From assembly GCA_037349105.1 (NCBI GenBank), contig JAYJMM010000009.1, forward strand, positions 1,612,001 through 1,676,000: a DNA stretch of 64,000 bases. The letters are read 5' to 3'. This stretch comes from Limnomonas spitsbergensis. Lineage: Eukaryota; Chlorophyta; Chlorophyceae; Chlamydomonadales. The notes beneath the pieces were generated by a model. It was not told where the DNA came from and made no database searches. It saw only the letters and a list, made by a program, of their open reading frames with translations. Each line of letters begins with the position of its first letter. The first letter of the stretch is position 1. This document shows positions 1-64,000 of this stretch, piece after piece. Position numbers and translations under genes: made by a program.

Positions 1-149
1 TAACAGTTACGGCAGTTACGTTTGCAGTAACAGCGGTCACAGCAGATATTCAGTTCATGGCAGTTGTTTTAACAGCAATAGTATCAACAGGTTTTATGAT
101 GGCTAGGTATATACAGCCCCTGCAGGAGAGGGCACCGCACACTAACATC

Positions 150-600
150 TTTTGCCTCCTTGGGGACTGTCTCTTTCTCTTTTTGTCTCTCTCTTGCTTT
201 CAGGGGCGGGAATCCTTCGGTCCGCCATTTCGTTTTCTGGGGGGTGTTTTTTTGTCCTTTGTGATCCTCTCTGTCTTTCCTCTTGCCGCAAGTTCCTTTC
301 CTTTTTCCTCCCAACGAGACAGGAAAAAGGAAAGCCCAGGGGTGGGAGGCCCTGTTTTTGTTGAACTAGTAGTTGAGCTTTTTGAAGGCTTGTCTTTTCA
401 AGGGCAGGTAATGCGGTTTGCCAGCTTTGCCTTCAATTTTTTTGTGTTGTTCCTGTCCTTTGGTGAACTTGCTTTCCTTTTTCTTTCTTGTGCCTTGACT
501 CCCTTGAGTTTCCTAGCTGACTGTTTGTCTGCCGACTGGCCTTTGTTTGCCGACTGGAGCTTTATTTAAGCAGGGCCCAAAGGTGTAACGTCATTGACAC
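150..600 (+). mobile_element. Family A SINE-like element, longest form
   Basis: A pyrimidine-rich stretch followed by a core reading GCAGGGCCCAAAGGTGTAA and CGTCATTGAC at 568-599. The same arrangement, including the 'gttgagctt.ttgaaggct' and 'gctttatttaagca' segments, recurs at 18490-18800, and in shorter form at 55240-55460. The open frame of 170 codons here lies inside the repeat and is not a gene. A copy of CATGCAACATG-type microsatellite follows at 611-660. Confidence 0.6.
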
Positions 601-839
601 ACGAAAAGCCATGCACCATGCAACATGCAACATGCAACATGCAACATGCACCATGCAACGCACAGGTCAATGTCTGACTCAAAGCTTCCTCCATGGCGTC
701 GAGGGATGTTTGTTCAAACAAAACAAGTGACACTTAAAAAACATACCGAGGTTTCATAAAAAAACGTCTTGGGCCACATCAATGACATAACACCTCTGGG
801 CCATACTTCAGGCTGCCTTTTCCTTTTGGGGGGGGGGGG

Positions 840-1125
840 TATTTCTTTCTCCTCTGTGTTCTTCTCCTTCTTTCCATTTCCCTCTTACCTTAACTTCCTT
901 TTTTTCCCTCCCAACGAGACAGTTTGGCGCCCACGCGGCCGAGCCTTTTTGAGCAGGGCCCAGAGGTGTTATGTCATTGACCTCTGGGCCATGCTGAAAG
1001 GGCTTGGCCATGCTGAAAAGGCCAGGGGAACCAGCCAGGGGAACCAAAAGGCCATGCTGAAAAGGCCAGGGGAACCAGCCAGGGGAACCAAAAGGCCATG
1101 CTGAAAAGGCTCGGCCACATGGGCG
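840..1125 (+). mobile_element. Family A SINE-like element with internal 52-bp duplications
   Basis: Family A core (GGCGCCCACGCGGCCGAG, then GAGCAGGGCCCAGAGGTG) at about 928-985. It is followed by two to three tandem copies of a segment around 'ccatgctgaaaaggccaggggaaccag' (990-1110). Confidence 0.55.
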
Positions 1126-1479
1126 CCCTATTGTCTTTTGGGAGGAAAATAAACTTGAATCTACCGGAAAAAGGAAAGGGACAGACGGAAAAGGGATTAG
1201 GAAAAGACCATCCCCGAAACTGAAGGGAGTCTGGAGAATTACCAGCCTGTCCAGATCCTAGGCCCCAGCAAAATGCATCACGTGGCGTTGACGTAAAGGA
1301 TTTTAATGGATTGCGTCAACGCCACTCGTGACGGAGCAGTCGATGGGCTGGTGACGGCACATCGCTGTGGTTTCACGGATCCACCGAGCTTATCATCACT
1401 GAAGTTTCGCTTACGCATCACACAGTTTTCGCACAGATGTCTCTTAAACCATTCTTGTTTCCTCCTCCAACCAAACTCG

Positions 1480-1700
1480 TTTGCACCCACGTCATGTTTT
1501 AAAGTTGGGTCTAATCCTCTGCACAGTGGGGTCCATTCCCACGCTACTCCTTGGTTGTTGTATGTTGGTTGCTTGTCCAGGGGGTTCACTGGTGTTCGCT
1601 CCCTGTCCTAGCGTATTTAGTGCCTGTACCGGTTTACGGGCACCTGTCCCATGCATCAAATGTGATGCTCCGCTGGACTGTAAAAACTTCACCAAAAACG
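1480..1700 (+). mobile_element. Family C dispersed repeat (about 210 bp)
   Basis: This matches 32335-32545 and 56625-56850 (both inverted), 44530-44735, and partly 3880-3970 and 19615-19670. The conserved parts include 'cacccacgtcatgt', 'ttgcttgtccaggggg', 'gcatcaaatgtgatgc' and 'ctggactgtaaaaac'. No protein is supported. High similarity between copies suggests a young non-autonomous element. Confidence 0.65.
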
Positions 1701-1744
1701 TCACAAAGAATTTCACATATCTGACGCCTTGGTGCTTTGGGACC

Positions 1745-2045
1745 AAGTGGCCAATCCTTAACCCTAAACCTAAAGCCGATGGGCTCCCAGAGTAACCCTA
1801 GTTTTGACCCCCGATCTTAAGCACTTCTCTATTAATCCCGACCCCCCACCCCCTAACCCAAACTCTGAACCTGCAACCCTTAACCCCCAACCCGAGACCG
1901 AAACCCTACTCCGAAGCCCCAACTCAACCCCCAAACCCTACTACGACTCCCCATCCCCAACTCTCAATCCTCGAACCTTAATTTCCAACTTGAACCCCAA
2001 AACAACTGAGAATCCCTTACGCAAACCCGAAACCCCACTGTGACC
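1745..2045. repeat. Degenerate telomere-like CCCTAAA-type tract
   Basis: Runs of aaccctaaacc, aaccctaacccc and similar words, heavily diverged. It is interstitial and not at a chromosome end, since genes lie on both sides. Confidence 0.5.
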
Positions 2046-2049
2046 CCCA

Positions 2050-2255
2050 CCCCTCCTCATAGGTCAATGACATAGCACCTCAAAGGCTCGGCCGCGTGGA
2101 TACCCAACTGTCCCATTGGGAGAAAAGAAATACCCCACCAACTAACCCCCACCCCCTCTCCTCATAGGTTTAGAATGGTGCATACCCGCTGGGCCATGCT
2201 GAACGCTCGGCCGCGTGGGGCTGGTGGGGAATGACTAGGCTCAATGACTAGCCCC
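2050..2255 (-). mobile_element. Family A and family B element fragments
   Basis: An inverted family A core at 2062-2105 (caatgacatagcacct, then ggctcggccgcgtgg) and an inverted family B piece at 2172-2250 (ggtgcatacccgctgggcc, then gtaggg/ggggaatgactaggctca). Both are embedded between copies of the intronic sequence 'ctcctcataggt', so they appear to have inserted into the array described at 2285-2615. Confidence 0.5.
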
Positions 2256-2284
2256 CCCCCAAAAATGACTAGGCACCCCCCCCA

Positions 2285-2615
2285 CCTCATAGGTAGAACC
2301 GCAGGCTGCTGGATTACTTTGCCCGAACCCAAAACCCGAAAACCCGAAAATAACCCGAAACCCTACTCTGACCAATCTACCCCGCTCCCTTCTCCTCATA
2401 GGTGGAACCGCTTGCCGCTGGATTACTTTGCCCGAATCCAAAACCCGAAAACCCGAAACCCAAAAAATGACCCGGACCCCTACTCTGACCAACCTGACCC
2501 CGCCCCTTCCTCATAGGTGGAAACGCTTGCCGCTGGATTACTTTGCCCGACCCCGAAAACCCGAAAATAACCCGAAAACCTACTCTGACCAATCTGACAT
2601 CCCCCCTCCTCGCAG
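2285..2615 (+). repeat. Three decoy copies of a 3' splice site and exon start
   Basis: The junction used at 2616 (tcgcag followed by GTGGAACCGCTTGCC) is repeated upstream at about 2288, 2396 and 2512 with 'cataggt' in place of 'cgcaggt'. Each copy is followed by ctggattactttgcccga and a run of 'aaacccgaaaa' words. The period is roughly 97-116 bp. The copies carry AG but lose the reading frame after about 12 codons. Confidence 0.7.
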
Positions 2616-2787
2616 GTGGAACCGCTTGCCACTGGATTTGTGCGCCGTGATGGCTGAGACCTTCACCACGGAGAGCAAGGCAGGTCTCTTGTCGGAAATA
2701 CGGAACGAACAGCCCTTGGGTGACAGGATCCGCTACCTTTTCAACCTGGAGGAGGAGACCGACCTGCAGTATGAGCTGCAAGTGTGA
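2616..2787 (+). CDS. Terminal exon of an unidentified gene, possibly Lon-domain-like
   Basis: The exon follows a good acceptor (ccccctcctcgcag). Reading with one leading base gives 56 codons ending at TGA 2785-2787. The peptide begins WNRLPLDLCAVMAE and continues through a charged helix-like stretch (DRIRYLFNLEEE) to the stop. The pattern (small residues, then K..LL, then RI..LF.LEEE) resembles the helical end of the Lon N-terminal (LON substrate-binding) domain; that is an inference from a weak pattern. Upstream exons were not found in the first 2.2 kb. A methionine at codon 12 could start a short ORF, but the acceptor and the decoy acceptor array just upstream argue for a last exon. An AATAAA occurs 61 bases after the stop. 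Confidence 0.45.
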
Positions 2788-2847
2788 ACTGTGGTTTGAA
2801 CTTTAGTGTGGAATTGAAGTGTGGATGTGCTGTTACAAAACGGGGAA

Positions 2848-2853
2848 AATAAA
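2848..2853 (+). terminator. AATAAA polyadenylation-type hexamer
   Basis: AATAAA lies 61 bases downstream of the TGA at 2785-2787, after a 'gtgtgaa/gtgtgga' rich 3' UTR-like stretch. Green algae often use TGTAA instead, so the role is only suggestive. Confidence 0.3.
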
Positions 2854-3179
2854 TAGATATTTCACTCTTGAGAAAATTGTGTAACTGCAGCCTAGGGGGG
2901 GGGACACTTTTGGATAGTGTGAGACTTGTGACTTGTGTGACTTACGTCCTGGCTTTGCATTTACGGTAGTTGAGCGACAGGAATGGGCCGAAGCCCCCGT
3001 GCCCCGTGCCCTGTGAAATAATGCTTGGTCGTTCCTGCAGATAGAGATGTACAGAAAGAGAGACTCGCTCTAACACACACACACACACACCAGCTGCTTG
3101 GAAAGCCTGTAAACGGACATTCACCAGGACACAAATATTTCCCCTAGTTATAATTGCTGTTCACGTTCTCCCACATAGA

Positions 3180-3310
3180 GGATTGGAGGCATATGCACCT
3201 TGCAAGGATGGCCCAGGCTGTGCATGGTAACTGGAATTGAGCCCAGTCATTCCTTACCAGCCCTGCGCAACCGAGCGTTCAGCATGCACCGTTCTGAACC
3301 TTGCAAGTAC
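3180..3310 (+). mobile_element. Family B SINE-like element
   Basis: It contains 'aggatggcccaggctgtgca', then 'aattgagcccagtcattcc', then the GAGCGTTCAGCA motif and a 'gcaccgttctgaacc' end. Related copies lie at 19430-19600, 26330-26490, 32640-32830 and 54190-54600. Confidence 0.55.
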
Positions 3311-3499
3311 ATGACCGCGCAATCTTCCCTATTGATGCCGTTGTGCATGGATACAGCCAAACCCTCAAACCACCAATGCTTCATTAAAGTTTAAGAGGGT
3401 CAATGACGTTACACCGATTCCATCTGTTTTCGTTTCTCCTTAAGGCATTGGGTTTCCTTCTAAGCGCGGCCTAGAGATGTGATAGTTAACAGGGTACCA

Positions 3500-3975
3500 C
3501 CCAGTGTTGTGAAATCGTGCAAGTAATTTAAGTCCCTTACTGGTAAAAGTAGCTGAATTCCCCTTGACATTTCAGTGACTGAAACTCAGCTACGCAAGTC
3601 AGCCACCGTGAGGACCACGATCGGCACACCACGGGTTTAGGGTTTACGACGTTACACCGGCCTTTTAGTTAGGCGCCCATGCAGCCGCGCCTTTGTGAGC
3701 AGGGCCCATGGGTGTAACGGCATTGACAGGTTAATGACGTTACACCTCTGCTTAAATGAAGGTCGACCACGTCAGCAAACATGTACTCAGCTAGGAAAGT
3801 CAAGGGAGAGGCACTAGAGGAAAGAAAGGAAAGCAAGTTCACCAAAGGCTCCAACGCCAAAGATATTTTGTCACCATCTGGTGCGTATTTAGTGTATTTA
3901 GTGTCTGTTCCGGTTTACAGGCACAAGTCCCATGCATCCAATGTGATGCCCGCTGGACTGTAAAAAAACTCCACT
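3500..3975 (+). mobile_element. Nested remnants of dispersed elements (A, C and an unnamed repeat)
   Basis: 3510-3620 (ttactggtaaaagtagctgaatt) matches parts of 25440-25550 and 37000-37110. 3655-3750 is a family A core. 3880-3968 is the 3' part of family C (gtttacaggcacaagtcccatgc, ctggactgtaaaaa). No gene is supported. Confidence 0.5.
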
Positions 3976-3990
3976 CAACCATCCCATCCA

Positions 3991-6900
3991 CTAGCCCTTG
4001 ATCAGCCCCCTGGCGCGCAGCTGGTCCAGGCCCATGTAGCAGGTCACTACGGACGCAGCCATGAGGTCCATTCCGCTGTCGCTGCTCCCAGTCAGCAGCC
4101 GTTGCAGCTCGCTAACGCTGACTCGCAACACCTCGATTCCCGACTCTTCCGCGTCACGCGTGCCAGGGCTCGGATCCACCTGGCAGCAGGCAGGCAGAGA
4201 TATATTTAGCATTGCTTTTTGATTTGCTGTGCAGAATAGCATTTTCCTAGGAATCATCTTGGCTGATGCACGCAACTTAGAGCCAGGATTCTTCAGTGTC
4301 AAGGGAGCCAAGGTCTGGTTTGGCCTGTCAGCATCAGCATCAGCATCAGCATCGGCATCGGAATGAACATCGGCATCGGCATCAGTATGCCAACTTTGAC
4401 GACAAATGACGTTCAAATTCAAAAAACATCTTGCCTCAGGATCAATGACGAGGTATGGCACGAAGCGGTTGGCGCACCACTTGACCTCTGCAACGCCCGG
4501 GTGACTGTCCGGAATGAGACGTACCCACTCCCCACCACGCAGCAGGGCCTGCAGGGTTCCAAATTTTGAAATTCAAACCAAGCGGGTAGTGCACCATTTG
4601 ACCTCAGCAACTCCGGGATTGCTCTCTGGGATGAGACATACGTACTTCCCACCACGCAACAGAGACTGCGAGGATTCAAAATTCAAAATTCAAACTGTAG
4701 CCGCCCCCAACATCCTGCCAGCCCCCAACCCAGCCCTGCTCCACAAGGGTGGCCAGCCCTTAACCCAGGTATCAGCTCACAGCCCAGCCCACAACCCAGC
4801 CCACAACAAGAACTGCACCACACCTCCTCGGACAGCTCGGCCCGGGCGCACGCTTCCATTGTCGGGGATGAGACGCATCTACTCCCCACCACACAACATA
4901 GACTGCGAGGTTTCAAATTTTGGAATTCAAACTGTAGCTACCCCCTAGCATCCTGCCAGCTCACAACCCAGGACTGCACCACAAGGGTGGCAAGCCCCCA
5001 ATCCAGCTGTCAGCGCACAGCCCAGCTCACAACCCAGCTCACAACCCCTCCTTGCTCCACAAGGGTGGCCAGCCCTCAACCCAGCTGCCAGCTCACAGCC
5101 CAGCTCACAACCCAGCTCACAACCCCTCCTTGCTCCACAAGGGTGGCCAGCCCCCAACCCAGCTGTCAGCGCACAGCCCAGCTCACAACCCAGCTCACAA
5201 CCCCTCCTGGCTCCACAAGGGTGGCCAGCCCCCAACCCAGCTGTCAGCGCACAGCCCAGCTCACAACCCAGCTCACAACCCCTCCTGGCTCCACAAGGGT
5301 GGCCAGCCCTCAACCCAGCTGCCAGGTCACAGCCCAGCTCACAACCCAGCTCACAACCCCTCCTTGCTCCACAAGGGTGGCCAGCCCTCAACCCAGCTGT
5401 CAGCGCACAGCCCAGCTCACAACCCCCAACCCAGCCGCCAGCTCACAGCCCAACTCACAATCCCCAACCCAGCTGCCAGCTCACAGCCCAGTTCGCAACC
5501 CAGCTCACAACCCCTCCTGGCTCCACAAGGTTGGCCAGCCCTCAACCCAGCTGCCAGCTCACAGCCCAGATCGCAACCAAGCTCACAACCCCTCCTGGCT
5601 CCACAAGGTTGGCCAGCCCTCAACCCAGCTGCCAGCTCACAGCCCAGATCGCAACCCAGCTCACAACCCCTCCTGGCTCCACAAGGGTGGCCAGCCCTCA
5701 ACCCAGCTGTCAGCGCACAGCCCAGCTCGCAACCAAGCTCACAACCCCTCCTTGCTCCACAAGGTTGGCCAGCCCTCAACCCAGCTGCCAGCTCACAGCC
5801 CAGATCGCAACCAAGCTCACAACCCCTCCTGGCTCCACAAGGGTGGCCAGCCCTCAACCCAGCTGCCAGCTCACAGCCCAGCTCATAATCCCCAACCCAG
5901 CCGCCAGCTCACAGCCCAGCTCACAACCCCCAACCCAGCCGCCAGCTCACAGCCCAGCTCACAATCCCCAACCCAGCCGCCAGCTCACAGCCCAGCTCAC
6001 AACCCCCAACCCGGCCGCCAGCTCACAGCCCAGCTCACAATCCCCAACCCAGCCGCCAGCTCACAGCCCAGCTCACAATCCCCAACCCAGCCGCCAGCTC
6101 ACAGCCCAACTCACAATCCCCAACCCAGCCGCCAGCTCACAGCCCAACTCACAATCCCCAACCCAGCCGCCAGCTCACAGCCCAGCCCAGAACAAGGACC
6201 CCAGCTGCCAGCTCACAGCCCAACTCACAATCCCCAACCCAGCTGCCAGCTCACATCCCAGCCCAGAACAAGGACCCCAGCTGCCAGCTCACAACCCAGC
6301 TCGCAACCCAGCCCACAACAAGGACTGCACCACACCTCCTCAGACAGCTCAGCCCGGGCGCACGCTTCCATCGTCGCATGCCTCTTCGGCTCATAGCAGC
6401 CGGTGGGCAGACACAGGCCCATGACGTTGGGGCCCTGCATGTACTCGCGAATAAGAGTGATCTGCACAGGTGTGTGATTAAGAGTGATCTGCACAGGTGT
6501 GTGATTAAGAGTGATCTGCACAGGTGTGTGATTAAGAGTGATCTGCACAGGTGTGTGATAAGAGTGGTCTGCACAGGTGTGTGATTAAGAGTGATCTGCA
6601 CATGTGTGTGATTAAGAGTGATCTGCACAGGTGTGTGATTAAGAGTGATCTGCACAGGTGTGTGATAAGAGTGGTCTGCACAGGTGTGTGGATTAGAGTG
6701 ACACGCATGGGGTCACAGGGTAAATTGACCAGCACGGGTGTGTGGACTATCGTGACCTGTATCAGTGTTTATTTTAGTGGGTACTGGACCATCTTTGCTG
6801 GGGCGCCCTGCGGCCACCCCTGGGCCGATTCCCACCAAACCTGGACCGGCCTCCAGGTCCACGGTGGCCCACGCAGCAGGGCTGGCCGAACCAGTAGCTC

Positions 6901-9512
6901 TTCGCCGGGGGTCACAGTGTAGCTGAGCTGTAGCTGATAGTGGTATACCACGCACTAAAATGTAACTGACCTGTATGAATTCATGGATTGCTGCGGCCTG
7001 TCTAGGTTTGTGGATAAAAGTGGCATAAGCAGTTACACATGAGTGGCATATGCAGCTACACATAAGAGTGACGCAAGCAGTTACCCATAAGTGTGACATA
7101 TACAGCTTCGCATGCGAGTGATATATACAGCTTCACACATAAGAGTGATATACAGTACAGTTGCATGGATGAGAGTGGCATGTGTAGATGTAGATATAGG
7201 AGTGACCAGCATGTGTAGCTGTACACATAGGAGTGACCTGCATGTGTAGCTGTACATATAGGAGTAAACTGTGCTAAATGCTTCACATCGCAAGTAGCAT
7301 CGTGCAGGCACAGATTGCCAGCGTGGTCTATTAGATTCCAGTGTGAACAGTGTGGATTCCAGTCTGGGTTCCAGTGTGAACAGTGTGGATTCCAGTCTGG
7401 ATTCCAGTGTGAACAGTGTGGATTCCAGTGTGAACAGTGTGGATTCCAGTCTGGATTCCAGTGTGAACAGTGTGGATTCCAGTCTGGATTCCGGTGGGGA
7501 AAGTGTATATATTTTTCTTACGAGTCCACCTTCGGCAGGCTGCCCTGCCGCCGCCAACGGCCCGGTCGGGATTGAATCTGCGATGGGCAGCCAATTGGCA
7601 TGGCTGGTCATAACTAGGGCCTCCAGCCAGTTGTAGCTGAAATGTAGCTGAGTCACGAAAAAAGATGCGACGAGTTCCGCATTCTTGATTTTTAAGCTAC
7701 TGGGTCCGGGGAATGTCGTTGGTAGCAATCATGGTGCATAGCTTGGGTTCTTTATGGCTCAATTTCAGTTCCCAGTGGAATGGCATCAACAGCCAGGCAT
7801 TCGCCGTTCCGCCACACGTTTCGGTTGAAAAAGCTGACATGTCACTCCCTTAGGTTAACATGTCACACCCTGGTCACACCCTTGGTCAAACTTCTGGCTC
7901 CGAGCCCTCTCTGGACAGATTGAAGGGCATCACCGGTCTGCTGTTCATGATTGGTCACACTTTTGTTGCACAGGTTGGCATGCCACACCTTGGGTCACAC
8001 ATCTGGCCCAAAGCCGTCTTTGGACAGATGGATGGGCATGACCCATGTTCATAATTGTGTCACAGGTTTTGGTTCAGCAGGTTGGCATGCCACACCCCGG
8101 TCACACCTTTGGTCACACCTCTGGCTCCGAGCCGTCTCTGGACGGATGGGAGGGCATGCCCACCGCAAACTGGATCTCAGAGCGGGAGATCCGGTAATCA
8201 TGGCTGAAATGTCACACCCTAGTCACACCCTTGGTCACATGTTTGGTCAGTGACACACCCATGGTCACACCTCTGGCTCCGAGCCGTCTCTGGACGGATG
8301 AAAGGGCATGACCACCGCAAACTTGAACTCAGAACGAGGGTGTCCAACCACATCGTAATGCAGCTCCGTAACCCTCGGGACGGACGGTGCTGACGAGGCA
8401 GAGGGCACCTGGGGGGCAGGTTCCAAGGCCAGGGTCTGATAGGTTTCAGGTTTCAGGGTTAGCACAACCCATCGTAATTCAGCTCCGTAACCCGCGGGGC
8501 AGACAGGCTGACGAGGCAGAGGGCACCTGGGAGGCAGGGTCCAGGGCCAGGGTTGATAAGGTTGCAGGGTTCAAGGTGAGGACAACCTCATCATAATACA
8601 GCTCCGTAACCCTCAGGGATGATGGTGCTGATGGGGTTGAGGTCACCTGGTGGGCAGGGTCCAGGGCCAGGGTTGATAAGGTTGCAGGGTTCAAGGTGAG
8701 GACAACCTCATCATAATACAGCTCCGTAATCCTCAGGGATGATGGTGCTGATGGGGTTGAGGTCACCTGGTGGGCAGGGTCCAGGGCCAGGGTTGATAAG
8801 GTTGCAGGGTTCAAAGTGAGGACAACCTCATCGTAATACAGCTCCGTAACCCTCAGGGATGATGGTGCTGATGGGGTTAAAGGGGAAGGGTAGGATTGCT
8901 CACCAAGGATCACAAAAGCTGCGCCCTAACGGCACAATTGCTCCCCGAAGGATCACAAAAGCTGCGCCCTAAAGGCGGGATTGGTCCCCAAAGGATTACA
9001 AAAGCTGCACCCTCAGAGCGGGATTGCTCCCTGAAGGATCACTAAAGCTGCACCCTAAAGGCGGGATTGGTCCCCAAAGGATTACAAAAGCTGCACCCTC
9101 AGAGCGGGATTGCTCCCCGAAGGATCACAAATGCTGCACCCTCAGAGCGGGATTGCTCCCCGAAGGATCACAAAAGCTGCACGCTTAGGGCGGGATTGCT
9201 TCCCGAAGGATTACAAAAGCTGCACGCTTGGGCGGGATTGCTCCACAAAGGATTACAAAAGCTGCGCGCCCTTAGGGCGCGATTGCTCCCCGAAGGATCA
9301 CAAAAGCTGCGCCCTTAGGGTGGGATTGCTCCCCGAAGGGTTACAAAAGCTGCACCCTTAGGGCGGGATTGCTCCCAGGATTGCTCTCGGAATTGTAGCT
9401 ATATAGTAGCTAAATTGTGGCTATGTTGTATCTGAATTGTGGCTGAATAGTAGCTGAAGCATCCTTAGACTAAAAAGTGTGGGGCTCACCTTTTCTGTTG
9501 AGGGCCCGGCAT
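3991..9512 (-). CDS. Nudix hydrolase, six exons including a 15-base microexon
   Basis: Exons (minus, in order): 9512-9490, 8918-8904, 8373-8271, 6461-6336, 4548-4435, 4179-3991. They join in consistent phase to 570 nt, 189 residues and TAG. Nudix enzymes hydrolyse nucleoside diphosphates linked to another moiety; the C-terminal half (GGEWVRLIP, then EVKWCANRFVPYLVIDPE and PGTRDAEE) suggests an ADP-sugar-pyrophosphatase-like branch, which is inference. The Nudix box spans about residues 68-92: LPTG, then EACARAELSEE, with the metal-binding EExxx core present but R of REUxEE replaced by A. The preceding ITLIREYMQGPN is the usual strand before the box. Exon 1 starts at ATG with MPGPQQK; no targeting peptide is obvious. 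The last intron uses a GC donor (GAG|gcaaga). Three of five introns are filled with copies of their own exon boundaries. The substrate is unknown. Confidence 0.85.
4549..4930 (-). repeat. Rearranged copies of Nudix exon 5 start and exon 4 end
   Basis: Read on the minus strand, 4585-4665 repeats the exon 5 segment GTGGTGGGAAGTACGT... to GAGGTCAAATGGTGC. 4808-4925 fuses a copy of the exon 5 start directly to a copy of the exon 4 end (ATGGAAGCGTGCGCCC to GAGGAG) with its gtgtggtgcag donor. These sit inside intron 4. Confidence 0.7.
4935..6330. repeat. Intron 4 tandem array (22-bp units, longer higher-order units)
   Basis: Words CAGCTCACAACCCAGCTCAC repeat for 1.4 kb with a higher-order 'ctccacaagggtggccagcc' unit of about 75 bp in the first half. 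On the minus strand it starts directly after the exon 4 donor and resembles that intron's first bases (ttgttgtgggctgggttg). The long ORFs here (469, 297 and 278 codons) are by-products of the repeat. Confidence 0.85.
6462..6710 (-). repeat. 27-bp array of Nudix exon 4 acceptor copies
   Basis: On the minus strand each unit reads cacctgtgcag followed by ATCACTCTTA, i.e. the intron 3 acceptor and the first ten bases of exon 4. About nine copies are present. Only the innermost copy continues into the real exon. Confidence 0.85.
6785..6935 (+). mobile_element. Family D SINE-like element
   Basis: It contains ggcgccctgcggccac, gaccggcctccaggtcc and a 'gtgtagctgagctgtagctga' tail. Related copies: 7510-7650, 15940-16110, 34545-34745, 52005-52240 and 54300-54440. 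Here it sits in intron 3 of the Nudix gene. Confidence 0.55.
7000..7290. repeat. Degenerate 'aagagtgacatatacagc' array
   Basis: About ten diverged units of roughly 25 bp with the theme (ata)agagtgac(at)...cagct. It could be a decayed continuation of the acceptor-copy array at 6462-6710, since both carry 'gagtga' and 'cag'. Confidence 0.55.
7335..7655 (-). mobile_element. Family D element with a 33-bp array at its tail
   Basis: 7510-7650 is an inverted family D copy (ttcggcaggctgccctgccg, agccagttgtagctgaaatg). Directly at its 3' end, 7335-7500, lies an array of 'gtgtgaacagtgtggattccagtctggattcca' words. A similar element-plus-array pair is at 34545-35190. Confidence 0.6.
7860..8270 (-). repeat. 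Copies of Nudix exon 3 end and 5' splice site
   Basis: On the minus strand the true boundary reads GTCCAGAGACGGCTCGGAG then CCAGAG|gtgtgacc. Diverged copies are at about 7895-7935, 7990-8045 and 8100-8165, each with 'tcc..agacggctcggagccagag' and a gtgtgacc-like donor. Confidence 0.75.
8374..8903 (-). repeat. 120-bp array of Nudix exon 3 acceptor copies
   Basis: Four copies, beginning at about 8465, 8590, 8708 and 8830. Each contains on the minus strand GGGTTACGGAGCTGTATTA, the start of exon 3, preceded by an AG and followed by gatgaggttgtcctcacc. Copies 2-4 are nearly identical; the one nearest the exon is most diverged. Confidence 0.8.
8919..9375 (-). repeat. 44-bp array of microexon copies
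   Basis: About eleven units; on the minus strand each reads gtgcag followed by CTTTTGTGATCCTTCGGGGAG. Only the terminal unit, the microexon at 8904-8918, reads CTTGgtgagc and so has a usable donor. All others have 'cggggag' at that spot. Confidence 0.85.
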
Positions 9513-9619
9513 CAAACCGAACTTTTCGATCGAATACGGTCAGGTACCTGCATAGCATGAAGTGGGAGGGGTGTGGCCAGGCCTAATCAGGTTCATGCAT
9601 TGCATGCAGCAGAAGGGGA

Positions 9620-10045
9620 CGTACACATGCACACATGCACACATGCTCATCAGCTCATGCATACACATGCTCATGCACACAAATGCACATGCACACAAGG
9701 ACATGCACACGAGGACATGCACACATGTGTATGTACACAAGCGCATGCGCACATGCATGTGCGAACATGCTCATGCACACACATGCTCATGCACACACAT
9801 GCACAGTCACATACATGCTCATGCACACACATGCACATCAACATGCACACACATGCACATCAACAGGCACACACATGCACATTCACACACATGCACATAA
9901 GCATGCACATTCATACACATTCGCCCGCGCACACGTGCACATGGGCGCACATATGACATATGCATGCGGACTCATGCACGTACATATGCACATGCGGGTG
10001 CGTATGCATGGACATAAACACACACATGCAAACACACACACGCTC
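9620..10045. repeat. CACATGCACACATG-type microsatellite
   Basis: Imperfect ACAC/ATGC repeats for about 430 bp, just upstream of the Nudix start. No coding sequence. Confidence 0.9.
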
Positions 10046-10254
10046 TAGCCTCCCACCCCCCACACCTTGCATACGCCTTCTCCTCGCTCACCACCTCCCA
10101 CGTCGCCATCCCTGCTTCAAGTGGGAAGCAGGGTACGCAATGCGCTGTCAAGCAAGAGCAGACATTCGCAGTATGCTGAGAGAATCGGCGCCAAGATGCA
10201 AGGATAAGTACACGCCAAGATGCAAGGATATGTTGAAGATGGATGTCACAGTCC

Positions 10255-10595
10255 AATGGGCGCAAAGGTGCGTGGGTGCATGAGTGCGGGAGTGCATGGG
10301 TGCATGGGTGGGAGGGTGCATAGGTGCATGGGCGCAAAGGTGCGTGGGTGCATGAGTGCGTGAGTGCATGAGTGGGTGGGTGCATGGGTGCATGGGTGGG
10401 AGGGTGCATTGGTGCGTGGGTGCATGAGTGCGTGAGTGCATGGGTGGGTGGGTGCATGGGTGCATGGGTGGGAGGGTGCATGTGTGGGTGGGTGCATGGG
10501 TGCCTGAGTGCATGGGTGGGTGGGTGCATGGGTGCATGAGTGGGTGGGTGCATGGGTGTATGGGTGCATGGGTGGGTGGGTGCATGGGTGCGTGG
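10255..10595. repeat. GTGCATGGGTGGGTGG-type minisatellite
   Basis: Units of 8-16 bp built from GTGCATGG and GTGGGTGG. Open frames on both strands follow from the period and are not genes. Confidence 0.9.
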
Positions 10596-11034
10596 GAAAA
10601 GTGGCGGCAGGTAAACTACAGTCTGAGCGCAGCTAAGACGCACGGATTTTAAATCCAGCTGTTAGAAGCAAAACAAAAGAATCAATGAAATCCGTGTTTT
10701 TCTGCAAAATCAGGTTTTGCACAGTGAAATCAGGGATTTGCTGAGATTTCAGCTATCCAGCATAATTGGTTTTTTTGCATTAAAATCTAGGCTTGTAGTG
10801 AATCATGGCACACTAATACCAGTAATAAATATTTTACATACCGATACAGTACTGTACGGTACTGTGTGGTGCGGTACGATTCGGTACTTAAATACCTGAT
10901 GTGTGGAAATATCCCTTTCATCCCTCTCCTTTTCTTCATCCCATGCTGCCCGGAGGATTCTTTATAGTGTGCAAAAGTGCTTCGATTACAATGCCATGAC
11001 ATCACAGCTTTCAGTCGTGGGGGCCTGGAGCAGC

Positions 11035-11455
11035 AAGGTGCCAGCTGCATGGGGGCCTGGTGCATGAGGGCCTGGTGAAGCATGGGGGCCTGATGCATGG
11101 GGGCCTGGTGAAGCATGGTGCCAGCTGCATGGGGGCCTGGTGCATGGGGGCCTGGTGCATGGGGGCCTGGTGCATGGGGGCCTGGTGAAGCATGGTGCCA
11201 GCTGCATGGGGGCCTAATGCATGGGGCCCTGGTGCATGGGGGCCTGGTGCATGGGGGCCTGGTGCATGGGGGACTGGTGCATGGGGGCCTGGTGAAGCAT
11301 GGTGCCAGCTGCATGGGGGCCTAATGCATGGGGCCCTGGTGCATGGGGGCCTGGTGCATGGGGGCCTGGTGCATGGGGGACTGGTGAAGCATGGTGCCAG
11401 CTGCATGGGGGCCTGGTGCATGGGGGCCTGGTTAGGCATGGTGCCAGCTGCATGG
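11035..11455. repeat. GCATGGGGGCCTGGT minisatellite
   Basis: 15-bp units 'gcatgggggcctggt' with periodic 'gaagcatggtgccagct' units, about 25 units in all. No gene. Confidence 0.9.
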
Positions 11456-11884
11456 GCCACCGGCTATGTGCTGGTCAAGGGTTCCGTTCCTATCCGCCCA
11501 GCGGCGGCGGCCCAGCGGTCTCCCGAGGGTGGGGTCCAGTGTGCACTAAAATAATTGCAATGACATGTACCAGTATGTGAACCGTACGGAACTTTCTTTT
11601 ACCCAACAAGAGAAGGTAAAAGACCTGCCCCCCTCCAAAGGGAATGTGCAGGTTTGTGTCTGTTTGTGTGACTAACATAAATCGCACTGACACATATGTG
11701 CACCGTACAGAAAATCCCCGTACCGATCATAACCGGTACACGAATCTCTAGGATACTTCAAGGCCAGAACATGAAATCATAGGGAAGGAAGCCAGCTGGG
11801 ACTGATGGTAGGTAATTCATGCACCGTTATCAGTGCTGTGCCGATAACGGTCCTTACGGTAGCTGATATTCTGTTTGCAGTAGC

Positions 11885-12500
11885 ACTGCTCTATCTGATC
11901 TGAAGCGGCCTCAGGGAAGCTGGCTCACTTGAAATGCAGCTCAGGTGCAATCCAGAATGGGGTAGCATTCATTTTTTGATCTTCAGCGGCCTCATGGGCC
12001 CTGAGTCAGGCCAGCTGGCTAACCTGAAACGTGGCTCTGGTGAGCTCCATGATACAGTAGCACTGATGATCTTTCTGATCTCTAGCGGCCTCACGGCAAC
12101 TGGCTTACCTGAAACGAGGTTCAGGTGAACTCCATGATACAGTAGCACCAAGGGTAGCACTGATGTACCGTAGACATCCTTTGCCTCCGCGAGAAATTAA
12201 TGTTGTTTTGCCGTCGCGCCTGATGAAAACCCCAACTTAGGCAGATAATGCCACTTTTGGGACGTCGAAAAAAGTTCTCCAGTGGAGCGCGCGCTTTAGC
12301 TAAAAACTACATTTTTCGTGTTTGCGGAGACATAACAAGTCTACGGTATGTGTTCTCCAGCGGCCTCAGGGCAGCTGGCTTACCTAGAATGTGGCTCAGG
12401 TGCACAGTCCAGATTGGATTGGCACTGATCTATGAGATCTCTAGCGACCTCAGGGCAGCTAGCTCACCAAAAATGTAGCTCAGGTGCACAATCCAGAATG
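11885..12500 (-). repeat. About 105-bp array with 5'-splice-site-like motifs
   Basis: Six diverged units. On the minus strand each contains (C/T)AG or TTG followed by gtaagcc/gtgagc and then agctgccctgaggccgct. The array starts just downstream (minus direction) of the exon at 12801-12555, and it may hold copies of an exon boundary I could not fix. Confidence 0.6.
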
Positions 12501-12554
12501 AGGTGGAACTGATCTATATGATCTCTAACGGTTCTAGTCTGAACCAGATCTCAC

Positions 12555-12801
12555 CTTTTCCAGCTATATTATGGCTCAGCAGCTGTTTTGCTGTCCAGCG
12601 TGGATGCAGCAGGCCAACAGCAGCAGCAGCAGCAGGTAGAAATGGCAACAGCAGGTCAGGTACCAGCTGGATGCAGTGTTCGCGGCTGTTGCCTTCTACC
12701 TCTGTGGCGCAAGAGGGTACAGCAGATGTCCCTGGATCGCCGAAAGTAGCTTCAAGGGCCACCGTTTGAGTTTGTATGGGGGCGTGGGCTGTCTGTTGTT
12801 C
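12555..12801 (-). CDS. Orphan internal exon, unknown protein
   Basis: On the minus strand a strong acceptor (cttacccccccag) opens a 247-base exon that stays open in one frame (82 codons plus one base) and closes at a good donor (GGAAAAG|gtgaga). The peptide runs from EQQTAHAPIQ, through CATEVEGNSREHCIQL, to a hydrophobic VPDLLLPFLPAAAAAVGLL (about residues 49-67) and HPRWTAKQLLSHNIAGK. The Ala run is encoded by a GCT/GCA-type triplet repeat (CAGCAG on plus). I do not recognise the family. Neither neighbouring exon could be identified. The repeat array at 11885-12500 follows it downstream. Confidence 0.45.
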
Positions 12802-14084
12802 CTGGGGGGGTAAGTCGCGGATACGTTAGTTACACAAGCTCACAGCCGATGGATAGTGGTCATGACTTTCAGTTCGTCGAAATTATACCTGCGCCGATCC
12901 AGAGCCCTGCTATTCATGCCCCTTGTTGCTTCCCTCCCGCCAAATGTCAGCTACTGAGTTCAGCTACACTGCACCCACCCGACCATATCGAGGCGTCCTC
13001 TACCCAAACGTCCAATCGAGACGTTGATACACATTCATTATACCACCCCGTGCAATAGATCCGCAGCGTTGTATTTCTGAATAGTAGCTCATCGGTTCAT
13101 CGGCTCTCGTGTTCAATGAATCGTATGATGCAGCCACCAGGAGGCATGGACAAGGCTGAAGACTCCAAGATGATAGAAGAGGTACGAACAGGGACAAAGG
13201 TTCTTTTTGTAGCCGAAGGTCGAAGCGCGCGTGCTTGGGGGCAAAAGGACCTTCCGGCAGCACACGTTTGGGGCCGGAGGTGCATGCGAGGCCGAGGAGC
13301 TTCCGAGACCTCTTGTGTTTCCAGATCTGGTCGAGTGCTGCTATAGTGCAGTGGCTCCAATTTTGGCTTATTAGCCGTTGAAGATTTACGCTCCGCAAGA
13401 ATAGGCGAGCCCCATGCGTGCTGATTTGGCCACCTCTCGTCGGCGCGTGTGCAAAAAGGGGTAGGGTGCATAGCGCAACTGTGCTCCAGGAGGGTGCAGA
13501 TTCTCTCCACCTCGATCTACTAACATGCATAAGCATTTTAGGCTGAAAAATACGTGTCAATCTGTCCAGCTCGTATAGGGGACTTGAGGGGAGCAGTCGA
13601 GCCCCTCCCCCGCCCGGGCCTTCCCATTCCCATGCGCTCGGACTCGCACGTTCGAGTCATTGCCGCTGATCAGCCATTTGATACATCAATTCCAGCTGAT
13701 TCGGCTCATCCCTGCAGCTTGACCAGCATGTGGTAGCCAGGACTGGACCGCAGCAATATGTGCATGGTACATATTTTGTCCAGCGGGATCCCGCACCAGG
13801 CAAATATCTTCTGCCCAGCCTAAAAAGATGCGAAGCTGTTAACCAGATGTGGGATCCCCGGCCATGTCCTGACCAATTGGCCCGTCCCTACATCCACCAG
13901 ACCATCCTAGCTGCCCTCATACACACCTACCTTTGATTACAGATGTAGACTTGACAGGAAATCAGCATCGGCTGGCTCTGGGGGATTTCTGAGCGGAGAT
14001 TAAGGGCTGGTCACCAGTCTTTATTGCTGCACTCCTATGCCTTTTACATCCTTCCATAAGACCAGCCATACCCCATTGTCAACG

Positions 14085-14275
14085 CGCCATGCTTCCATGG
14101 TCCCATGCGCCTTGCACCCATGGTCCCATGCGCCTTGCACCCGTTGTCCCATGCGCCCTGCACCCTTGGTCCCATGCGCCTTGCACCCGTTGTCCCATGC
14201 GCATTGCACCCATGGTCCCATGCGCCTTGCACCCGTTGTCCCATGCGTGATGCGTCTGTGCATCATGCTCCCATA
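14085..14275. repeat. 23-24-bp minisatellite
   Basis: Eight units of 'cccatgcgccttgcacccgttgt' type. No gene identified around it; 12900-15500 otherwise shows only short open frames that I cannot support. Confidence 0.85.
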
Positions 14276-14439
14276 CGTGAGACTTACACGCATCATACTC
14301 GCATGTGTCATGCAGCCATGCCCTCATTGTCCCATGCACCTGTCATGTATTTGCCCAGATTTGTTGCCAGGCCCCTATACGCCTTTGCTGGGCTGCTGCG
14401 ATTTTGCTGTTCCTTTCTCCCTGACATACCGTTGATTTC

Positions 14440-14600
14440 ATTTGCCTGCCCTCGGTATGAAAAAACGATTTCTTGCAGTGCTGCTCTCAGGGCAAATTAT
14501 CGATCAAAACTCTTTATTTCTGACTGGAAACTGGCGTCGACAATCGAAAATTAGTATATTCATGGATCCCTGAACCCCAAACAATGTTAATCATGAGGGA
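14440..14600 (+). mobile_element. Dispersed repeat related to 29220-29370
   Basis: Shared words: ggtatgaaaaaacgatttctt/ggtatgatgaaatgatttctt, 'gactggaaactggcgtcgacaa' and 'atggatccc'. About 150 bp long, no coding signal. The second copy is in intron 6 of the E2 gene. Confidence 0.55.
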
Positions 14601-15539
14601 AGGCAAAGCAAATCTACAGTACCGGTTGTCATACTTAATTATAGCCATGCTACATCCTGTATGCAATCTCCAAAGCAGCGTGTCAGCTCAGCATCACAGC
14701 CTGTTTCGACCCTGCATAGCACTGCAGCAGCATGCTGTGCATAGAACAGCCATGTGGCCATTTGAATGAACACGCGTTTCGCCCATGCCTGGCTCTACCA
14801 CGTTAGCACCAGGTCCAGGTCTGGGCTGAGCTACCGGTAGTCCGGTAGTGAACTTCACCCTCTCTTGCAAAGAGGCGCCCTTCCCCCCCCAAAAACGTTA
14901 AGTACTGATACCAAGAAGTCCAGATCTTGTCAAATCAGATTCGCCCGTCTCGCATGCTTGACAGTGACATCCACTTATTTGCGCATTTTTCTCACTCTCT
15001 AGCACAAATCAGTGAGGTCCCAGCCGAATGTTCCTTGGCCGCAGTGATTTCTGTGTAGGCCATAAATTGCCCCAGGCCATAAACAAGGCCATAATAAATA
15101 ATTAATTTAAAACAGAGAAAAGCTGCCTGGCTGAAAACATTTAGCAGGCTTTTTGCTGCTGCGGCTCTTACATCTGCACTCCAAATATTGACTGATTGAA
15201 CTCAAACAGTTGGATTGCAACAAATCGGAGACAAGAATCTCTATTATGTGCCACACATTGTTTCTAAGCTTTGGGGGCAAAGCCCCCGTAACCCCGACCG
15301 GGGGCCGCTGGCCCTCTCAGGCCCCAGCTCCCCGCGCAGCACCTTGCACACACTGTCACACCTCAGGCATTTGTAATCAATTACATACAGCATTTTCAAG
15401 GAGGGGGAAATCACGGGCCTTGGGTCTTCCGCTCTGCTGCACCGCTCAAGCCTGAAATTAAAAAGCCTTCAGCCGAAAACAAAAAATAACGGTGCAGCAC
15501 GTCCTCGTGTGTCCAGTGACCTCTAAAGAGCATACAGCC

Positions 15540-15770
15540 TTATGCGTCCGCGGACCGCGATTGTATTCAAACTAACTACTCAAATCCACAGACCGCAATC
15601 GTATACAAATCCATTATTCAAATCCACGGACCGCGATCGTATTTAAATCCATTATATCGTATTTAAATCCATTACACAAATCCATGACTCAAATTCACGG
15701 ACTGCAATTGTATTCAAATCCACAATTCAAATTCAGTATTCAAATTGCCAGACATCTACATTCACCAACC
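15540..15770. repeat. Tandem 'caaatccacggaccgcgatcgtattt' repeats
   Basis: About five diverged units of 30-40 bp upstream of the first recognised Tim13-like exon. By analogy with the other arrays it may flank an exon I could not define. Confidence 0.7.
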
Positions 15771-15804
15771 ATCCCCGTCACGCTCTCGTCCCCCTTGTTC
15801 GCAG

Positions 15805-18012
15805 GTACAAATGCAGCTCAGGGCGCAGTACATTCAAGAGTTCTACCAAACGGTCAGGGATAAGTGGTGAGCCTCTTGGCTTAGGTCTTAAGCAAACCAT
15901 GAGCCCCTCATGCTAGGCTGCGCTTTTTATTTATTGACACAGCCACATGCCAGCTACGCTCCGGCCTCTGGCCGGAGGCACCAATTTCGGCCTGCCATGC
16001 TGCTTTGGCCACCAGGCGTTGGCTGGTCCAGGATTGGTCCCATTCGGGCCTTAGGCGGCCATGGGGTGGTCTGACTGGAACTGGAAGGTGGACTGGTAAC
16101 TGAAAAGGAAACATGGATGATAGGGTGCTTACCAAGCCAATGGGGATAAGTGGTGAGCATCCGATATTGGGGTTACGGGTGGTTACAAACTCATTTGCCA
16201 TGTACGGAATCATTTGCCCCCCCCCTTGGTTATGGAATCATTTGCCATGTACGGAATCATTTCCCCCCCCCCCCCCCCCCCTCCCCCTGGTTATGGAATC
16301 ATTTGCTGTTAACGGGGAATCATCCCCCCCCCCCCCCCCTGGTTATGGAATCATTTGCCACCCCCCATTTCCGACCACAACTGGATCGTTGAGTGCATTA
16401 CTAGACACTGAAAGTATGAAGAATCGCTGTGCATGGACTGATGAGTGCATTGACCACCTAAAAATCCACTCACCCCTCTGGACACAACACACGGAAAGTA
16501 TGAAGAATCACTTTGCATTGCCCACTTAACAATCCACTCACCCCTCTCACGCATGCAGCTTCAAGGTGTGCATCTCATACCCGGGGACCAGCTTGGGCAG
16601 CGGCGAGCAGAAATGCCTGGGCCGATGCATGGACCGATACCAAGACGTGAGTCTGGATGGGGATGCGTTTTCGAAACTTCAAATGTATGACACTGTCAAA
16701 TGTATGAACTGTCTGAAATATTAGGATCACCTGAAAAGTGTGAACCACTTGCAATGCCTGGGTTGATGCGTGGACCGATCCTAAGATGTGAGACTGGATG
16801 GGGATGTGTCTTTGAAACTTAAAATGTATGACACTGTCAAAAGTATGAACTGTCTGAAATGTTAGGATCACTTGAAAGGTGTGAACCCTTTTTAATGCCT
16901 GGGTCGATGCATGGACCATTGGACCGATACCAAGATGAGAGACTGGATGGGGATGTGTGGACCTACAGGTTTTTGAAACTCTTTAAGTATGAACCTGTCT
17001 GAAATATTAGGATCACCTGAAGAGTGTGAAGCACCTTCAATGTAGGGTCCCTGAAATGTATGAACCGTCTGCAATGTATGAACCGTCTGCAATGTTGGGA
17101 TCCCCATCTGTGAAGCTGCGCTAGGGTAAAAGTGGTGCATGCCTGAAACCTCGGTCTGGATGGAACACGCGTTGTCTGCTGTCTGATAGTCTCAGTCCTC
17201 CCTACACCCTACACTTTAAACCCCAACCTCTCTCGCTCCTCTGGGAGGTGCAAGGCTTAATCTTCATGCCTGCAACCTAGGTCTCGATAGTTGTCTGCTG
17301 TCTGATAGTCTCAGTCATGATTCCTGACCCCTCTCGCTTCTAGGTCTAGGGTTTTTTTTCGGCCTAAGGCTTTAGGCTTAAGGGTTTAGGGTGCTAGGCT
17401 TTCTCTTAAGGAACTGGGGGGGCGTAGTGGACAGGTGGAGGCCCTGCATAAAAAAAGCTGGCTTAGCAAGCTTTTGGTTTCAAGCGACTGAATTGCGTCG
17501 ATGTTCAAATCAGTGTTGCGTGATTTAAACATCTGCGGGCGCGTTTCTTAAAAGTCCGGCACTCTTCCTTAAAAGTCCGTCACTCTTCCTTAAAAGTCTG
17601 TCACTCTTCCTTAAAAGTCCGGCACTCTTCCTTAAAAGTCCGGCACTCTTCCTTAAAAGTCCGGCACTCTTCCATAAAGTCCGTCACACTTCCTTAAAAG
17701 TCCGTCACTCTTCCATAAAGTCCGGCACTCTTCCTTAAAAGTCCGGCACTCTTCCATAAAGTCCGGACCTCTTCCTTAAAAGTCCGGCACTCTTCCATAA
17801 AGTCCGGCACTCTTCCTTAAAAGTCCGGCACTTTGCCTTAAAAGTCCGCCACTCTTCCTTAAAAGTCCGTCACTCTTCCTTAAAAGTCCCTCACTCTTCC
17901 TTAAAAGTCCGTCACCTTTCCTTAAAAGTCCGTCACTCTTCCTTAAAAGTCCGTCACTCTTACTGGCCTGACGCCGCTGGACCCTGAAACCCACAATGCG
18001 TTGGACGTCTAG
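15805..18012 (+). CDS. Tim13-like small mitochondrial import chaperone, 5' end not found
   Basis: Three exons: 15805-15866, 16559-16646 and 17950-18012, joining in phase to a TAG. Small Tims form hexameric chaperones in the mitochondrial intermembrane space and escort hydrophobic precursors to TIM22 or SAM. The diagnostic twin CX3C motif is complete: CFKVC, 14 residues, CLGRC, then MDRYQD, with the usual helix before it (QYIQEFYQTVRDK). The first Cys codon is split by an intron (TG|C). The last exon adds 20 residues, SVTLTGLTPL to ALDV. Counting from the ATG at 15811 gives 68 residues, short for Tim13 (usually 80-100), so a 5' exon is probably missing. The last exon is the end unit of a 21-bp array, so its assignment rests on phase and stop only. 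Confidence 0.75.
15940..16165 (-). mobile_element. Family D element plus a copied donor site
   Basis: An inverted family D copy (ggccggaggcaccaatttcgg, tgctttggccaccaggcgttgg) lies in intron 1 of the Tim13-like gene. Just after it, 16142-16158 reads GGGATAAGTGgtgagc, an exact copy of the first exon's end and donor at 15857-15872. Confidence 0.65.
16195..16380. repeat. Poly-C / 'ggttatggaatcatttgc' repeats
   Basis: Four or five units of 'tggttatggaatcatttgcc' separated by runs of 8-20 C. Prone to assembly or length error. Confidence 0.8.
16730..17120 (+). repeat. Copies of Tim13-like exon 2 end and 5' splice site
   Basis: The true boundary (AATGCCTGGGCCGATGCATGG to CAAGAC|gtgagtctgg) is repeated at 16754-16800 and 16893-16950 with about 140-bp period. 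The copies read ttgatgcgtggaccgatcctaagatgtgagactgg and similar. The intervening sequence (tttgaaactt, aatgtatgacactgtc) is repeated too. Confidence 0.8.
17545..17949 (+). repeat. 21-bp array leading into the Tim13-like last exon
   Basis: About 19 units of CTTCCTTAAAAGTCCGTCACT (or GGCACT). Each holds the AAAAG|TCCGTCACTCTT junction used by the final exon; the exon itself begins as the last unit. Confidence 0.85.
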
Positions 18013-18489
18013 CGCTGTCCCCTTATCCAACTCACTTGTAACAGTCGTGACGGTCAGCCTTTTGACGGTGCCACAAACATCTCCAGCTGGTCAGCCTTTT
18101 GATGGTGCCACAAATATCTCGAGCTCTTCATTGAAGATTACACTGTTTCACTTACTCAATTTAAAACAAACTGTAATTTGAGCCCGATTCATTTGAGACA
18201 TTCACTCGCTGTCTTCAGTGACTCGGGCGTACCTTTAGACGGTGAGCGACACTGTGTGAAACGAAGTCTGAAGTTACGCCTGTCTAAAATTTACGTGTCA
18301 AAACGCCCAACGCTGATGCTCCTCAGCGGCGAGAAACCTTCGCACTGCCTTTCCTTTTGGGGGGGGAGATAATTATTAATGCGAACCTGTGTAAAACGGA
18401 GTCTGGAGTTACGCCTGTGTCAAATTTGCAGCGCCACAGCTCAACGCTGATGCTCCTCTTGATCGAGGAACCTTCGCACTGCCTTTCCT

Positions 18490-19100
18490 TTTTGTGGGAG
18501 AGGAGAGATCATTTCTTTCTTTTTTGTTTTCCCCCCTCTCTTTCTTCCCTCTCCCTTTCAAATTTACTTTCCTTCTCCCAACTTCACTGTCGGGCGCCCT
18601 GGCTTTTGTGGAAGATGTAGTTGAGCTTGTTGAAGGCTAGTCCTGGGGCTGGGGATACGGTTTGCCTGACCTTTTTGTTGTTTAGAAGGTGAACATGCTC
18701 TCCTTTCCTTCCTCTTCTGCCTTCTTCCTTGAGTTACGCAGCAGACTTTTTGTTAGCTGACGTGGCCGAGCTTTATTTAAGCACGGCTCAGAGGTGTAAC
18801 GTCATACACTGATAGGCGCCCACGTGGCCAGTATTTTTTTAGCAGGGCCCAAAGCTGCAAGGTCATTGACTGATGCTCTTCCCTCTTTCTGTGCAGGCAA
18901 CAAATGTGGTCACGAAAGCTGTTCTGGGCGCCCAGCAATAAAGATGGAAGCCAGCCTCCACCAGGGGGCCTCGACAGAGCATGACGCATGCTCAACTGGT
19001 GTTTGTTTCGTTCTTTCCTACCAACCCTTAAGTTAGGCGCCCACGCGGCCGAGCCTCTTTGCAAGCAGGGCTCAGAGGTGTGATGTCATTGGCATGCTCG
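18490..19100 (+). mobile_element. Three family A cores in tandem
   Basis: A long-form family A element at 18490-18800, then further cores at 18808-18870 and 19030-19095 (GTTAGGCGCCCACGCGG, GAGCAGGGC or GCAAGCAGGGC, GAGGTGT(A/G)A(C/T)GTCATTG). A family A-derived 'ttgggggggg' polypyrimidine/polypurine stretch precedes. Confidence 0.6.
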
Positions 19101-19419
19101 ACTGCCGAAAAGGGCTTGTGTGTGCTCTAGCTTCCTCGGGAGTGAAGGGGTGTTCTCCAGCTTTCTCGAAAGATGTTTTCACATCAAGGATTTGAAGTGT
19201 GCAGTTCGATGTAGCATGGGGGACATGTTTCATGTATGGCGTCATTGTTTGAGAATTTGTGTTTGAAGAACATGACGAAACTGTTGAAGACTCATCCAGG
19301 CCTTTTAGTCTGGTAAAAGACAGTGTTATAAACGACACTGAATGAAATGGAAATGTGAACCTGAGCGCAAGGTTAAGGCCGGATTGAACCCATCGATCGA
19401 CCTTCTCTCTCCCCCCTGT

Positions 19420-19672
19420 CTAAATTGCTGGGTTCCATGTTCCTGCCCCCTCACATAGGAGGATGGCATGGCTGCACCATGGCCCAGGCTGTGCATGGTA
19501 GCCGGAACTGAGCCTAGTCATTCCCTACCAGCCCCACGTGGCCGAGCGTTCAGCAGGGCCCAGCGGGTATGCACTGTTCTAAACTAAAGGCATATGACTG
19601 TATGCCACAGGGGTATGATGTCCCACGCATCAAGTGTGATGCCCTGTTGGACTGTAAAAACTTCACAGGGGC
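19420..19672 (+). mobile_element. Family B plus family C 3' end
   Basis: 19430-19570 is family B (ctgggttccatgttcctgcc, gcaccatggcccaggctgtg, gccgagcgttcagcaggg). It continues directly into the family C end (catcaagtgtgatgcc, ttggactgtaaaaacttcac). The LINE reverse transcriptase sequence begins right after, suggesting B, C and the LINE belong to one longer element. Confidence 0.55.
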
Positions 19673-20700
19673 AGCTGTGGCAGCATTTGTCCGAGCACCT
19701 CCACATGTCATCAGGTATGTTACGCGCTGTGCACGCGCTCTATCAAGATGCACTCTACACGCTTACATACTGTCATACAAGCACCGACCCTGTCCCTTGC
19801 ACCCGCGACATCAATCAGGGCTGCCCATTGAGCCCCCTGCTCTTCAACCTCTACATCAGCGACCTGTTGGGCCTGATTGCAGCCAACTGCCCAGCTGAGG
19901 GGTGTGAGCTGGGGCGGCGACTCAGGTGCTTGTTATATGCGGATGATCTTACCGTACTAGCCAGCACCCCGTTAGGGCTGCAGCGCCTCCTAGATACCCT
20001 GCATGAATATACGGCAGTTAAACAGCTCCAGGTCAATATCAGCAAGACAGAGCTCACGGAGTTTGGCAGCCGCTTACTAGCAGCGCCGGCAACCAGCCCA
20101 TGTCTGCGTGTATGGCTCAGCTAGGACAGTGCTGAAGCGTGTCCAGGAATTGAAGTTCTTGGGCATCATTCAGCATGAGAGCGGCAGTATGCAGAAAACC
20201 ATGCATGCAAAAGAGGCGCCACTGGCTGCCACGCTGCAGCGGGTCCGCCGCATGGCTGCCAAGGTGCGTCTGAGGCATCATCTGCCTAAACGCCTCTGGC
20301 TTGCGACTACGGGGAAGGTGTGGGCCACCACTGGTCACCTTCGCCCGCGGCAATATCTCCAGGTTAAAATGTAGTCCAGCTTCCTCCAGCACCTGTGCCA
20401 GGTGGCGAGGCTACCTGCGTCCACCGCTATTTGGGGAGTCATGAAGGAGCTACATATCCAACTGGTACAGCGAGGTTGGTGGCTCCATGTGCTTCGCTTC
20501 TATAATGCATCAGTACGGCAGCACGGCATGACAGCCCTTTCATGGCGGCCGATTTACTAGCGGTCAGACAGAGCACCAAAGGGCGCAACTGCTTTTAATG
20601 AACTGCTAGGTTCCGTGGAGGAACTGGAGCGGGGAGAAGCTGTCCCCAACCTGTGCCAGGCAGCGGCTGACCTCGGCCTTTACCCGTCACGAAGGTGCTA
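19673..20700 (+). pseudogene. Non-LTR retrotransposon reverse transcriptase, decayed
   Basis: One open frame to 20124 contains the reverse transcriptase blocks QGCPLSPLLFNLYISDL (about 19815-19865) and LLYADDLTVLAS (about 19933-19965), the catalytic Asp pair being intact. Later sequence (ELKFLGIIQHESG, ARTVLKRVQ) continues only after a frame change near 20105 and hits a stop at 20374. The YADD box and lack of LTRs point to a LINE-type element. The endonuclease end was not found. Two further copies are on the minus strand at 31318-32121 and 55785-56580. Confidence 0.8.
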
Positions 20701-20994
20701 GCGCTAGTGGACAGGGCCTACGAGCGGGGGGACCCCGCCACTGAACACAGGTCTGCCGCCGCGGGCCGCCTGCCGTGCCTGGTTTCGACCTACGACAGGC
20801 GCCTCCTGGGCGCATGCTAAGGGCCGAACTAGCAACAGATATATGCCCGGGTCTGCACGGGCGTATGGTTGCACGTAGGCGCGGTCAGCACTGAGGACGG
20901 CGCAATGATCAGCAGCATGACACACGCTACTGCAAGCTATGATGTGTCCTGCACAGGCTAGGCACTTGGCTAGGACGGTCGGTGATGCGTTAAG

Positions 20995-21150
20995 CACAGG
21001 CTAGGACGGTCGTTGAGATGAGAGCCTGAGTTGAAATGGCGTCGGCTGAATGGCCCCTGCCACTGAACTGGGGCTATGCTGCGTGGGGATTGCATCTGGG
21101 GCTATGCTGCGTGGGGATTGCATCTGAGGCCATGCTGCATGGTGTTCCGT
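20995..21150. repeat. Short duplications after the LINE
   Basis: 'ggggctatgctgcgtggggattgcatct' occurs twice in tandem at about 21068-21125 and a 'ctaggacggtcg' word is repeated nearby. Nothing else is seen between 20700 and 21470. Confidence 0.6.
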
Positions 21151-21477
21151 CTTTTGCGAACATTACAAATTGATGGAGGCTCACCTAGGTCCTGGTCTGG
21201 TAAAAATTGTATTACACACCATGTCACGAATAATAATTATGCACCAGTGTCGTGAGCGCGGACAGCTCTGTCATGTACAACAGCAGCACTTATACGAAAA
21301 TGCTGGAATCCTGCAGAGCCCCTTACCCCCCCCCCCAAAGCACCTGAGCAATCACTTTGCTGTGGCCTAAATGTAACTAAATACAACATGTTGTCACTGA
21401 ATTAAACATGCTGTTGCTTAAATCTGATGGCATACTGAATCTGAAGACTTGCCCTGCATCAGCTGTCCATGCAGCAC

Positions 21478-22633
21478 TTAACCGAACATGATCTGCGGAA
21501 TTAGCATGAGGTGGAAATCAGTATGGGCCAGGCAGAGCGGCATTCAGCGCCGAAGACAGATTTACCAGTTATTGATACAAGCAGAACATGCGGATTCAAG
21601 GCAGGGCTGTTGAGGGTGATGCAAAGTCCAGACCAGACATCAGAGTTTCAAGACAGGGGGCGCGAGACTACACGAAGGCTAGGGTTCCCTGCCAGTGCCA
21701 CGCACCTGGCTGGCACCGCCGGGCGGGTTGGAAACCTTGGAGCTGTTGCGTTCTGTTAGGAAGTTGCCAACATTCTGGCCCTCCGGTCTAGAGTAGTTGT
21801 TGCCAGCAGGGGCCTGAAAGGAAGGACACAAAGAGTGTGGTGTTTTTTCTTGTACGAGTATGAAACAGGAATGTATCAATGTAGGTACCGGTATCATGAG
21901 TTGCTGGGCACCGTACTAACAGGACTACTCTGCCCAGACCCAGATGCATGCATGAACCTGATGCATGGCAGGAGCGCTCTGGGCATAAAAAAGTGTTCGC
22001 AGACCAGCTCAGGACGGTCATTGCAAACACCGCTCACCTTGCCGCCTTCGTCACCAAACACAATTTGTGAACCACCACCAGGTGGGGCCAGGACGCGAGA
22101 GCTGCATCGCTCAGTCAAGAAGTTGCCCACGTTTTGTCCCGCGGGTCTGTTGTAGTTGTTCTGCGGGCAGAGCAGCAACAGGCGACACGTGAGAGTCAAG
22201 TCGAAAGCTAACTGTATCAGTCAATCGAGCACGGTCAGGGTGTTTGAAAACTTAGATGCTTGGTAGCTGAATTACAAAATTGAGATACTAGTTTCGATTG
22301 CGCTGATAGCCTCATCAGTTCCGTACGCCTCGAACAAACTGGGCGCAACAGGCCTGAAAACGAGGTGCAGGAACCGATGCGACAGATGAGACATTTGCTC
22401 ACCTGTGCCTTGCCAGAAACCGTGCTCTGGCCTGCAATGACATGCACAGTCGCCATATCGGAGCCGTCCTCGTTCTTCAGAGCGAAGTCTTGCGAGCTCT
22501 GCATGTTCTCCTTCAGCCTGTCTCGCAGAGCCTCAACGCTGCCACCTGGGTTCTGGTTCCTTGACCTGAGCTGCACCCGAAGATCCTTCTGTGTAAGCGC
22601 CTTCAGCATCATGTCGACATCGGTGTTGTTCAT
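21478..22633 (-). CDS. SPIRAL1/Jupiter-like microtubule-associated protein, four exons
   Basis: Exons (minus): 22633-22403, 22160-22038, 21813-21706, 21492-21478; all GT-AG, all phase 0, 158 residues, TAA. The protein has two copies of a motif shared by plant SPIRAL1 and animal HN1/Jupiter microtubule proteins: GQNVGNFLTER, then SSRV, PPGGGSQIVFG (residues 85-113) and GQNVGNFLTER, SSKV, PPGGASQIMFG (130-158). The second motif's last four residues come from a 15-base terminal exon (ATC ATG TTC GGT TAA). The first exon is different: residues 13-44 (LTQKDLRVQLRSRNQNPGG, then EALRDRLKE) look like a SAP-type helix-extension-helix. That combination is unusual if confirmed. The in-frame IFK before the ATG means a further 5' exon is possible. 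Function in microtubule binding is inferred from the motif only. Confidence 0.82.
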
Positions 22634-23799
22634 CTTGAATATCTGCAAGAAGTAGGACACATGAGTTGTGAGGGGGGGTGTGGAATGTGGGTGCGGAGAT
22701 TGGAACGAGGCGCTTAGAATGAGACGCACCGTTGAGGCGGTGCGATAAGGTTTCTTGAAGTGGTGAAGATTTGTGATGCTTCAATTTGTTGACAAGACTG
22801 TAATAACTGCAAGTCATGTCGACAGCCTATTCAAATTTCTGGGGCGTGCCATTTTTGAGGGCAACCGACCTGACAACCGAACCTGTCAACTTGTCACACG
22901 TCCCATGACTCCCATCCATCCTATTTTGCCAATCTCGCAGGCCTCAATTTTGAACTTTGCTTGATTTCGTTTGGAACGCACGACTCGATGAGGTATTCAT
23001 CGCGTTCCATTATGCGCCCAACCCTATGTCCGATGCGATTGTCCCGAATATCCTTTACCTTACAGGAGCCACACCCTAGGTTCTACGTGAAACTTCAGAC
23101 ATGACTAGAGGCACACCTTGAGTTATACACCTCTCCTACCCCTCTACGCAGGTACCAGCCTGAGCTCTTGTCCTTGTTGCCCCATTCACTTCTCCTGTTG
23201 ACTATGATGTCCCCTGCTGCCCACAATGTTTTCCCTAATACCCATGTCCAATTGTCCATGCTCATGTCAATGTCCATCATCATGTCAATGCTCATGCCCA
23301 TTCCCATGCCCGTTGTACATACCGGTATGCCTACTAATCAACTTAGACCCATGACACACTCTCCCATGCTGAACGTCCATGGATCCACCCAACCCAGAGG
23401 TGTAGGCTCTTTGTGGTCGCTGACACCTTCCCCCTGGACGTGATCGTGCCCCTGCTTGCCCTCCGTCCGCCGAACATCAGTTTTCAACCGCCCCTAGATG
23501 CACAAAATAGCTTCCTCTGCTACTTAACCAGGGGTAGCCTGATTGAGCAGTAAAGGAAGATATTTGGGTGACATTTTTTTGTTGTCGGTTAGCTCCACCC
23601 TGGCTTAACTACTGAATTGACCAGGGCGGTCTTGACAGTGCGCCCCCCCTACGATTTTCTGCCTGGGTGCAAAGACGTCACCCGGCCCTGAGCAGTTGCT
23701 AGCGGAATCTCGATATTGCATGTCTCACCCATCCTTCCTCTGTCCGTCCCCATTAGTTTCCTTTAGCATTCTGCACTGATCCACCTTCACCTGGCTCGC

Positions 23800-24010
23800 T
23801 GCTTTTGTTCCCTGTTCTTTTTAGTTTCTTCTTTTCTCCCTTCTGAACAGTTGGGCGCCCACGCGGCCTTCTTGTGCATGGCCCAGAGGCGTAACGTCAT
23901 CGACCCATCCTTCTTCTGTGCGTCGCCATCACTTTTCTCTAGCATTCTGCTCTGATCCACCTTCATCTGGCTTGCTACACAGTGGCTCGAAGGACCATTG
24001 CCCGCTGACA
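23800..24010 (+). mobile_element. Family A core between two 'catccttc.tctgt' repeats
   Basis: Family A core at 23850-23905 (gttgggcgcccacgcggcc, gcccagaggcgtaacgtcat). The flanks 23730-23800 and 23906-23970 are copies of each other (catccttc(c/t)tctgt, agcattctgc.ctgatccaccttca), consistent with a long duplication around the insertion. Confidence 0.6.
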
Positions 24011-24659
24011 AGTAGATTGGGCTTACTTTGGCATGCCTGTGCTCATTGAGGTTCACGCTAGGCCCCCCTTCGGAGGCCATAGCTTCACTTGGGCCTGTGG
24101 GGACGAGTCCTCGGCTTGCCTTCGGCTGGTGGCTCGAGCAACAAGCTTGCAGCTCTAGGCCCCCTTGGAGCCGCACTAGGCGCGCTCTGGGGTGGGCCAT
24201 GATGTGGCTGACTCACGCTTCACGCCAAAATTCACGCTAAAATTGTGGCTGACTCATGATTCGTGAATCACGATTCACGCTAAAAATAAGCACAGGGGTA
24301 TGCGCTCCCTAAGCCGATAGTGGGAGCGCGTTCCAGAGCATGACATCCTCGCCTTTCTTCAAACTTGTGGTTCGTAAGTTATGTTTCGCTAGCGGTTGGG
24401 TCTGGCCCAACAGGAAGCGGCCTGAGGTGGCATGGCGAGGGGCCAGACTGCAGTCGCTGGGCTCGTTTATTATTCTAGTTTCTATGGCCATGCTCATGCT
24501 CCTGGACTGCTCTTCTCCGCAACGAAGGGTTGGGGTGGCAATCTTTAGGCAGGGAAAATTTGAGGGGCTTGGAAATCCTCAGACTTACCCTTCTGCCAGT
24601 CTTCTGCCTTTCTCCAGTCCATTCACCTTTTTTATTCGTCTCCTTTCTTCTTTCCTTCC

Positions 24660-25130
24660 CTCCTCTATCCATTCACCGGAGCATCGGTCGAATTTTGTTT
24701 AATGTGAGTTGTTTTTCCTCCTACTGGTACCGTATGTGCAAACATTAACTCATTCACGTTTCTACAGGTTGAGTTAATTTTTTGTTCCACAAAACTTCAT
24801 TGGCCACTGACTCGTTTTGCAACATCAAAATCTTCAATATTCGTGCCCTCATGGAAACATCTTTAAAAAACATGCATCGCTCCCCTTTGCTTATGGAATG
24901 AACTTTGCTAAATAGTTCCCGGTACTGCAGATGCGCTCTGCCTTTCCTCATACCGGTAGTTAATGCGAAATTGTTTCCGGTAGTTAACGTCAAAGTGTTC
25001 CCAGTAGTTAACGCTATGTTTTCTCTCGTCAGTAGTACCGTAAGTGCTAAATTGTTTCCGGTACTGTAGTAGCGCTCTGCCTTTCCTCATACCTCACTCA
25101 GAATTGAAGTTCAGGCTACGAAGCCATGCC
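24660..25130. repeat. Dispersed 'tagtaccggtagttaacg' repeats
   Basis: Repeated words such as 'gcgctctgcctttcctcata' (24931, 25073) and '(a/c)cggtagttaa(c/t)g' in about 70-bp steps. No supported gene from 23000 to 26790. Confidence 0.5.
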
Positions 25131-25439
25131 ATTGGGGAAAGTGAAAGAGGAATTGTCACATCTCTGTTGGAAAGAGAGGGAGGCCAGGTCAGGTCAGATC
25201 ATAATTAGAAAGGAGAACATCAAAACAACGCAAGGAAGGCATACGTCGTGACACCCATACACCCATACGTCGCGACACCCATACACCCATACGTCGTGAC
25301 ACAACTACTTGAAGTTTTGTGAAGTTTTGGGGGCAACTACCTGAAAAGTTGTGAAGGGTTGGGAGGAAAGAACGAAACAAACACAAGAGGGCAGGAAAAG
25401 TGGGAAATAAAGTGAAGGGACAGGCAATATAATTCGTGA

Positions 25440-25550
25440 ACAAACTGGGTTACGGTCAGTGCTGTGCTGATTACGGTTTTACGGTGGCTGAATTACGTAG
25501 CTGAGTTCCAACCGTAAATGCAAGAAAAATCTAGCTACTTTCACCAGGAA
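25440..25550 (+). mobile_element. Dispersed repeat with 'ggtggctgaattacgtagctgag'
   Basis: Copies recur at 11820-11880 (part), 36870-36905 and 37005-37110: 'cagtgctgtgctgattacgg', 'ggtggctgaatta.gtagctgag'. Family and origin unknown. Confidence 0.5.
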
Positions 25551-25929
25551 GGAACCAGCAGTACTTCCGCGGTTTCTGAACTACGGCGCCATAGAACAGC
25601 ATTGGGTCCAATGTGAGCCTGGGCTTCGAAAGGCAGGGGCAGAGACAGCGGGGCTGCAGAGGCTCATGGCCAGCAGGAGCAGGGTCAGCTGATAAGAAGA
25701 GAGAGGAACAGGTGAATGACTTAACACCCCTGGGCCCCAGCTCCTGCCTGAGGTGAGGAACAGGTAAGTAGGGGGCAGCGGGCCGTCTGGGGCTGGGTGG
25801 ACGACAATCAGGGTCTGGCTGGAGGGGCAGCTGAGCAGCATTAGGAGGAGGGCGATGCTGGCAGGGGCAGGTCCAACTGGGTACGGTCAGGCTGGCAGGG
25901 CCAGGGACAATCTTAAGCAGGAGCACACC

Positions 25930-26160
25930 ACACCTTTCAACCGTGGAAGATATCGTTGAGGCGTAGACGTTTTTCAGAGGCTGGCGCTTCCTTTGTATCT
26001 ATTTTGCAGCGTTTTGTCTGTCCCTTCACTTTATTTCCCATTTCCCCTCATTTATTCCCGTCCCCTGGTGTTTGTTTCGTTCTGTCCTCCCAACCCTTTA
26101 GTTAGGCGCCCACGCGGCCGAGCCGTTTTTGAGCAGGGCCAAGAGATGTGACATCATTGA
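25930..26160 (+). mobile_element. Family A SINE-like element
   Basis: It runs from 'atatcgttgaggcgtagacgtt' through a pyrimidine-rich stretch to the core at 26100-26160 (gttaggcgcccacgcggcc, gagcagggccaagagatgtg). The copy at 55270-55460 has the same order of parts. Confidence 0.6.
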
Positions 26161-26324
26161 CCTTTCATCCGTTCCTGAGTTCCTTGAGTGACTTGAGTTC
26201 CCGTGAATGTCACATAATTACATTGGTGTGGGTGTTGTATGATGCTCGAGCTTACCACCTTGCACAAAATGTACAGGTCACGTTGAGGAGAACGCAGAGT
26301 GCGATCCCCATGCTGATCAGGCTC

Positions 26325-26570
26325 ACAGCCTGTTTAGAACAGTGCATACCCGCTGGGCCCTGCTGAACGCTCGGCCACGTGGGGCTGGTAGGGAATGACT
26401 AGGCTCATTTCCAGCAACTATGCACAGCCTGGGCCATGGTGCAGCCATGCCATCCTCCTATGTGAGGGGGCAGGAACATGGAACCCGGCTCTAGGCGGGG
26501 GGAGAGAGAAGATCGTGTGGCGGGTTCGATCCCGCAACCTCTGGTTGTGAGGCGTACTGTGACTGGGCTG
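26325..26570 (-). mobile_element. Family B element with a tRNA-like 3' half
   Basis: 26330-26490 is an inverted family B copy. On the minus strand 26565-26511 holds AGAGGTTGCGGGATCGAAC followed by CCGC, a T-arm/B-box-like hairpin with a GCGGG/CCCGC stem. With the fuller copy at 32822-32890 this points to a tRNA-derived SINE head. Confidence 0.5.
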
Positions 26571-26800
26571 GGGAGGAATCACAGCCCACACTTCCTCGCG
26601 TCCACACCAACATTGAGGTCGACCTATACGTGCTTCGGTCTTGGCAACGGTGATCAGTGACCTGGTGTTCCTGAACACGTTAGGCTTATTCTTGGCTTGC
26701 TCAATTGACGGTGGCCTTTGCCTTGAGTAAGGCTGGAAGTAGCCCCGTTCTTGGACACGTCCTGAGAACCTCTGCTCGCCTGCAGTCCTAGTTGTTTCAG

Positions 26801-30211
<3,411 letters not shown>

Positions 30212-30394
30212 GATGTCAATCTGGGTACAACAGGCCCCACGGGGCGCAACACCAGGCTTTCTCTTACATGGAGGAAATGGATGAGGCCTTGCCGCGTGGC
30301 CTAAGCCGGGGGACAACCCTGAAAGCATGAGGAGGAGGAGGAGAATGAAATTGCCACGAAAATCACTGCGCATGGCGAGCAAGGAAGGCATAAC

Positions 30395-30976
30395 TCATTT
30401 GGGGTCCCCATCGACAGGCTGCTGGGCTTCACCAGGACTGTCCTTCGAGTGTGCTTGGTTGTCTTTCAGGAAATGTCTGTATATCTTCAGATGCTCAGCT
30501 ACACAATTCAAGTGCTCAGGCACAACATAGCCTACGGCTGAGGGCTGGTTAAGCAAGTGGTCTGCTGCTGGGACCAGAGGCTGTAAGCTGGTCAATGCTT
30601 GGTAACCTTTGGTCCAATGGTGGTTGCCCAGTTGCCCACCAAAGATATGCTCTGGCGCGCACTTCAGTGAACAATGTTTGGAATGGCTAGCCAGGTTCAC
30701 AATGAGCCCTGCTGTTTCAATGGTGCGACGTCTGCCTCTAAAATGATCACCTGCATGGAAAAGACTGGACCCCCCTGGACCCTTCGTTGAGAACCTGCGT
30801 AACCGTTCCGGAGGTAACGAATACATTGACCATACAAGATTCGGGTGCCCCGGGCTGCGAGGACATCCAGCTGGGAAGTTTGCGTCACACAACTGAACAG
30901 TGGTGGAAAAAGAAGTATCTGCTCTACGCTGAAAATAAGGTATAAAAAAGATGACAAACACAACACTGTGGACCAA
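30395..30976 (-). CDS. Unassigned open frame, about 190 codons
   Basis: One long minus-strand frame ending at TGA/TAA near 30395, opposite to and just beyond the end of the E2 gene. It has no clear ATG at its upstream end and runs into a family A element at 30965-31060. The peptide includes HIFGGQLGNHHWTKGYQ and ends EAQQPVDGDPK. I do not recognise it; it may be a transposon remnant or chance. Confidence 0.2.
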   Translation of the reverse strand: MVHSVVFVIFFIPYFQRRADTSFSTTVQLCDANFPAGCPRSPGHPNLVWSMYSLPPERLRRFSTKGPGGSSLFHAGDHFRGRRRTIETAGLIVNLASHSKHCSLKCAPEHIFGGQLGNHHWTKGYQALTSLQPLVPAADHLLNQPSAVGYVVPEHLNCVAEHLKIYRHFLKDNQAHSKDSPGEAQQPVDGDPK

Positions 30977-31275
30977 TGACGCGACACCTCAGTGCCATGC
31001 ACAGCAAGGCTTGGCCGCGTGGGCGCCCATTTTAACATGGGAGAAAGGAACAAAGACAACAAAATAAAAGCAGAGGGGGGAGACCGAGAAGACAAACCAG
31101 TCCGTCACCTGAACAACCCGCAACAGAGTCTAAACAGCGTCCAGAAGAGCAAGGTAACGACGTTACACCTCTGGGCCCTGCTGAACCAAAGCCCGGCCAC
31201 ATCGGCAAACAGGAAGTCAGCTAAGAAAGTCAAGGGAGAAGGCACAAGAGGAAAGAAAAGAAAGCCATGATCTTT
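30965..31275 (-). mobile_element. Two inverted family A elements
   Basis: Cores at 30975-31030 (caatgacgcgacacctc, ggcttggccgcgtgggcgcc) and 31150-31205 (taacgacgttacacctctgg, gctgaacc, cccggccacat). Each is followed by purine-rich sequence, the complement of the pyrimidine-rich stretch in the long form. Confidence 0.6.
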
Positions 31276-31317
31276 GTCTCGCTGACGTTGACCTGGAACT
31301 GTTTAGCCGCCGCATAT

Positions 31318-32121
31318 TCATGCAGGGCATCTAGCATGTGCTATTATTGTGCTGCAGCTTGTCGAGCTGCAAGCTGTTAGGGAGAGATCATCCGCATATA
31401 GCAGGCACCTGAATCGTCGCCCCGCCTCCAGCACAGCTTTTTCTGTTAGGCACTTGGCTGCGATCAGATCCGGCAGGTTGCTGCTGTAGACGCTGAAGAG
31501 CAGGGGGCTCAGAGGGCAGCCCTGCTTGATGCCTCGGGTGCAAGGCATGGGGCCAGTTCTGTTATGGCCATCTGTGAGCGTGTAGACTGCACCCTCATAG
31601 CGCGCTGGCACAGCCCGTAACAGACATGAAGGCTGCTACTGTCAATGACGTTACACCTCTGGGCCCTGCTCAAAAAGGGTCGGCCGCGCGCCACAGCTGC
31701 TCCTGTGGCACAGTGGCACGCTGTCATAGGCCTTGGTGAAGTCCACAAAGGCCACATGCAGCTTGCCGCGGCCGCGTACTGCCCTTCATGCATGAACGGC
31801 ATGCCTGCAGAGGAAAGCGGCTGAAGCGTGCTACAGCACCGTTGAAATCCAAACTGTTTTGAAGGAACGTGGCCATGCAAGCACGCCCAATCATCAGTAA
31901 AAAACGTTACACCTCTGGGCCCGCTCAAAGCTCGGCCGCGTGGGCGCCCAATCATCAGTGATGGCAGTGAGCGTGCTAGCGCACAGCCGGTACAGTACAC
32001 TAGTGATGGCAATGGGCCTGTAATTACTAGGGTCAAGGGGGTCGCCCTTCTTGTACATGGGCTGAATCCTGACGGGCTGCCAGGCATTAGGCATTCCCCA
32101 CCGCACCGCCATAGAAGTCAT
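31318..32121 (-). pseudogene. LINE reverse transcriptase copy broken by SINE insertions
   Basis: Minus strand, in order: KKGDPLDPSNYRPIAI (about 32065-32015, the usual start of a LINE reverse transcriptase), HVAFVDFTK-like sequence near 31760-31725, CTRGIKQGCPLSPLLF (about 31545-31500) and LLYADDLS (about 31405-31380). Family A cores are inserted at 31640-31690 and 31895-31955 and break the frame. The order of parts matches the element at 19673-20700. Confidence 0.8.
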
Positions 32122-32334
32122 TCATTTCTGCAGTAGGTCCCTGAGCTCCTGCCGTTGCTCCTCCTCGGAATCATCCTCTACCACGGCCACTTTGATGAAA
32201 GGGGTCGCCATACCATCTAGGCCCGCCGCGGTGTGCACACGCATGCGGGAGAAAGCCCTTTCGAAGCAGGAGGCAAGCTGATCAGCTGACATGCTGAGAT
32301 CCTCCGGCTGAGCTTTCCCATGGGGCTGTGAAGT

Positions 32335-32830
32335 GAAGTTTTTACAGTCCAGCGGAGCATCACATTTGATGCATGGGACTTGTGCCCGTAAAATGGTACG
32401 GTCACTAAATAGGCTAGGACAGCGAGCGAAAACCAGTGACCCTCTGGGCAAGCAAGCAACACACAACCACCGAGCAGTAGCGTGGGAATGGATCCCACAC
32501 TGCAGAAGATTAGCCCCAGCCATAGAACATGACGTGGGTGCAAAATGGTTCCATTGGATGCCTCCCACGAAAATTGAGAAGGTAAGCAAGAGTTTTTGAG
32601 TGAAATGAGAAAAGTCGGTATGAAACTGTGTGATACGTAGGGTAAGAACGGTGCATACCCGCTGGGCCCTGCTGAACACTCGGCCGCGTGGGGCTGGTAG
32701 GCATTTACTAAGCTCAATTCCATCTATCATGCACAGCCTGGGCCATGGTGCAGCCATGCCATCCTCCTATGTGAGGGGACAGGAACATGGAACCCGGCGC
32801 TCTAGTCAGGGGGAGAGAAAAGATCGCGTG
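32335..32830 (-). mobile_element. Family C plus family B composite, inverted
   Basis: 32335-32545 is family C (gcatcacatttgatgcatgg, catagaacatgacgtgggtg). 32645-32790 is family B (gtgcataccc, aacactcggccgcgtgggg, cctgggccatggtgcagcc). Together with the reverse transcriptase on the same strand at 31318-32121 this repeats the B-C-RT order seen at 19420-20700. Confidence 0.65.
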
Positions 32831-32890
32831 GCGGGATCCCTCAATCTCTGGGTATGGATGCCACCAGCGTTATACCACTGGACGATTTCC
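32822..32890 (-). mobile_element. tRNA-like SINE segment
   Basis: On the minus strand: ATCGT at the 5' end pairs with a GCGAT near the 3' end (acceptor-like); CCAGTGGTATAACGCTGG forms a D-arm with an A-box-like core; and AGATTGAGGGATCCCGCC is a decayed T-arm. The T-arm is better preserved in the copy at 26511-26565. Too degenerate to be a working tRNA gene. Confidence 0.45.
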
Positions 32891-33044
32891 CCCCTGGCAT
32901 CTGTGAAAGACGTGGTTGATGCCTGCCTACACAAGAACCACATCTCCTGTTGGATCTACTGCTGCTCCTCCACCTGCTCCTCTTCCTCATGTAGTTCAGC
33001 ACTTTTTGACAGCCCGTCCTCCTTGCGCGCAGGCCGCTGCCAGG

Positions 33045-34029
33045 ATCTGGATATTGATCTGGATCTACTGGTGCTCCTCCACCTGCTCCCCTTCCTCATG
33101 CACTTCGCCAGCCTGTCCTCCTTGCGCCCTTAAAGCTACCTGGATCTAGATCTGTACCTGGATATCCTGCTGCCCCTCCACCCTCTCCTCTTCGTCATGC
33201 ACTTCAGCTCTCTTTGCCAGCCCGTCCTCCTGGCCTCCTTACATCTGCCTGGATCTAGATCTGTACCTGGATATCCTGCTGCACCTCCACCCTCTCCTCT
33301 TCGTCATGCACTTCAGCTCTCTTTGCCAGCCCGTCCTCCTTGCCTCCTTACATCTGCCTGGATCTAGATCTGTACCTGGATATCCTGCTGCCCCTCCACC
33401 CTCTCCTCTTCGTCATGCACTTCAGCTCTCTTTGCCAGCCCGTCCTCCTTGCCTCCTTACATCTGCCTAGATCTAGATCTGTACCTGGATATCCTGCTGC
33501 ACCTCCGCCCTCTCCTCTTCGTCATGCACTTCAGCTCTCTTTGCCAGCCCGTCCTCCTGGCCTCCTTACATCTGCCTAGATCTAGATCTGTACCTGGATA
33601 TCCTGCTGCACCTCCACCCTCTCCTCTTCGTCATGCATTTCAGCTCTCTTTGCCAGCCCGTCCTCCTTGCCTCCTTACATCTGCCTGGATCTAGATCTGT
33701 ACCTGGATATTCTTCTGCACCTCCGCCCTCTCCTCTTCGTCATGCACTTCAGATCTCATTGCCAGCCCGTCCTTCTTGCCTCCTTACATCTGCCTGGATC
33801 TAGATCTGTACCTGGATATCCTGCTGCCCCTCCACCCTCTCCTCTTTGTCATGCACTTCAGCTCTCTTTGCCAGCCCGTCCTCCTTGCCTCCTTACATCT
33901 GCCTGGATCTAGATCTGTACCTGGATATCCTGCTGCCCCTCCACCCTCTCCTCTTCGTCATGCACTTCAGCTCTCTTTGCCAGCCCGTCCTCCTTGCCTC
34001 CTTACATCTGCCTGGATCTAGATCTGTAC
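33045..34029 (-). repeat. 109-bp array of pseudouridine synthase exon 11 end
   Basis: About nine units. On the minus strand each carries GAAGAGGAGAGGGCGGAGGT, GCAGCAGGATATCCAG|gtac and agatctagatcc, i.e. the last 45-70 bases of exon 11 and what follows. Two more diverged units extend to about 32940. Open frames on the plus strand are by-products. Confidence 0.85.
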
Positions 34030-37000
34030 CTGGATATCCTGCTGCACCTCCGCCCTCTCCTCTTCCTTGAGCAGTTCAACTCTTTCTGTCAGCCCTCCCT
34101 CCGAGCGCACAGGCCGCGGCCGATGCTTGCGCGCCACCCATGCTGCATGCTCCTGAAGCACTTGCCTGCGCCCCTCCTCGGGCCACTCAAATTTGGACAG
34201 CGTGGATTTGAAGCGCTCCCAGTCGGGGTGAGACAAGCCCTCGTTGAGGGCAAGATCAAACACCTATGGGGTTCAGTGTTCAGGGTCACGGTTCATGGTC
34301 AGGGTTCATGGTTGAGGGTTCATGGTCAGGATTGGAAGCGCCGCCAGTCGGGGTGAGACAAGCCCTCGTTGAGAGCAACATCGAATATCTAAGGGGTTCA
34401 GTGTTCAGTGGTCATGGTTCAGGGTTCAGGTTCATGGTTCAGTGTTCAGGGTCAGGGCTCAGGGTTCAGGGTTTGTCCTAGGGGGATGGGCTTGTGTTTA
34501 TGTGTGTGATTTGGGGAGCTATGAAGCTCCCTCTGCAGCCCGCTCCTCCCGCCCAAAACGCAGTGTTTCTTTTTTCGTGACTCAGCTAAATGTCAGCTAC
34601 ACTCTGGGGCCTCCGGTTGGAGGCTTCATTTGTGGCCTGCCATGCTGCTTTGGCCACCAATTGTTGGCCAGTCCAGGTTCGGTCCAAATCGTGCCTTCGG
34701 CGGCCGCGGGGCGGCCTGACAAAGGTGGACTGGTAGCCGAAAAATAAACACTGCCAAAACACCAAAAATAAACACTGCCAAAACACCAAAAATAAACACT
34801 GCCAAAACACAAAAAAATAAACACTGCCAAAACACCAAAAAATAAACACTGCCAAAACACCAAAAATAAACACTGCAAAAACACCAAAAATAAACACTGC
34901 CAAAACACCAAAAATAAACACTGCCAAAACACCAAAAATAAACACTGCCAAAACACCAAAAATAAACACTGCCAAAACACAAAAATAAACACTGCTAAAA
35001 CACCAAATATAAACACTGCCAAAACACCAAAAATGAACACTGCCAAAACACAAAAAATAAACACTGCCAAAACACCAAAAAATAAACACTGCCAAAACAC
35101 CAAAAATAAACACTGCCAAAACATCAAAAATAAACACTGCCAAAAATAAACACTGCTTAAAATAAACACTGCCAAAAATAAACAATGCCAAAACACCGGG
35201 ATTCCCCCGCTTACTGCTTGTGATGATTCATCCTAGGGGGTGGGCTTAGGGTTTGTGTGTGTAATTTGTGGGAGGGCTAAGAAGCTCCCTCCGCAGCCCG
35301 CTCCTCCCCCCCCCCCCCCGGACCCTCCCATACCCTCCCGGCCACCACCACAGTCTCCTCCTGCCCAAAACACCAGGATTCCCCCGCAGGGGTAAAGGGC
35401 CCTGACTGCTCCACAATCTCGCCACATCTCCCTACCCCCTCACCTGGCTCCGGAACCCCCTTCTCTTGTCCTCCCCCCTCACCTGGCTCCGGAACCCCCT
35501 TCTCTTGTCCTCCCCTCCCGCCCTGAAGACCAGCACCTCCCCGGTGTGGACGAAGGCTCCGGATGAGGCCTGCTGCCCGTTATCCCCCCGGCTCTTCCGG
35601 AAGGCGCTAAATGTTGCGCCGGACAGCAACAGCGAGTGCGGGGGCGCGCGGGGGACCTGCAACAGGATGGGTGAACAGGGTGTGAACATAAAGGGTGAAC
35701 CGGGTGTGAACAGAGTGGTAGCTTCGTCCCAGGCTGCGCTGTTTCCTTGACTCTCACGCCTCCAACGGGGCCTAGCTTTCTTTTCTGAACAGGGTGTCAC
35801 CACATCTGGATACCGGAGAAGCCAAGGGCTGAATGTGACCAGGTGTGATCACCTTAGAAGAGGATAATGGTTTAGTGTGACCAGGTGTGACCACATCCGG
35901 GGCAGCTGCTAGTCCAATTTCGTATGATTGTTCTCAAACATTCGGCAAGATTCAGCAAGTGAGGGTTTGGGGTTTAGAGGTTTTAAGGCTACGGGTTCAG
36001 GGTTTATCGTGCTTGCACACAGACAATGTGCAGTGAGCAATGGTTCAGGGCTTAAGGGTTTGGGGTTGCAGGTTAGGGTGAGGCATGGATGAAGGGTTTC
36101 AAGTTTAGGGTTTAGGGCGTTTGTAGTGCCTACCGTAAAACGGGATGGGCTCCGTGCAACCCCTCAAAAAAACCAATCATTCTTTTGACGCGAAGCCTAA
36201 AACAAGGCTGCGCAGCGGCGAAAAAATTGCACATCATTTAATTTAACGCCGCGCAATAGGTACGATCATGAAAAATCGTCGATGACACTCCACGCAGCGG
36301 CGAATTTTGAATTAATATTAGCGCACATCCAGGTCCGCGCACCCCAATCATTAATTAATTTAAGCGAAGTCTACCGCGTTTTACGGTTCTCACATTCATC
36401 CGGCAGGGTGCCGTGAGTGAGGCCAGGAGGAGGTCCTGGGATATCAATCCGTGGGACACGGCGACAGCAGCTCCGATCATGTGTCGGATCTGAAAGTGTG
36501 AGGAATACGGGGGAGTGTGTGAGGCACATGTGCGAAAAGTGTGAGGAATACGTGGCGACTGTGTGAGGCACATGTGTGAAAAGTGCGAGGAATACGTGGC
36601 GACTGTGTGAGGCACATGTGTGAAAAGTGCGAGGAAAAGGTGGAGACTGTGTGCGGCACATGCGTGAAAAGTGTGAGGTACATGTGGAGACTGAGCAAGG
36701 CACATGTGTGAAAAGTGTGAGGAAAATGTGGAGACTGAGCGAGGCACATGTGGGGAAAGTGTGAGGAATATGCTGTCAGGTGCAAACACAGGTGTGGGAC
36801 AAAGGTGTGGGACACGGCTGCATCTCCAATTATAGAGTCAGTCACAGTCAGAGAGTTATCACCAGTGCTACTTACGGTCCTTCCGGTGGCTGAATTACAG
36901 GTGTGGGGCACGGCCGCAGCTCCAAAAGAAAGAAAGCTACGCCACGTGGGAGGCGTGAGAGTTAAGGAAACACAGCTCCAGGTATCTGGGTCAGAGAGTT

Positions 37001-40000
37001 GTAACCAGTTCTGTGCTGATTACGGTCCTTCCGGTGGCTGAATTATGTAGCTGAGCTTCAGTTACCAGAATTTGAAGGCAGATTTAACTAATTTTACCAG
37101 TAAGGGACCGTATTACCGTAAATATTACCACTTGCACAATTTCAGAACATCGGTGCAATTGAGCAGCACTGATCATACCAAAGGGGCCAAAGGGAATCAT
37201 TTGGTGGACGTGAGAAATGAGTGAACAATGTTTGAGGGAAGTGTGGAGAGGTCAATATGCAGGTACGTGAGAGCAGGTAGGTGTGGGAGAAGGTCGTTCA
37301 GCCAGGCACTGGTTGAGACAAGGGGCCACAGCTCCAGAGGTCTGCCCGCAACAGTAAGGACAGTAAGGCAGGTTTGCGACCGTGCGAGTGCTGGTTGGTC
37401 GTGAGCCTCTCCTGTTTCCTGCTCGCCTTTCCTCTTACCACCCTCCATAACTTGGCACCGTTACCACCGCCCTTTTCATGATGAGCCGATACTGCCCCTG
37501 CCATAAATAATATGATGTAATGTACCGTAATATGATATAATATGATATAATATGATATAATATGATAAGATGGCTTAAGACTGACCTCCTGCAGCTCTCA
37601 AGGTCGCACCTGATGCAGCATGAAGGAGTTACCTCTAACCTCCATCTTGATACAAGGGACGCCACCTGGGCATGCAAGGGTGGAGTGGTTGTGATGACGG
37701 GGGTTCGGGTTCCGGGTTTCAGGATAAGGATACATGTAACCTCCATCCTAATGCAGGGGACGCCACCTGGGCGGGAGGAAGGTGGAGAGGGTGAAAACGG
37801 ATAGGTGGGTTCCAGGTCGAGGGGTTCGGCAATGTCCTCTACTGGAACTGCGGGCTATGAGTGCCTGAGGCTCCTGCGCGTCCCAGGACATGATCGTGTG
37901 CTTGTGTTGCGCCATGACGCGGTCAGGGTGGCCTTTAGTCAAAATTCAAATTCGCATTGGAATTCAAACTCACCGGCTATGAGTGCCTGAGGATCCTGCA
38001 CGCCCCAGGACTTTTTAGTGTAGCTAAGCTCCGACATGACGCGGTGGGGGTGCCCTTGGTCCGAATTCGAATGCAAGCTCGATTGTGGATTTAAATTTAA
38101 GTTCAAATCCAAATTCAAACCCCCCGGGTAAGAGTGGCTGGGGATCCTGCATGTCCCGAGACATGACGGAGCGGTTGTGCTCCGCCATGACGAGGTTAGG
38201 GTGGCGCTGTAAATCCCAATTCAAATTCAAATTCAAGTTCGAATTCAAATTCAAATTCGAATCCAAAATCGAACTCACTGGTATGGGAGGCTTGGAATCC
38301 TGCATGTCCCAAGACATGACGGTGCGGTTGTGCTACGCCACAACCTGTTTGGGGTGGCCCCCAGTCCCAATTCACATTCAAGTTCGAAAATGATTCAAAT
38401 TGAAGTTATAACCAAATTCAAACTCACCGGGTATGAGAGGTTGGGGTCCCTGCATGTCCCATTACATTTTTATGTGGTGGTGCTGTGCCATGACACAGCC
38501 TGGGCGGCCTTTATTCCAAGTTCAAATTCGAATTCGAATTCAAACTCACCGGGTATGAGTGCCTGAGGATCCTGAACGTCCCAAGACATGATTGTGCGGT
38601 TGTGTTGCGCCATGACGCGATCTGGGTGGCCCTTTGGCAGATCCTCGGCGTCCCACGAACACGCCTGGGTCCACACTTTTCTGAACGAGGTGTGGAGGGT
38701 TCGGTTTTAGGTTTCAGGGCCCTGCTTTTGAGGAATTGGGGTTCAGGGCTGAACGAATGGGGAGTTCAGGGACTCGAGGATTACGGAATAAAAGCACTCA
38801 TATCTGCCGTGCATCCTGAAGTCCACGCCCCCCACGGCCAGACACCTTCCCTTCTGCAACCTCTGCCCCAGCCCTACCCATCTACCTACCCATCCACCCA
38901 CCCACCCCTACTCAGCCATTCCCAGGACAGGCCTGAACCCCTCCTCTCCCCCTCACAGGCTCACTCATACACAAGATAAATCCCATCCCAGCCCAGGCCC
39001 ACTCACCCCCCCCCTTGCTGAGATCCCCCCACCCATCACAGACCCACCCCACCCCCACCCCTACTCAGACCGGACCCTCATCCCCCCCCACCCCTGGTCC
39101 GGCCGGACCCCCACCCACCCAACCCTGTTCAGGCCGCCCCCATCCCCCCCTACCCCGGCCGGACCCCCCACCCCCATCCACCCCCCCCCTCCACCCAGCC
39201 CCCCCCCCCCCCCCTCCACCCAGCCCCCCCACCTCCCCCCTCCACCCAGCCCCCCACCCCCCCCCCTCCACCCAGCCCCCCACCCCCCCCACCCCTGCTC
39301 AGCGTCTTCGTACGAATCGCTGGCTGCGCCCTCCGGAGTGGCATCGCCATCCTCCTCGCCGCCCCCCTCCTCCTCGTCACCGCCACCGCCGCCTCGACCA
39401 CCACCGCCGCCGCCCCACGAGGCCCGCTGCCCCGAAACCGCTCTCCGTTCAGATCGGCCGCCGCCGCCCATGCCGCCCATGCCACCTCTGCCGCCGCCGC
39501 CGCCATCAGAACTGCGCACAGACCCCGCAGAATCCTCTCGGCCGGCACGCGATCCAGCGGCCATCCTCTCTGCGGCTCCCCCTGTCTTCGCAGAGGCTGA
39601 GGGCTCTTCTTGCTCTTGCTCTCCGCTCCCGCTACTTTCCTGCCCCTGCAAGGCCCGGCTGCCCTCGTCCCCACTCCTGCTCATGTCCTGCCCCTGCAAG
39701 GCCCTGTTGCGCTCGTCCTCACTCGGCTCAACGGGCTGTGTGTCCCCGCCCTCGCTGCTCTCGTCCCCACCCTCTTGAGCCTGCCCACGAGCCCTCGCGT
39801 CGGAAAATGATTGTTTGCGGCCCCCCTGGCTCCGAAGCTCTGAGAGCATGAAATGGAGAGAAAATACAGGTGCTAGGGTTAAAAAAGTCCAGGCTCGACA
39901 AATTAGGGTTTGAGGTTTAGAGCTTTGGGTTGGGATACATGGCTAGAGGTCGAGGATTCAGAGTTTAGGTTTGAGGGGCAAGGGTTTTAAGGGGAAGGGT

Positions 40001-43000
40001 TTAAAGATAACGCTTAGGGTCTAAGGTTTAGGGTAAGGAGTTCAAGGCTTGGGGTCTAGGGTTAACAACGAAGGCTTTGCGACTCGAGGTTATGGTTGAA
40101 GGCCCAATGTCAAGGGTTGAGGGCTTTGGGTCTAGGTCTTATGGCGAAGGGCTCAGGGTTAGCGGCTCAGGGTTTGGGTTCAAAAGCTTAGGTTCAAGGC
40201 TAACAGCTTGGGGTTTGGGGTGAAAAGCTTAGGGTCTAGGGTTTATGACTTCAGGATTACGTTTAAGTGGGAGGCAATCCAGTGGGGAACTTGGGACTGC
40301 ATGCTGCTGGCACTCTATGATAGTCATTTCAAGCATGCCTCATCTACCATTCAGCTTCCATTCAGTAAGCATTCAGCTACCACGCAGCTACCACTCAACT
40401 ACCATTCAACAACCATTCAGTTACCGCTCAGCTACCACTTAGCTACCACACAGCAACCATTCACCTATCACTCAGCAACCATTCAGCTACAACTCATCAA
40501 CCATTCAGCTATCACTCAGCAACCAATCGGCTACAACTCAGCAACCATTCAGCTACCACTGATCAACCATTCAGCTACCATTCAACAACCATTCAGCAAC
40601 CAGTCAGCAACCCTTCAGCTACAACTCAGCAACCAGTCAGCTACCACTCAACTACCACTCAGCAACCATTCAGCTACCATTCAGCAACCACTCATCTACC
40701 ACTCAGCAACCAGTCAGCTACCACTCATGTACCACTCAGCAACCAGTCAGCTACCATTCAGCAACCACTCATCAACCATTCAGCTACCACCCAGCAACCA
40801 CTCAGCAACCATTCAGCTACCACTCATCAACCACTCAGCAACCATTCAGCTACCACTCAGCAACCAGTCAGCTACCACTCATCTACCACTCAGCAACCAT
40901 TCAGCTACCATTCAGCTACCACTCATCTACCACTCAGCAACCAGTCAGCTACCACTCATCTACCACTCAGCAACCATTCAGCTACCATTCAGCAACCATT
41001 CAGCAACCATTCAGCTACCACCCAGCAACCACTCAGCTACCACTCATCAACCATTCAGCAACCATTCAGCCACCACTCAGCAACCATTCAGCCACCACTC
41101 ATCTACCACTCAGCAACCATTCAGCTACCACTGAACAACCATTCAGCAACCATTCAGTTACCATTAAACAACCATTCGGCTACCACTCAGCAACCACTCA
41201 GCAACCATTCACTAACCACTGAGCAACCATTCATCTACCACTCATATACAACTCAGCAACCATTCAGCTACCACTCAGCTACCACTCAGCAATCATTCAG
41301 GAATCACTCAGCAAACATTCAGCTACCACTCAGCTACCATTCAACAACCATTCAGCTACCACTCATCTACCATTCAGCTACCACTCAGCAACCATTCGGC
41401 TACCACTCAGCAACCATTCGGCTACCACTCAGCAACCATTCATCTACACTGCAGCTGAAAGGGGCTGGGATAGTAATCTCTGTCGACCAGACAATGGTAT
41501 GACGACTCTCAATTCCAGTTTCGATTCCTCTTATCACTCGTCTGATTAAGCCTTTCCTGTAGCCCCCCCCGCTATCGATTATAGTAATTCCAGTAATTAT
41601 CTTGCAAACAAATAATCTTACAAACAAACAAACAAACAATCAAAATACCGGTATGAGTGAGTAGCATAGCCGGTACAACTGTTTATTTTCTACCCCTCTT
41701 CGCGACCTAGAACTCTTCTTACATTGATTTCTTTCCACTCATAACTCTCCTATCTCCCATTATAGACCATGATCGGTACCGGAACTTCATTCGCTTGTAT
41801 TATTTTAATTACTCCCGAACTGCGGGAAGGTACATTCGAATTGCCATCCCTCATAATCAAATTTTGTAGAGGGACTGAAAATAATTACCGGTAATGTTGT
41901 TAAGGGGTAAGGGATTCAACCACCCTTGTAACAGCCGCACCTTCCCACAGCTCTCTGACCCTTAACCATAAACCCTAAGTGGCAACCACCCTTGTAACAG
42001 CCGCACCTTCCCACAGCTCTCTGACCCTTAACCATAAACCCTAAGTGGCAACCACCCTTGTAACAGCCGCACCTTCCCACAGCTCTCTGACCCTTAACCA
42101 TAAACCCTAAGTGGCAACCACCCTTGTAACAGCCGCACCTTCCCACAGCTCTCTGACCCTTGACCATAAACCCTAAGTGGCAACCACCCTTGTAACAGCC
42201 GCACCTTCCCACAGCTCTCTGACCCTTAACCATAAACCCTAAGTGGCAACCACCCTTGTAACAGCCGCACCTTCCCACAGCTCTCTGACCCTTAACCATA
42301 AACCCTAAGTGGCAACCACCCTTGTAACAGCCGCACCTTCCCACAGCTCTCTGACCCTTAACCATAAACCCTAAGTGGCAACCACCCTTGTAACAGCCGC
42401 ACCTCCCCACAGCTCTCTGACCCTTAACCATAAACCCTAAGTGGCAACCACCCTTGTAACAGCCGCACCTTCCCACAGCTCTCTGACCCTTAACCATAAA
42501 CCCTAAGTGGCAACCACCCTTGTAACAGCCGCACCTTCCCACAGCTCTCTGACCCTTAACCATAAACCCTAAGTGGCAACCACCCTTGTAACAGCCGCAC
42601 CTTCCCACAGCTCTCTGACCCTTAACCATAAACCCTAAGTGGCAACCACCCTTGTAACAGCCGCACCTTCCCACAGCTCTCTGACCCTTGACCATAAACC
42701 CTAAGTGGCAACCACCCTTGTAACAGCCGCACCTTCCCGCAGCTCTCTGACCCTTAACCATAAACCCTAAGTGGCAACCACCCTTATAGCAGCCACACCT
42801 TCCTGCAGCTCTCTGACCCTTGACCATAAACCCTAAGTGGCAACCACCCTTGTAACAGCCGCACCTTCCCACAGCTCTCTGACCCTTAACCATAAACCCT
42901 AAGTGGCAACCACCCTTGTAACAGCCGCACCTTCCCACAGCTCTCTGACCCTTAATCATAAACCCTGAGTGGCAACCACCCTTGTAACAGCCGCACCTTC

Positions 43001-46000
43001 CCACAGCTCTCTGACCCTTGACCATAAACCCTAAGTGGCAACCACCCTTGTAACAGCCGCACCTTCCCGCAGCTCTCTGACCCTTAACCATAAACCCTAA
43101 GTGGCAACCACCCTTATAGCAGCCACACCTTCCTGCAGCTCTCTGACCCTTGACCATAAACCCTAAGTGGCAACCACCCTTGTAACAGCCGCACCTTCCC
43201 GCAGCTCTCTGACGTGCTTCGCCACCGCCGCCACGCGCCGCCTGGGCGTGTAATTGTGGAACGGGTGTGTTCCAACAAAGGCACCGATGGCCGCCTTGAA
43301 ACGATCCAGGCGCTCCCCGTCCCCCGCGGTCATCCGCCCGTGGCCCGCTCCGAAACCCAGGGCACGCTCCCTCTCCACCAGTCCTTTGTCCACTGCCTTG
43401 CTCTCCGACCGTGGCGGGCCGACGATACCGAGGACGTGCAGGGGCAGGTAGTACTCGTAGGTGCGACCCGTGCAGCCGTGGCGCGCGTTGAATTTCTTTT
43501 GAACGCGCTGCACAGAGAACACCTGCGGGAGAATGGTGCAAGCGATTATCTAGAAACGTACACAGCCATCTTAGCATGCCGAGGACGTGCTGCAGAGGCA
43601 GGTAGCACTCGGAGGTGCGACCTGTGCAGCCGTGGCGCGCGTTGGACTTTTTTCAAACGCGCTGAACAGAAAACACTTGCCGGCAGAAAAGCGTTCGCAA
43701 TTATGTAGAAATGTATACAGACGTGAAGGCCGCAGGTATCTTCCAACAGGGTTTAGGGTTTTAGGGTTTTGGGGGTCAGGGTTTAGGGTCAACTTTTCAG
43801 CTTTTGAAATCAAGGGTTTAGCTTAAAGGCCGAGGTTAAGAGGGATAAAGACATCAACCGATCGGTAGGCAGAAGCTGGTCATTGACTCCGTAGTCCTGA
43901 GCCAGACCATCAAGGCATAAATGCCTACCTCAAAAATACCTAAAACCCTAAACCCTAAACCCTAAACCCTACAAAGGTGTAACACTTAACCCTAACTAGA
44001 GACAGGCCATCAAGGCATCTACGTCTACCTCACAGGGTTAAGGGTTTTAGTTTCAAGGTTCAGAATTCAGAATTGAGGGTTTGGAGTCAAGAGTGGGGAT
44101 TTAGGGTAGAAGTACTCAATTGGACGGTAGGTGGCATTGATTGCTTCAGCCTGAGCCAGGCCATCCTCGTCTACCTCTATGGGGGTTTAGGGTTCAGAGT
44201 TAAGGGTTCAGGCTTTGGATTTGGGGTTTAGGGTCAAGAGTTTTGGATTTAGGGTTTGAGGACGGTATGCGGCAGGTGGTCATTGATTGCTTCAGCCTGA
44301 GCCAGGCCATCATCGTCTACCTGAAAGGGTTTAGGGTTCAGAGTTTTGAGTCAAGGGTTCATTGGGGGGTCATTGACTCTGTAGGCCGGAGCCAGGCCAT
44401 CAAGGCATCAACGTCTACCTAAAATGGCATTTTAGGGTTCAGAGTTTTGGGTTCAGGGTTTCGATTTCGGGTTCAGGGTTAAGTGTTTGGGTTTAGGTTT
44501 AAGGGTTACAAGTTTTGGACATATATACTCCGTTGCACCCACGTCATGTACATGATTGGGGCTTATCTTCTGCACCATGGGAACTCCCCTGCCACACGCA
44601 TGTGGTTGTGAGTTGGTTGCTTGCCCAGGGGGGGCCCTGCTTTTCGCTCGGTGCTCCAGTTTATCTCAATGCTCGTACCGGCTTGCAGGCACATGTCCCA
44701 TGCATCAAATGTGATGCTCTGCTAGACTGTAAAAACACAAAGTCACAAAATCCACAGGATCTAACCTTTAACCCTAAAACCTAGACCTTAAACCCTAAAC
44801 CCTAAACCTTGAACCCTAAACCTTAAACCCTTAATCCCCAGGGTCTGAGGGTTTTAGTCCTCACCCGAATAGTGGGTGCTCGTTGATTGCATCAGCCAGG
44901 CTCAGGCCCTCCGGGTCTTTCTTGTCGGGATTAGGAGCAGGGTCTGAGGGTTTCAGTACTCACCCGAACAGTCGGTGGCAGGTGCTCGTTGATTGCATCA
45001 GCCAGGCTCAGGCCCTCCGGGTCCTCCTCATAGCCGATGTCGCCTTCGGGCATGAGCATTCGGAACCCGACCACCTGCGGCAACCAACCACAGTCTCGGC
45101 GGATTAACGATCATAGCATGACCTGGCATGACCTGGCGTGATCTGGCATGACCTGGCATGACCTGGCGTGACCTGGCATGACCTGGCATGACCTGGCGTG
45201 GCATGACCAATGATTTCCTCTGCTGTACCTGCTGCCACAGGGGGTGTTCAATCCCGAGGGGTTGAGCATGCGGAACCCGACCACCTGCGGCAACCAACCA
45301 AAGACTCAGCGGATGAACGAGCGTGGCATTTCCTTTGACTTATTCAGATTAAGTCTGATTTACTCTGCTGCAGCTTCTGCCCCAGGGGGTCTTAAATCCC
45401 GAGGGGGTGAGCAAGCGGAACTCGACCACCTGCGGGTTAAGGGTTTAGGGTTAACGGCAGATTTAAGGGTTAAGGGTTACGGTAGGGTTTAGGGTTTAGG
45501 GTTTACAAACTAGTGCTTGTGTCAGTGCTGGACAGTTATCATTCAGCAGGCTGGTGCGCCACTGCCACCGGGCCTTAGGTGCCCTGAGGCAATGAACATG
45601 CCGGGCCTGTCCACCTGCAGCACAGGCGCTTGTTCTTATTCCCTAAACCCTTGAGAGAGCGCTGCCGTTGTGTCACATTTAACATGTGGCTGGGCAACCG
45701 ACGCTGGGCCAAATCCTGATAAGTAATTTGATCCTGACAATCCTGACAAATCCTGATAAGTCTAAACTAGGCCGTACGGCAATTAAGATGCTGAGCCTAG
45801 CCACCAGCAGCTCGTGACCCTTGAGAGTGATCTACCATTGTGCCATTATATAATACATTTTATATTTAACATTAAGCATCTAATAGGAGGCTGGGCAACC
45901 GCCAATGGGCCAAACCTTAAACCCTAAACCCTGGTCCAACTGCCACTGGGCCAAACCTTAAACCCTAAACCCTGGTCCAACCGCCACTGGGCCAAACCTT

Positions 46001-49000
46001 AAACCCTAAACCCTGGTCCAACCGCCACTGGGCCAAACCTTAAACCCTAAACCTTGGTCCAACTACCACTGGGCCAAACCTTAAACCCTAAACCCTGGTC
46101 CAACCGCCACTGGGCCAAACCTTAAACCCTAAACCTTGGTCCAACCACCACTGGGCCAAACCTTAAACCCTAAACCCTGGTCCAACCGCCACTGGGCCAA
46201 ACCTTAAACCCTAAACCCTGGTCCAACCGCCACTGGGCCAAACCTTAAACCCTAAACCTTGGTCCAACCACCACTGGGCCAAACCTGAAACCCTAAACCC
46301 TGGTCTAACCGCCACTGTGCCAAACCTAAAAACCTAAACCCTGGTCCAACCGCCACTGAACCAAACCTTAAACCCTAAACCCTGGCCCAGCCACCACTGG
46401 GCCAAACCTTAAACCCTAAACCCTGGTCCAACCACCACTGGGTCAAACCTTAAACCCTGGCCCAACCACCACTGGGCCAAACCTTAAACCCTAAACCCTG
46501 GTCCAACCACCACTGGGCCAAACCTTAAACCCTAAACCCTGGTCCAACCACCACTGGGCCAAACCTTAAACCCTACACCCTGGTCCAACCACCACTGGGC
46601 CAAACCTTAAACCCTGGCCCAACCACCACTGGGCCAAACCTTAAACCCTAAACCCTGGCCCAACCACCACTGGGCCAAACCTTAAACCCTAAACCCTGGT
46701 CCAACCACCACTGGGCCAAACCTTAAACCCTGGCCCAACCACCACTGGGCCAAACCTGAAACCCTAAATCCTGGTCCAACCGCCACTGGGCCAAACCTTA
46801 AACCCTAAACCCTGGTCCAACCACCACTGGGCCAAACCTTAAACCCTACACCCTGGTCCAACCGCCACTGGGCCAAACCCCAATCCTTTCAAGTCCGAAC
46901 TCTTGTATCCTTCCTGTGCAAAACTCTGATGACTTCCAGGCCAGGATGTGATCATAAGTGGGCCAGGATGTGATCATAAGTGGGCCAAGCTCTCATTTTT
47001 ACTATGTGAAACTCTGGCTGTTGTTAGGCTAAACCAGGGGGCTTAACCAGGGGGCTTAACCAGGGGGCTTAACCAGGGGGCTAAACCAGGGGGCTTAACC
47101 AGGGGGCTAAACCAGGGGGCTAAACCAGGGGGCTTAACCAGGGGGCTAAACCAGGGGGCTTAACCAGGGGGCTTAACCAGGGGGCTTAACCAGGGGGCTT
47201 AACCAGGGGGCTAAACCAGGGGGCTTAACCAGGGGGCTTAACCAGGGGGCTTAACCAGGGGGCTAAACCAGGGGGCTTAACCAGGGGGCTTAACCAGGGG
47301 GCTTAACCAGGGGGCTAAACCAGGGGGCTAAACCAGGGGGCTAAACCAGGGGGCTAAACCAGGGGGCTTAACCAGGGGGCTAAACCAGGGGGCTAAACCA
47401 GGGGGCTTAACCAGGGGGCTTAACCAGGGGGCTAAACCAGGGGGCTTAACCAGGGGGCTTAACCAGGGGGCTTAACCAGGGGGCTTAACCAGGGGGCTTA
47501 ACCAGGGGGCTAAACCAGGGGGCTTAACCAGGGGGCTTAACCAGGGGGCTTAACCAGGGGGCTTAACCAGGGGGCTTAACCAGGGGGCTAAACCAGGGGG
47601 CTTAACCAGGGGGCTTAACCAGGGGGCTTAACCAGGGGGCTAAACCAGGGGGCTTAACCAGGGGGCTTAACCAGGGGGCTTAACCAGGGGGCTAAACCAG
47701 GGGGCTTAACCAGGGGGCTTAACCAGGGGGCTTAACCAGGGGGCTAAACCAGGGGGCTTAACCAGGGGGCTTAACCAGGGGGCTAAACCAGGGGGCTTAA
47801 CCAGGGGGCTTAACCAGGGGGCTTAACCAGGGGGCTTAACCAGGGGGCTTAACCAGGGGGTTAACCAGGGGGCTAAACCAGGGGGCTTAACCAGGGGGCT
47901 TAACCAGGTAGCTTTACCAGGGGGCTAAACCAGGGGGCTAAACCAGGGGGCTTAACCAGGGGGCTTAACCAGGGGGCTAAACCAGGGGGCTTAACCAGGG
48001 GGCTTAACCAGGGGGCTTAACCAGGGGGCTTAACCAGGGGGCTTAACCAGGGGGCTTAACCAGGGGGCTAAACCAGGGGGCTTAACCAGGGGGCTTAACC
48101 AGGGGGCTTAACCAGGGGGCTTAACCAGGGGGCTAAACCAGGGGGCTTAACCAGGGGGCTTAACCAGGGGGCTTAACCAGGGGGCTTAACCAGGGGGCTT
48201 AACCAGGGGGCTTAACCAGGGGGCTTAACCAGGGGGCTTAACCAGGGGGCTTAACCAGGGGGCTAAACCAGGGGGCTTAACCAGGGGGCTTAACCAGGGG
48301 GCTTAACCAGGGGGCTAAACCAGGGGGCTTAACCAGGGGGCTTAACCAGGGGGCTTAACCAGGGGGCTTAACCAGGGGGCTTAACCAGGGGGCTTAACCA
48401 GGGGGCTAAACCAGGGGGCTTAACCAGGGGGCTTAACCAGGGGGCTTAACCAGGGGGCTTAACCAGGGGGCTTAACCAGGGGGCTTAACCAGGGGGCTTA
48501 ACCAGGGGGCTTAACCAGGGGGCTTAACCAGGGGGCTAAACCAGGGGGCTTAACCAGGGGGCTAAACCAGGGGGCTTAACCAGGGGGCTTAACCAGGGGG
48601 CTTAACCAGGGGGCTTAACCAGGGGGCTTAACCAGGGGGCTAAACCAGGGGGCTTAACCAGGGGGCTTAACCAGGGGGCTTAACCAGGGGGCTTAACCAG
48701 GGGGCTTAACCAGGGGGCTTAACCAGGGGGCTTAACCAGGGGGCTTAACCAGGGGGCTTAACCAGGGGGCTTAACCAGGGGGCTTAACCAGGGGGCTTAA
48801 CCAGGGGGCTTAACCAGGGGGCTTAACCAGGGGGCTAAACCAGGGGGCTTAACCAGGGGGCTAAACCAGGGGGCTTAACCAGGGGGCTTAACCAGGGGGC
48901 TTAACCAGGGGGCTTAACCAGGGGGCTTAACCATGGCCATTTGATAAAAGTGACTGTGATCATAATGAAGGCACTCTCTCCCTTGCTTACCGTGCATAAC

Positions 49001-52000
49001 GAGTGGACGCCCTTATCTGTTCTGCTGTTCCGCGTCCATTTGACCTACACGGGGGGCAAGGCGCAAATATGTGTGATGTTGAGGGGGGGGGGCAAAAAAA
49101 GTGTTGTCAAGTGGGGGCACAAAATGTGTTATGTGTGTGTGTGGGGGGGGGGGGACAACAAAATGTGTGATGTGTGGGGGGGGGAGGTGTGATGTGTGTG
49201 TGGGGGAGGGGGGGCACCAAAATGTGTGATGTTGGGGGGGGGGGGGCACAGATGTGTGATGCCGGGAGGGATTGTACAAGCATGTGTGATGTTGAGTGGG
49301 GGGAGGGGGGGCAAGACGCAAAAATGTGTGATGGTGAGGGGGGGGGGGCAAAGAGGTATGATGTCAAGGGGGTAGGGGGGGGGGGAACACAAAATGTGTG
49401 GCGTTGAGGAGGGGGGGGCAAAAATGTGTGACGTCAAGGGGGGGGGGGGCACAGAAGGTGTGATGCCGGGAGGGGGGGTAAGTCGCAACAATGTGTGATG
49501 TTGAGGGTGGGTGGGGCAACACGGTGTGATGTAAGGGGGGGGGGGCACAACAAGGTGCGGTGTCGGAAGGGGGGATGAAGGGGCAAGACACAACATGTGT
49601 GATGTCAAGGGAGGGGTGGGTCAAAAATGTGTGATGTCTAAGGGAGGGGGGGCACGCAAAATGTGTGATGTCAAGGGAGGGGGGGCACGCAAAATGTGTG
49701 ATGCCAGGAGGGGGGGAAAGACGCAAGCATGTGTGATGTTGAGGGGTGGGTGGGTCAAAAAGGTGTGATGCCAAAGGGGGGCACACAAATGTGTGATGTT
49801 GAGGGGTGGGTGGGTCAAAAATGTGTGATGCCAAAGGGGGGCACACAAATGTGTGATTTTGCGGGGGGGGGGGCATTTGTGATGTGAGCGTTGAATCTCG
49901 TCCACCAGACCCGCCGAATGGGGGGAGGGACCATGCCTGTGGGTTGTTGGGGACAAGGCGGCGAAAATGTGTTATGTTGGGGGGGGGGGGTAAGACACGG
50001 AAATGTGTGATGTTAGGGGAGGGGATAAGACGCGACATGGTGTGATCTATCCCGCTGCTCCATGTCCATTTGACCTGCTGAGGGGGGTGGGGGGAGGCAC
50101 CATGCGTGTGTGTAATAGGGGACAGGGTGGGGTGGGGTGGGGAGGCGAAAAGGTGTGCCCGCCCAAAGCGGAACGCCGAGTCACCTTGAATAGGTCCCCG
50201 TAGTCGTTAGGGTCGATGGAGCTAGATCGCAGCAGCGCCCACTTAAAGCCCTAAAGCCCACTTAAAGCCCTAAAGCCCTAAAGCCCTAAAGCCCTAAAGC
50301 CCTAAAGCCCTAAAGCCCTAAAGCCCTAAAGCCCTAAAGCCCTAAAGCCCACTTAAAGCCCTCGCCTTAAAGTGTATCCCCTTCCTCCTAATCCTGAATA
50401 CCGTTTCTCCTTCACCTTCAACCCACCCACCCTGAATAGGTACCCGTAGTTGTTAGGGTCAATGAAGCATGTATGAAGCATGTATGAAGCATGTATGAAG
50501 CATGTTGAAAGCATGTATGAACTATGAAGCATGTGTGAAGCATGTATAAAGCATGTATGAAGCATGTGTGAAGCATGTATGAAGGAGCGCCCGGCATCAG
50601 CCCTCAGCCCAAACCTTACACCCTAAGCTCTCCCCCCTACCCCCTCAACCCACCCACCTTCAATATGTCCCCGAAGTTGTTCCGGTCGATGGACCTGCAT
50701 GAAGCAGCGCGCACACCCTTGGCCCTAAACCCTGCACCCTAAACCCACCTTCAGCCCTCGCCTTAAACTCCATCCCCTACCTCCTTCCCCGCAGCCCGCA
50801 GGCCCATACCTCCCACACCCTCAACCCACCCAGTCACCCACCCTGAATAAGTCCTCCCATGAATGATTCCTCATAGTTGATGCAGCCGATGAAGCCAGCT
50901 CTCAGCAGCACCCACCCCAAGCCCTCAGCCCAACCCTTACAGCCTAAGCCCTAAGCTCTCCCCCCTCCCCCCTCCACCCACCCACCTTGAACAGGTCCCC
51001 GTAGTTGTTCGGGTCGATGAAGCCGGCATGAAGCAGCGCACGCTCCAGCACACATTCGATGGTGTCGTCCACAGGTAAATCTCGACAGGCCTGCAAGCCT
51101 GACACCAGTGTCAATGTCAGCAAGATTCAGCTACAATTCAGCTGGAATTTAGCTACATCCCGGCATGATACAGCACACATTCGAAGGTGGCGTTCACTGG
51201 TAAATCTCGACAGGCCTGCAAGCCTGACACCAGTGTCATTGTCAGCAAGATTCAGCTACAATTCAGCTGGAATTTAGCTACATCCCGGCATGAAACAGCA
51301 CACATTCGAAGGTGGCGTTCACTGGTAAATCTCGACAGGCCTGCAAGCCTACCACCAGTGTCAATGTCAGCAAGATTCAGCTACAATTCAGCTAGAATTC
51401 AGCTACATCCCGGCATGAAGCAGCTCCTGCTCCGGCAAGTCTTGGCAGGCCTGCAAGCCTACCACCAGCGTCGATTTTAGCATACATGACATAAAACCCA
51501 GCTGCAGTTTTCTACAATTCAGCCACAGTTCAGCTACTATTCAGCTACATGCAGGCCCGCAGCAGCGCCGGCTCCAGTATACATCCTTAAGCGCCTTCCA
51601 CCGGCAGCTCTGCGCTGCGGCTGTCAGACCACATCGGCACCAGCGCCAAAATTTGGTCCCCTCCCGCTCCCGTGTGAAACAAAATGTAGCCACAATTCAG
51701 CCACAATTCAGCCACAATTCAGCAGCTCCGAACATATTCAGCTGCGATCGAGCGTAACTCAGCTACGACTCAGCCACAATTCAGCCACATCCCGGTCTGC
51801 AGCAGCGCCCGCCCCAGCACACGCTAGGAAGCCTAGTAGACGGCTAGCGCACCAAGCCTCCGAGCCCACCAAGCCTCCGAGCCCACCAAGCCTCCGAGCC
51901 CACCAAGAGCTGCCGGTAAACGCCGCTTACCATCAACTCTTGGTGGTAACAACTTTTGGACTTGCCACACATGTTATATTCTCGGCACACTTCAGCCACA

Positions 52001-53416
52001 TTTCAGCAGGACCTAGGGCCAGGAGCAAGTCTGGAGCAGCAAAGGTGTTAGCTGCTTGGGCCACCAGCCGCAGGCCAGTCCAGATTTGGACCAGATTTTG
52101 CCAGATTTCGATCCATGCTTGGTCCAGATTCGTTCCAATTGGACAGAAGTTCAATTTGCCACACCTGAAGGTGCCCTGGTGTGCAACGAGAGCTCCACAG
52201 CCCGCCACCATCCGAAAATCAAGGAGCAAGTAAGAAGTAAGAACTATACGTAAGGTTTCCGATCCTTCGTGCGTAATATCGAATCGAATCGAAGGAAGCA
52301 ACACGTCTCACATCATAACGGATGCGTCGCTTCTTGACCGGCGAGCACAGGCTCAACAGGGTTTTCAGTGGTTACTGGCGATGAGTCGTAACCAAAGTGG
52401 CGACCAGCGAATTCATTCGGCAAAGCCGAAGGTCAGTAGCGCGGTTACGAAAAACGACGAAATAAGGTAGGATCAGGGAAATTTCGGCGCCTGCGGCGAG
52501 CTCTTCCCCAAGAACTCCCTGCTTCTAGTAACCAACACTAATTCTGAACACAAAAAACCTGAGGCTCACCTCCAGCACACTGCCGGTTGGCTCATAGATG
52601 CTATGCTGCGCCATGCGCATGGCCCATAACAGTCACAAGCCATGCAAAGCCATGCGATAGGCACAAACCACCATGCCATGCCATGCATGATCACAGCGCC
52701 ATGCATCCATGCAGGGCATGTAGCGACCACAAACACAAGCATCTTCTACCTATGACCGCCTCATCAAAAGCTACCAGCCAAACTTTTCCCAATATGCATG
52801 CGGTAAGCTAGCATGCCCTGCCATGCGCGGGTAGGATGCCATGCAGGGCGGCTGCCATGCGCGGGTAGGATGCCATGCAGGGCGGCTGCCCCCGCACATA
52901 CGGTATCCATATACGGTACACGTGAACATTTGTTTTAATGTAACTTACAAATGTCCTTACTATCGAAACCGTCTCGGCATGCTTACATATCCGATGTGCA
53001 TGGTACGATATGACATGGCAGCAGGAGCATGGGCGTTTCCACCCGTACGGCCATACCGAAACAATCTCGAACATACCTTTGAAAGCAGTCCCGACGTATC
53101 CAATGTGCATGGCCGCTGTCCTTTTACAGCCGGGCGCCCTGCCTCGAGTCGACTCATCGGCGTCGTCGTCGTCGCCGGGTCCGACCGCCGGCCCTGCTTG
53201 CGCTGCATCAGCTGCAGTAGAGACGCAGCGAACAGCACGGGCGCGACACGCGGAAGGCGTCGAGTAGCGATCGCTGCGAGTTAAGAGGCGGCAAGTGGAC
53301 GGGACGGAAGGTGGCGCATGCGGCCTAGACACGAGGCAGAGGCTGGGTCCAGCAGCCCTGCTGCCCAATCCTCCACAACCGCCAGCGAAGCAGCTAGAAC
53401 GGCTCGGCAGTATCAT
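34018..53416 (-). CDS. PUS1/TruA-type tRNA pseudouridine synthase in a 19.4-kb gene
   Basis: Exons (minus): 53416-53077, 51098-50986, 49044-48991, 45074-44964, 43522-43195, 39839-39293, 38680-38550, 37665-37610, 36489-36394, 35656-35483, 34263-34018; phases agree at every junction; 731 residues, TAG. These enzymes isomerise uridine to pseudouridine in tRNA. Seen in order: Ser/Arg-rich N-terminus (possible organelle transit peptide, 1-70), KRTAAMHIGYVGTAFKG (98-114), TIECVLERALLHAG, the catalytic loop RTDKGVH with Asp161, VVGFRML (170-176), KKFNARHGCTGRTYEYYLP (215-233), GTHPFHNYTPRRR, an acidic/Gly-rich insert (316-498), HNRTIMSWDVQDP, MEVRGNSFMLHQ|IRHMIGAAVAVSHG (549-574), VPRAPPHSLLLSG, and a charged C-terminus. 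Exon 5 and 6 limits were chosen by phase and donor quality; the end may lie further downstream if GATATCCAG|gtacag is spliced. Introns are mostly arrays of the gene's own exon boundaries. Confidence 0.88.
34264..34480 (-). repeat. Copy of exon 11 acceptor plus 'gttcatggttcagggt' repeats
   Basis: 34321-34393 repeats, on the minus strand, ccccttag followed by ATATTCGATGTTGCTCTCAA, i.e. the start of exon 11 with an intact AG. Telomere-like 'ggttcagggttcagg' words surround it. Confidence 0.75.
34545..35195 (+). mobile_element. Family D element with a 24-bp array at its 3' end
   Basis: 34560-34745 is family D (gactcagctaaatgtcagc, ctttggccaccaattgttgg, ggcggccgcggggcgg). It ends in 'ggtagccgaaaaataaacac', and exactly there an array of about 19 units (AATAAACACTGCCAAAACACCAAA) begins and runs to 35190. 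It lies in intron 10 of the pseudouridine synthase gene. Confidence 0.75.
35442..35483 (-). repeat. 39-base in-frame duplication of the exon 10 donor
   Basis: On the minus strand GGAGGACAAGAGAAGGGGGT...GAGCCAG|gtgagg occurs twice in tandem. Using the second donor instead of the first would add 13 codons (VRGEDKRRGFRSQ) without a stop. Confidence 0.8.
35940..36130. repeat. Degenerate telomere-like TTTAGGG tract
   Basis: 'ggtttagggt', 'ggttcagggttta' and similar words in intron 9. A copy-like 'taccgtaaaacg' pair (36130, 36370) brackets the AT-rich 36180-36380 segment, which holds nothing I can name. Confidence 0.5.
36490..36790 (-). repeat. About 45-bp array upstream of exon 9
   Basis: Seven units of, on the minus strand, ttcctcacacttttcacacatg and tgcctcacacagtc. 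The true junction is ttcctcacactttcag|ATCCGACACATG, so the units look like copies of the acceptor region with the AG lost. At 36805-36830 and 36900-36925 copies of GGAGCTGC(T/G).. GCCGTG(T/C)CCCAC from inside exon 9 also occur. Confidence 0.7.
37666..37800 (-). repeat. Copy of exon 8 acceptor and start
   Basis: On the minus strand 37790-37735 reads cctcccgcccag followed by GTGGCGTCCCCTGCATTAGG and ATGGAGGTTA, matching the start of exon 8 (GTGGCGTCCCTTGTATCAAG) with an intact acceptor. Confidence 0.8.
37805..38520 (-). repeat. Five about 145-bp copies of exon 7
   Basis: Each copy has, on the minus strand, an AG, then CCACCC..CGTCATGGCGCA, then ATGTC(T/C)(T/C)GGGA(C/T)..CAGGA and a donor-like gtgagt/ggtgag. 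The spacer is a run of AATTCGAATTCAAATTC words. The true exon 7 at 38680-38550 is the outermost unit. Confidence 0.8.
39150..39292. repeat. Poly-C tract with 'ctccacccagcccccc' repeats
   Basis: On the minus strand this is a G-rich start of intron 6, made of units like GGGGGCTGGGTGGAG. The exon 6 donor GG|gtgggg at 39293 is itself like one unit. Likely to vary in length and form G-quadruplexes. Confidence 0.75.
39900..40250. repeat. Degenerate telomere-like tract
   Basis: 'gggtttaggt', 'aggtttagggta', 'ggtctagggtt' words throughout, in intron 5 of the pseudouridine synthase gene. Confidence 0.5.
40330..41450. repeat. 11-bp array (CAACCATTCAG / CTACCACTCAG)
   Basis: About 100 units of 11 bp alternating in two or three variant positions. 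The 308-codon plus-strand frame is a by-product. A second simple tract (caaacaaacaaa) follows at 41608-41640. Confidence 0.9.
41920..43194 (-). repeat. 66-bp array: about 19 copies of exon 5 end and its donor
   Basis: On the minus strand each unit is GTCAGAGAGCTGCGGGAAG|gtgcgg, then ctgttacaagggtggttgcc and acttagggtttatggtcaagg. The outermost unit is the real end of exon 5. Because 66 is a multiple of three, an unrelated frame stays open for 553 codons. Confidence 0.92.
43560..43720 (-). repeat. Copy of exon 5 acceptor region
   Basis: On the minus strand 43700-43590 repeats the segment from 'gcgaacgcttttctgccggcaag' through TGTTTTCTGTTCAGCGCG to the GTGCGACCTGTGCAGCCG-type part, i.e. about 100 bases of exon 5 start with substitutions. 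Confidence 0.75.
43735..44963 (-). repeat. Degenerate copies of exon 4 end with telomere-like spacers
   Basis: Minus-strand copies of GGCCTGGCTCAGGC(T/C)GA.GCAATCAA(T/C)GA are at about 44390, 44300, 44160 and 44880-44925 (the last nearly intact with its gtgagg donor). 'Gggtttagggttcaga' words lie between. A family C element is inserted at 44530-44735. Confidence 0.75.
44530..44735 (+). mobile_element. Family C dispersed repeat
   Basis: Contains 'cacccacgtcatgta', 'ggttgcttgcccaggggg', 'catgcatcaaatgtgatgc' and 'ctagactgtaaaaaca'. It lies in intron 4 of the pseudouridine synthase gene on the opposite strand. Confidence 0.65.
45100..45445 (-). repeat. Copies of exon 4 acceptor and start
   Basis: On the minus strand 45295-45240 and 45440-45395 repeat gccgcag followed by GTGGTCGGGTTCCGCATGCT and GTGGTCGAGTTCCGCTTGCT. 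A 'catgacctggcatgacctggcg' run occupies 45116-45205. Confidence 0.8.
45890..46885. repeat. 41-44-bp array with CCTTAAACCCTAAACCCTGG core
   Basis: About 24 units of gggccaaaccttaaaccct followed by aaaccctggtccaaccgccact, with some shortened by deletion of one 'taaaccc'. It has a telomere-like heptamer inside an intron 3 array. Confidence 0.9.
47030..48935. repeat. 13-bp array, about 146 copies, one variable base
   Basis: Units CCAGGGGGCTTAA and CCAGGGGGCTAAA run for 1.9 kb in intron 3. Almost all differences between units are the T/A choice at position 11; rare exceptions lie at about 47850 and 47910. Confidence 0.95.
49060..50000 (-). repeat. G-rich array built from the tract before exon 3
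   Basis: About 25 units of 28-37 bp (plus strand: aaatgtgtgatgttgagggg followed by gggggcacaa). On the minus strand the sequence just before exon 3 (catcacacatatttgcgcct, tgccccccgtgtag) has the same parts, so units look like copies of the pyrimidine tract. At 50052-50072 a copy of cag|GTCAAATGGAC marks the exon start. Confidence 0.8.
50170..50985 (-). repeat. Copies of exon 2 end and donor with simple repeats
   Basis: On the minus strand, TTCATCGACC..AACAACTACGGGGACCTGTTCAAG-like copies end at about 50185, 50432, 50660 and 50845, each followed by gtgggt- or gtgact-like donors. Between them lie 'taaagccc' (50240-50345) and 'gaagcatgtat' (50465-50580) runs. Confidence 0.8.
51099..51560 (-). 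repeat. About 122-bp array of exon 2 acceptor copies
   Basis: Three to four units; on the minus strand each has gacactggtgtcag followed by GCTTGCAGGCCTGTCGAGAT and ends near TTCGAATGTGTGCTG. The units also carry 'tagctgaattgtagctgaatc'. Confidence 0.85.
52005..52240 (+). mobile_element. Family D SINE-like element
   Basis: Contains 'gctgcttgggccaccagccg', 'caggccagtccagatttgg' and 'gttccaattgg'; diverged from the other copies. It is in intron 1 of the pseudouridine synthase gene. Confidence 0.5.
52800..53010 (-). repeat. Copy of exon 1 end and simple duplications
   Basis: On the minus strand 53008-52985 reads ACCATGCACATCGGATATGT, a copy of the MHIGYV codons at the end of exon 1. A 'tgccatgcgcgggtaggatgccatgcagggcggc' unit is doubled at 52815-52890. 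Confidence 0.65.
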
Positions 53417-53919
53417 GATCCCGCGAATGGGGTTGGGGGGCGCAATGCCAGCGTGATAATTTCACACGTGGCTGCAGGAAAAGTGCAAACGGTGTGATGA
53501 CTGACGAACCTGTAATAGTGTAATCCGTGGCCGATTACTCGGTACAGCCACACGGGTCGAATGCCGTACTCATGCCATACACATTATCATCACAGATCAG
53601 CAGGCCCGGAATATGGATGCTGCCCTGCCAGGCTACTGCTGTACACCCTGTTGTGTATGGCACATACGTCTTGCAATCCCCATGTACACCCATTGTCACC
53701 CGCTTGTACTGCACATCGATCCTGATCTCTTCCCATTCATGAAGGAGTGACATAAAGACTCGCACTTACCGGTTTTGGCAGGTGACATACCACCAGTCAT
53801 TGTTTTAAATTCCACGAAATCCTCCCACATGCTGTGCCAACCCTGATTTTCTACATTCCCTTGCAAAATCAGCATGCGTGGACTTAAGTTTAGTCGCTTT
53901 ACTTCCAACCAGGGTGATC

Positions 53920-54070
53920 CGGTACGGAATACGGTACGGTCAAACGGTACGGTACGGGTAAGGTACGGTACGGACATAATGGGATGGGTTAGTAAGAAAA
54001 TGGACAAAACGGTAGTTCCAAACGGTACGGTCAAACGGTATAGTACGGGATACGGTACGGGATTTTTGGC
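53920..54070. repeat. 'aacggtacggtacggg' microsatellite-like tract
   Basis: Repeated GGTACGG words over 150 bp, similar to shorter 'gtactgtacggtactgtg' runs at 10850-10885. No gene seen from 53420 to 54180. Confidence 0.7.
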
Positions 54071-54189
54071 CAATACGGCCGTACTGGGTAACCCTGCTTC
54101 CAGGCAACTGATGCTGAATTCTACTGATCACACACTGATTGGTCTAGTGGTACAAGGCTGGTAGTATCCATACACAAAGGTTAAGAGAT

Positions 54190-54600
54190 ATTCCCCCCCC
54201 CCCTGTCTAAATTGCCGGCTTCCATGTTCCTGCCACCTGACATAGGAGGGTAGCATGGTTGCACCATGTGTGTGTACGGTATGTTAGTGTGTGCCAAAGC
54301 ACCTTTGGGGGGCCGCCGGGCTGCCATTATTGGGTAGATTGGGACCAAACCTTGACCGGCCGATGGCCGGTGGCCTCGGCACTAGGGTTTCCTGGACCAG
54401 GCACCCACGGCCGTAGGCAGTGATGTAGCTAAATTTCAGCTGAAGCGCGCTAAAATAACCAATGGGCTACACCATGGTCCTGGCTGTGCATGGATGGTAA
54501 CTGGAAATCTGGAATTGAGCTTAGTCATTCTCTATCATCCCCACGCGGCCGAGTGTTCAGCAGGGTCCAGCGGGTAAGCACCGTTCTAAACATTGCTTGG
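54190..54600 (+). mobile_element. Family B element interrupted by a family D element
   Basis: 54195-54270 (cccctgtctaaattgccggc, ttgcaccatg) and 54465-54600 (caccatggtcctggctgtgc, gcggccgagtgttcagcagg) are the two halves of a family B copy. A family D copy (54300-54440) lies between them. Confidence 0.65.
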
Positions 54601-55189
54601 TCTGTCAGTACCAGGGGATCTAAAATTTTATACAATACAAAACGTTACGATGCGGAATGTTTGGCCCATATGGGCCGTATCGTGTATCCCTGATCTAAAA
54701 TGCACAAATAACTGAAGCATTTTTTAAACACTGCTAGAATGTTCCAAAACACTCCCCGCCTGTACCCTTGGGCCCCCAGGTTTGCCCCCATGCCCCCTCA
54801 CACTTCTGTTGACAGAGCGGTAAAGCCAGGAAACGTCTTGCGCTAGATGTCTACAACCGTAAAACGCCAGAGACTTTGCTCATAATTAATTAATTACTGG
54901 GGTGCGCGAACATGGGTGCGCGCTAATAATAATTGAAAAACGCCGGTGTGCGGAGTGTCATTCAGGTGCCCAAACAGCTATTTGGGGGGGGCGCGCGGCC
55001 GTTTTTTTTAACTTTTTGGCTGCGCGACGATTTGGGGGGGGGGGGTGCGCGGAACCTAAGGCGTTATACGGTACACCATGAACATAACATGTAAATTGCA
55101 TGGGGAGAACGCGTTGCATGGGGAGAACGCGTTGCATGCATCCATTCAATGTCCCAGCATGCAGATCGACTTAAGGAAAGGGGATGGGC

Positions 55190-55460
55190 AGGTCCTCCGA
55201 ACGGTGCTAGAAACTTCTTCGATTTGTACCGAGGCAGGCTTGGGTGGGATGCCCTGGCTTTGGTGGAAGACGTGGTCGATATCGTTGAGGTGTAGACGTT
55301 CTCAGAGGCTGGTACTTCCTTTGTCTTTCTTTTCCAGCCTTTTGTCTGTCCCTTCACTTTATTCCCCCCTTTTCCTTTTTTAGTACTGCCCCTATTAGTT
55401 AGGCGCCCACGCGGCCGAGCCTTTTGAGCAGGGCCCAGAGGTGTAACGTTATTGACATGC
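55190..55460 (+). mobile_element. Family A SINE-like element
   Basis: Contains 'gaggtgtagacgttctcagaggctgg', a pyrimidine-rich stretch, then the core at 55398-55460. It closely matches 25930-26160. Confidence 0.65.
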
Positions 55461-55784
55461 AAATCGTAACGTGTGGGTATGCTGAAGAAACACTTTCTGG
55501 TGACAGAGCTGAACGAGGCGGGGCTCTACCATTTACACTGGCATACTGTAATCCATATTCCATATTATCACAAATGTGTTGTACATTCCCTCCTGGCCTG
55601 TCCTTGCAGATCCGCCAGAGGGTATGCACCGTTCTAAACTATCAGAAGATATGTGCGCAGTTGATTCCAGTTAAACATAACAATATTTCATCCAAATGCC
55701 CCCCACCGCCCCCTTGTGTTAGTTTCGCGTTTGCGTTTGCGCTTCCAAACGTAACCTCAAACAAGATAGTCTGACCTACCCCTT

Positions 55785-56580
55785 ATGCATGAGGCAATTA
55801 ATTCGTTTTTAAACCGTGCAAGCATGGCCTGCAGGTCGCTGGCTAAAGAGCAGAAGGCTCAGAGGATAGCCCTGCTTGATGCCTCTGGTGCAAGACACAG
55901 GAAAAGTGCGCTTGTGGCCGTCAGTGAGCGTGTTAACTGCACTGGCATAAAGCGCTTATACAACGCATAACAGACATGCAGGCATGTGAAAGTGCTCGCA
56001 TAAATGCCGCCACAAATGTACCTGCGGCACGCTGTCGGAGGCCTTGGTAAAATCCAAAATGGTCACATGCAGCTTGCCACCGACGGTCTGCAGCGGCCCG
56101 TTGAGCTTGGGCTGCATGCATACCGTAAGGCACCCGCTCATGACCCCCAGTTGGCAGCGGAGGCAGGAAGCTCCGCAGCCTGGCGCACATGCTGAAGTAG
56201 GCTGGACCGCATCCTGTCCCAGAGGCAGTGTTGCGGCCGGAGGTGACCAGTGGCCCACGCCACATCTCCGTAGTTGGCCGCAGGCGTTGCAAAGACAGCC
56301 GCTAGCCAAAAATGCCTCGAATTGGCGGTCATGCGGCGAACGCGGCAGCCAGAGGCGCCTCTCTACTCTAAATGGCCTTCCTCATGCTGCCACTTTCGTG
56401 CTGAATGATGCCCAATAATTTGAATTTGTGGACACGATTCAGCACTGTCCTATCCGAGCCGTACACGCAGACGTGGGCTATCGGTCTGTGTTGTGCTGCT
56501 AAGCGGCTGCCATCTCCCAAATCTCTGTCTTGCTAACGTTGACCTGGAGCTGTTTGACCGCCCAGAACATGCCCGAGCTT
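55785..56580 (-). pseudogene. Third LINE reverse transcriptase remnant
   Basis: On the minus strand, LDFTKASDSVPQVHLWRHLC (about 56070-56010) is reverse transcriptase block A. A piece matching the end of the element at 20290-20430 (GDVAWATGHLRP) lies upstream at about 56290-56240, so the order is rearranged. A QGCPLSP-like stretch (agggctatcc on minus) lies at 55860-55885. Many stops and frame changes. Confidence 0.7.
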
Positions 56581-56624
56581 TATGTAAGCAGGTGAAACGT
56601 CATTAAACCCAGCCTGACACCCAC

Positions 56625-56850
56625 TTGTGAAGTTGTGAAGATTTTACAGTCCAACGGGGCATCACATTTGATGCATGGGACTTGTGCCCGTAAACCGGTA
56701 CATGCACTAAATACGCTAGGACAGCGAGCGAAAACCAGTGACCCCCCTGGGCAAGCAACCAACACACTACCACTGAGCAGTAGCGTGGGAATGAACCCCA
56801 TAGTGCAGAAGATTAGCCCCAGCCATAGAACATGACGTGGGTGCAAAGGA
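56625..56850 (-). mobile_element. Family C dispersed repeat, inverted
   Basis: It contains 'ttttacagtccaacggggcatc', 'cgtaaaccggtacatgcac' and 'catagaacatgacgtgggtg'. Very similar to 32335-32545. It again lies next to a LINE remnant of the same strand. Confidence 0.7.
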
Positions 56851-57199
56851 GTTCGGTTGGACGCCTCCTAGGAAAATTAGGAAGGAAAGAAGAAGAACAA
56901 AGTGAATTTGTATAAGTCTTTGTAAAAACTGTGTGTGATGCGTGAGCGAAACCTCAATGAGATTAAGTGTTTTTCAAAAATTGTGAACTGGGTGAGGCAC
57001 TAAGTGATGCGTAACCTAAGTGAGTAAAGTGTTAAAAAAAGTGTGAACTGTGTTGTATAAATCATTGAGATGAGTACCGGGTGTGAAACTTCTGTAAGTG
57101 GGCGATTTCAATGTTGCACTTGCTTTCGTGGATGGTGTTGTAGGCATTGTTGTGGGCTAGTTTATAGAGGAACTGATGTGTCGGACATGTTTGCCTTCC

Positions 57200-57540
57200 G
57201 GTTTTCCTGTTGTCCCCCCCCCCCACACTTCCTTTAAGTTTCTTCTTCCTCCCATCTAGGCAGCTGGGGGTCCATGAGGCCGAGCCTTCTTGAGCAGGGC
57301 CCAGAGGTGTCACGTCATTAACTCATGTTTGTTTGGGCTGCGCCCTTGGTTCGTCAGTCATGTCAATGACGTTACACCTCTGGGCCCTGCTCAAATAAGG
57401 CTCGGCCGCGTGAGCGCCTAACTAAAGAATCAGGGAGGAAAGATGGAAAGAAACACAGAAGGGAGCAAGACAAAAGAAAGGGGGGGGAAGTGGGATGAAA
57501 GTTTAGGAACACAACAAAAGGCTGGAAAACACAAAATACA
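57200..57540. mobile_element. Two family A elements, head to head
   Basis: A plus-strand core at 57262-57325 and a minus-strand core at 57362-57425, about 40 bp apart, with pyrimidine-rich arms outward. They form an inverted pair. Confidence 0.6.
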
Positions 57541-57789
57541 AAGTCATGTGCAATTGAGGAAGCCCCCCTTCGTGCAGTTGCACGAGGGCTTGAGGCTGGC
57601 CTGACTGTTATTGGGGCTCGGTCTCTTCCCGACCTCTTTCCTTCCTCTGGGATGCACAAGTCTTTCTCTTCCAGGGCTGGGGGGCCCACCTCTTGGGTAT
57701 GTGGAAATTCTGAATACCTCCCCCCCTCCAAAAATACAGGCCCCCCCCACCTGGCGATTCAGGCACCCCCCACCTGGCGATGCCTCCAC

Positions 57790-58655
57790 CCCCGCCCTCT
57801 TTATCGCACGGGGCCAGATCTTTGAATCCTACACCCTCAAACCCTGAAGCCAGCCCCCCTCCCATCGCGCGGGGTCAGGGCTTTAAATCCTACACCCTCT
57901 AACCTGAAGCCAGCCCCCCTCCCATCGCACGGGGCCAGATCTTTGAATCCTACACCCTCAAACCTGAAGCCAGCCCCCCTCCCATCGCGCGGGGTCAGGG
58001 CTTTAAATCCTACACCCTCTAACCTGAAGCCAGCCCCCCTCCCATCGCGCGGGGTCAGGGCTTTAAATCCTACACCCTCAAACCCTGAAGCCAGCCCCCC
58101 TCCCATCGCGCGGGGTCAGGGCTTTAAATCCTACACCCTCTAACCTGAAGCCAGCCCCCCTCCCATCGCACGGGGCCAGATCTTTAAATCCTACACCCTC
58201 TGACCTGAAGCCAGCCCCCCTCCCATCGCACGGGGTCAGGGCTTTGAATCCTACACCCTCTAACCTGAAGCCAGCCCCCCTCCCATCGCACGGGGTCAGA
58301 GCTTAAAATCCTACACCCTCTGACCTGAAGCCAGCCCCCCTCCCATCGCACGGGGTCAGGGCTTTGAATCCTACACCCTCTAACCTGAAGCCAGCCCCCC
58401 TCCCATCGCACGGGGTCAGGGCTTTGAATCCTACACCCTCTAACCTGAAGCCAGCCCCCCTCCCATCGCACGGGGTCAGGGCTTTGAATCCTACACCCTC
58501 TAACCTGAAGCCAGCCCCCCTCCCATCGCACGGGGTCAGGGCTTTAAATCCTACACCCTCTGACCTGAAGCCAGCCCCCCTCCCATCGCACGGGGTCAGG
58601 GCTTTGAATCCTACACCCTCTAACCTGAAGCCAGCCCCCTCCCCATCACATATTC
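57790..58655. repeat. 60-bp tandem array
   Basis: Fourteen units of AACCTGAAGCCAGCCCCCCT, CCCATCGCACGGGGTCAGGG, CTTTGAATCCTACACCCTCT. Because 60 is a multiple of three, several frames stay open; these are not genes. Confidence 0.95.
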
Positions 58656-58689
58656 CCACTATTCACATGCTCCCATATATTGTGAAAGC

Positions 58690-59600
58690 CACCACGCCGC
58701 CGATGCTGTGAAGGCTTGCACCACTACATAGACCCTCATATAGCTATGCTGCCGTTTTCAGTGCCATCAAGGGGCTACTCCGTTGCATTACCGCCGCCAC
58801 ACCGCCAATTCTACGCACCGCTACGCAGACCTCATGTTGCTGTACTGCTGATTTCAATGGCCATAAATCAGCTGCTCAGTTCGTGACGGCCACCACGCCG
58901 CCAATGCCGTGTAGGCGTGCACCACTACACAGACCCTCACATAGCTATGCTACTGATTTCAATGCCATCAAGGGGCTTCTCCGTTCCATGATGGCCGCCA
59001 CGCTGTCAATGCTGTGCACCACAACACAGACCTCATTTGGCTGTACCGCTGATTTCAGTGCCATGAAGGGGCGACATCATTCCATTGCTGCCGCTACACC
59101 ACTGCTGCTGTGCCCTGCTACGCAGACCTCATATTGCTCTGCTGCTGGTCTCGGTAGCCGGAGAGTAGCTGCTCATTGCCATGACCGCCGCCACGTCGCC
59201 AATGCTCTGCGCCTCGCACACACTACTACGCAGACCTTAATGCTGCATTACTACTCTTGGGGGACCAGCGAGGGGCTGCCCTGACTGGGGGCGGCCGCCG
59301 CGCCATGCCGTGCGTCTGGCGGGAACTGCTTCGCAGACCTTAATGCCGCGCTGCTACTCTCGATGGCGAGCGCGATAGGCTAGCGAGGAGCTGCCCTGAC
59401 TGGGGGCGGCCGCCACACCATGCTGTGCGTCTGAAGGGCATTGCTTCGCAGACCTTAATGCCGCGTTGCTACTCTTCGTAGAAAGCGCGGTAGGCCAGCG
59501 TGGGGCTGCCCTGACTGGGGGCGGCCGCCGTGCGCCACGCCATGCGTCTGGCGGGCATTGCTACGCAAACCTTAATGCCGCGTTGCTACTCTTGGTGGCG
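58690..59600 (-). repeat. About 120-140-bp array with donor-like motifs
   Basis: Seven diverged units (plus: gccgccac, acgcagacct, tgctgat or ctactctt). On the minus strand the later ones read GCAGCATTAAG|gtctgcgaagc and similar. This suggests copies of an exon end lying at about 59683-59585 (open frame SLESNIPLVHPIGGAAASS). Confidence 0.65.
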
Positions 59601-59919
59601 AGCAAGGGGCTGCTTTGTGTCGAGGAGGCCGCAGCACCGCCGATGGGATGTACCAAGGGGATGTTGCTTTCCAAGGACTTGCCCGCATGACAATCCAGGT
59701 TCACCTTCGGGGTTCAATGTTCAGGGTTCAGGGTTCAGGGTTCAGGGCGCTCATGATACAGACAGAGGGATTCAGGGTTCGTGACTCAGGCTTGAGGGTT
59801 CAGGGTGTGTACTGAGACTTGCCCGCATGGCAATCCAGGCTCATCTTCGGGTTTAAGGTTACAGGATTCAGAGTTCATGGTCATGGGAAAAGGGTTCAGA
59901 GTTCAAGAGTACAGGTAGG

Positions 59920-60320
59920 GTATAAGGATCATGATATATGTGTGTAAGACTGTAAGGGTATAAGGATCATGATGTATGTGTGTAAAGGTATAAGGATCAT
60001 GATATATGTGTGTAAGGGTATAAGGATCATGATATATGTGTGTAAAGGTGAATGGTTTCAGGCTTGCATGGTGACTCAAGCTGAGTGACACTCAAGACTG
60101 ACCTCCCAAGTTCACAGGGTGCATGGTTTAGGGCTAAGGGCTTTTAACCCTAAAGCCTTCACCCTACACCCTAAAGCAGAGCGGCACTTTAGACTGACCT
60201 CCCAAGTTCACAGGGTGCATGGTTTGGGGTTTTGGGTTTTTAATCCTAAAGCCTTCACCCTAAACCCTAACGCAGAGCGATACTCTACACTGACCTCCCA
60301 AGTTCTGGGCTTGCTTATGG
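59920..60320 (-). repeat. Copies of the end of the exon at 60466-60295
   Basis: 59920-60050 has four units of 'gtataaggatcatgatatatgtgt', matching 60318-60345. 60090-60300 has three units ending, on the minus strand, in GAACTTGGGAG|gtcagt, the same as the proposed donor at 60295. Confidence 0.7.
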
Positions 60321-60466
60321 ACCATGATATATGCATATAAGGGTTCAGGGTTTTCTTTTGCTTGGACTTGAGAAAGTGTGAGGCTGGCCGCCCTTAAACC
60401 ATGAAAACCTGAGACGCTAAAAACAACCCGCGTGTTTGAAGCCACACGACGGAGATGTGTCGCCAT
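60295..60466 (-). CDS. Possible first exon, mitochondrial-presequence-like
   Basis: From an ATG at 60466 the minus strand is open for 57 codons to a donor-like AACTTGGGAG|gtcagt. The peptide begins MATHLRRVASNTRVVFSVSG: basic, Ser-rich and without acidic residues for about 30 residues, as in mitochondrial presequences. The protein is not recognised. Downstream copies of its last bases (59920-60294) follow the pattern seen at the ends of confirmed exons here, which is the main support. Confidence 0.3.
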
Positions 60467-60539
60467 GCTGACAGGAGCGACGCTTCAACTACATCCCTCG
60501 CGTCTCGGATTGGCCCCCTAGCTTCCCATAACCCAGGCA

Positions 60540-60710
60540 ACAAGTATGATGAACCACAGGAGACGCAACCACCCACAGGTCCACCGGCCGCAGAACGGTC
60601 AGGCCTTGGTTGCTGTTACAAAGCTCATGCAACCACCCACAGGTCCACCGGCCGCAGAACGGTCAGGCCTTGGTTGCTGTTACAAAGCTCATGCAACCAC
60701 CCACATAGCC
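60540..60710. repeat. Two to three copies of a 73-bp unit
   Basis: 'caaccacccacaggtccacc', 'ggccgcagaacggtcaggcc', 'ttggttgctgttacaaagctcatg' repeats at about 60564 and 60630, with a partial third copy. No gene is supported from 60720 to 61440. Confidence 0.8.
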
Positions 60711-61444
60711 TTTTGCGAAAGAGCCAGGCAGAGCGAACCGGGAGGAGACCAGAAAACGAAAACCGAGACGGACACAAGAGAACAAACAAAACCACCAGCA
60801 GCACAGACAACAGGCGAAACACGTGCACCACCAAACGACAGACAAGGAACCACCACCAAATACACAGACATAAAGGAGACCAGAGTGTACGTTGCATCGC
60901 AAGAGACGGCCCTGTTTCATACGTCCCTTCCTCACATCCTCAACGTGCACTTGTGGCCCTCGTCCCATCCTCCCATCCTCAGTGCGCATGTATGGTGCAC
61001 TCGCGGCCCTGTGTCATACGGCCCTTCCTCACATCCTCCCATCCTCATAGTACACTTGTGGCCCTCGTCACTAAAAAGAAAGAAACAAAGCTACGCCCCG
61101 TGGGAGGCGTGAGAGTGCCTGCCCTGCCTCGTCACTTCCTCACATCCTCACAGTGCACCAGTGGCTGTCGGGGTTTACACGCCCACCTCTCCCCAACCAT
61201 CCAACCACTCACCCAACCACCTTCTCGCCAATAACGACCCACCCACCCACCCACTCATGACCCATTCACATATCCACACTACCCCCACCCACCCAACCTC
61301 TCCCCGTTCATCCACACACCCATGCACCCTTTCCCCACTCACCCAACCACCTTCTCTCCAATCACGACCCATCCACCCAACCATCCTTTTACACTTCAAC
61401 CAACCTGGGCTGCGGCTGAGCTGATGGGGCGATGAACATTTAGA

Positions 61445-62060
61445 TTCTGAAACACCAGAGCAGGAGATGCAGCGTTCTGCGGGATTCAGGGTTTGATATT
61501 TAGAGGTCTGTGGCGGGGTTCAGGGCTCAGGGTCCAGGGTTCAGGATGATACTAAGCGGCTTCAGGCGGCTTCAGGGTCCAGGGTCCAGGGTTCAGGGCG
61601 ATATTTAGCGGCTTGGCATTCAGGTGTCTGAGATTTAGGGTTCAGGGGTTGGATTGACGAGCAGGCTCTGAAACAAACCAGCGCAGGAGATGCAGCATTC
61701 TGCAGAGCTGAAAGCTGAGGGATGGAGAGGTAGGGTTAAGGGGTTTTGATTTGACGACCAGGTTTTGAAACACCAACGCAGGAGGTGCAGCGTTCTGCGG
61801 GAATCAGGGTGATATTTAGAGTTCTCAGGGTTCAGGGTTCAGGGTTTCGGGTTCAGGGTAATACTTAGCAGCTTCAGACGGGGTTCAAGGGTTCAGGGTT
61901 CAGGGTTCAAGGGTTCAGGGTTCAGGGTTCAGGGTTCAGGGGGAAAGATTTAGGTGTTTGATTTGACGACCAGCTTCTGAAACACGAGCGCGGCATTCCG
62001 GAGGGTTGAGGGTTCGAGATTTAGGGTTGAGGGTTAAGGGGTTCGATTTGACGCCCAGGT
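61445..62060. repeat. TTCAGGG-rich telomere-like tract in longer units
   Basis: 'gggttcagggttcaggg' runs between three copies of a unit with 'gatttgacgaccag.ttctgaaac', 'agcgcaggagatgcagc.ttctgc'. Variant telomere-like repeat, TTCAGGG instead of TTTAGGG. Confidence 0.75.
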
Positions 62061-62129
62061 TTAGAACATGGAGCCATAGGTAAGAGAGCTGATAGTTTCT
62101 GAAACAATACATTTAAATCAAGTCAACTC

Positions 62130-62625
62130 CAAGTTTCACCCTAATCCCTTATCCCAAACCCCTAATCCCAAACCTTAAACCCTGATCCCAAACCCTTAAT
62201 CCCAAACCTTAAACCCTTGCCCCAAACCCATAATCCCAAACCTTAAACCCTTATCCCAAACCCCTAATCCCAAACCTTAAACCCTTATCCCAAACCCCTA
62301 ATCCCAAACCTTAAACCCTAATCCCAAACCCCTAATCCCAAACCTTAAACCCTGATCCCAAACCCCTAATCCCAAACCTTAAACCCTGATCCCAAACCCC
62401 AAACCTTAAACCCTAATCCCAAACCCCTAATCCCAAACCTTAAACCCTTATCCCAAACCTGAAACCTTAATCCCAAACCTTAAACCCTGATCCCAAACCC
62501 CTAATCCCAAACCTTTAACCCTGATCCCAAACTTTTAACCCCAATCCCAAACCCCTAATCCCAAACATTCAACCCTAAGCCCAAACCCCTAAACCCTCAT
62601 CCCAAACCCTTATCCTTAATCATCG
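62130..62625. repeat. CCCTAATCCCAAACCTTAAA telomere-like array
   Basis: About 25 units mixing AACCCCTAATCCCA and AACCTTAAACCCT(G/T)AT. On the minus strand these are variants of TTTAGGG. Confidence 0.85.
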
Positions 62626-62767
62626 TCACCCAGGAGGGGCCTTACCGTTGGAGCCGGGGATGAGAGGTGCCAGTTGTTTAAACGGCAGGGTTCATTTAAA
62701 TATATTAGACTAAAAGCTTCGCTGCCTTATTAAGCTCTAAATTCCCAGGGGGGGCTTAGTGCCTTAC

Positions 62768-62848
62768 CGTGGGAGCCAGAGGCGAGAGCTGCCGGTTGTT
62801 GCTGGTCCGCTTCCCCGCGAAGCTCTTTGCTCGGGTGGGCTGCATGAC
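62768..62848 (-). CDS. Orphan 81-base internal exon
   Basis: On the minus strand acceptor ccccctcag opens 27 codons (VMQPTRAKSFAGKRTSNNRQ then LSPLAPT) closed by ACG|gtaagg. The protein is unknown. A copy of its end and donor is at 62690-62640 (CAACTGGCACCTCTCATC to AACG|gtaagg) and a copy of its acceptor and start at 63020-62985. This is the same two-sided pattern as at confirmed exons. Confidence 0.5.
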
Positions 62849-63079
62849 CTGAGGGGGACAAACCAAGGTACAGTGTAGTAACAAAAGTACATTTAGTAAC
62901 CAAATGTACAGTTTATAAACAAAGTAAACACGGTGTGATACAGTTTGTGAAACATGGTCTCTGCTACAGAACATGCCTAAGGTTGCGGCTCTTTGCTCGG
63001 GTGGGCTGCGTGACATGAGGGGGACAAACCAAGGTACAGTGTAGTAACAAAATGTTAGTAAAATAAAGTGTGTTAGGGA

Positions 63080-64000
63080 CATTAGACATGGGACATGGGC
63101 CAGGGGACATGGGCCAGGAAAGGGGACATAGGACATGGGCCAGGGGACATGGGACATGGGCCAGGAAAGTAGTCATGGGACAAGGGACATGGGACATGGG
63201 ACATGGGCCAGGGGACAAGGGACAGGAAAGGGGACAGGGGAAAGGGGACAGGGGGCAGGGGACATGGGACAGGGGAAAGGAAAGGGGACAGGGGACAGGG
63301 GGCAGGGGAAATGGGACAGGGGAAAGGACATGGGACAGGGGACAGGGGACAGGCGACATGGGACATGGGACAGGCGACATGGGACAGGGGACATGGGGCA
63401 GGGGAAAGGGGGCAGGGGAAAGGGGACATGGGAAAGGGGACATGGGAAAGGGGACAGGGGACAGGGGGCAGGGGACAGGGGACATGGGACATGGGACAGG
63501 GGGCAGGGGACATGGGACAGGGGGCAGGGTACAGGGGACATGGGACATGGGGCAGGGGGCAGGGGAAAGGGGACAGGGGGCAGGGGAAAGGGGACAGGGG
63601 ACAAGGGACATGGGCCAGGGGCCAGGGGCCAGGGGACAAGGGACATGGGCCAGGGGCCAGGGGCCAGGGGCCAGGGGCCAGGGGACAAGGGACATGGGAC
63701 ATGGGACATGGGACATGAGCCAGGAGACAGGAAAGGGGACATGGGACAAGGGGCATGGGACAGGGGAAAGGGGGCATGGGCCAGGGGCCAGGGGACAAGG
63801 GACATGGGCCAGGGGACAGGAAAGGGGACATGGGACAAGGGGCATGGGACAGGGGAAAGGGGGCATGGGCCAGGGAACAGAAAGGGGACAAGGGACATGG
63901 GGCATGGGACATGGGCCAGGGGACAGGAAAGGGGACAGGGGCTAAGGGGCAGGGGACAGGGGACAGGGGACATGGGCCAGGGGACAGGAAAGGGGACAGG
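63080..64000. repeat. GGGGACATGGGACA / GGGGACAGGG minisatellite
   Basis: 6-14-bp units (ggacaggg, ggacatgg, ggccaggg, ggaaaggg) fill the last 920 bp and run off the window. All long frames on both strands here are by-products. Confidence 0.95.

Follow-up and report, generated by a model that had tools for sequence, protein, structure and literature searches.

Introner elements are dispersed copies of one family, present in many introns. One instance of a tandem duplication that crosses an intron-exon boundary is already known, from the potato RdRp gene, as described in PMC4974935. The same source describes the gain of introns by AGGT tandem duplication (Rogers 1989; Hellsten 2011). Under the model of border-induced selection on intron length (PMC9748784), deletions that cross into an exon are purged, and insertions are thereby favoured near intron borders. 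In Daphnia pulex, tandem repeats are reported to be densest in introns (PMC3152781). In the open-licence literature on tandem repeats, splice junctions and intron growth, boundary-crossing duplication was not found as a main component of introns.

The window analysed here is a stretch of 64,000 nucleotides (C9:1612001-1676000) from the Limnomonas spitsbergensis genome (260,226,709 bases in 124 contigs). At each exon edge, an 80-mer made of 40 bp of exon and 40 bp of intron was compared with the rest of its own intron, and a match was counted if it spanned the junction by at least 8 bp on each side at E<=1e-4. The initial annotation had claimed that at least 15 boundaries repeat their exon edge, and the count bears this out: 16 of 40 tested window edges have significant copies, with exon and splice site together, in the intron next to them, from 1 up to 19 per positive edge (the latter at the donor at 43195, with a 66-bp unit). 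In the first set of window edges, 11 of 26 match (TruA 6/8, Nudix 5/8, Tim13 0/2, E2 0/8). Another 11 edges were then examined, of which 53076 had already been in the first set. Those with copies are 43194 (19), 16646 (2), 34263 (1), 2615 (3) and 62848 (1), the exons at the last three being placed by eye from splice sites and an open frame, without homology. No spanning copies were found by the same test at edges 36489, 36393, 62767, 53076 and 9547. Local repeats make up 46% of the window; an RNA family scan and a tRNA scan of it gave no matches.

One example is the TruA/PUS1-like gene (36394..53125, minus strand; exons 53125-53077, 51098-50986, 49044-48991, 45074-44964, 43522-43195 and 36489-36394), modelled by spliced alignment to homologues, with exon 36489-36394 based on a single homologue alignment only and the donor at 43195 set by eye. 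Its partial protein has no Pfam match and was assigned as TruA-like by protein search. On the minus strand, a 125-bp array with 3 copies spans the acceptor at 51098 (51046..51510), and the end of exon 51098-50986 with its donor recurs at offsets 328, 555 and 801 (50160..50990). The acceptor and start of exon 49044-48991 have a copy at offset 1030 (50041..50085, ends approximate), and those of exon 45074-44964 have copies at 45258..45435. A 106-bp repeat with an exon overhang of 65 bp spans the donor at 44964 (44839..45028). Exon 43522-43195 is flanked by a copy of its acceptor and 98 bp of its sequence, the AG being lost in the copy (43576..43720), and by the 66-bp array of 19 copies that spans its donor (41917..43213). 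Some arrays do not cross an edge: the one at 36493-36770 abuts its acceptor, the junction being spanned by no copy, and a 13-bp array inside an intron (47027..48933, minus strand) stays short of the exon and is a purely intronic example. A 109-bp array (33103..34065, minus strand) adjoins a presumed exon at about 34263-34041. Nine of its copies cover edge 34041; the splice site there cannot be placed and the edge was left out of the 16. The predicted proteins P0015 and P0017, from other contigs, contain the same TruA exon, and P0015 runs on past the donor into sequence similar to the exon once more (HAGFIA), perhaps a copy of this type in a relative.

The Nudix, Tim13 and E2 gene models were built from splice sites and reading frame. 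The Nudix-like gene (3991..9546, minus strand; exons 9546-9490, 8408-8271, 6461-6336, 4548-4435 and 4179-3991) has 5 modelled exons and a single open frame through all of them to the stop; its NUDIX match (PF00293) lies just under the Pfam cut-off (19.7 vs 21.1 bits, E=0.00089). A 120-bp array with 3 copies and an exon overhang of 64 bp spans its acceptor at 8408 (8345..8878), and the end of the same exon with its donor lies together with 3 copies at 7841..8336. The acceptor and first ~13 bp of exon 6461-6336 are repeated in a 27-bp array of 7-8 copies (6451..6701), and the end of that exon with its donor has a distant copy at offset 1512 (4764..4864). Two copies of the acceptor and start of exon 4548-4435 lie at 4577..4932, all of these on the minus strand. 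The last intron of the gene is of the GC-AG type (window 4435). Another GC-AG intron, 2212 bp long, is found in C92, where an array repeats the GC donor itself in 9 spanning copies, GC being shown in 4 of them.

The Tim13-like exons 15805-15866 and 16559-16646 (15805..16646, plus strand) join in frame across their intron, and the protein is above the Pfam cut-off for Tim10/DDP (PF02953, E=2.7e-15). This gene had also been named as a carrier of edge copies, which holds for the donor at 16646, spanned by 2 copies of a 141-bp repeat (16612..17042, plus strand), and not for the donor at 15866, which narrowly misses the threshold (E=2.3e-4). Copies were also found at the lone exons that had been pointed out near 2616 and 62768. 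The acceptor of the first is spanned by 3 copies of a 115-bp repeat (2326..2615, plus strand), and the second has 1 copy (97% identical) spanning its acceptor at 62848 (62848..63055, minus strand, end approximate) and none at 62767. The E2 gene (27409..30212, plus strand), whose protein is above the cut-off for UQ_con, and the SPIRAL1 gene were said to lack such copies, and they do: 0/8 and 0/4 edges, respectively.

Comparison genes were picked without regard to repeats ("blind" genes). They are chaperonins (PF00118; 20 stretches representing 15 loci; junctions could be placed in 12 loci, for 35 of the 55 exon pairs) and proteasome subunits (PF00227; 14 stretches or loci, with junctions fixed for 9 of 17 exon pairs, 2 of the 9 with weak splice scores). 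Exon pairs with a profile gap of more than 14 positions or without a frame-consistent splice pair were dropped (chaperonin 20/55, proteasome 8/17), as were 4 edges with less than 60 bp of target intron; six proteasome stretches were chosen partly for wide gaps between exon matches. The sample comprises 57 introns of genes chosen for conservation, and the P values given here assume independent families. Introns shorter than 300 bp were left out of the profile and interior tests, and those shorter than 200 bp out of the unit-start test. The first Nudix acceptor is 19 bp off in the interior-point, offset, unit-start, identity-class and shuffle/cross-gene tests; the junction, profile, family and decay tests use the corrected position, which gives 47 projected copies, not 48, and a divergence ratio of 1.91, not 2.07. 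The best relative of a CCT-theta protein of this genome, 68% identical, is that of Chlamydomonas eustigma, a species placed in the same clade as L. spitsbergensis (PMC11228838).

Spanning copies occur at 11 of the 84 chaperonin and proteasome edges (9/66 and 2/18), with more than 50 copies at one chaperonin donor. Across all 110 edges of the window and blind genes, 22 match their own intron, compared with 0/110 when these introns are dinucleotide-shuffled and 0/220 edge queries in length-matched introns of other genes. A comparison with shuffled and size-matched introns had been proposed by the initial annotation, which also held that one process had acted many times and that no single repeat family was involved; the lack of cross-gene matches and the varied unit lengths agree with that view. 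At the 22 edges, the duplicated unit runs from within the exon across the splice site into the intron. Edge copies are confirmed as a real feature of this genome, present in unrelated genes.

Head-to-tail copies of short units are seen with Tandem Repeats Finder. Sixty single-event clusters have offsets of 43-461 bp (median 113), and 27 of them are strictly adjacent, with units much below 30 bp escaping the method. In the 44 introns of the chaperonin and proteasome genes, 36% of bases lie in local repeats. The modelled introns of the chaperonin genes C61 and C4 have no local repeats (0/5 and 0/4), and other genes carry them in the majority of their introns. Repeat-bearing introns are longer than repeat-free ones (median 692 vs 321 bp in 33 and 24 introns, P=6e-6). 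When the repeats are collapsed, the 33 repeat-bearing introns still have a median of 570 bp, as against 321 bp in the 24 others, so the repeats account for only part of the extra length; long introns also give repeats more room. The published mean intron length of L. spitsbergensis is 788 bp (PMC11228838), which can be compared only roughly with the median intron lengths of six core-Reinhardtinia algae, Chlamydomonas reinhardtii among them, which range from 198 to 343 bp. The repeat section of the genome paper lists simple repeats at <0.01% and satellites at 0.10%, and arrays of the present kind are unmentioned in the parts of that paper drawn on here (PMC11228838).

Some other sequences were noted along the way. 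A short motif, 'ggcgcccacgcggccgagcc...cagggcccagaggtgtaacgtcattgac', seen by eye on both strands, looks like a dispersed repeat family and occurs in the window at about 550-1000, 3400-3740, 18780-19080, 26080-26150, 31640-31700, 55400-55460 and 57260-57420. Fragments of reverse-transcriptase-like frames (by eye) lie in intergenic parts of the window at 19700-20700, 31300-32300 and 55900-56500. Degenerate telomere-like TTTAGGG/AAACCCT runs (by eye) are present in intron-like sequence at 43740-44520 and 62120-62600. Only 3 partial matches to plastid rbcL were found, pieces in nuclear contigs at C39:3753401-3753843 and C37:3691650-3691748; the longer piece has a shifted frame.

We consider it likely that frequent local tandem duplication lengthens these introns, and that units straddling an exon edge leave inert copies of the edge, which decay. 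Short segments would be duplicated in tandem, locally and often, and the introns would lengthen. The duplication need not recognise the splice junction, and the copying machinery would presumably be slippage or break repair. Where a duplicated unit crosses the edge of an exon, splicing at the exon-proximal site would still give the same mRNA; such a duplication would therefore be neutral, unlike a duplication inside an exon or a deletion crossing the edge. The homology- and frame-based gene models use the exon-proximal site, and protein homology suggests that it is the site in use. In this way the intron would acquire an inert duplicate of the exon's edge; further duplication may copy it once more before it decays. 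In a sense, intron borders would tolerate duplications but not deletions, and the edge copies would be the trace left there.

The divergence of the copies can be compared with this expectation. In the decay test, only exon sequences served as queries, so that the splice site could not bias detection, and 47 copies at 25 edges were projected on the junction. Their identity is 0.827 in the exon part and 0.670 at intron positions 3-10, and the ratio of intron to exon divergence is 1.91 over all of them, 2.15 if each edge contributes a single copy and 2.42 in the blind genes. A ratio of about 2 is what drift is expected to give: the real exon is constant and its copy drifts, and in the intron both drift. 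The copies look neither kept nor purged, as neutral and inert debris would. Because the exon part drifts only in the copy and the intron part in both, edge copies should remain detectable for roughly double the time that interior copies do.

A rather less probable alternative is that duplication is linked to the junction or to transcription: breaks near splice sites, or switching of the polymerase there (R-loops, splicing-coupled stalling), would make exon edges hot spots. The initial annotation had thought of a mechanism of this type, and the data divide over it. Counted by points, edges are about as frequently matched as the interior of the same introns: 22 of 86 edges have copies, with 17.8 expected (one-sided). 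In the window the figures are 11 of 22 edges, with 8.5 (one-sided) to 11.3 (either side) expected from interior points; in the chaperonins 9 of 46, with 7.2 to 9.9 expected; and in the proteasome genes 2 of 18, with 2.2 expected (one-sided). Of 202 points inside chaperonin exons, 7 have copies. Repeat coverage has no peak at the junction either. In the 43 introns of at least 300 bp, it is 0.35 at the junction and 0.33-0.44 over the first 280 bp of intron, rising up to 0.5-0.6 past 290 bp, where only longer introns contribute. Into the exon, it is 0.35 at 10 bp, 0.31 at 30, 0.14 at 60 and 0.015 at 100. By edge side, coverage is 0.26-0.29 for donors and 0.42-0.43 for acceptors, compared with 0.37 in the interior (paired test, P=0.61-0.64). 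Centring of unit boundaries on splice sites, which the initial annotation had proposed to test, is not supported: 44 of 46 outermost unit starts lie between -100 (exon) and +60 (intron), a range picked post hoc, and are evenly spread there (P=0.30). Such starts are scarce from 60 to 150 bp into the intron (2/46).

Counted by families, however, edges are in excess over what uniform placement predicts. Twenty-four of 50 repeat families span a junction, whereas uniform placement gives 12-15 and a model with a shorter ancestral intron 11-14, and the excess is present in every identity class. It is seen in the genes of the initial annotation (10/22, with 4-5 expected) and in the blind genes (14/28, with 9-11 expected; P 0.03-0.09, or 0.03-0.14 with a wider overhang cap). 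The longer detectability of edge copies explains part of this. With detectability doubled, the blind expectation rises to 13-14 of 28, which the 14 spanning families fit (P 0.43-0.60), and that for all families to 20 of 50, as against 24 (P 0.13). What it leaves over is the number of families that reach into the exon, 20 of 28 in the blind genes (P 0.004-0.007 even with doubled detectability) and 30 of 50 in all (P 0.001-0.002). Other points on the same side are that local repeats are denser in gene spans (0.288) than outside (0.121; P=0.0499, 14 loci) and that stop-codon edges have no copies (0/10, ten being too few to tell). Finally, the chaperonin paralogues C39/C99, C36/C119 and C84/C114 have exon alignments of 82-92% (76% in one long mixed block) and are diverged gene pairs, perhaps from an old large-scale duplication. 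In the alignments, copies at two homologous edges of C39 and C99 have different offsets, as if these edges had been struck twice, which suggests separate events. The exon-reaching excess, with detectability allowed for, slightly lowers our preference for the simple reading and slightly raises the standing of the junction-linked one. Duplication aimed at splice junctions is possible, not established, and the simpler, junction-blind reading is ahead. We regard as still more doubtful the far-reaching version, in which introns grow by transcription- or splicing-coupled duplication preferring exon-intron junctions, each intron being a fossil record of its own edges, with thousands of competing duplicated splice sites (extrapolated from the sample).

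It is very unlikely that selection maintains the copies as functional alternative splice sites or regulators of splicing. Intact splice dinucleotides are found in 37 of the 47 copies, and likewise in 14 of 22 copies with a barely matching intron flank. However, drift of the copy alone would leave 33.2 of the 47 intact (P=0.14), the remainder of the copy is free to drift, and unit length and number vary between edges. A signal of decoy splice sites under selection, namely a site identity of 0.83 and 0.90 as against about 0.6 in the neighbouring intron, disappeared when constraint on the real site was taken into account. An origin of the copies from spliced RNA was also considered, as some matches end at the junction, and is not supported: only 2 of 57 spliced-junction queries matched nearby, and both matches are donor-side copies, the donor resembling the start of the next exon.

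We give hardly any credence to an assembly artefact, that is, false local expansion by noisy long reads. The assembly was built on PacBio continuous long reads (PMC11228838) and some arrays are near-uniform, with 66-bp units up to 100% identical, but most other copies differ by 5-30%, the effect is found in many contigs and genes, and from the alignments one copy-plus-exon block is apparently common to the paralogues C39 and C99. In addition, a read coverage of 63x is reported, and both types of read are said to have been used in polishing (PMC11228838). Least credible of all is the Rogers model, in which duplication of an exonic AGGT segment creates an intron and the arrays would be newborn introns; the tandem copies do include exon ends and splice sites, but at the TruA edges homologous proteins align with no pieces inserted, the copies are located within a single intron, and 26 of 50 families span no exon edge.

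Frequent local tandem duplication would provide a concrete and testable route for intron lengthening without transposons. The arrays also amount to a large set of natural experiments: similar splice sites, lying at different distances from the same exon, are in competition, and exon definition can be tested directly. As with introner elements, many introns are shaped by a repeated process; the difference, already drawn by the initial annotation, is that the copies here do not belong to one family, since 0/220 edge queries match in the introns of other genes. Daphnia pulex differs in that short units dominate, and the words 'splice' and 'exon-intron' are absent from the text of PMC3152781. The border-induced selection model is alike in the purging at borders; it treats indels in general, and 'tandem' is absent from its main text (PMC9748784). 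With AGGT intron gain, as described in PMC4974935, the present case shares a local tandem duplication that supplies duplicate splice sites, and it differs in that no new intron is seen and existing introns seem to grow. A close parallel is the potato RdRp gene, in which the unit likewise holds part of an exon, a splice site and part of an intron. That case, as described, was one event that gave a new intron and inserted exon sequence, whereas in L. spitsbergensis the copies appear silent within one intron and recur at many edges and in many genes.
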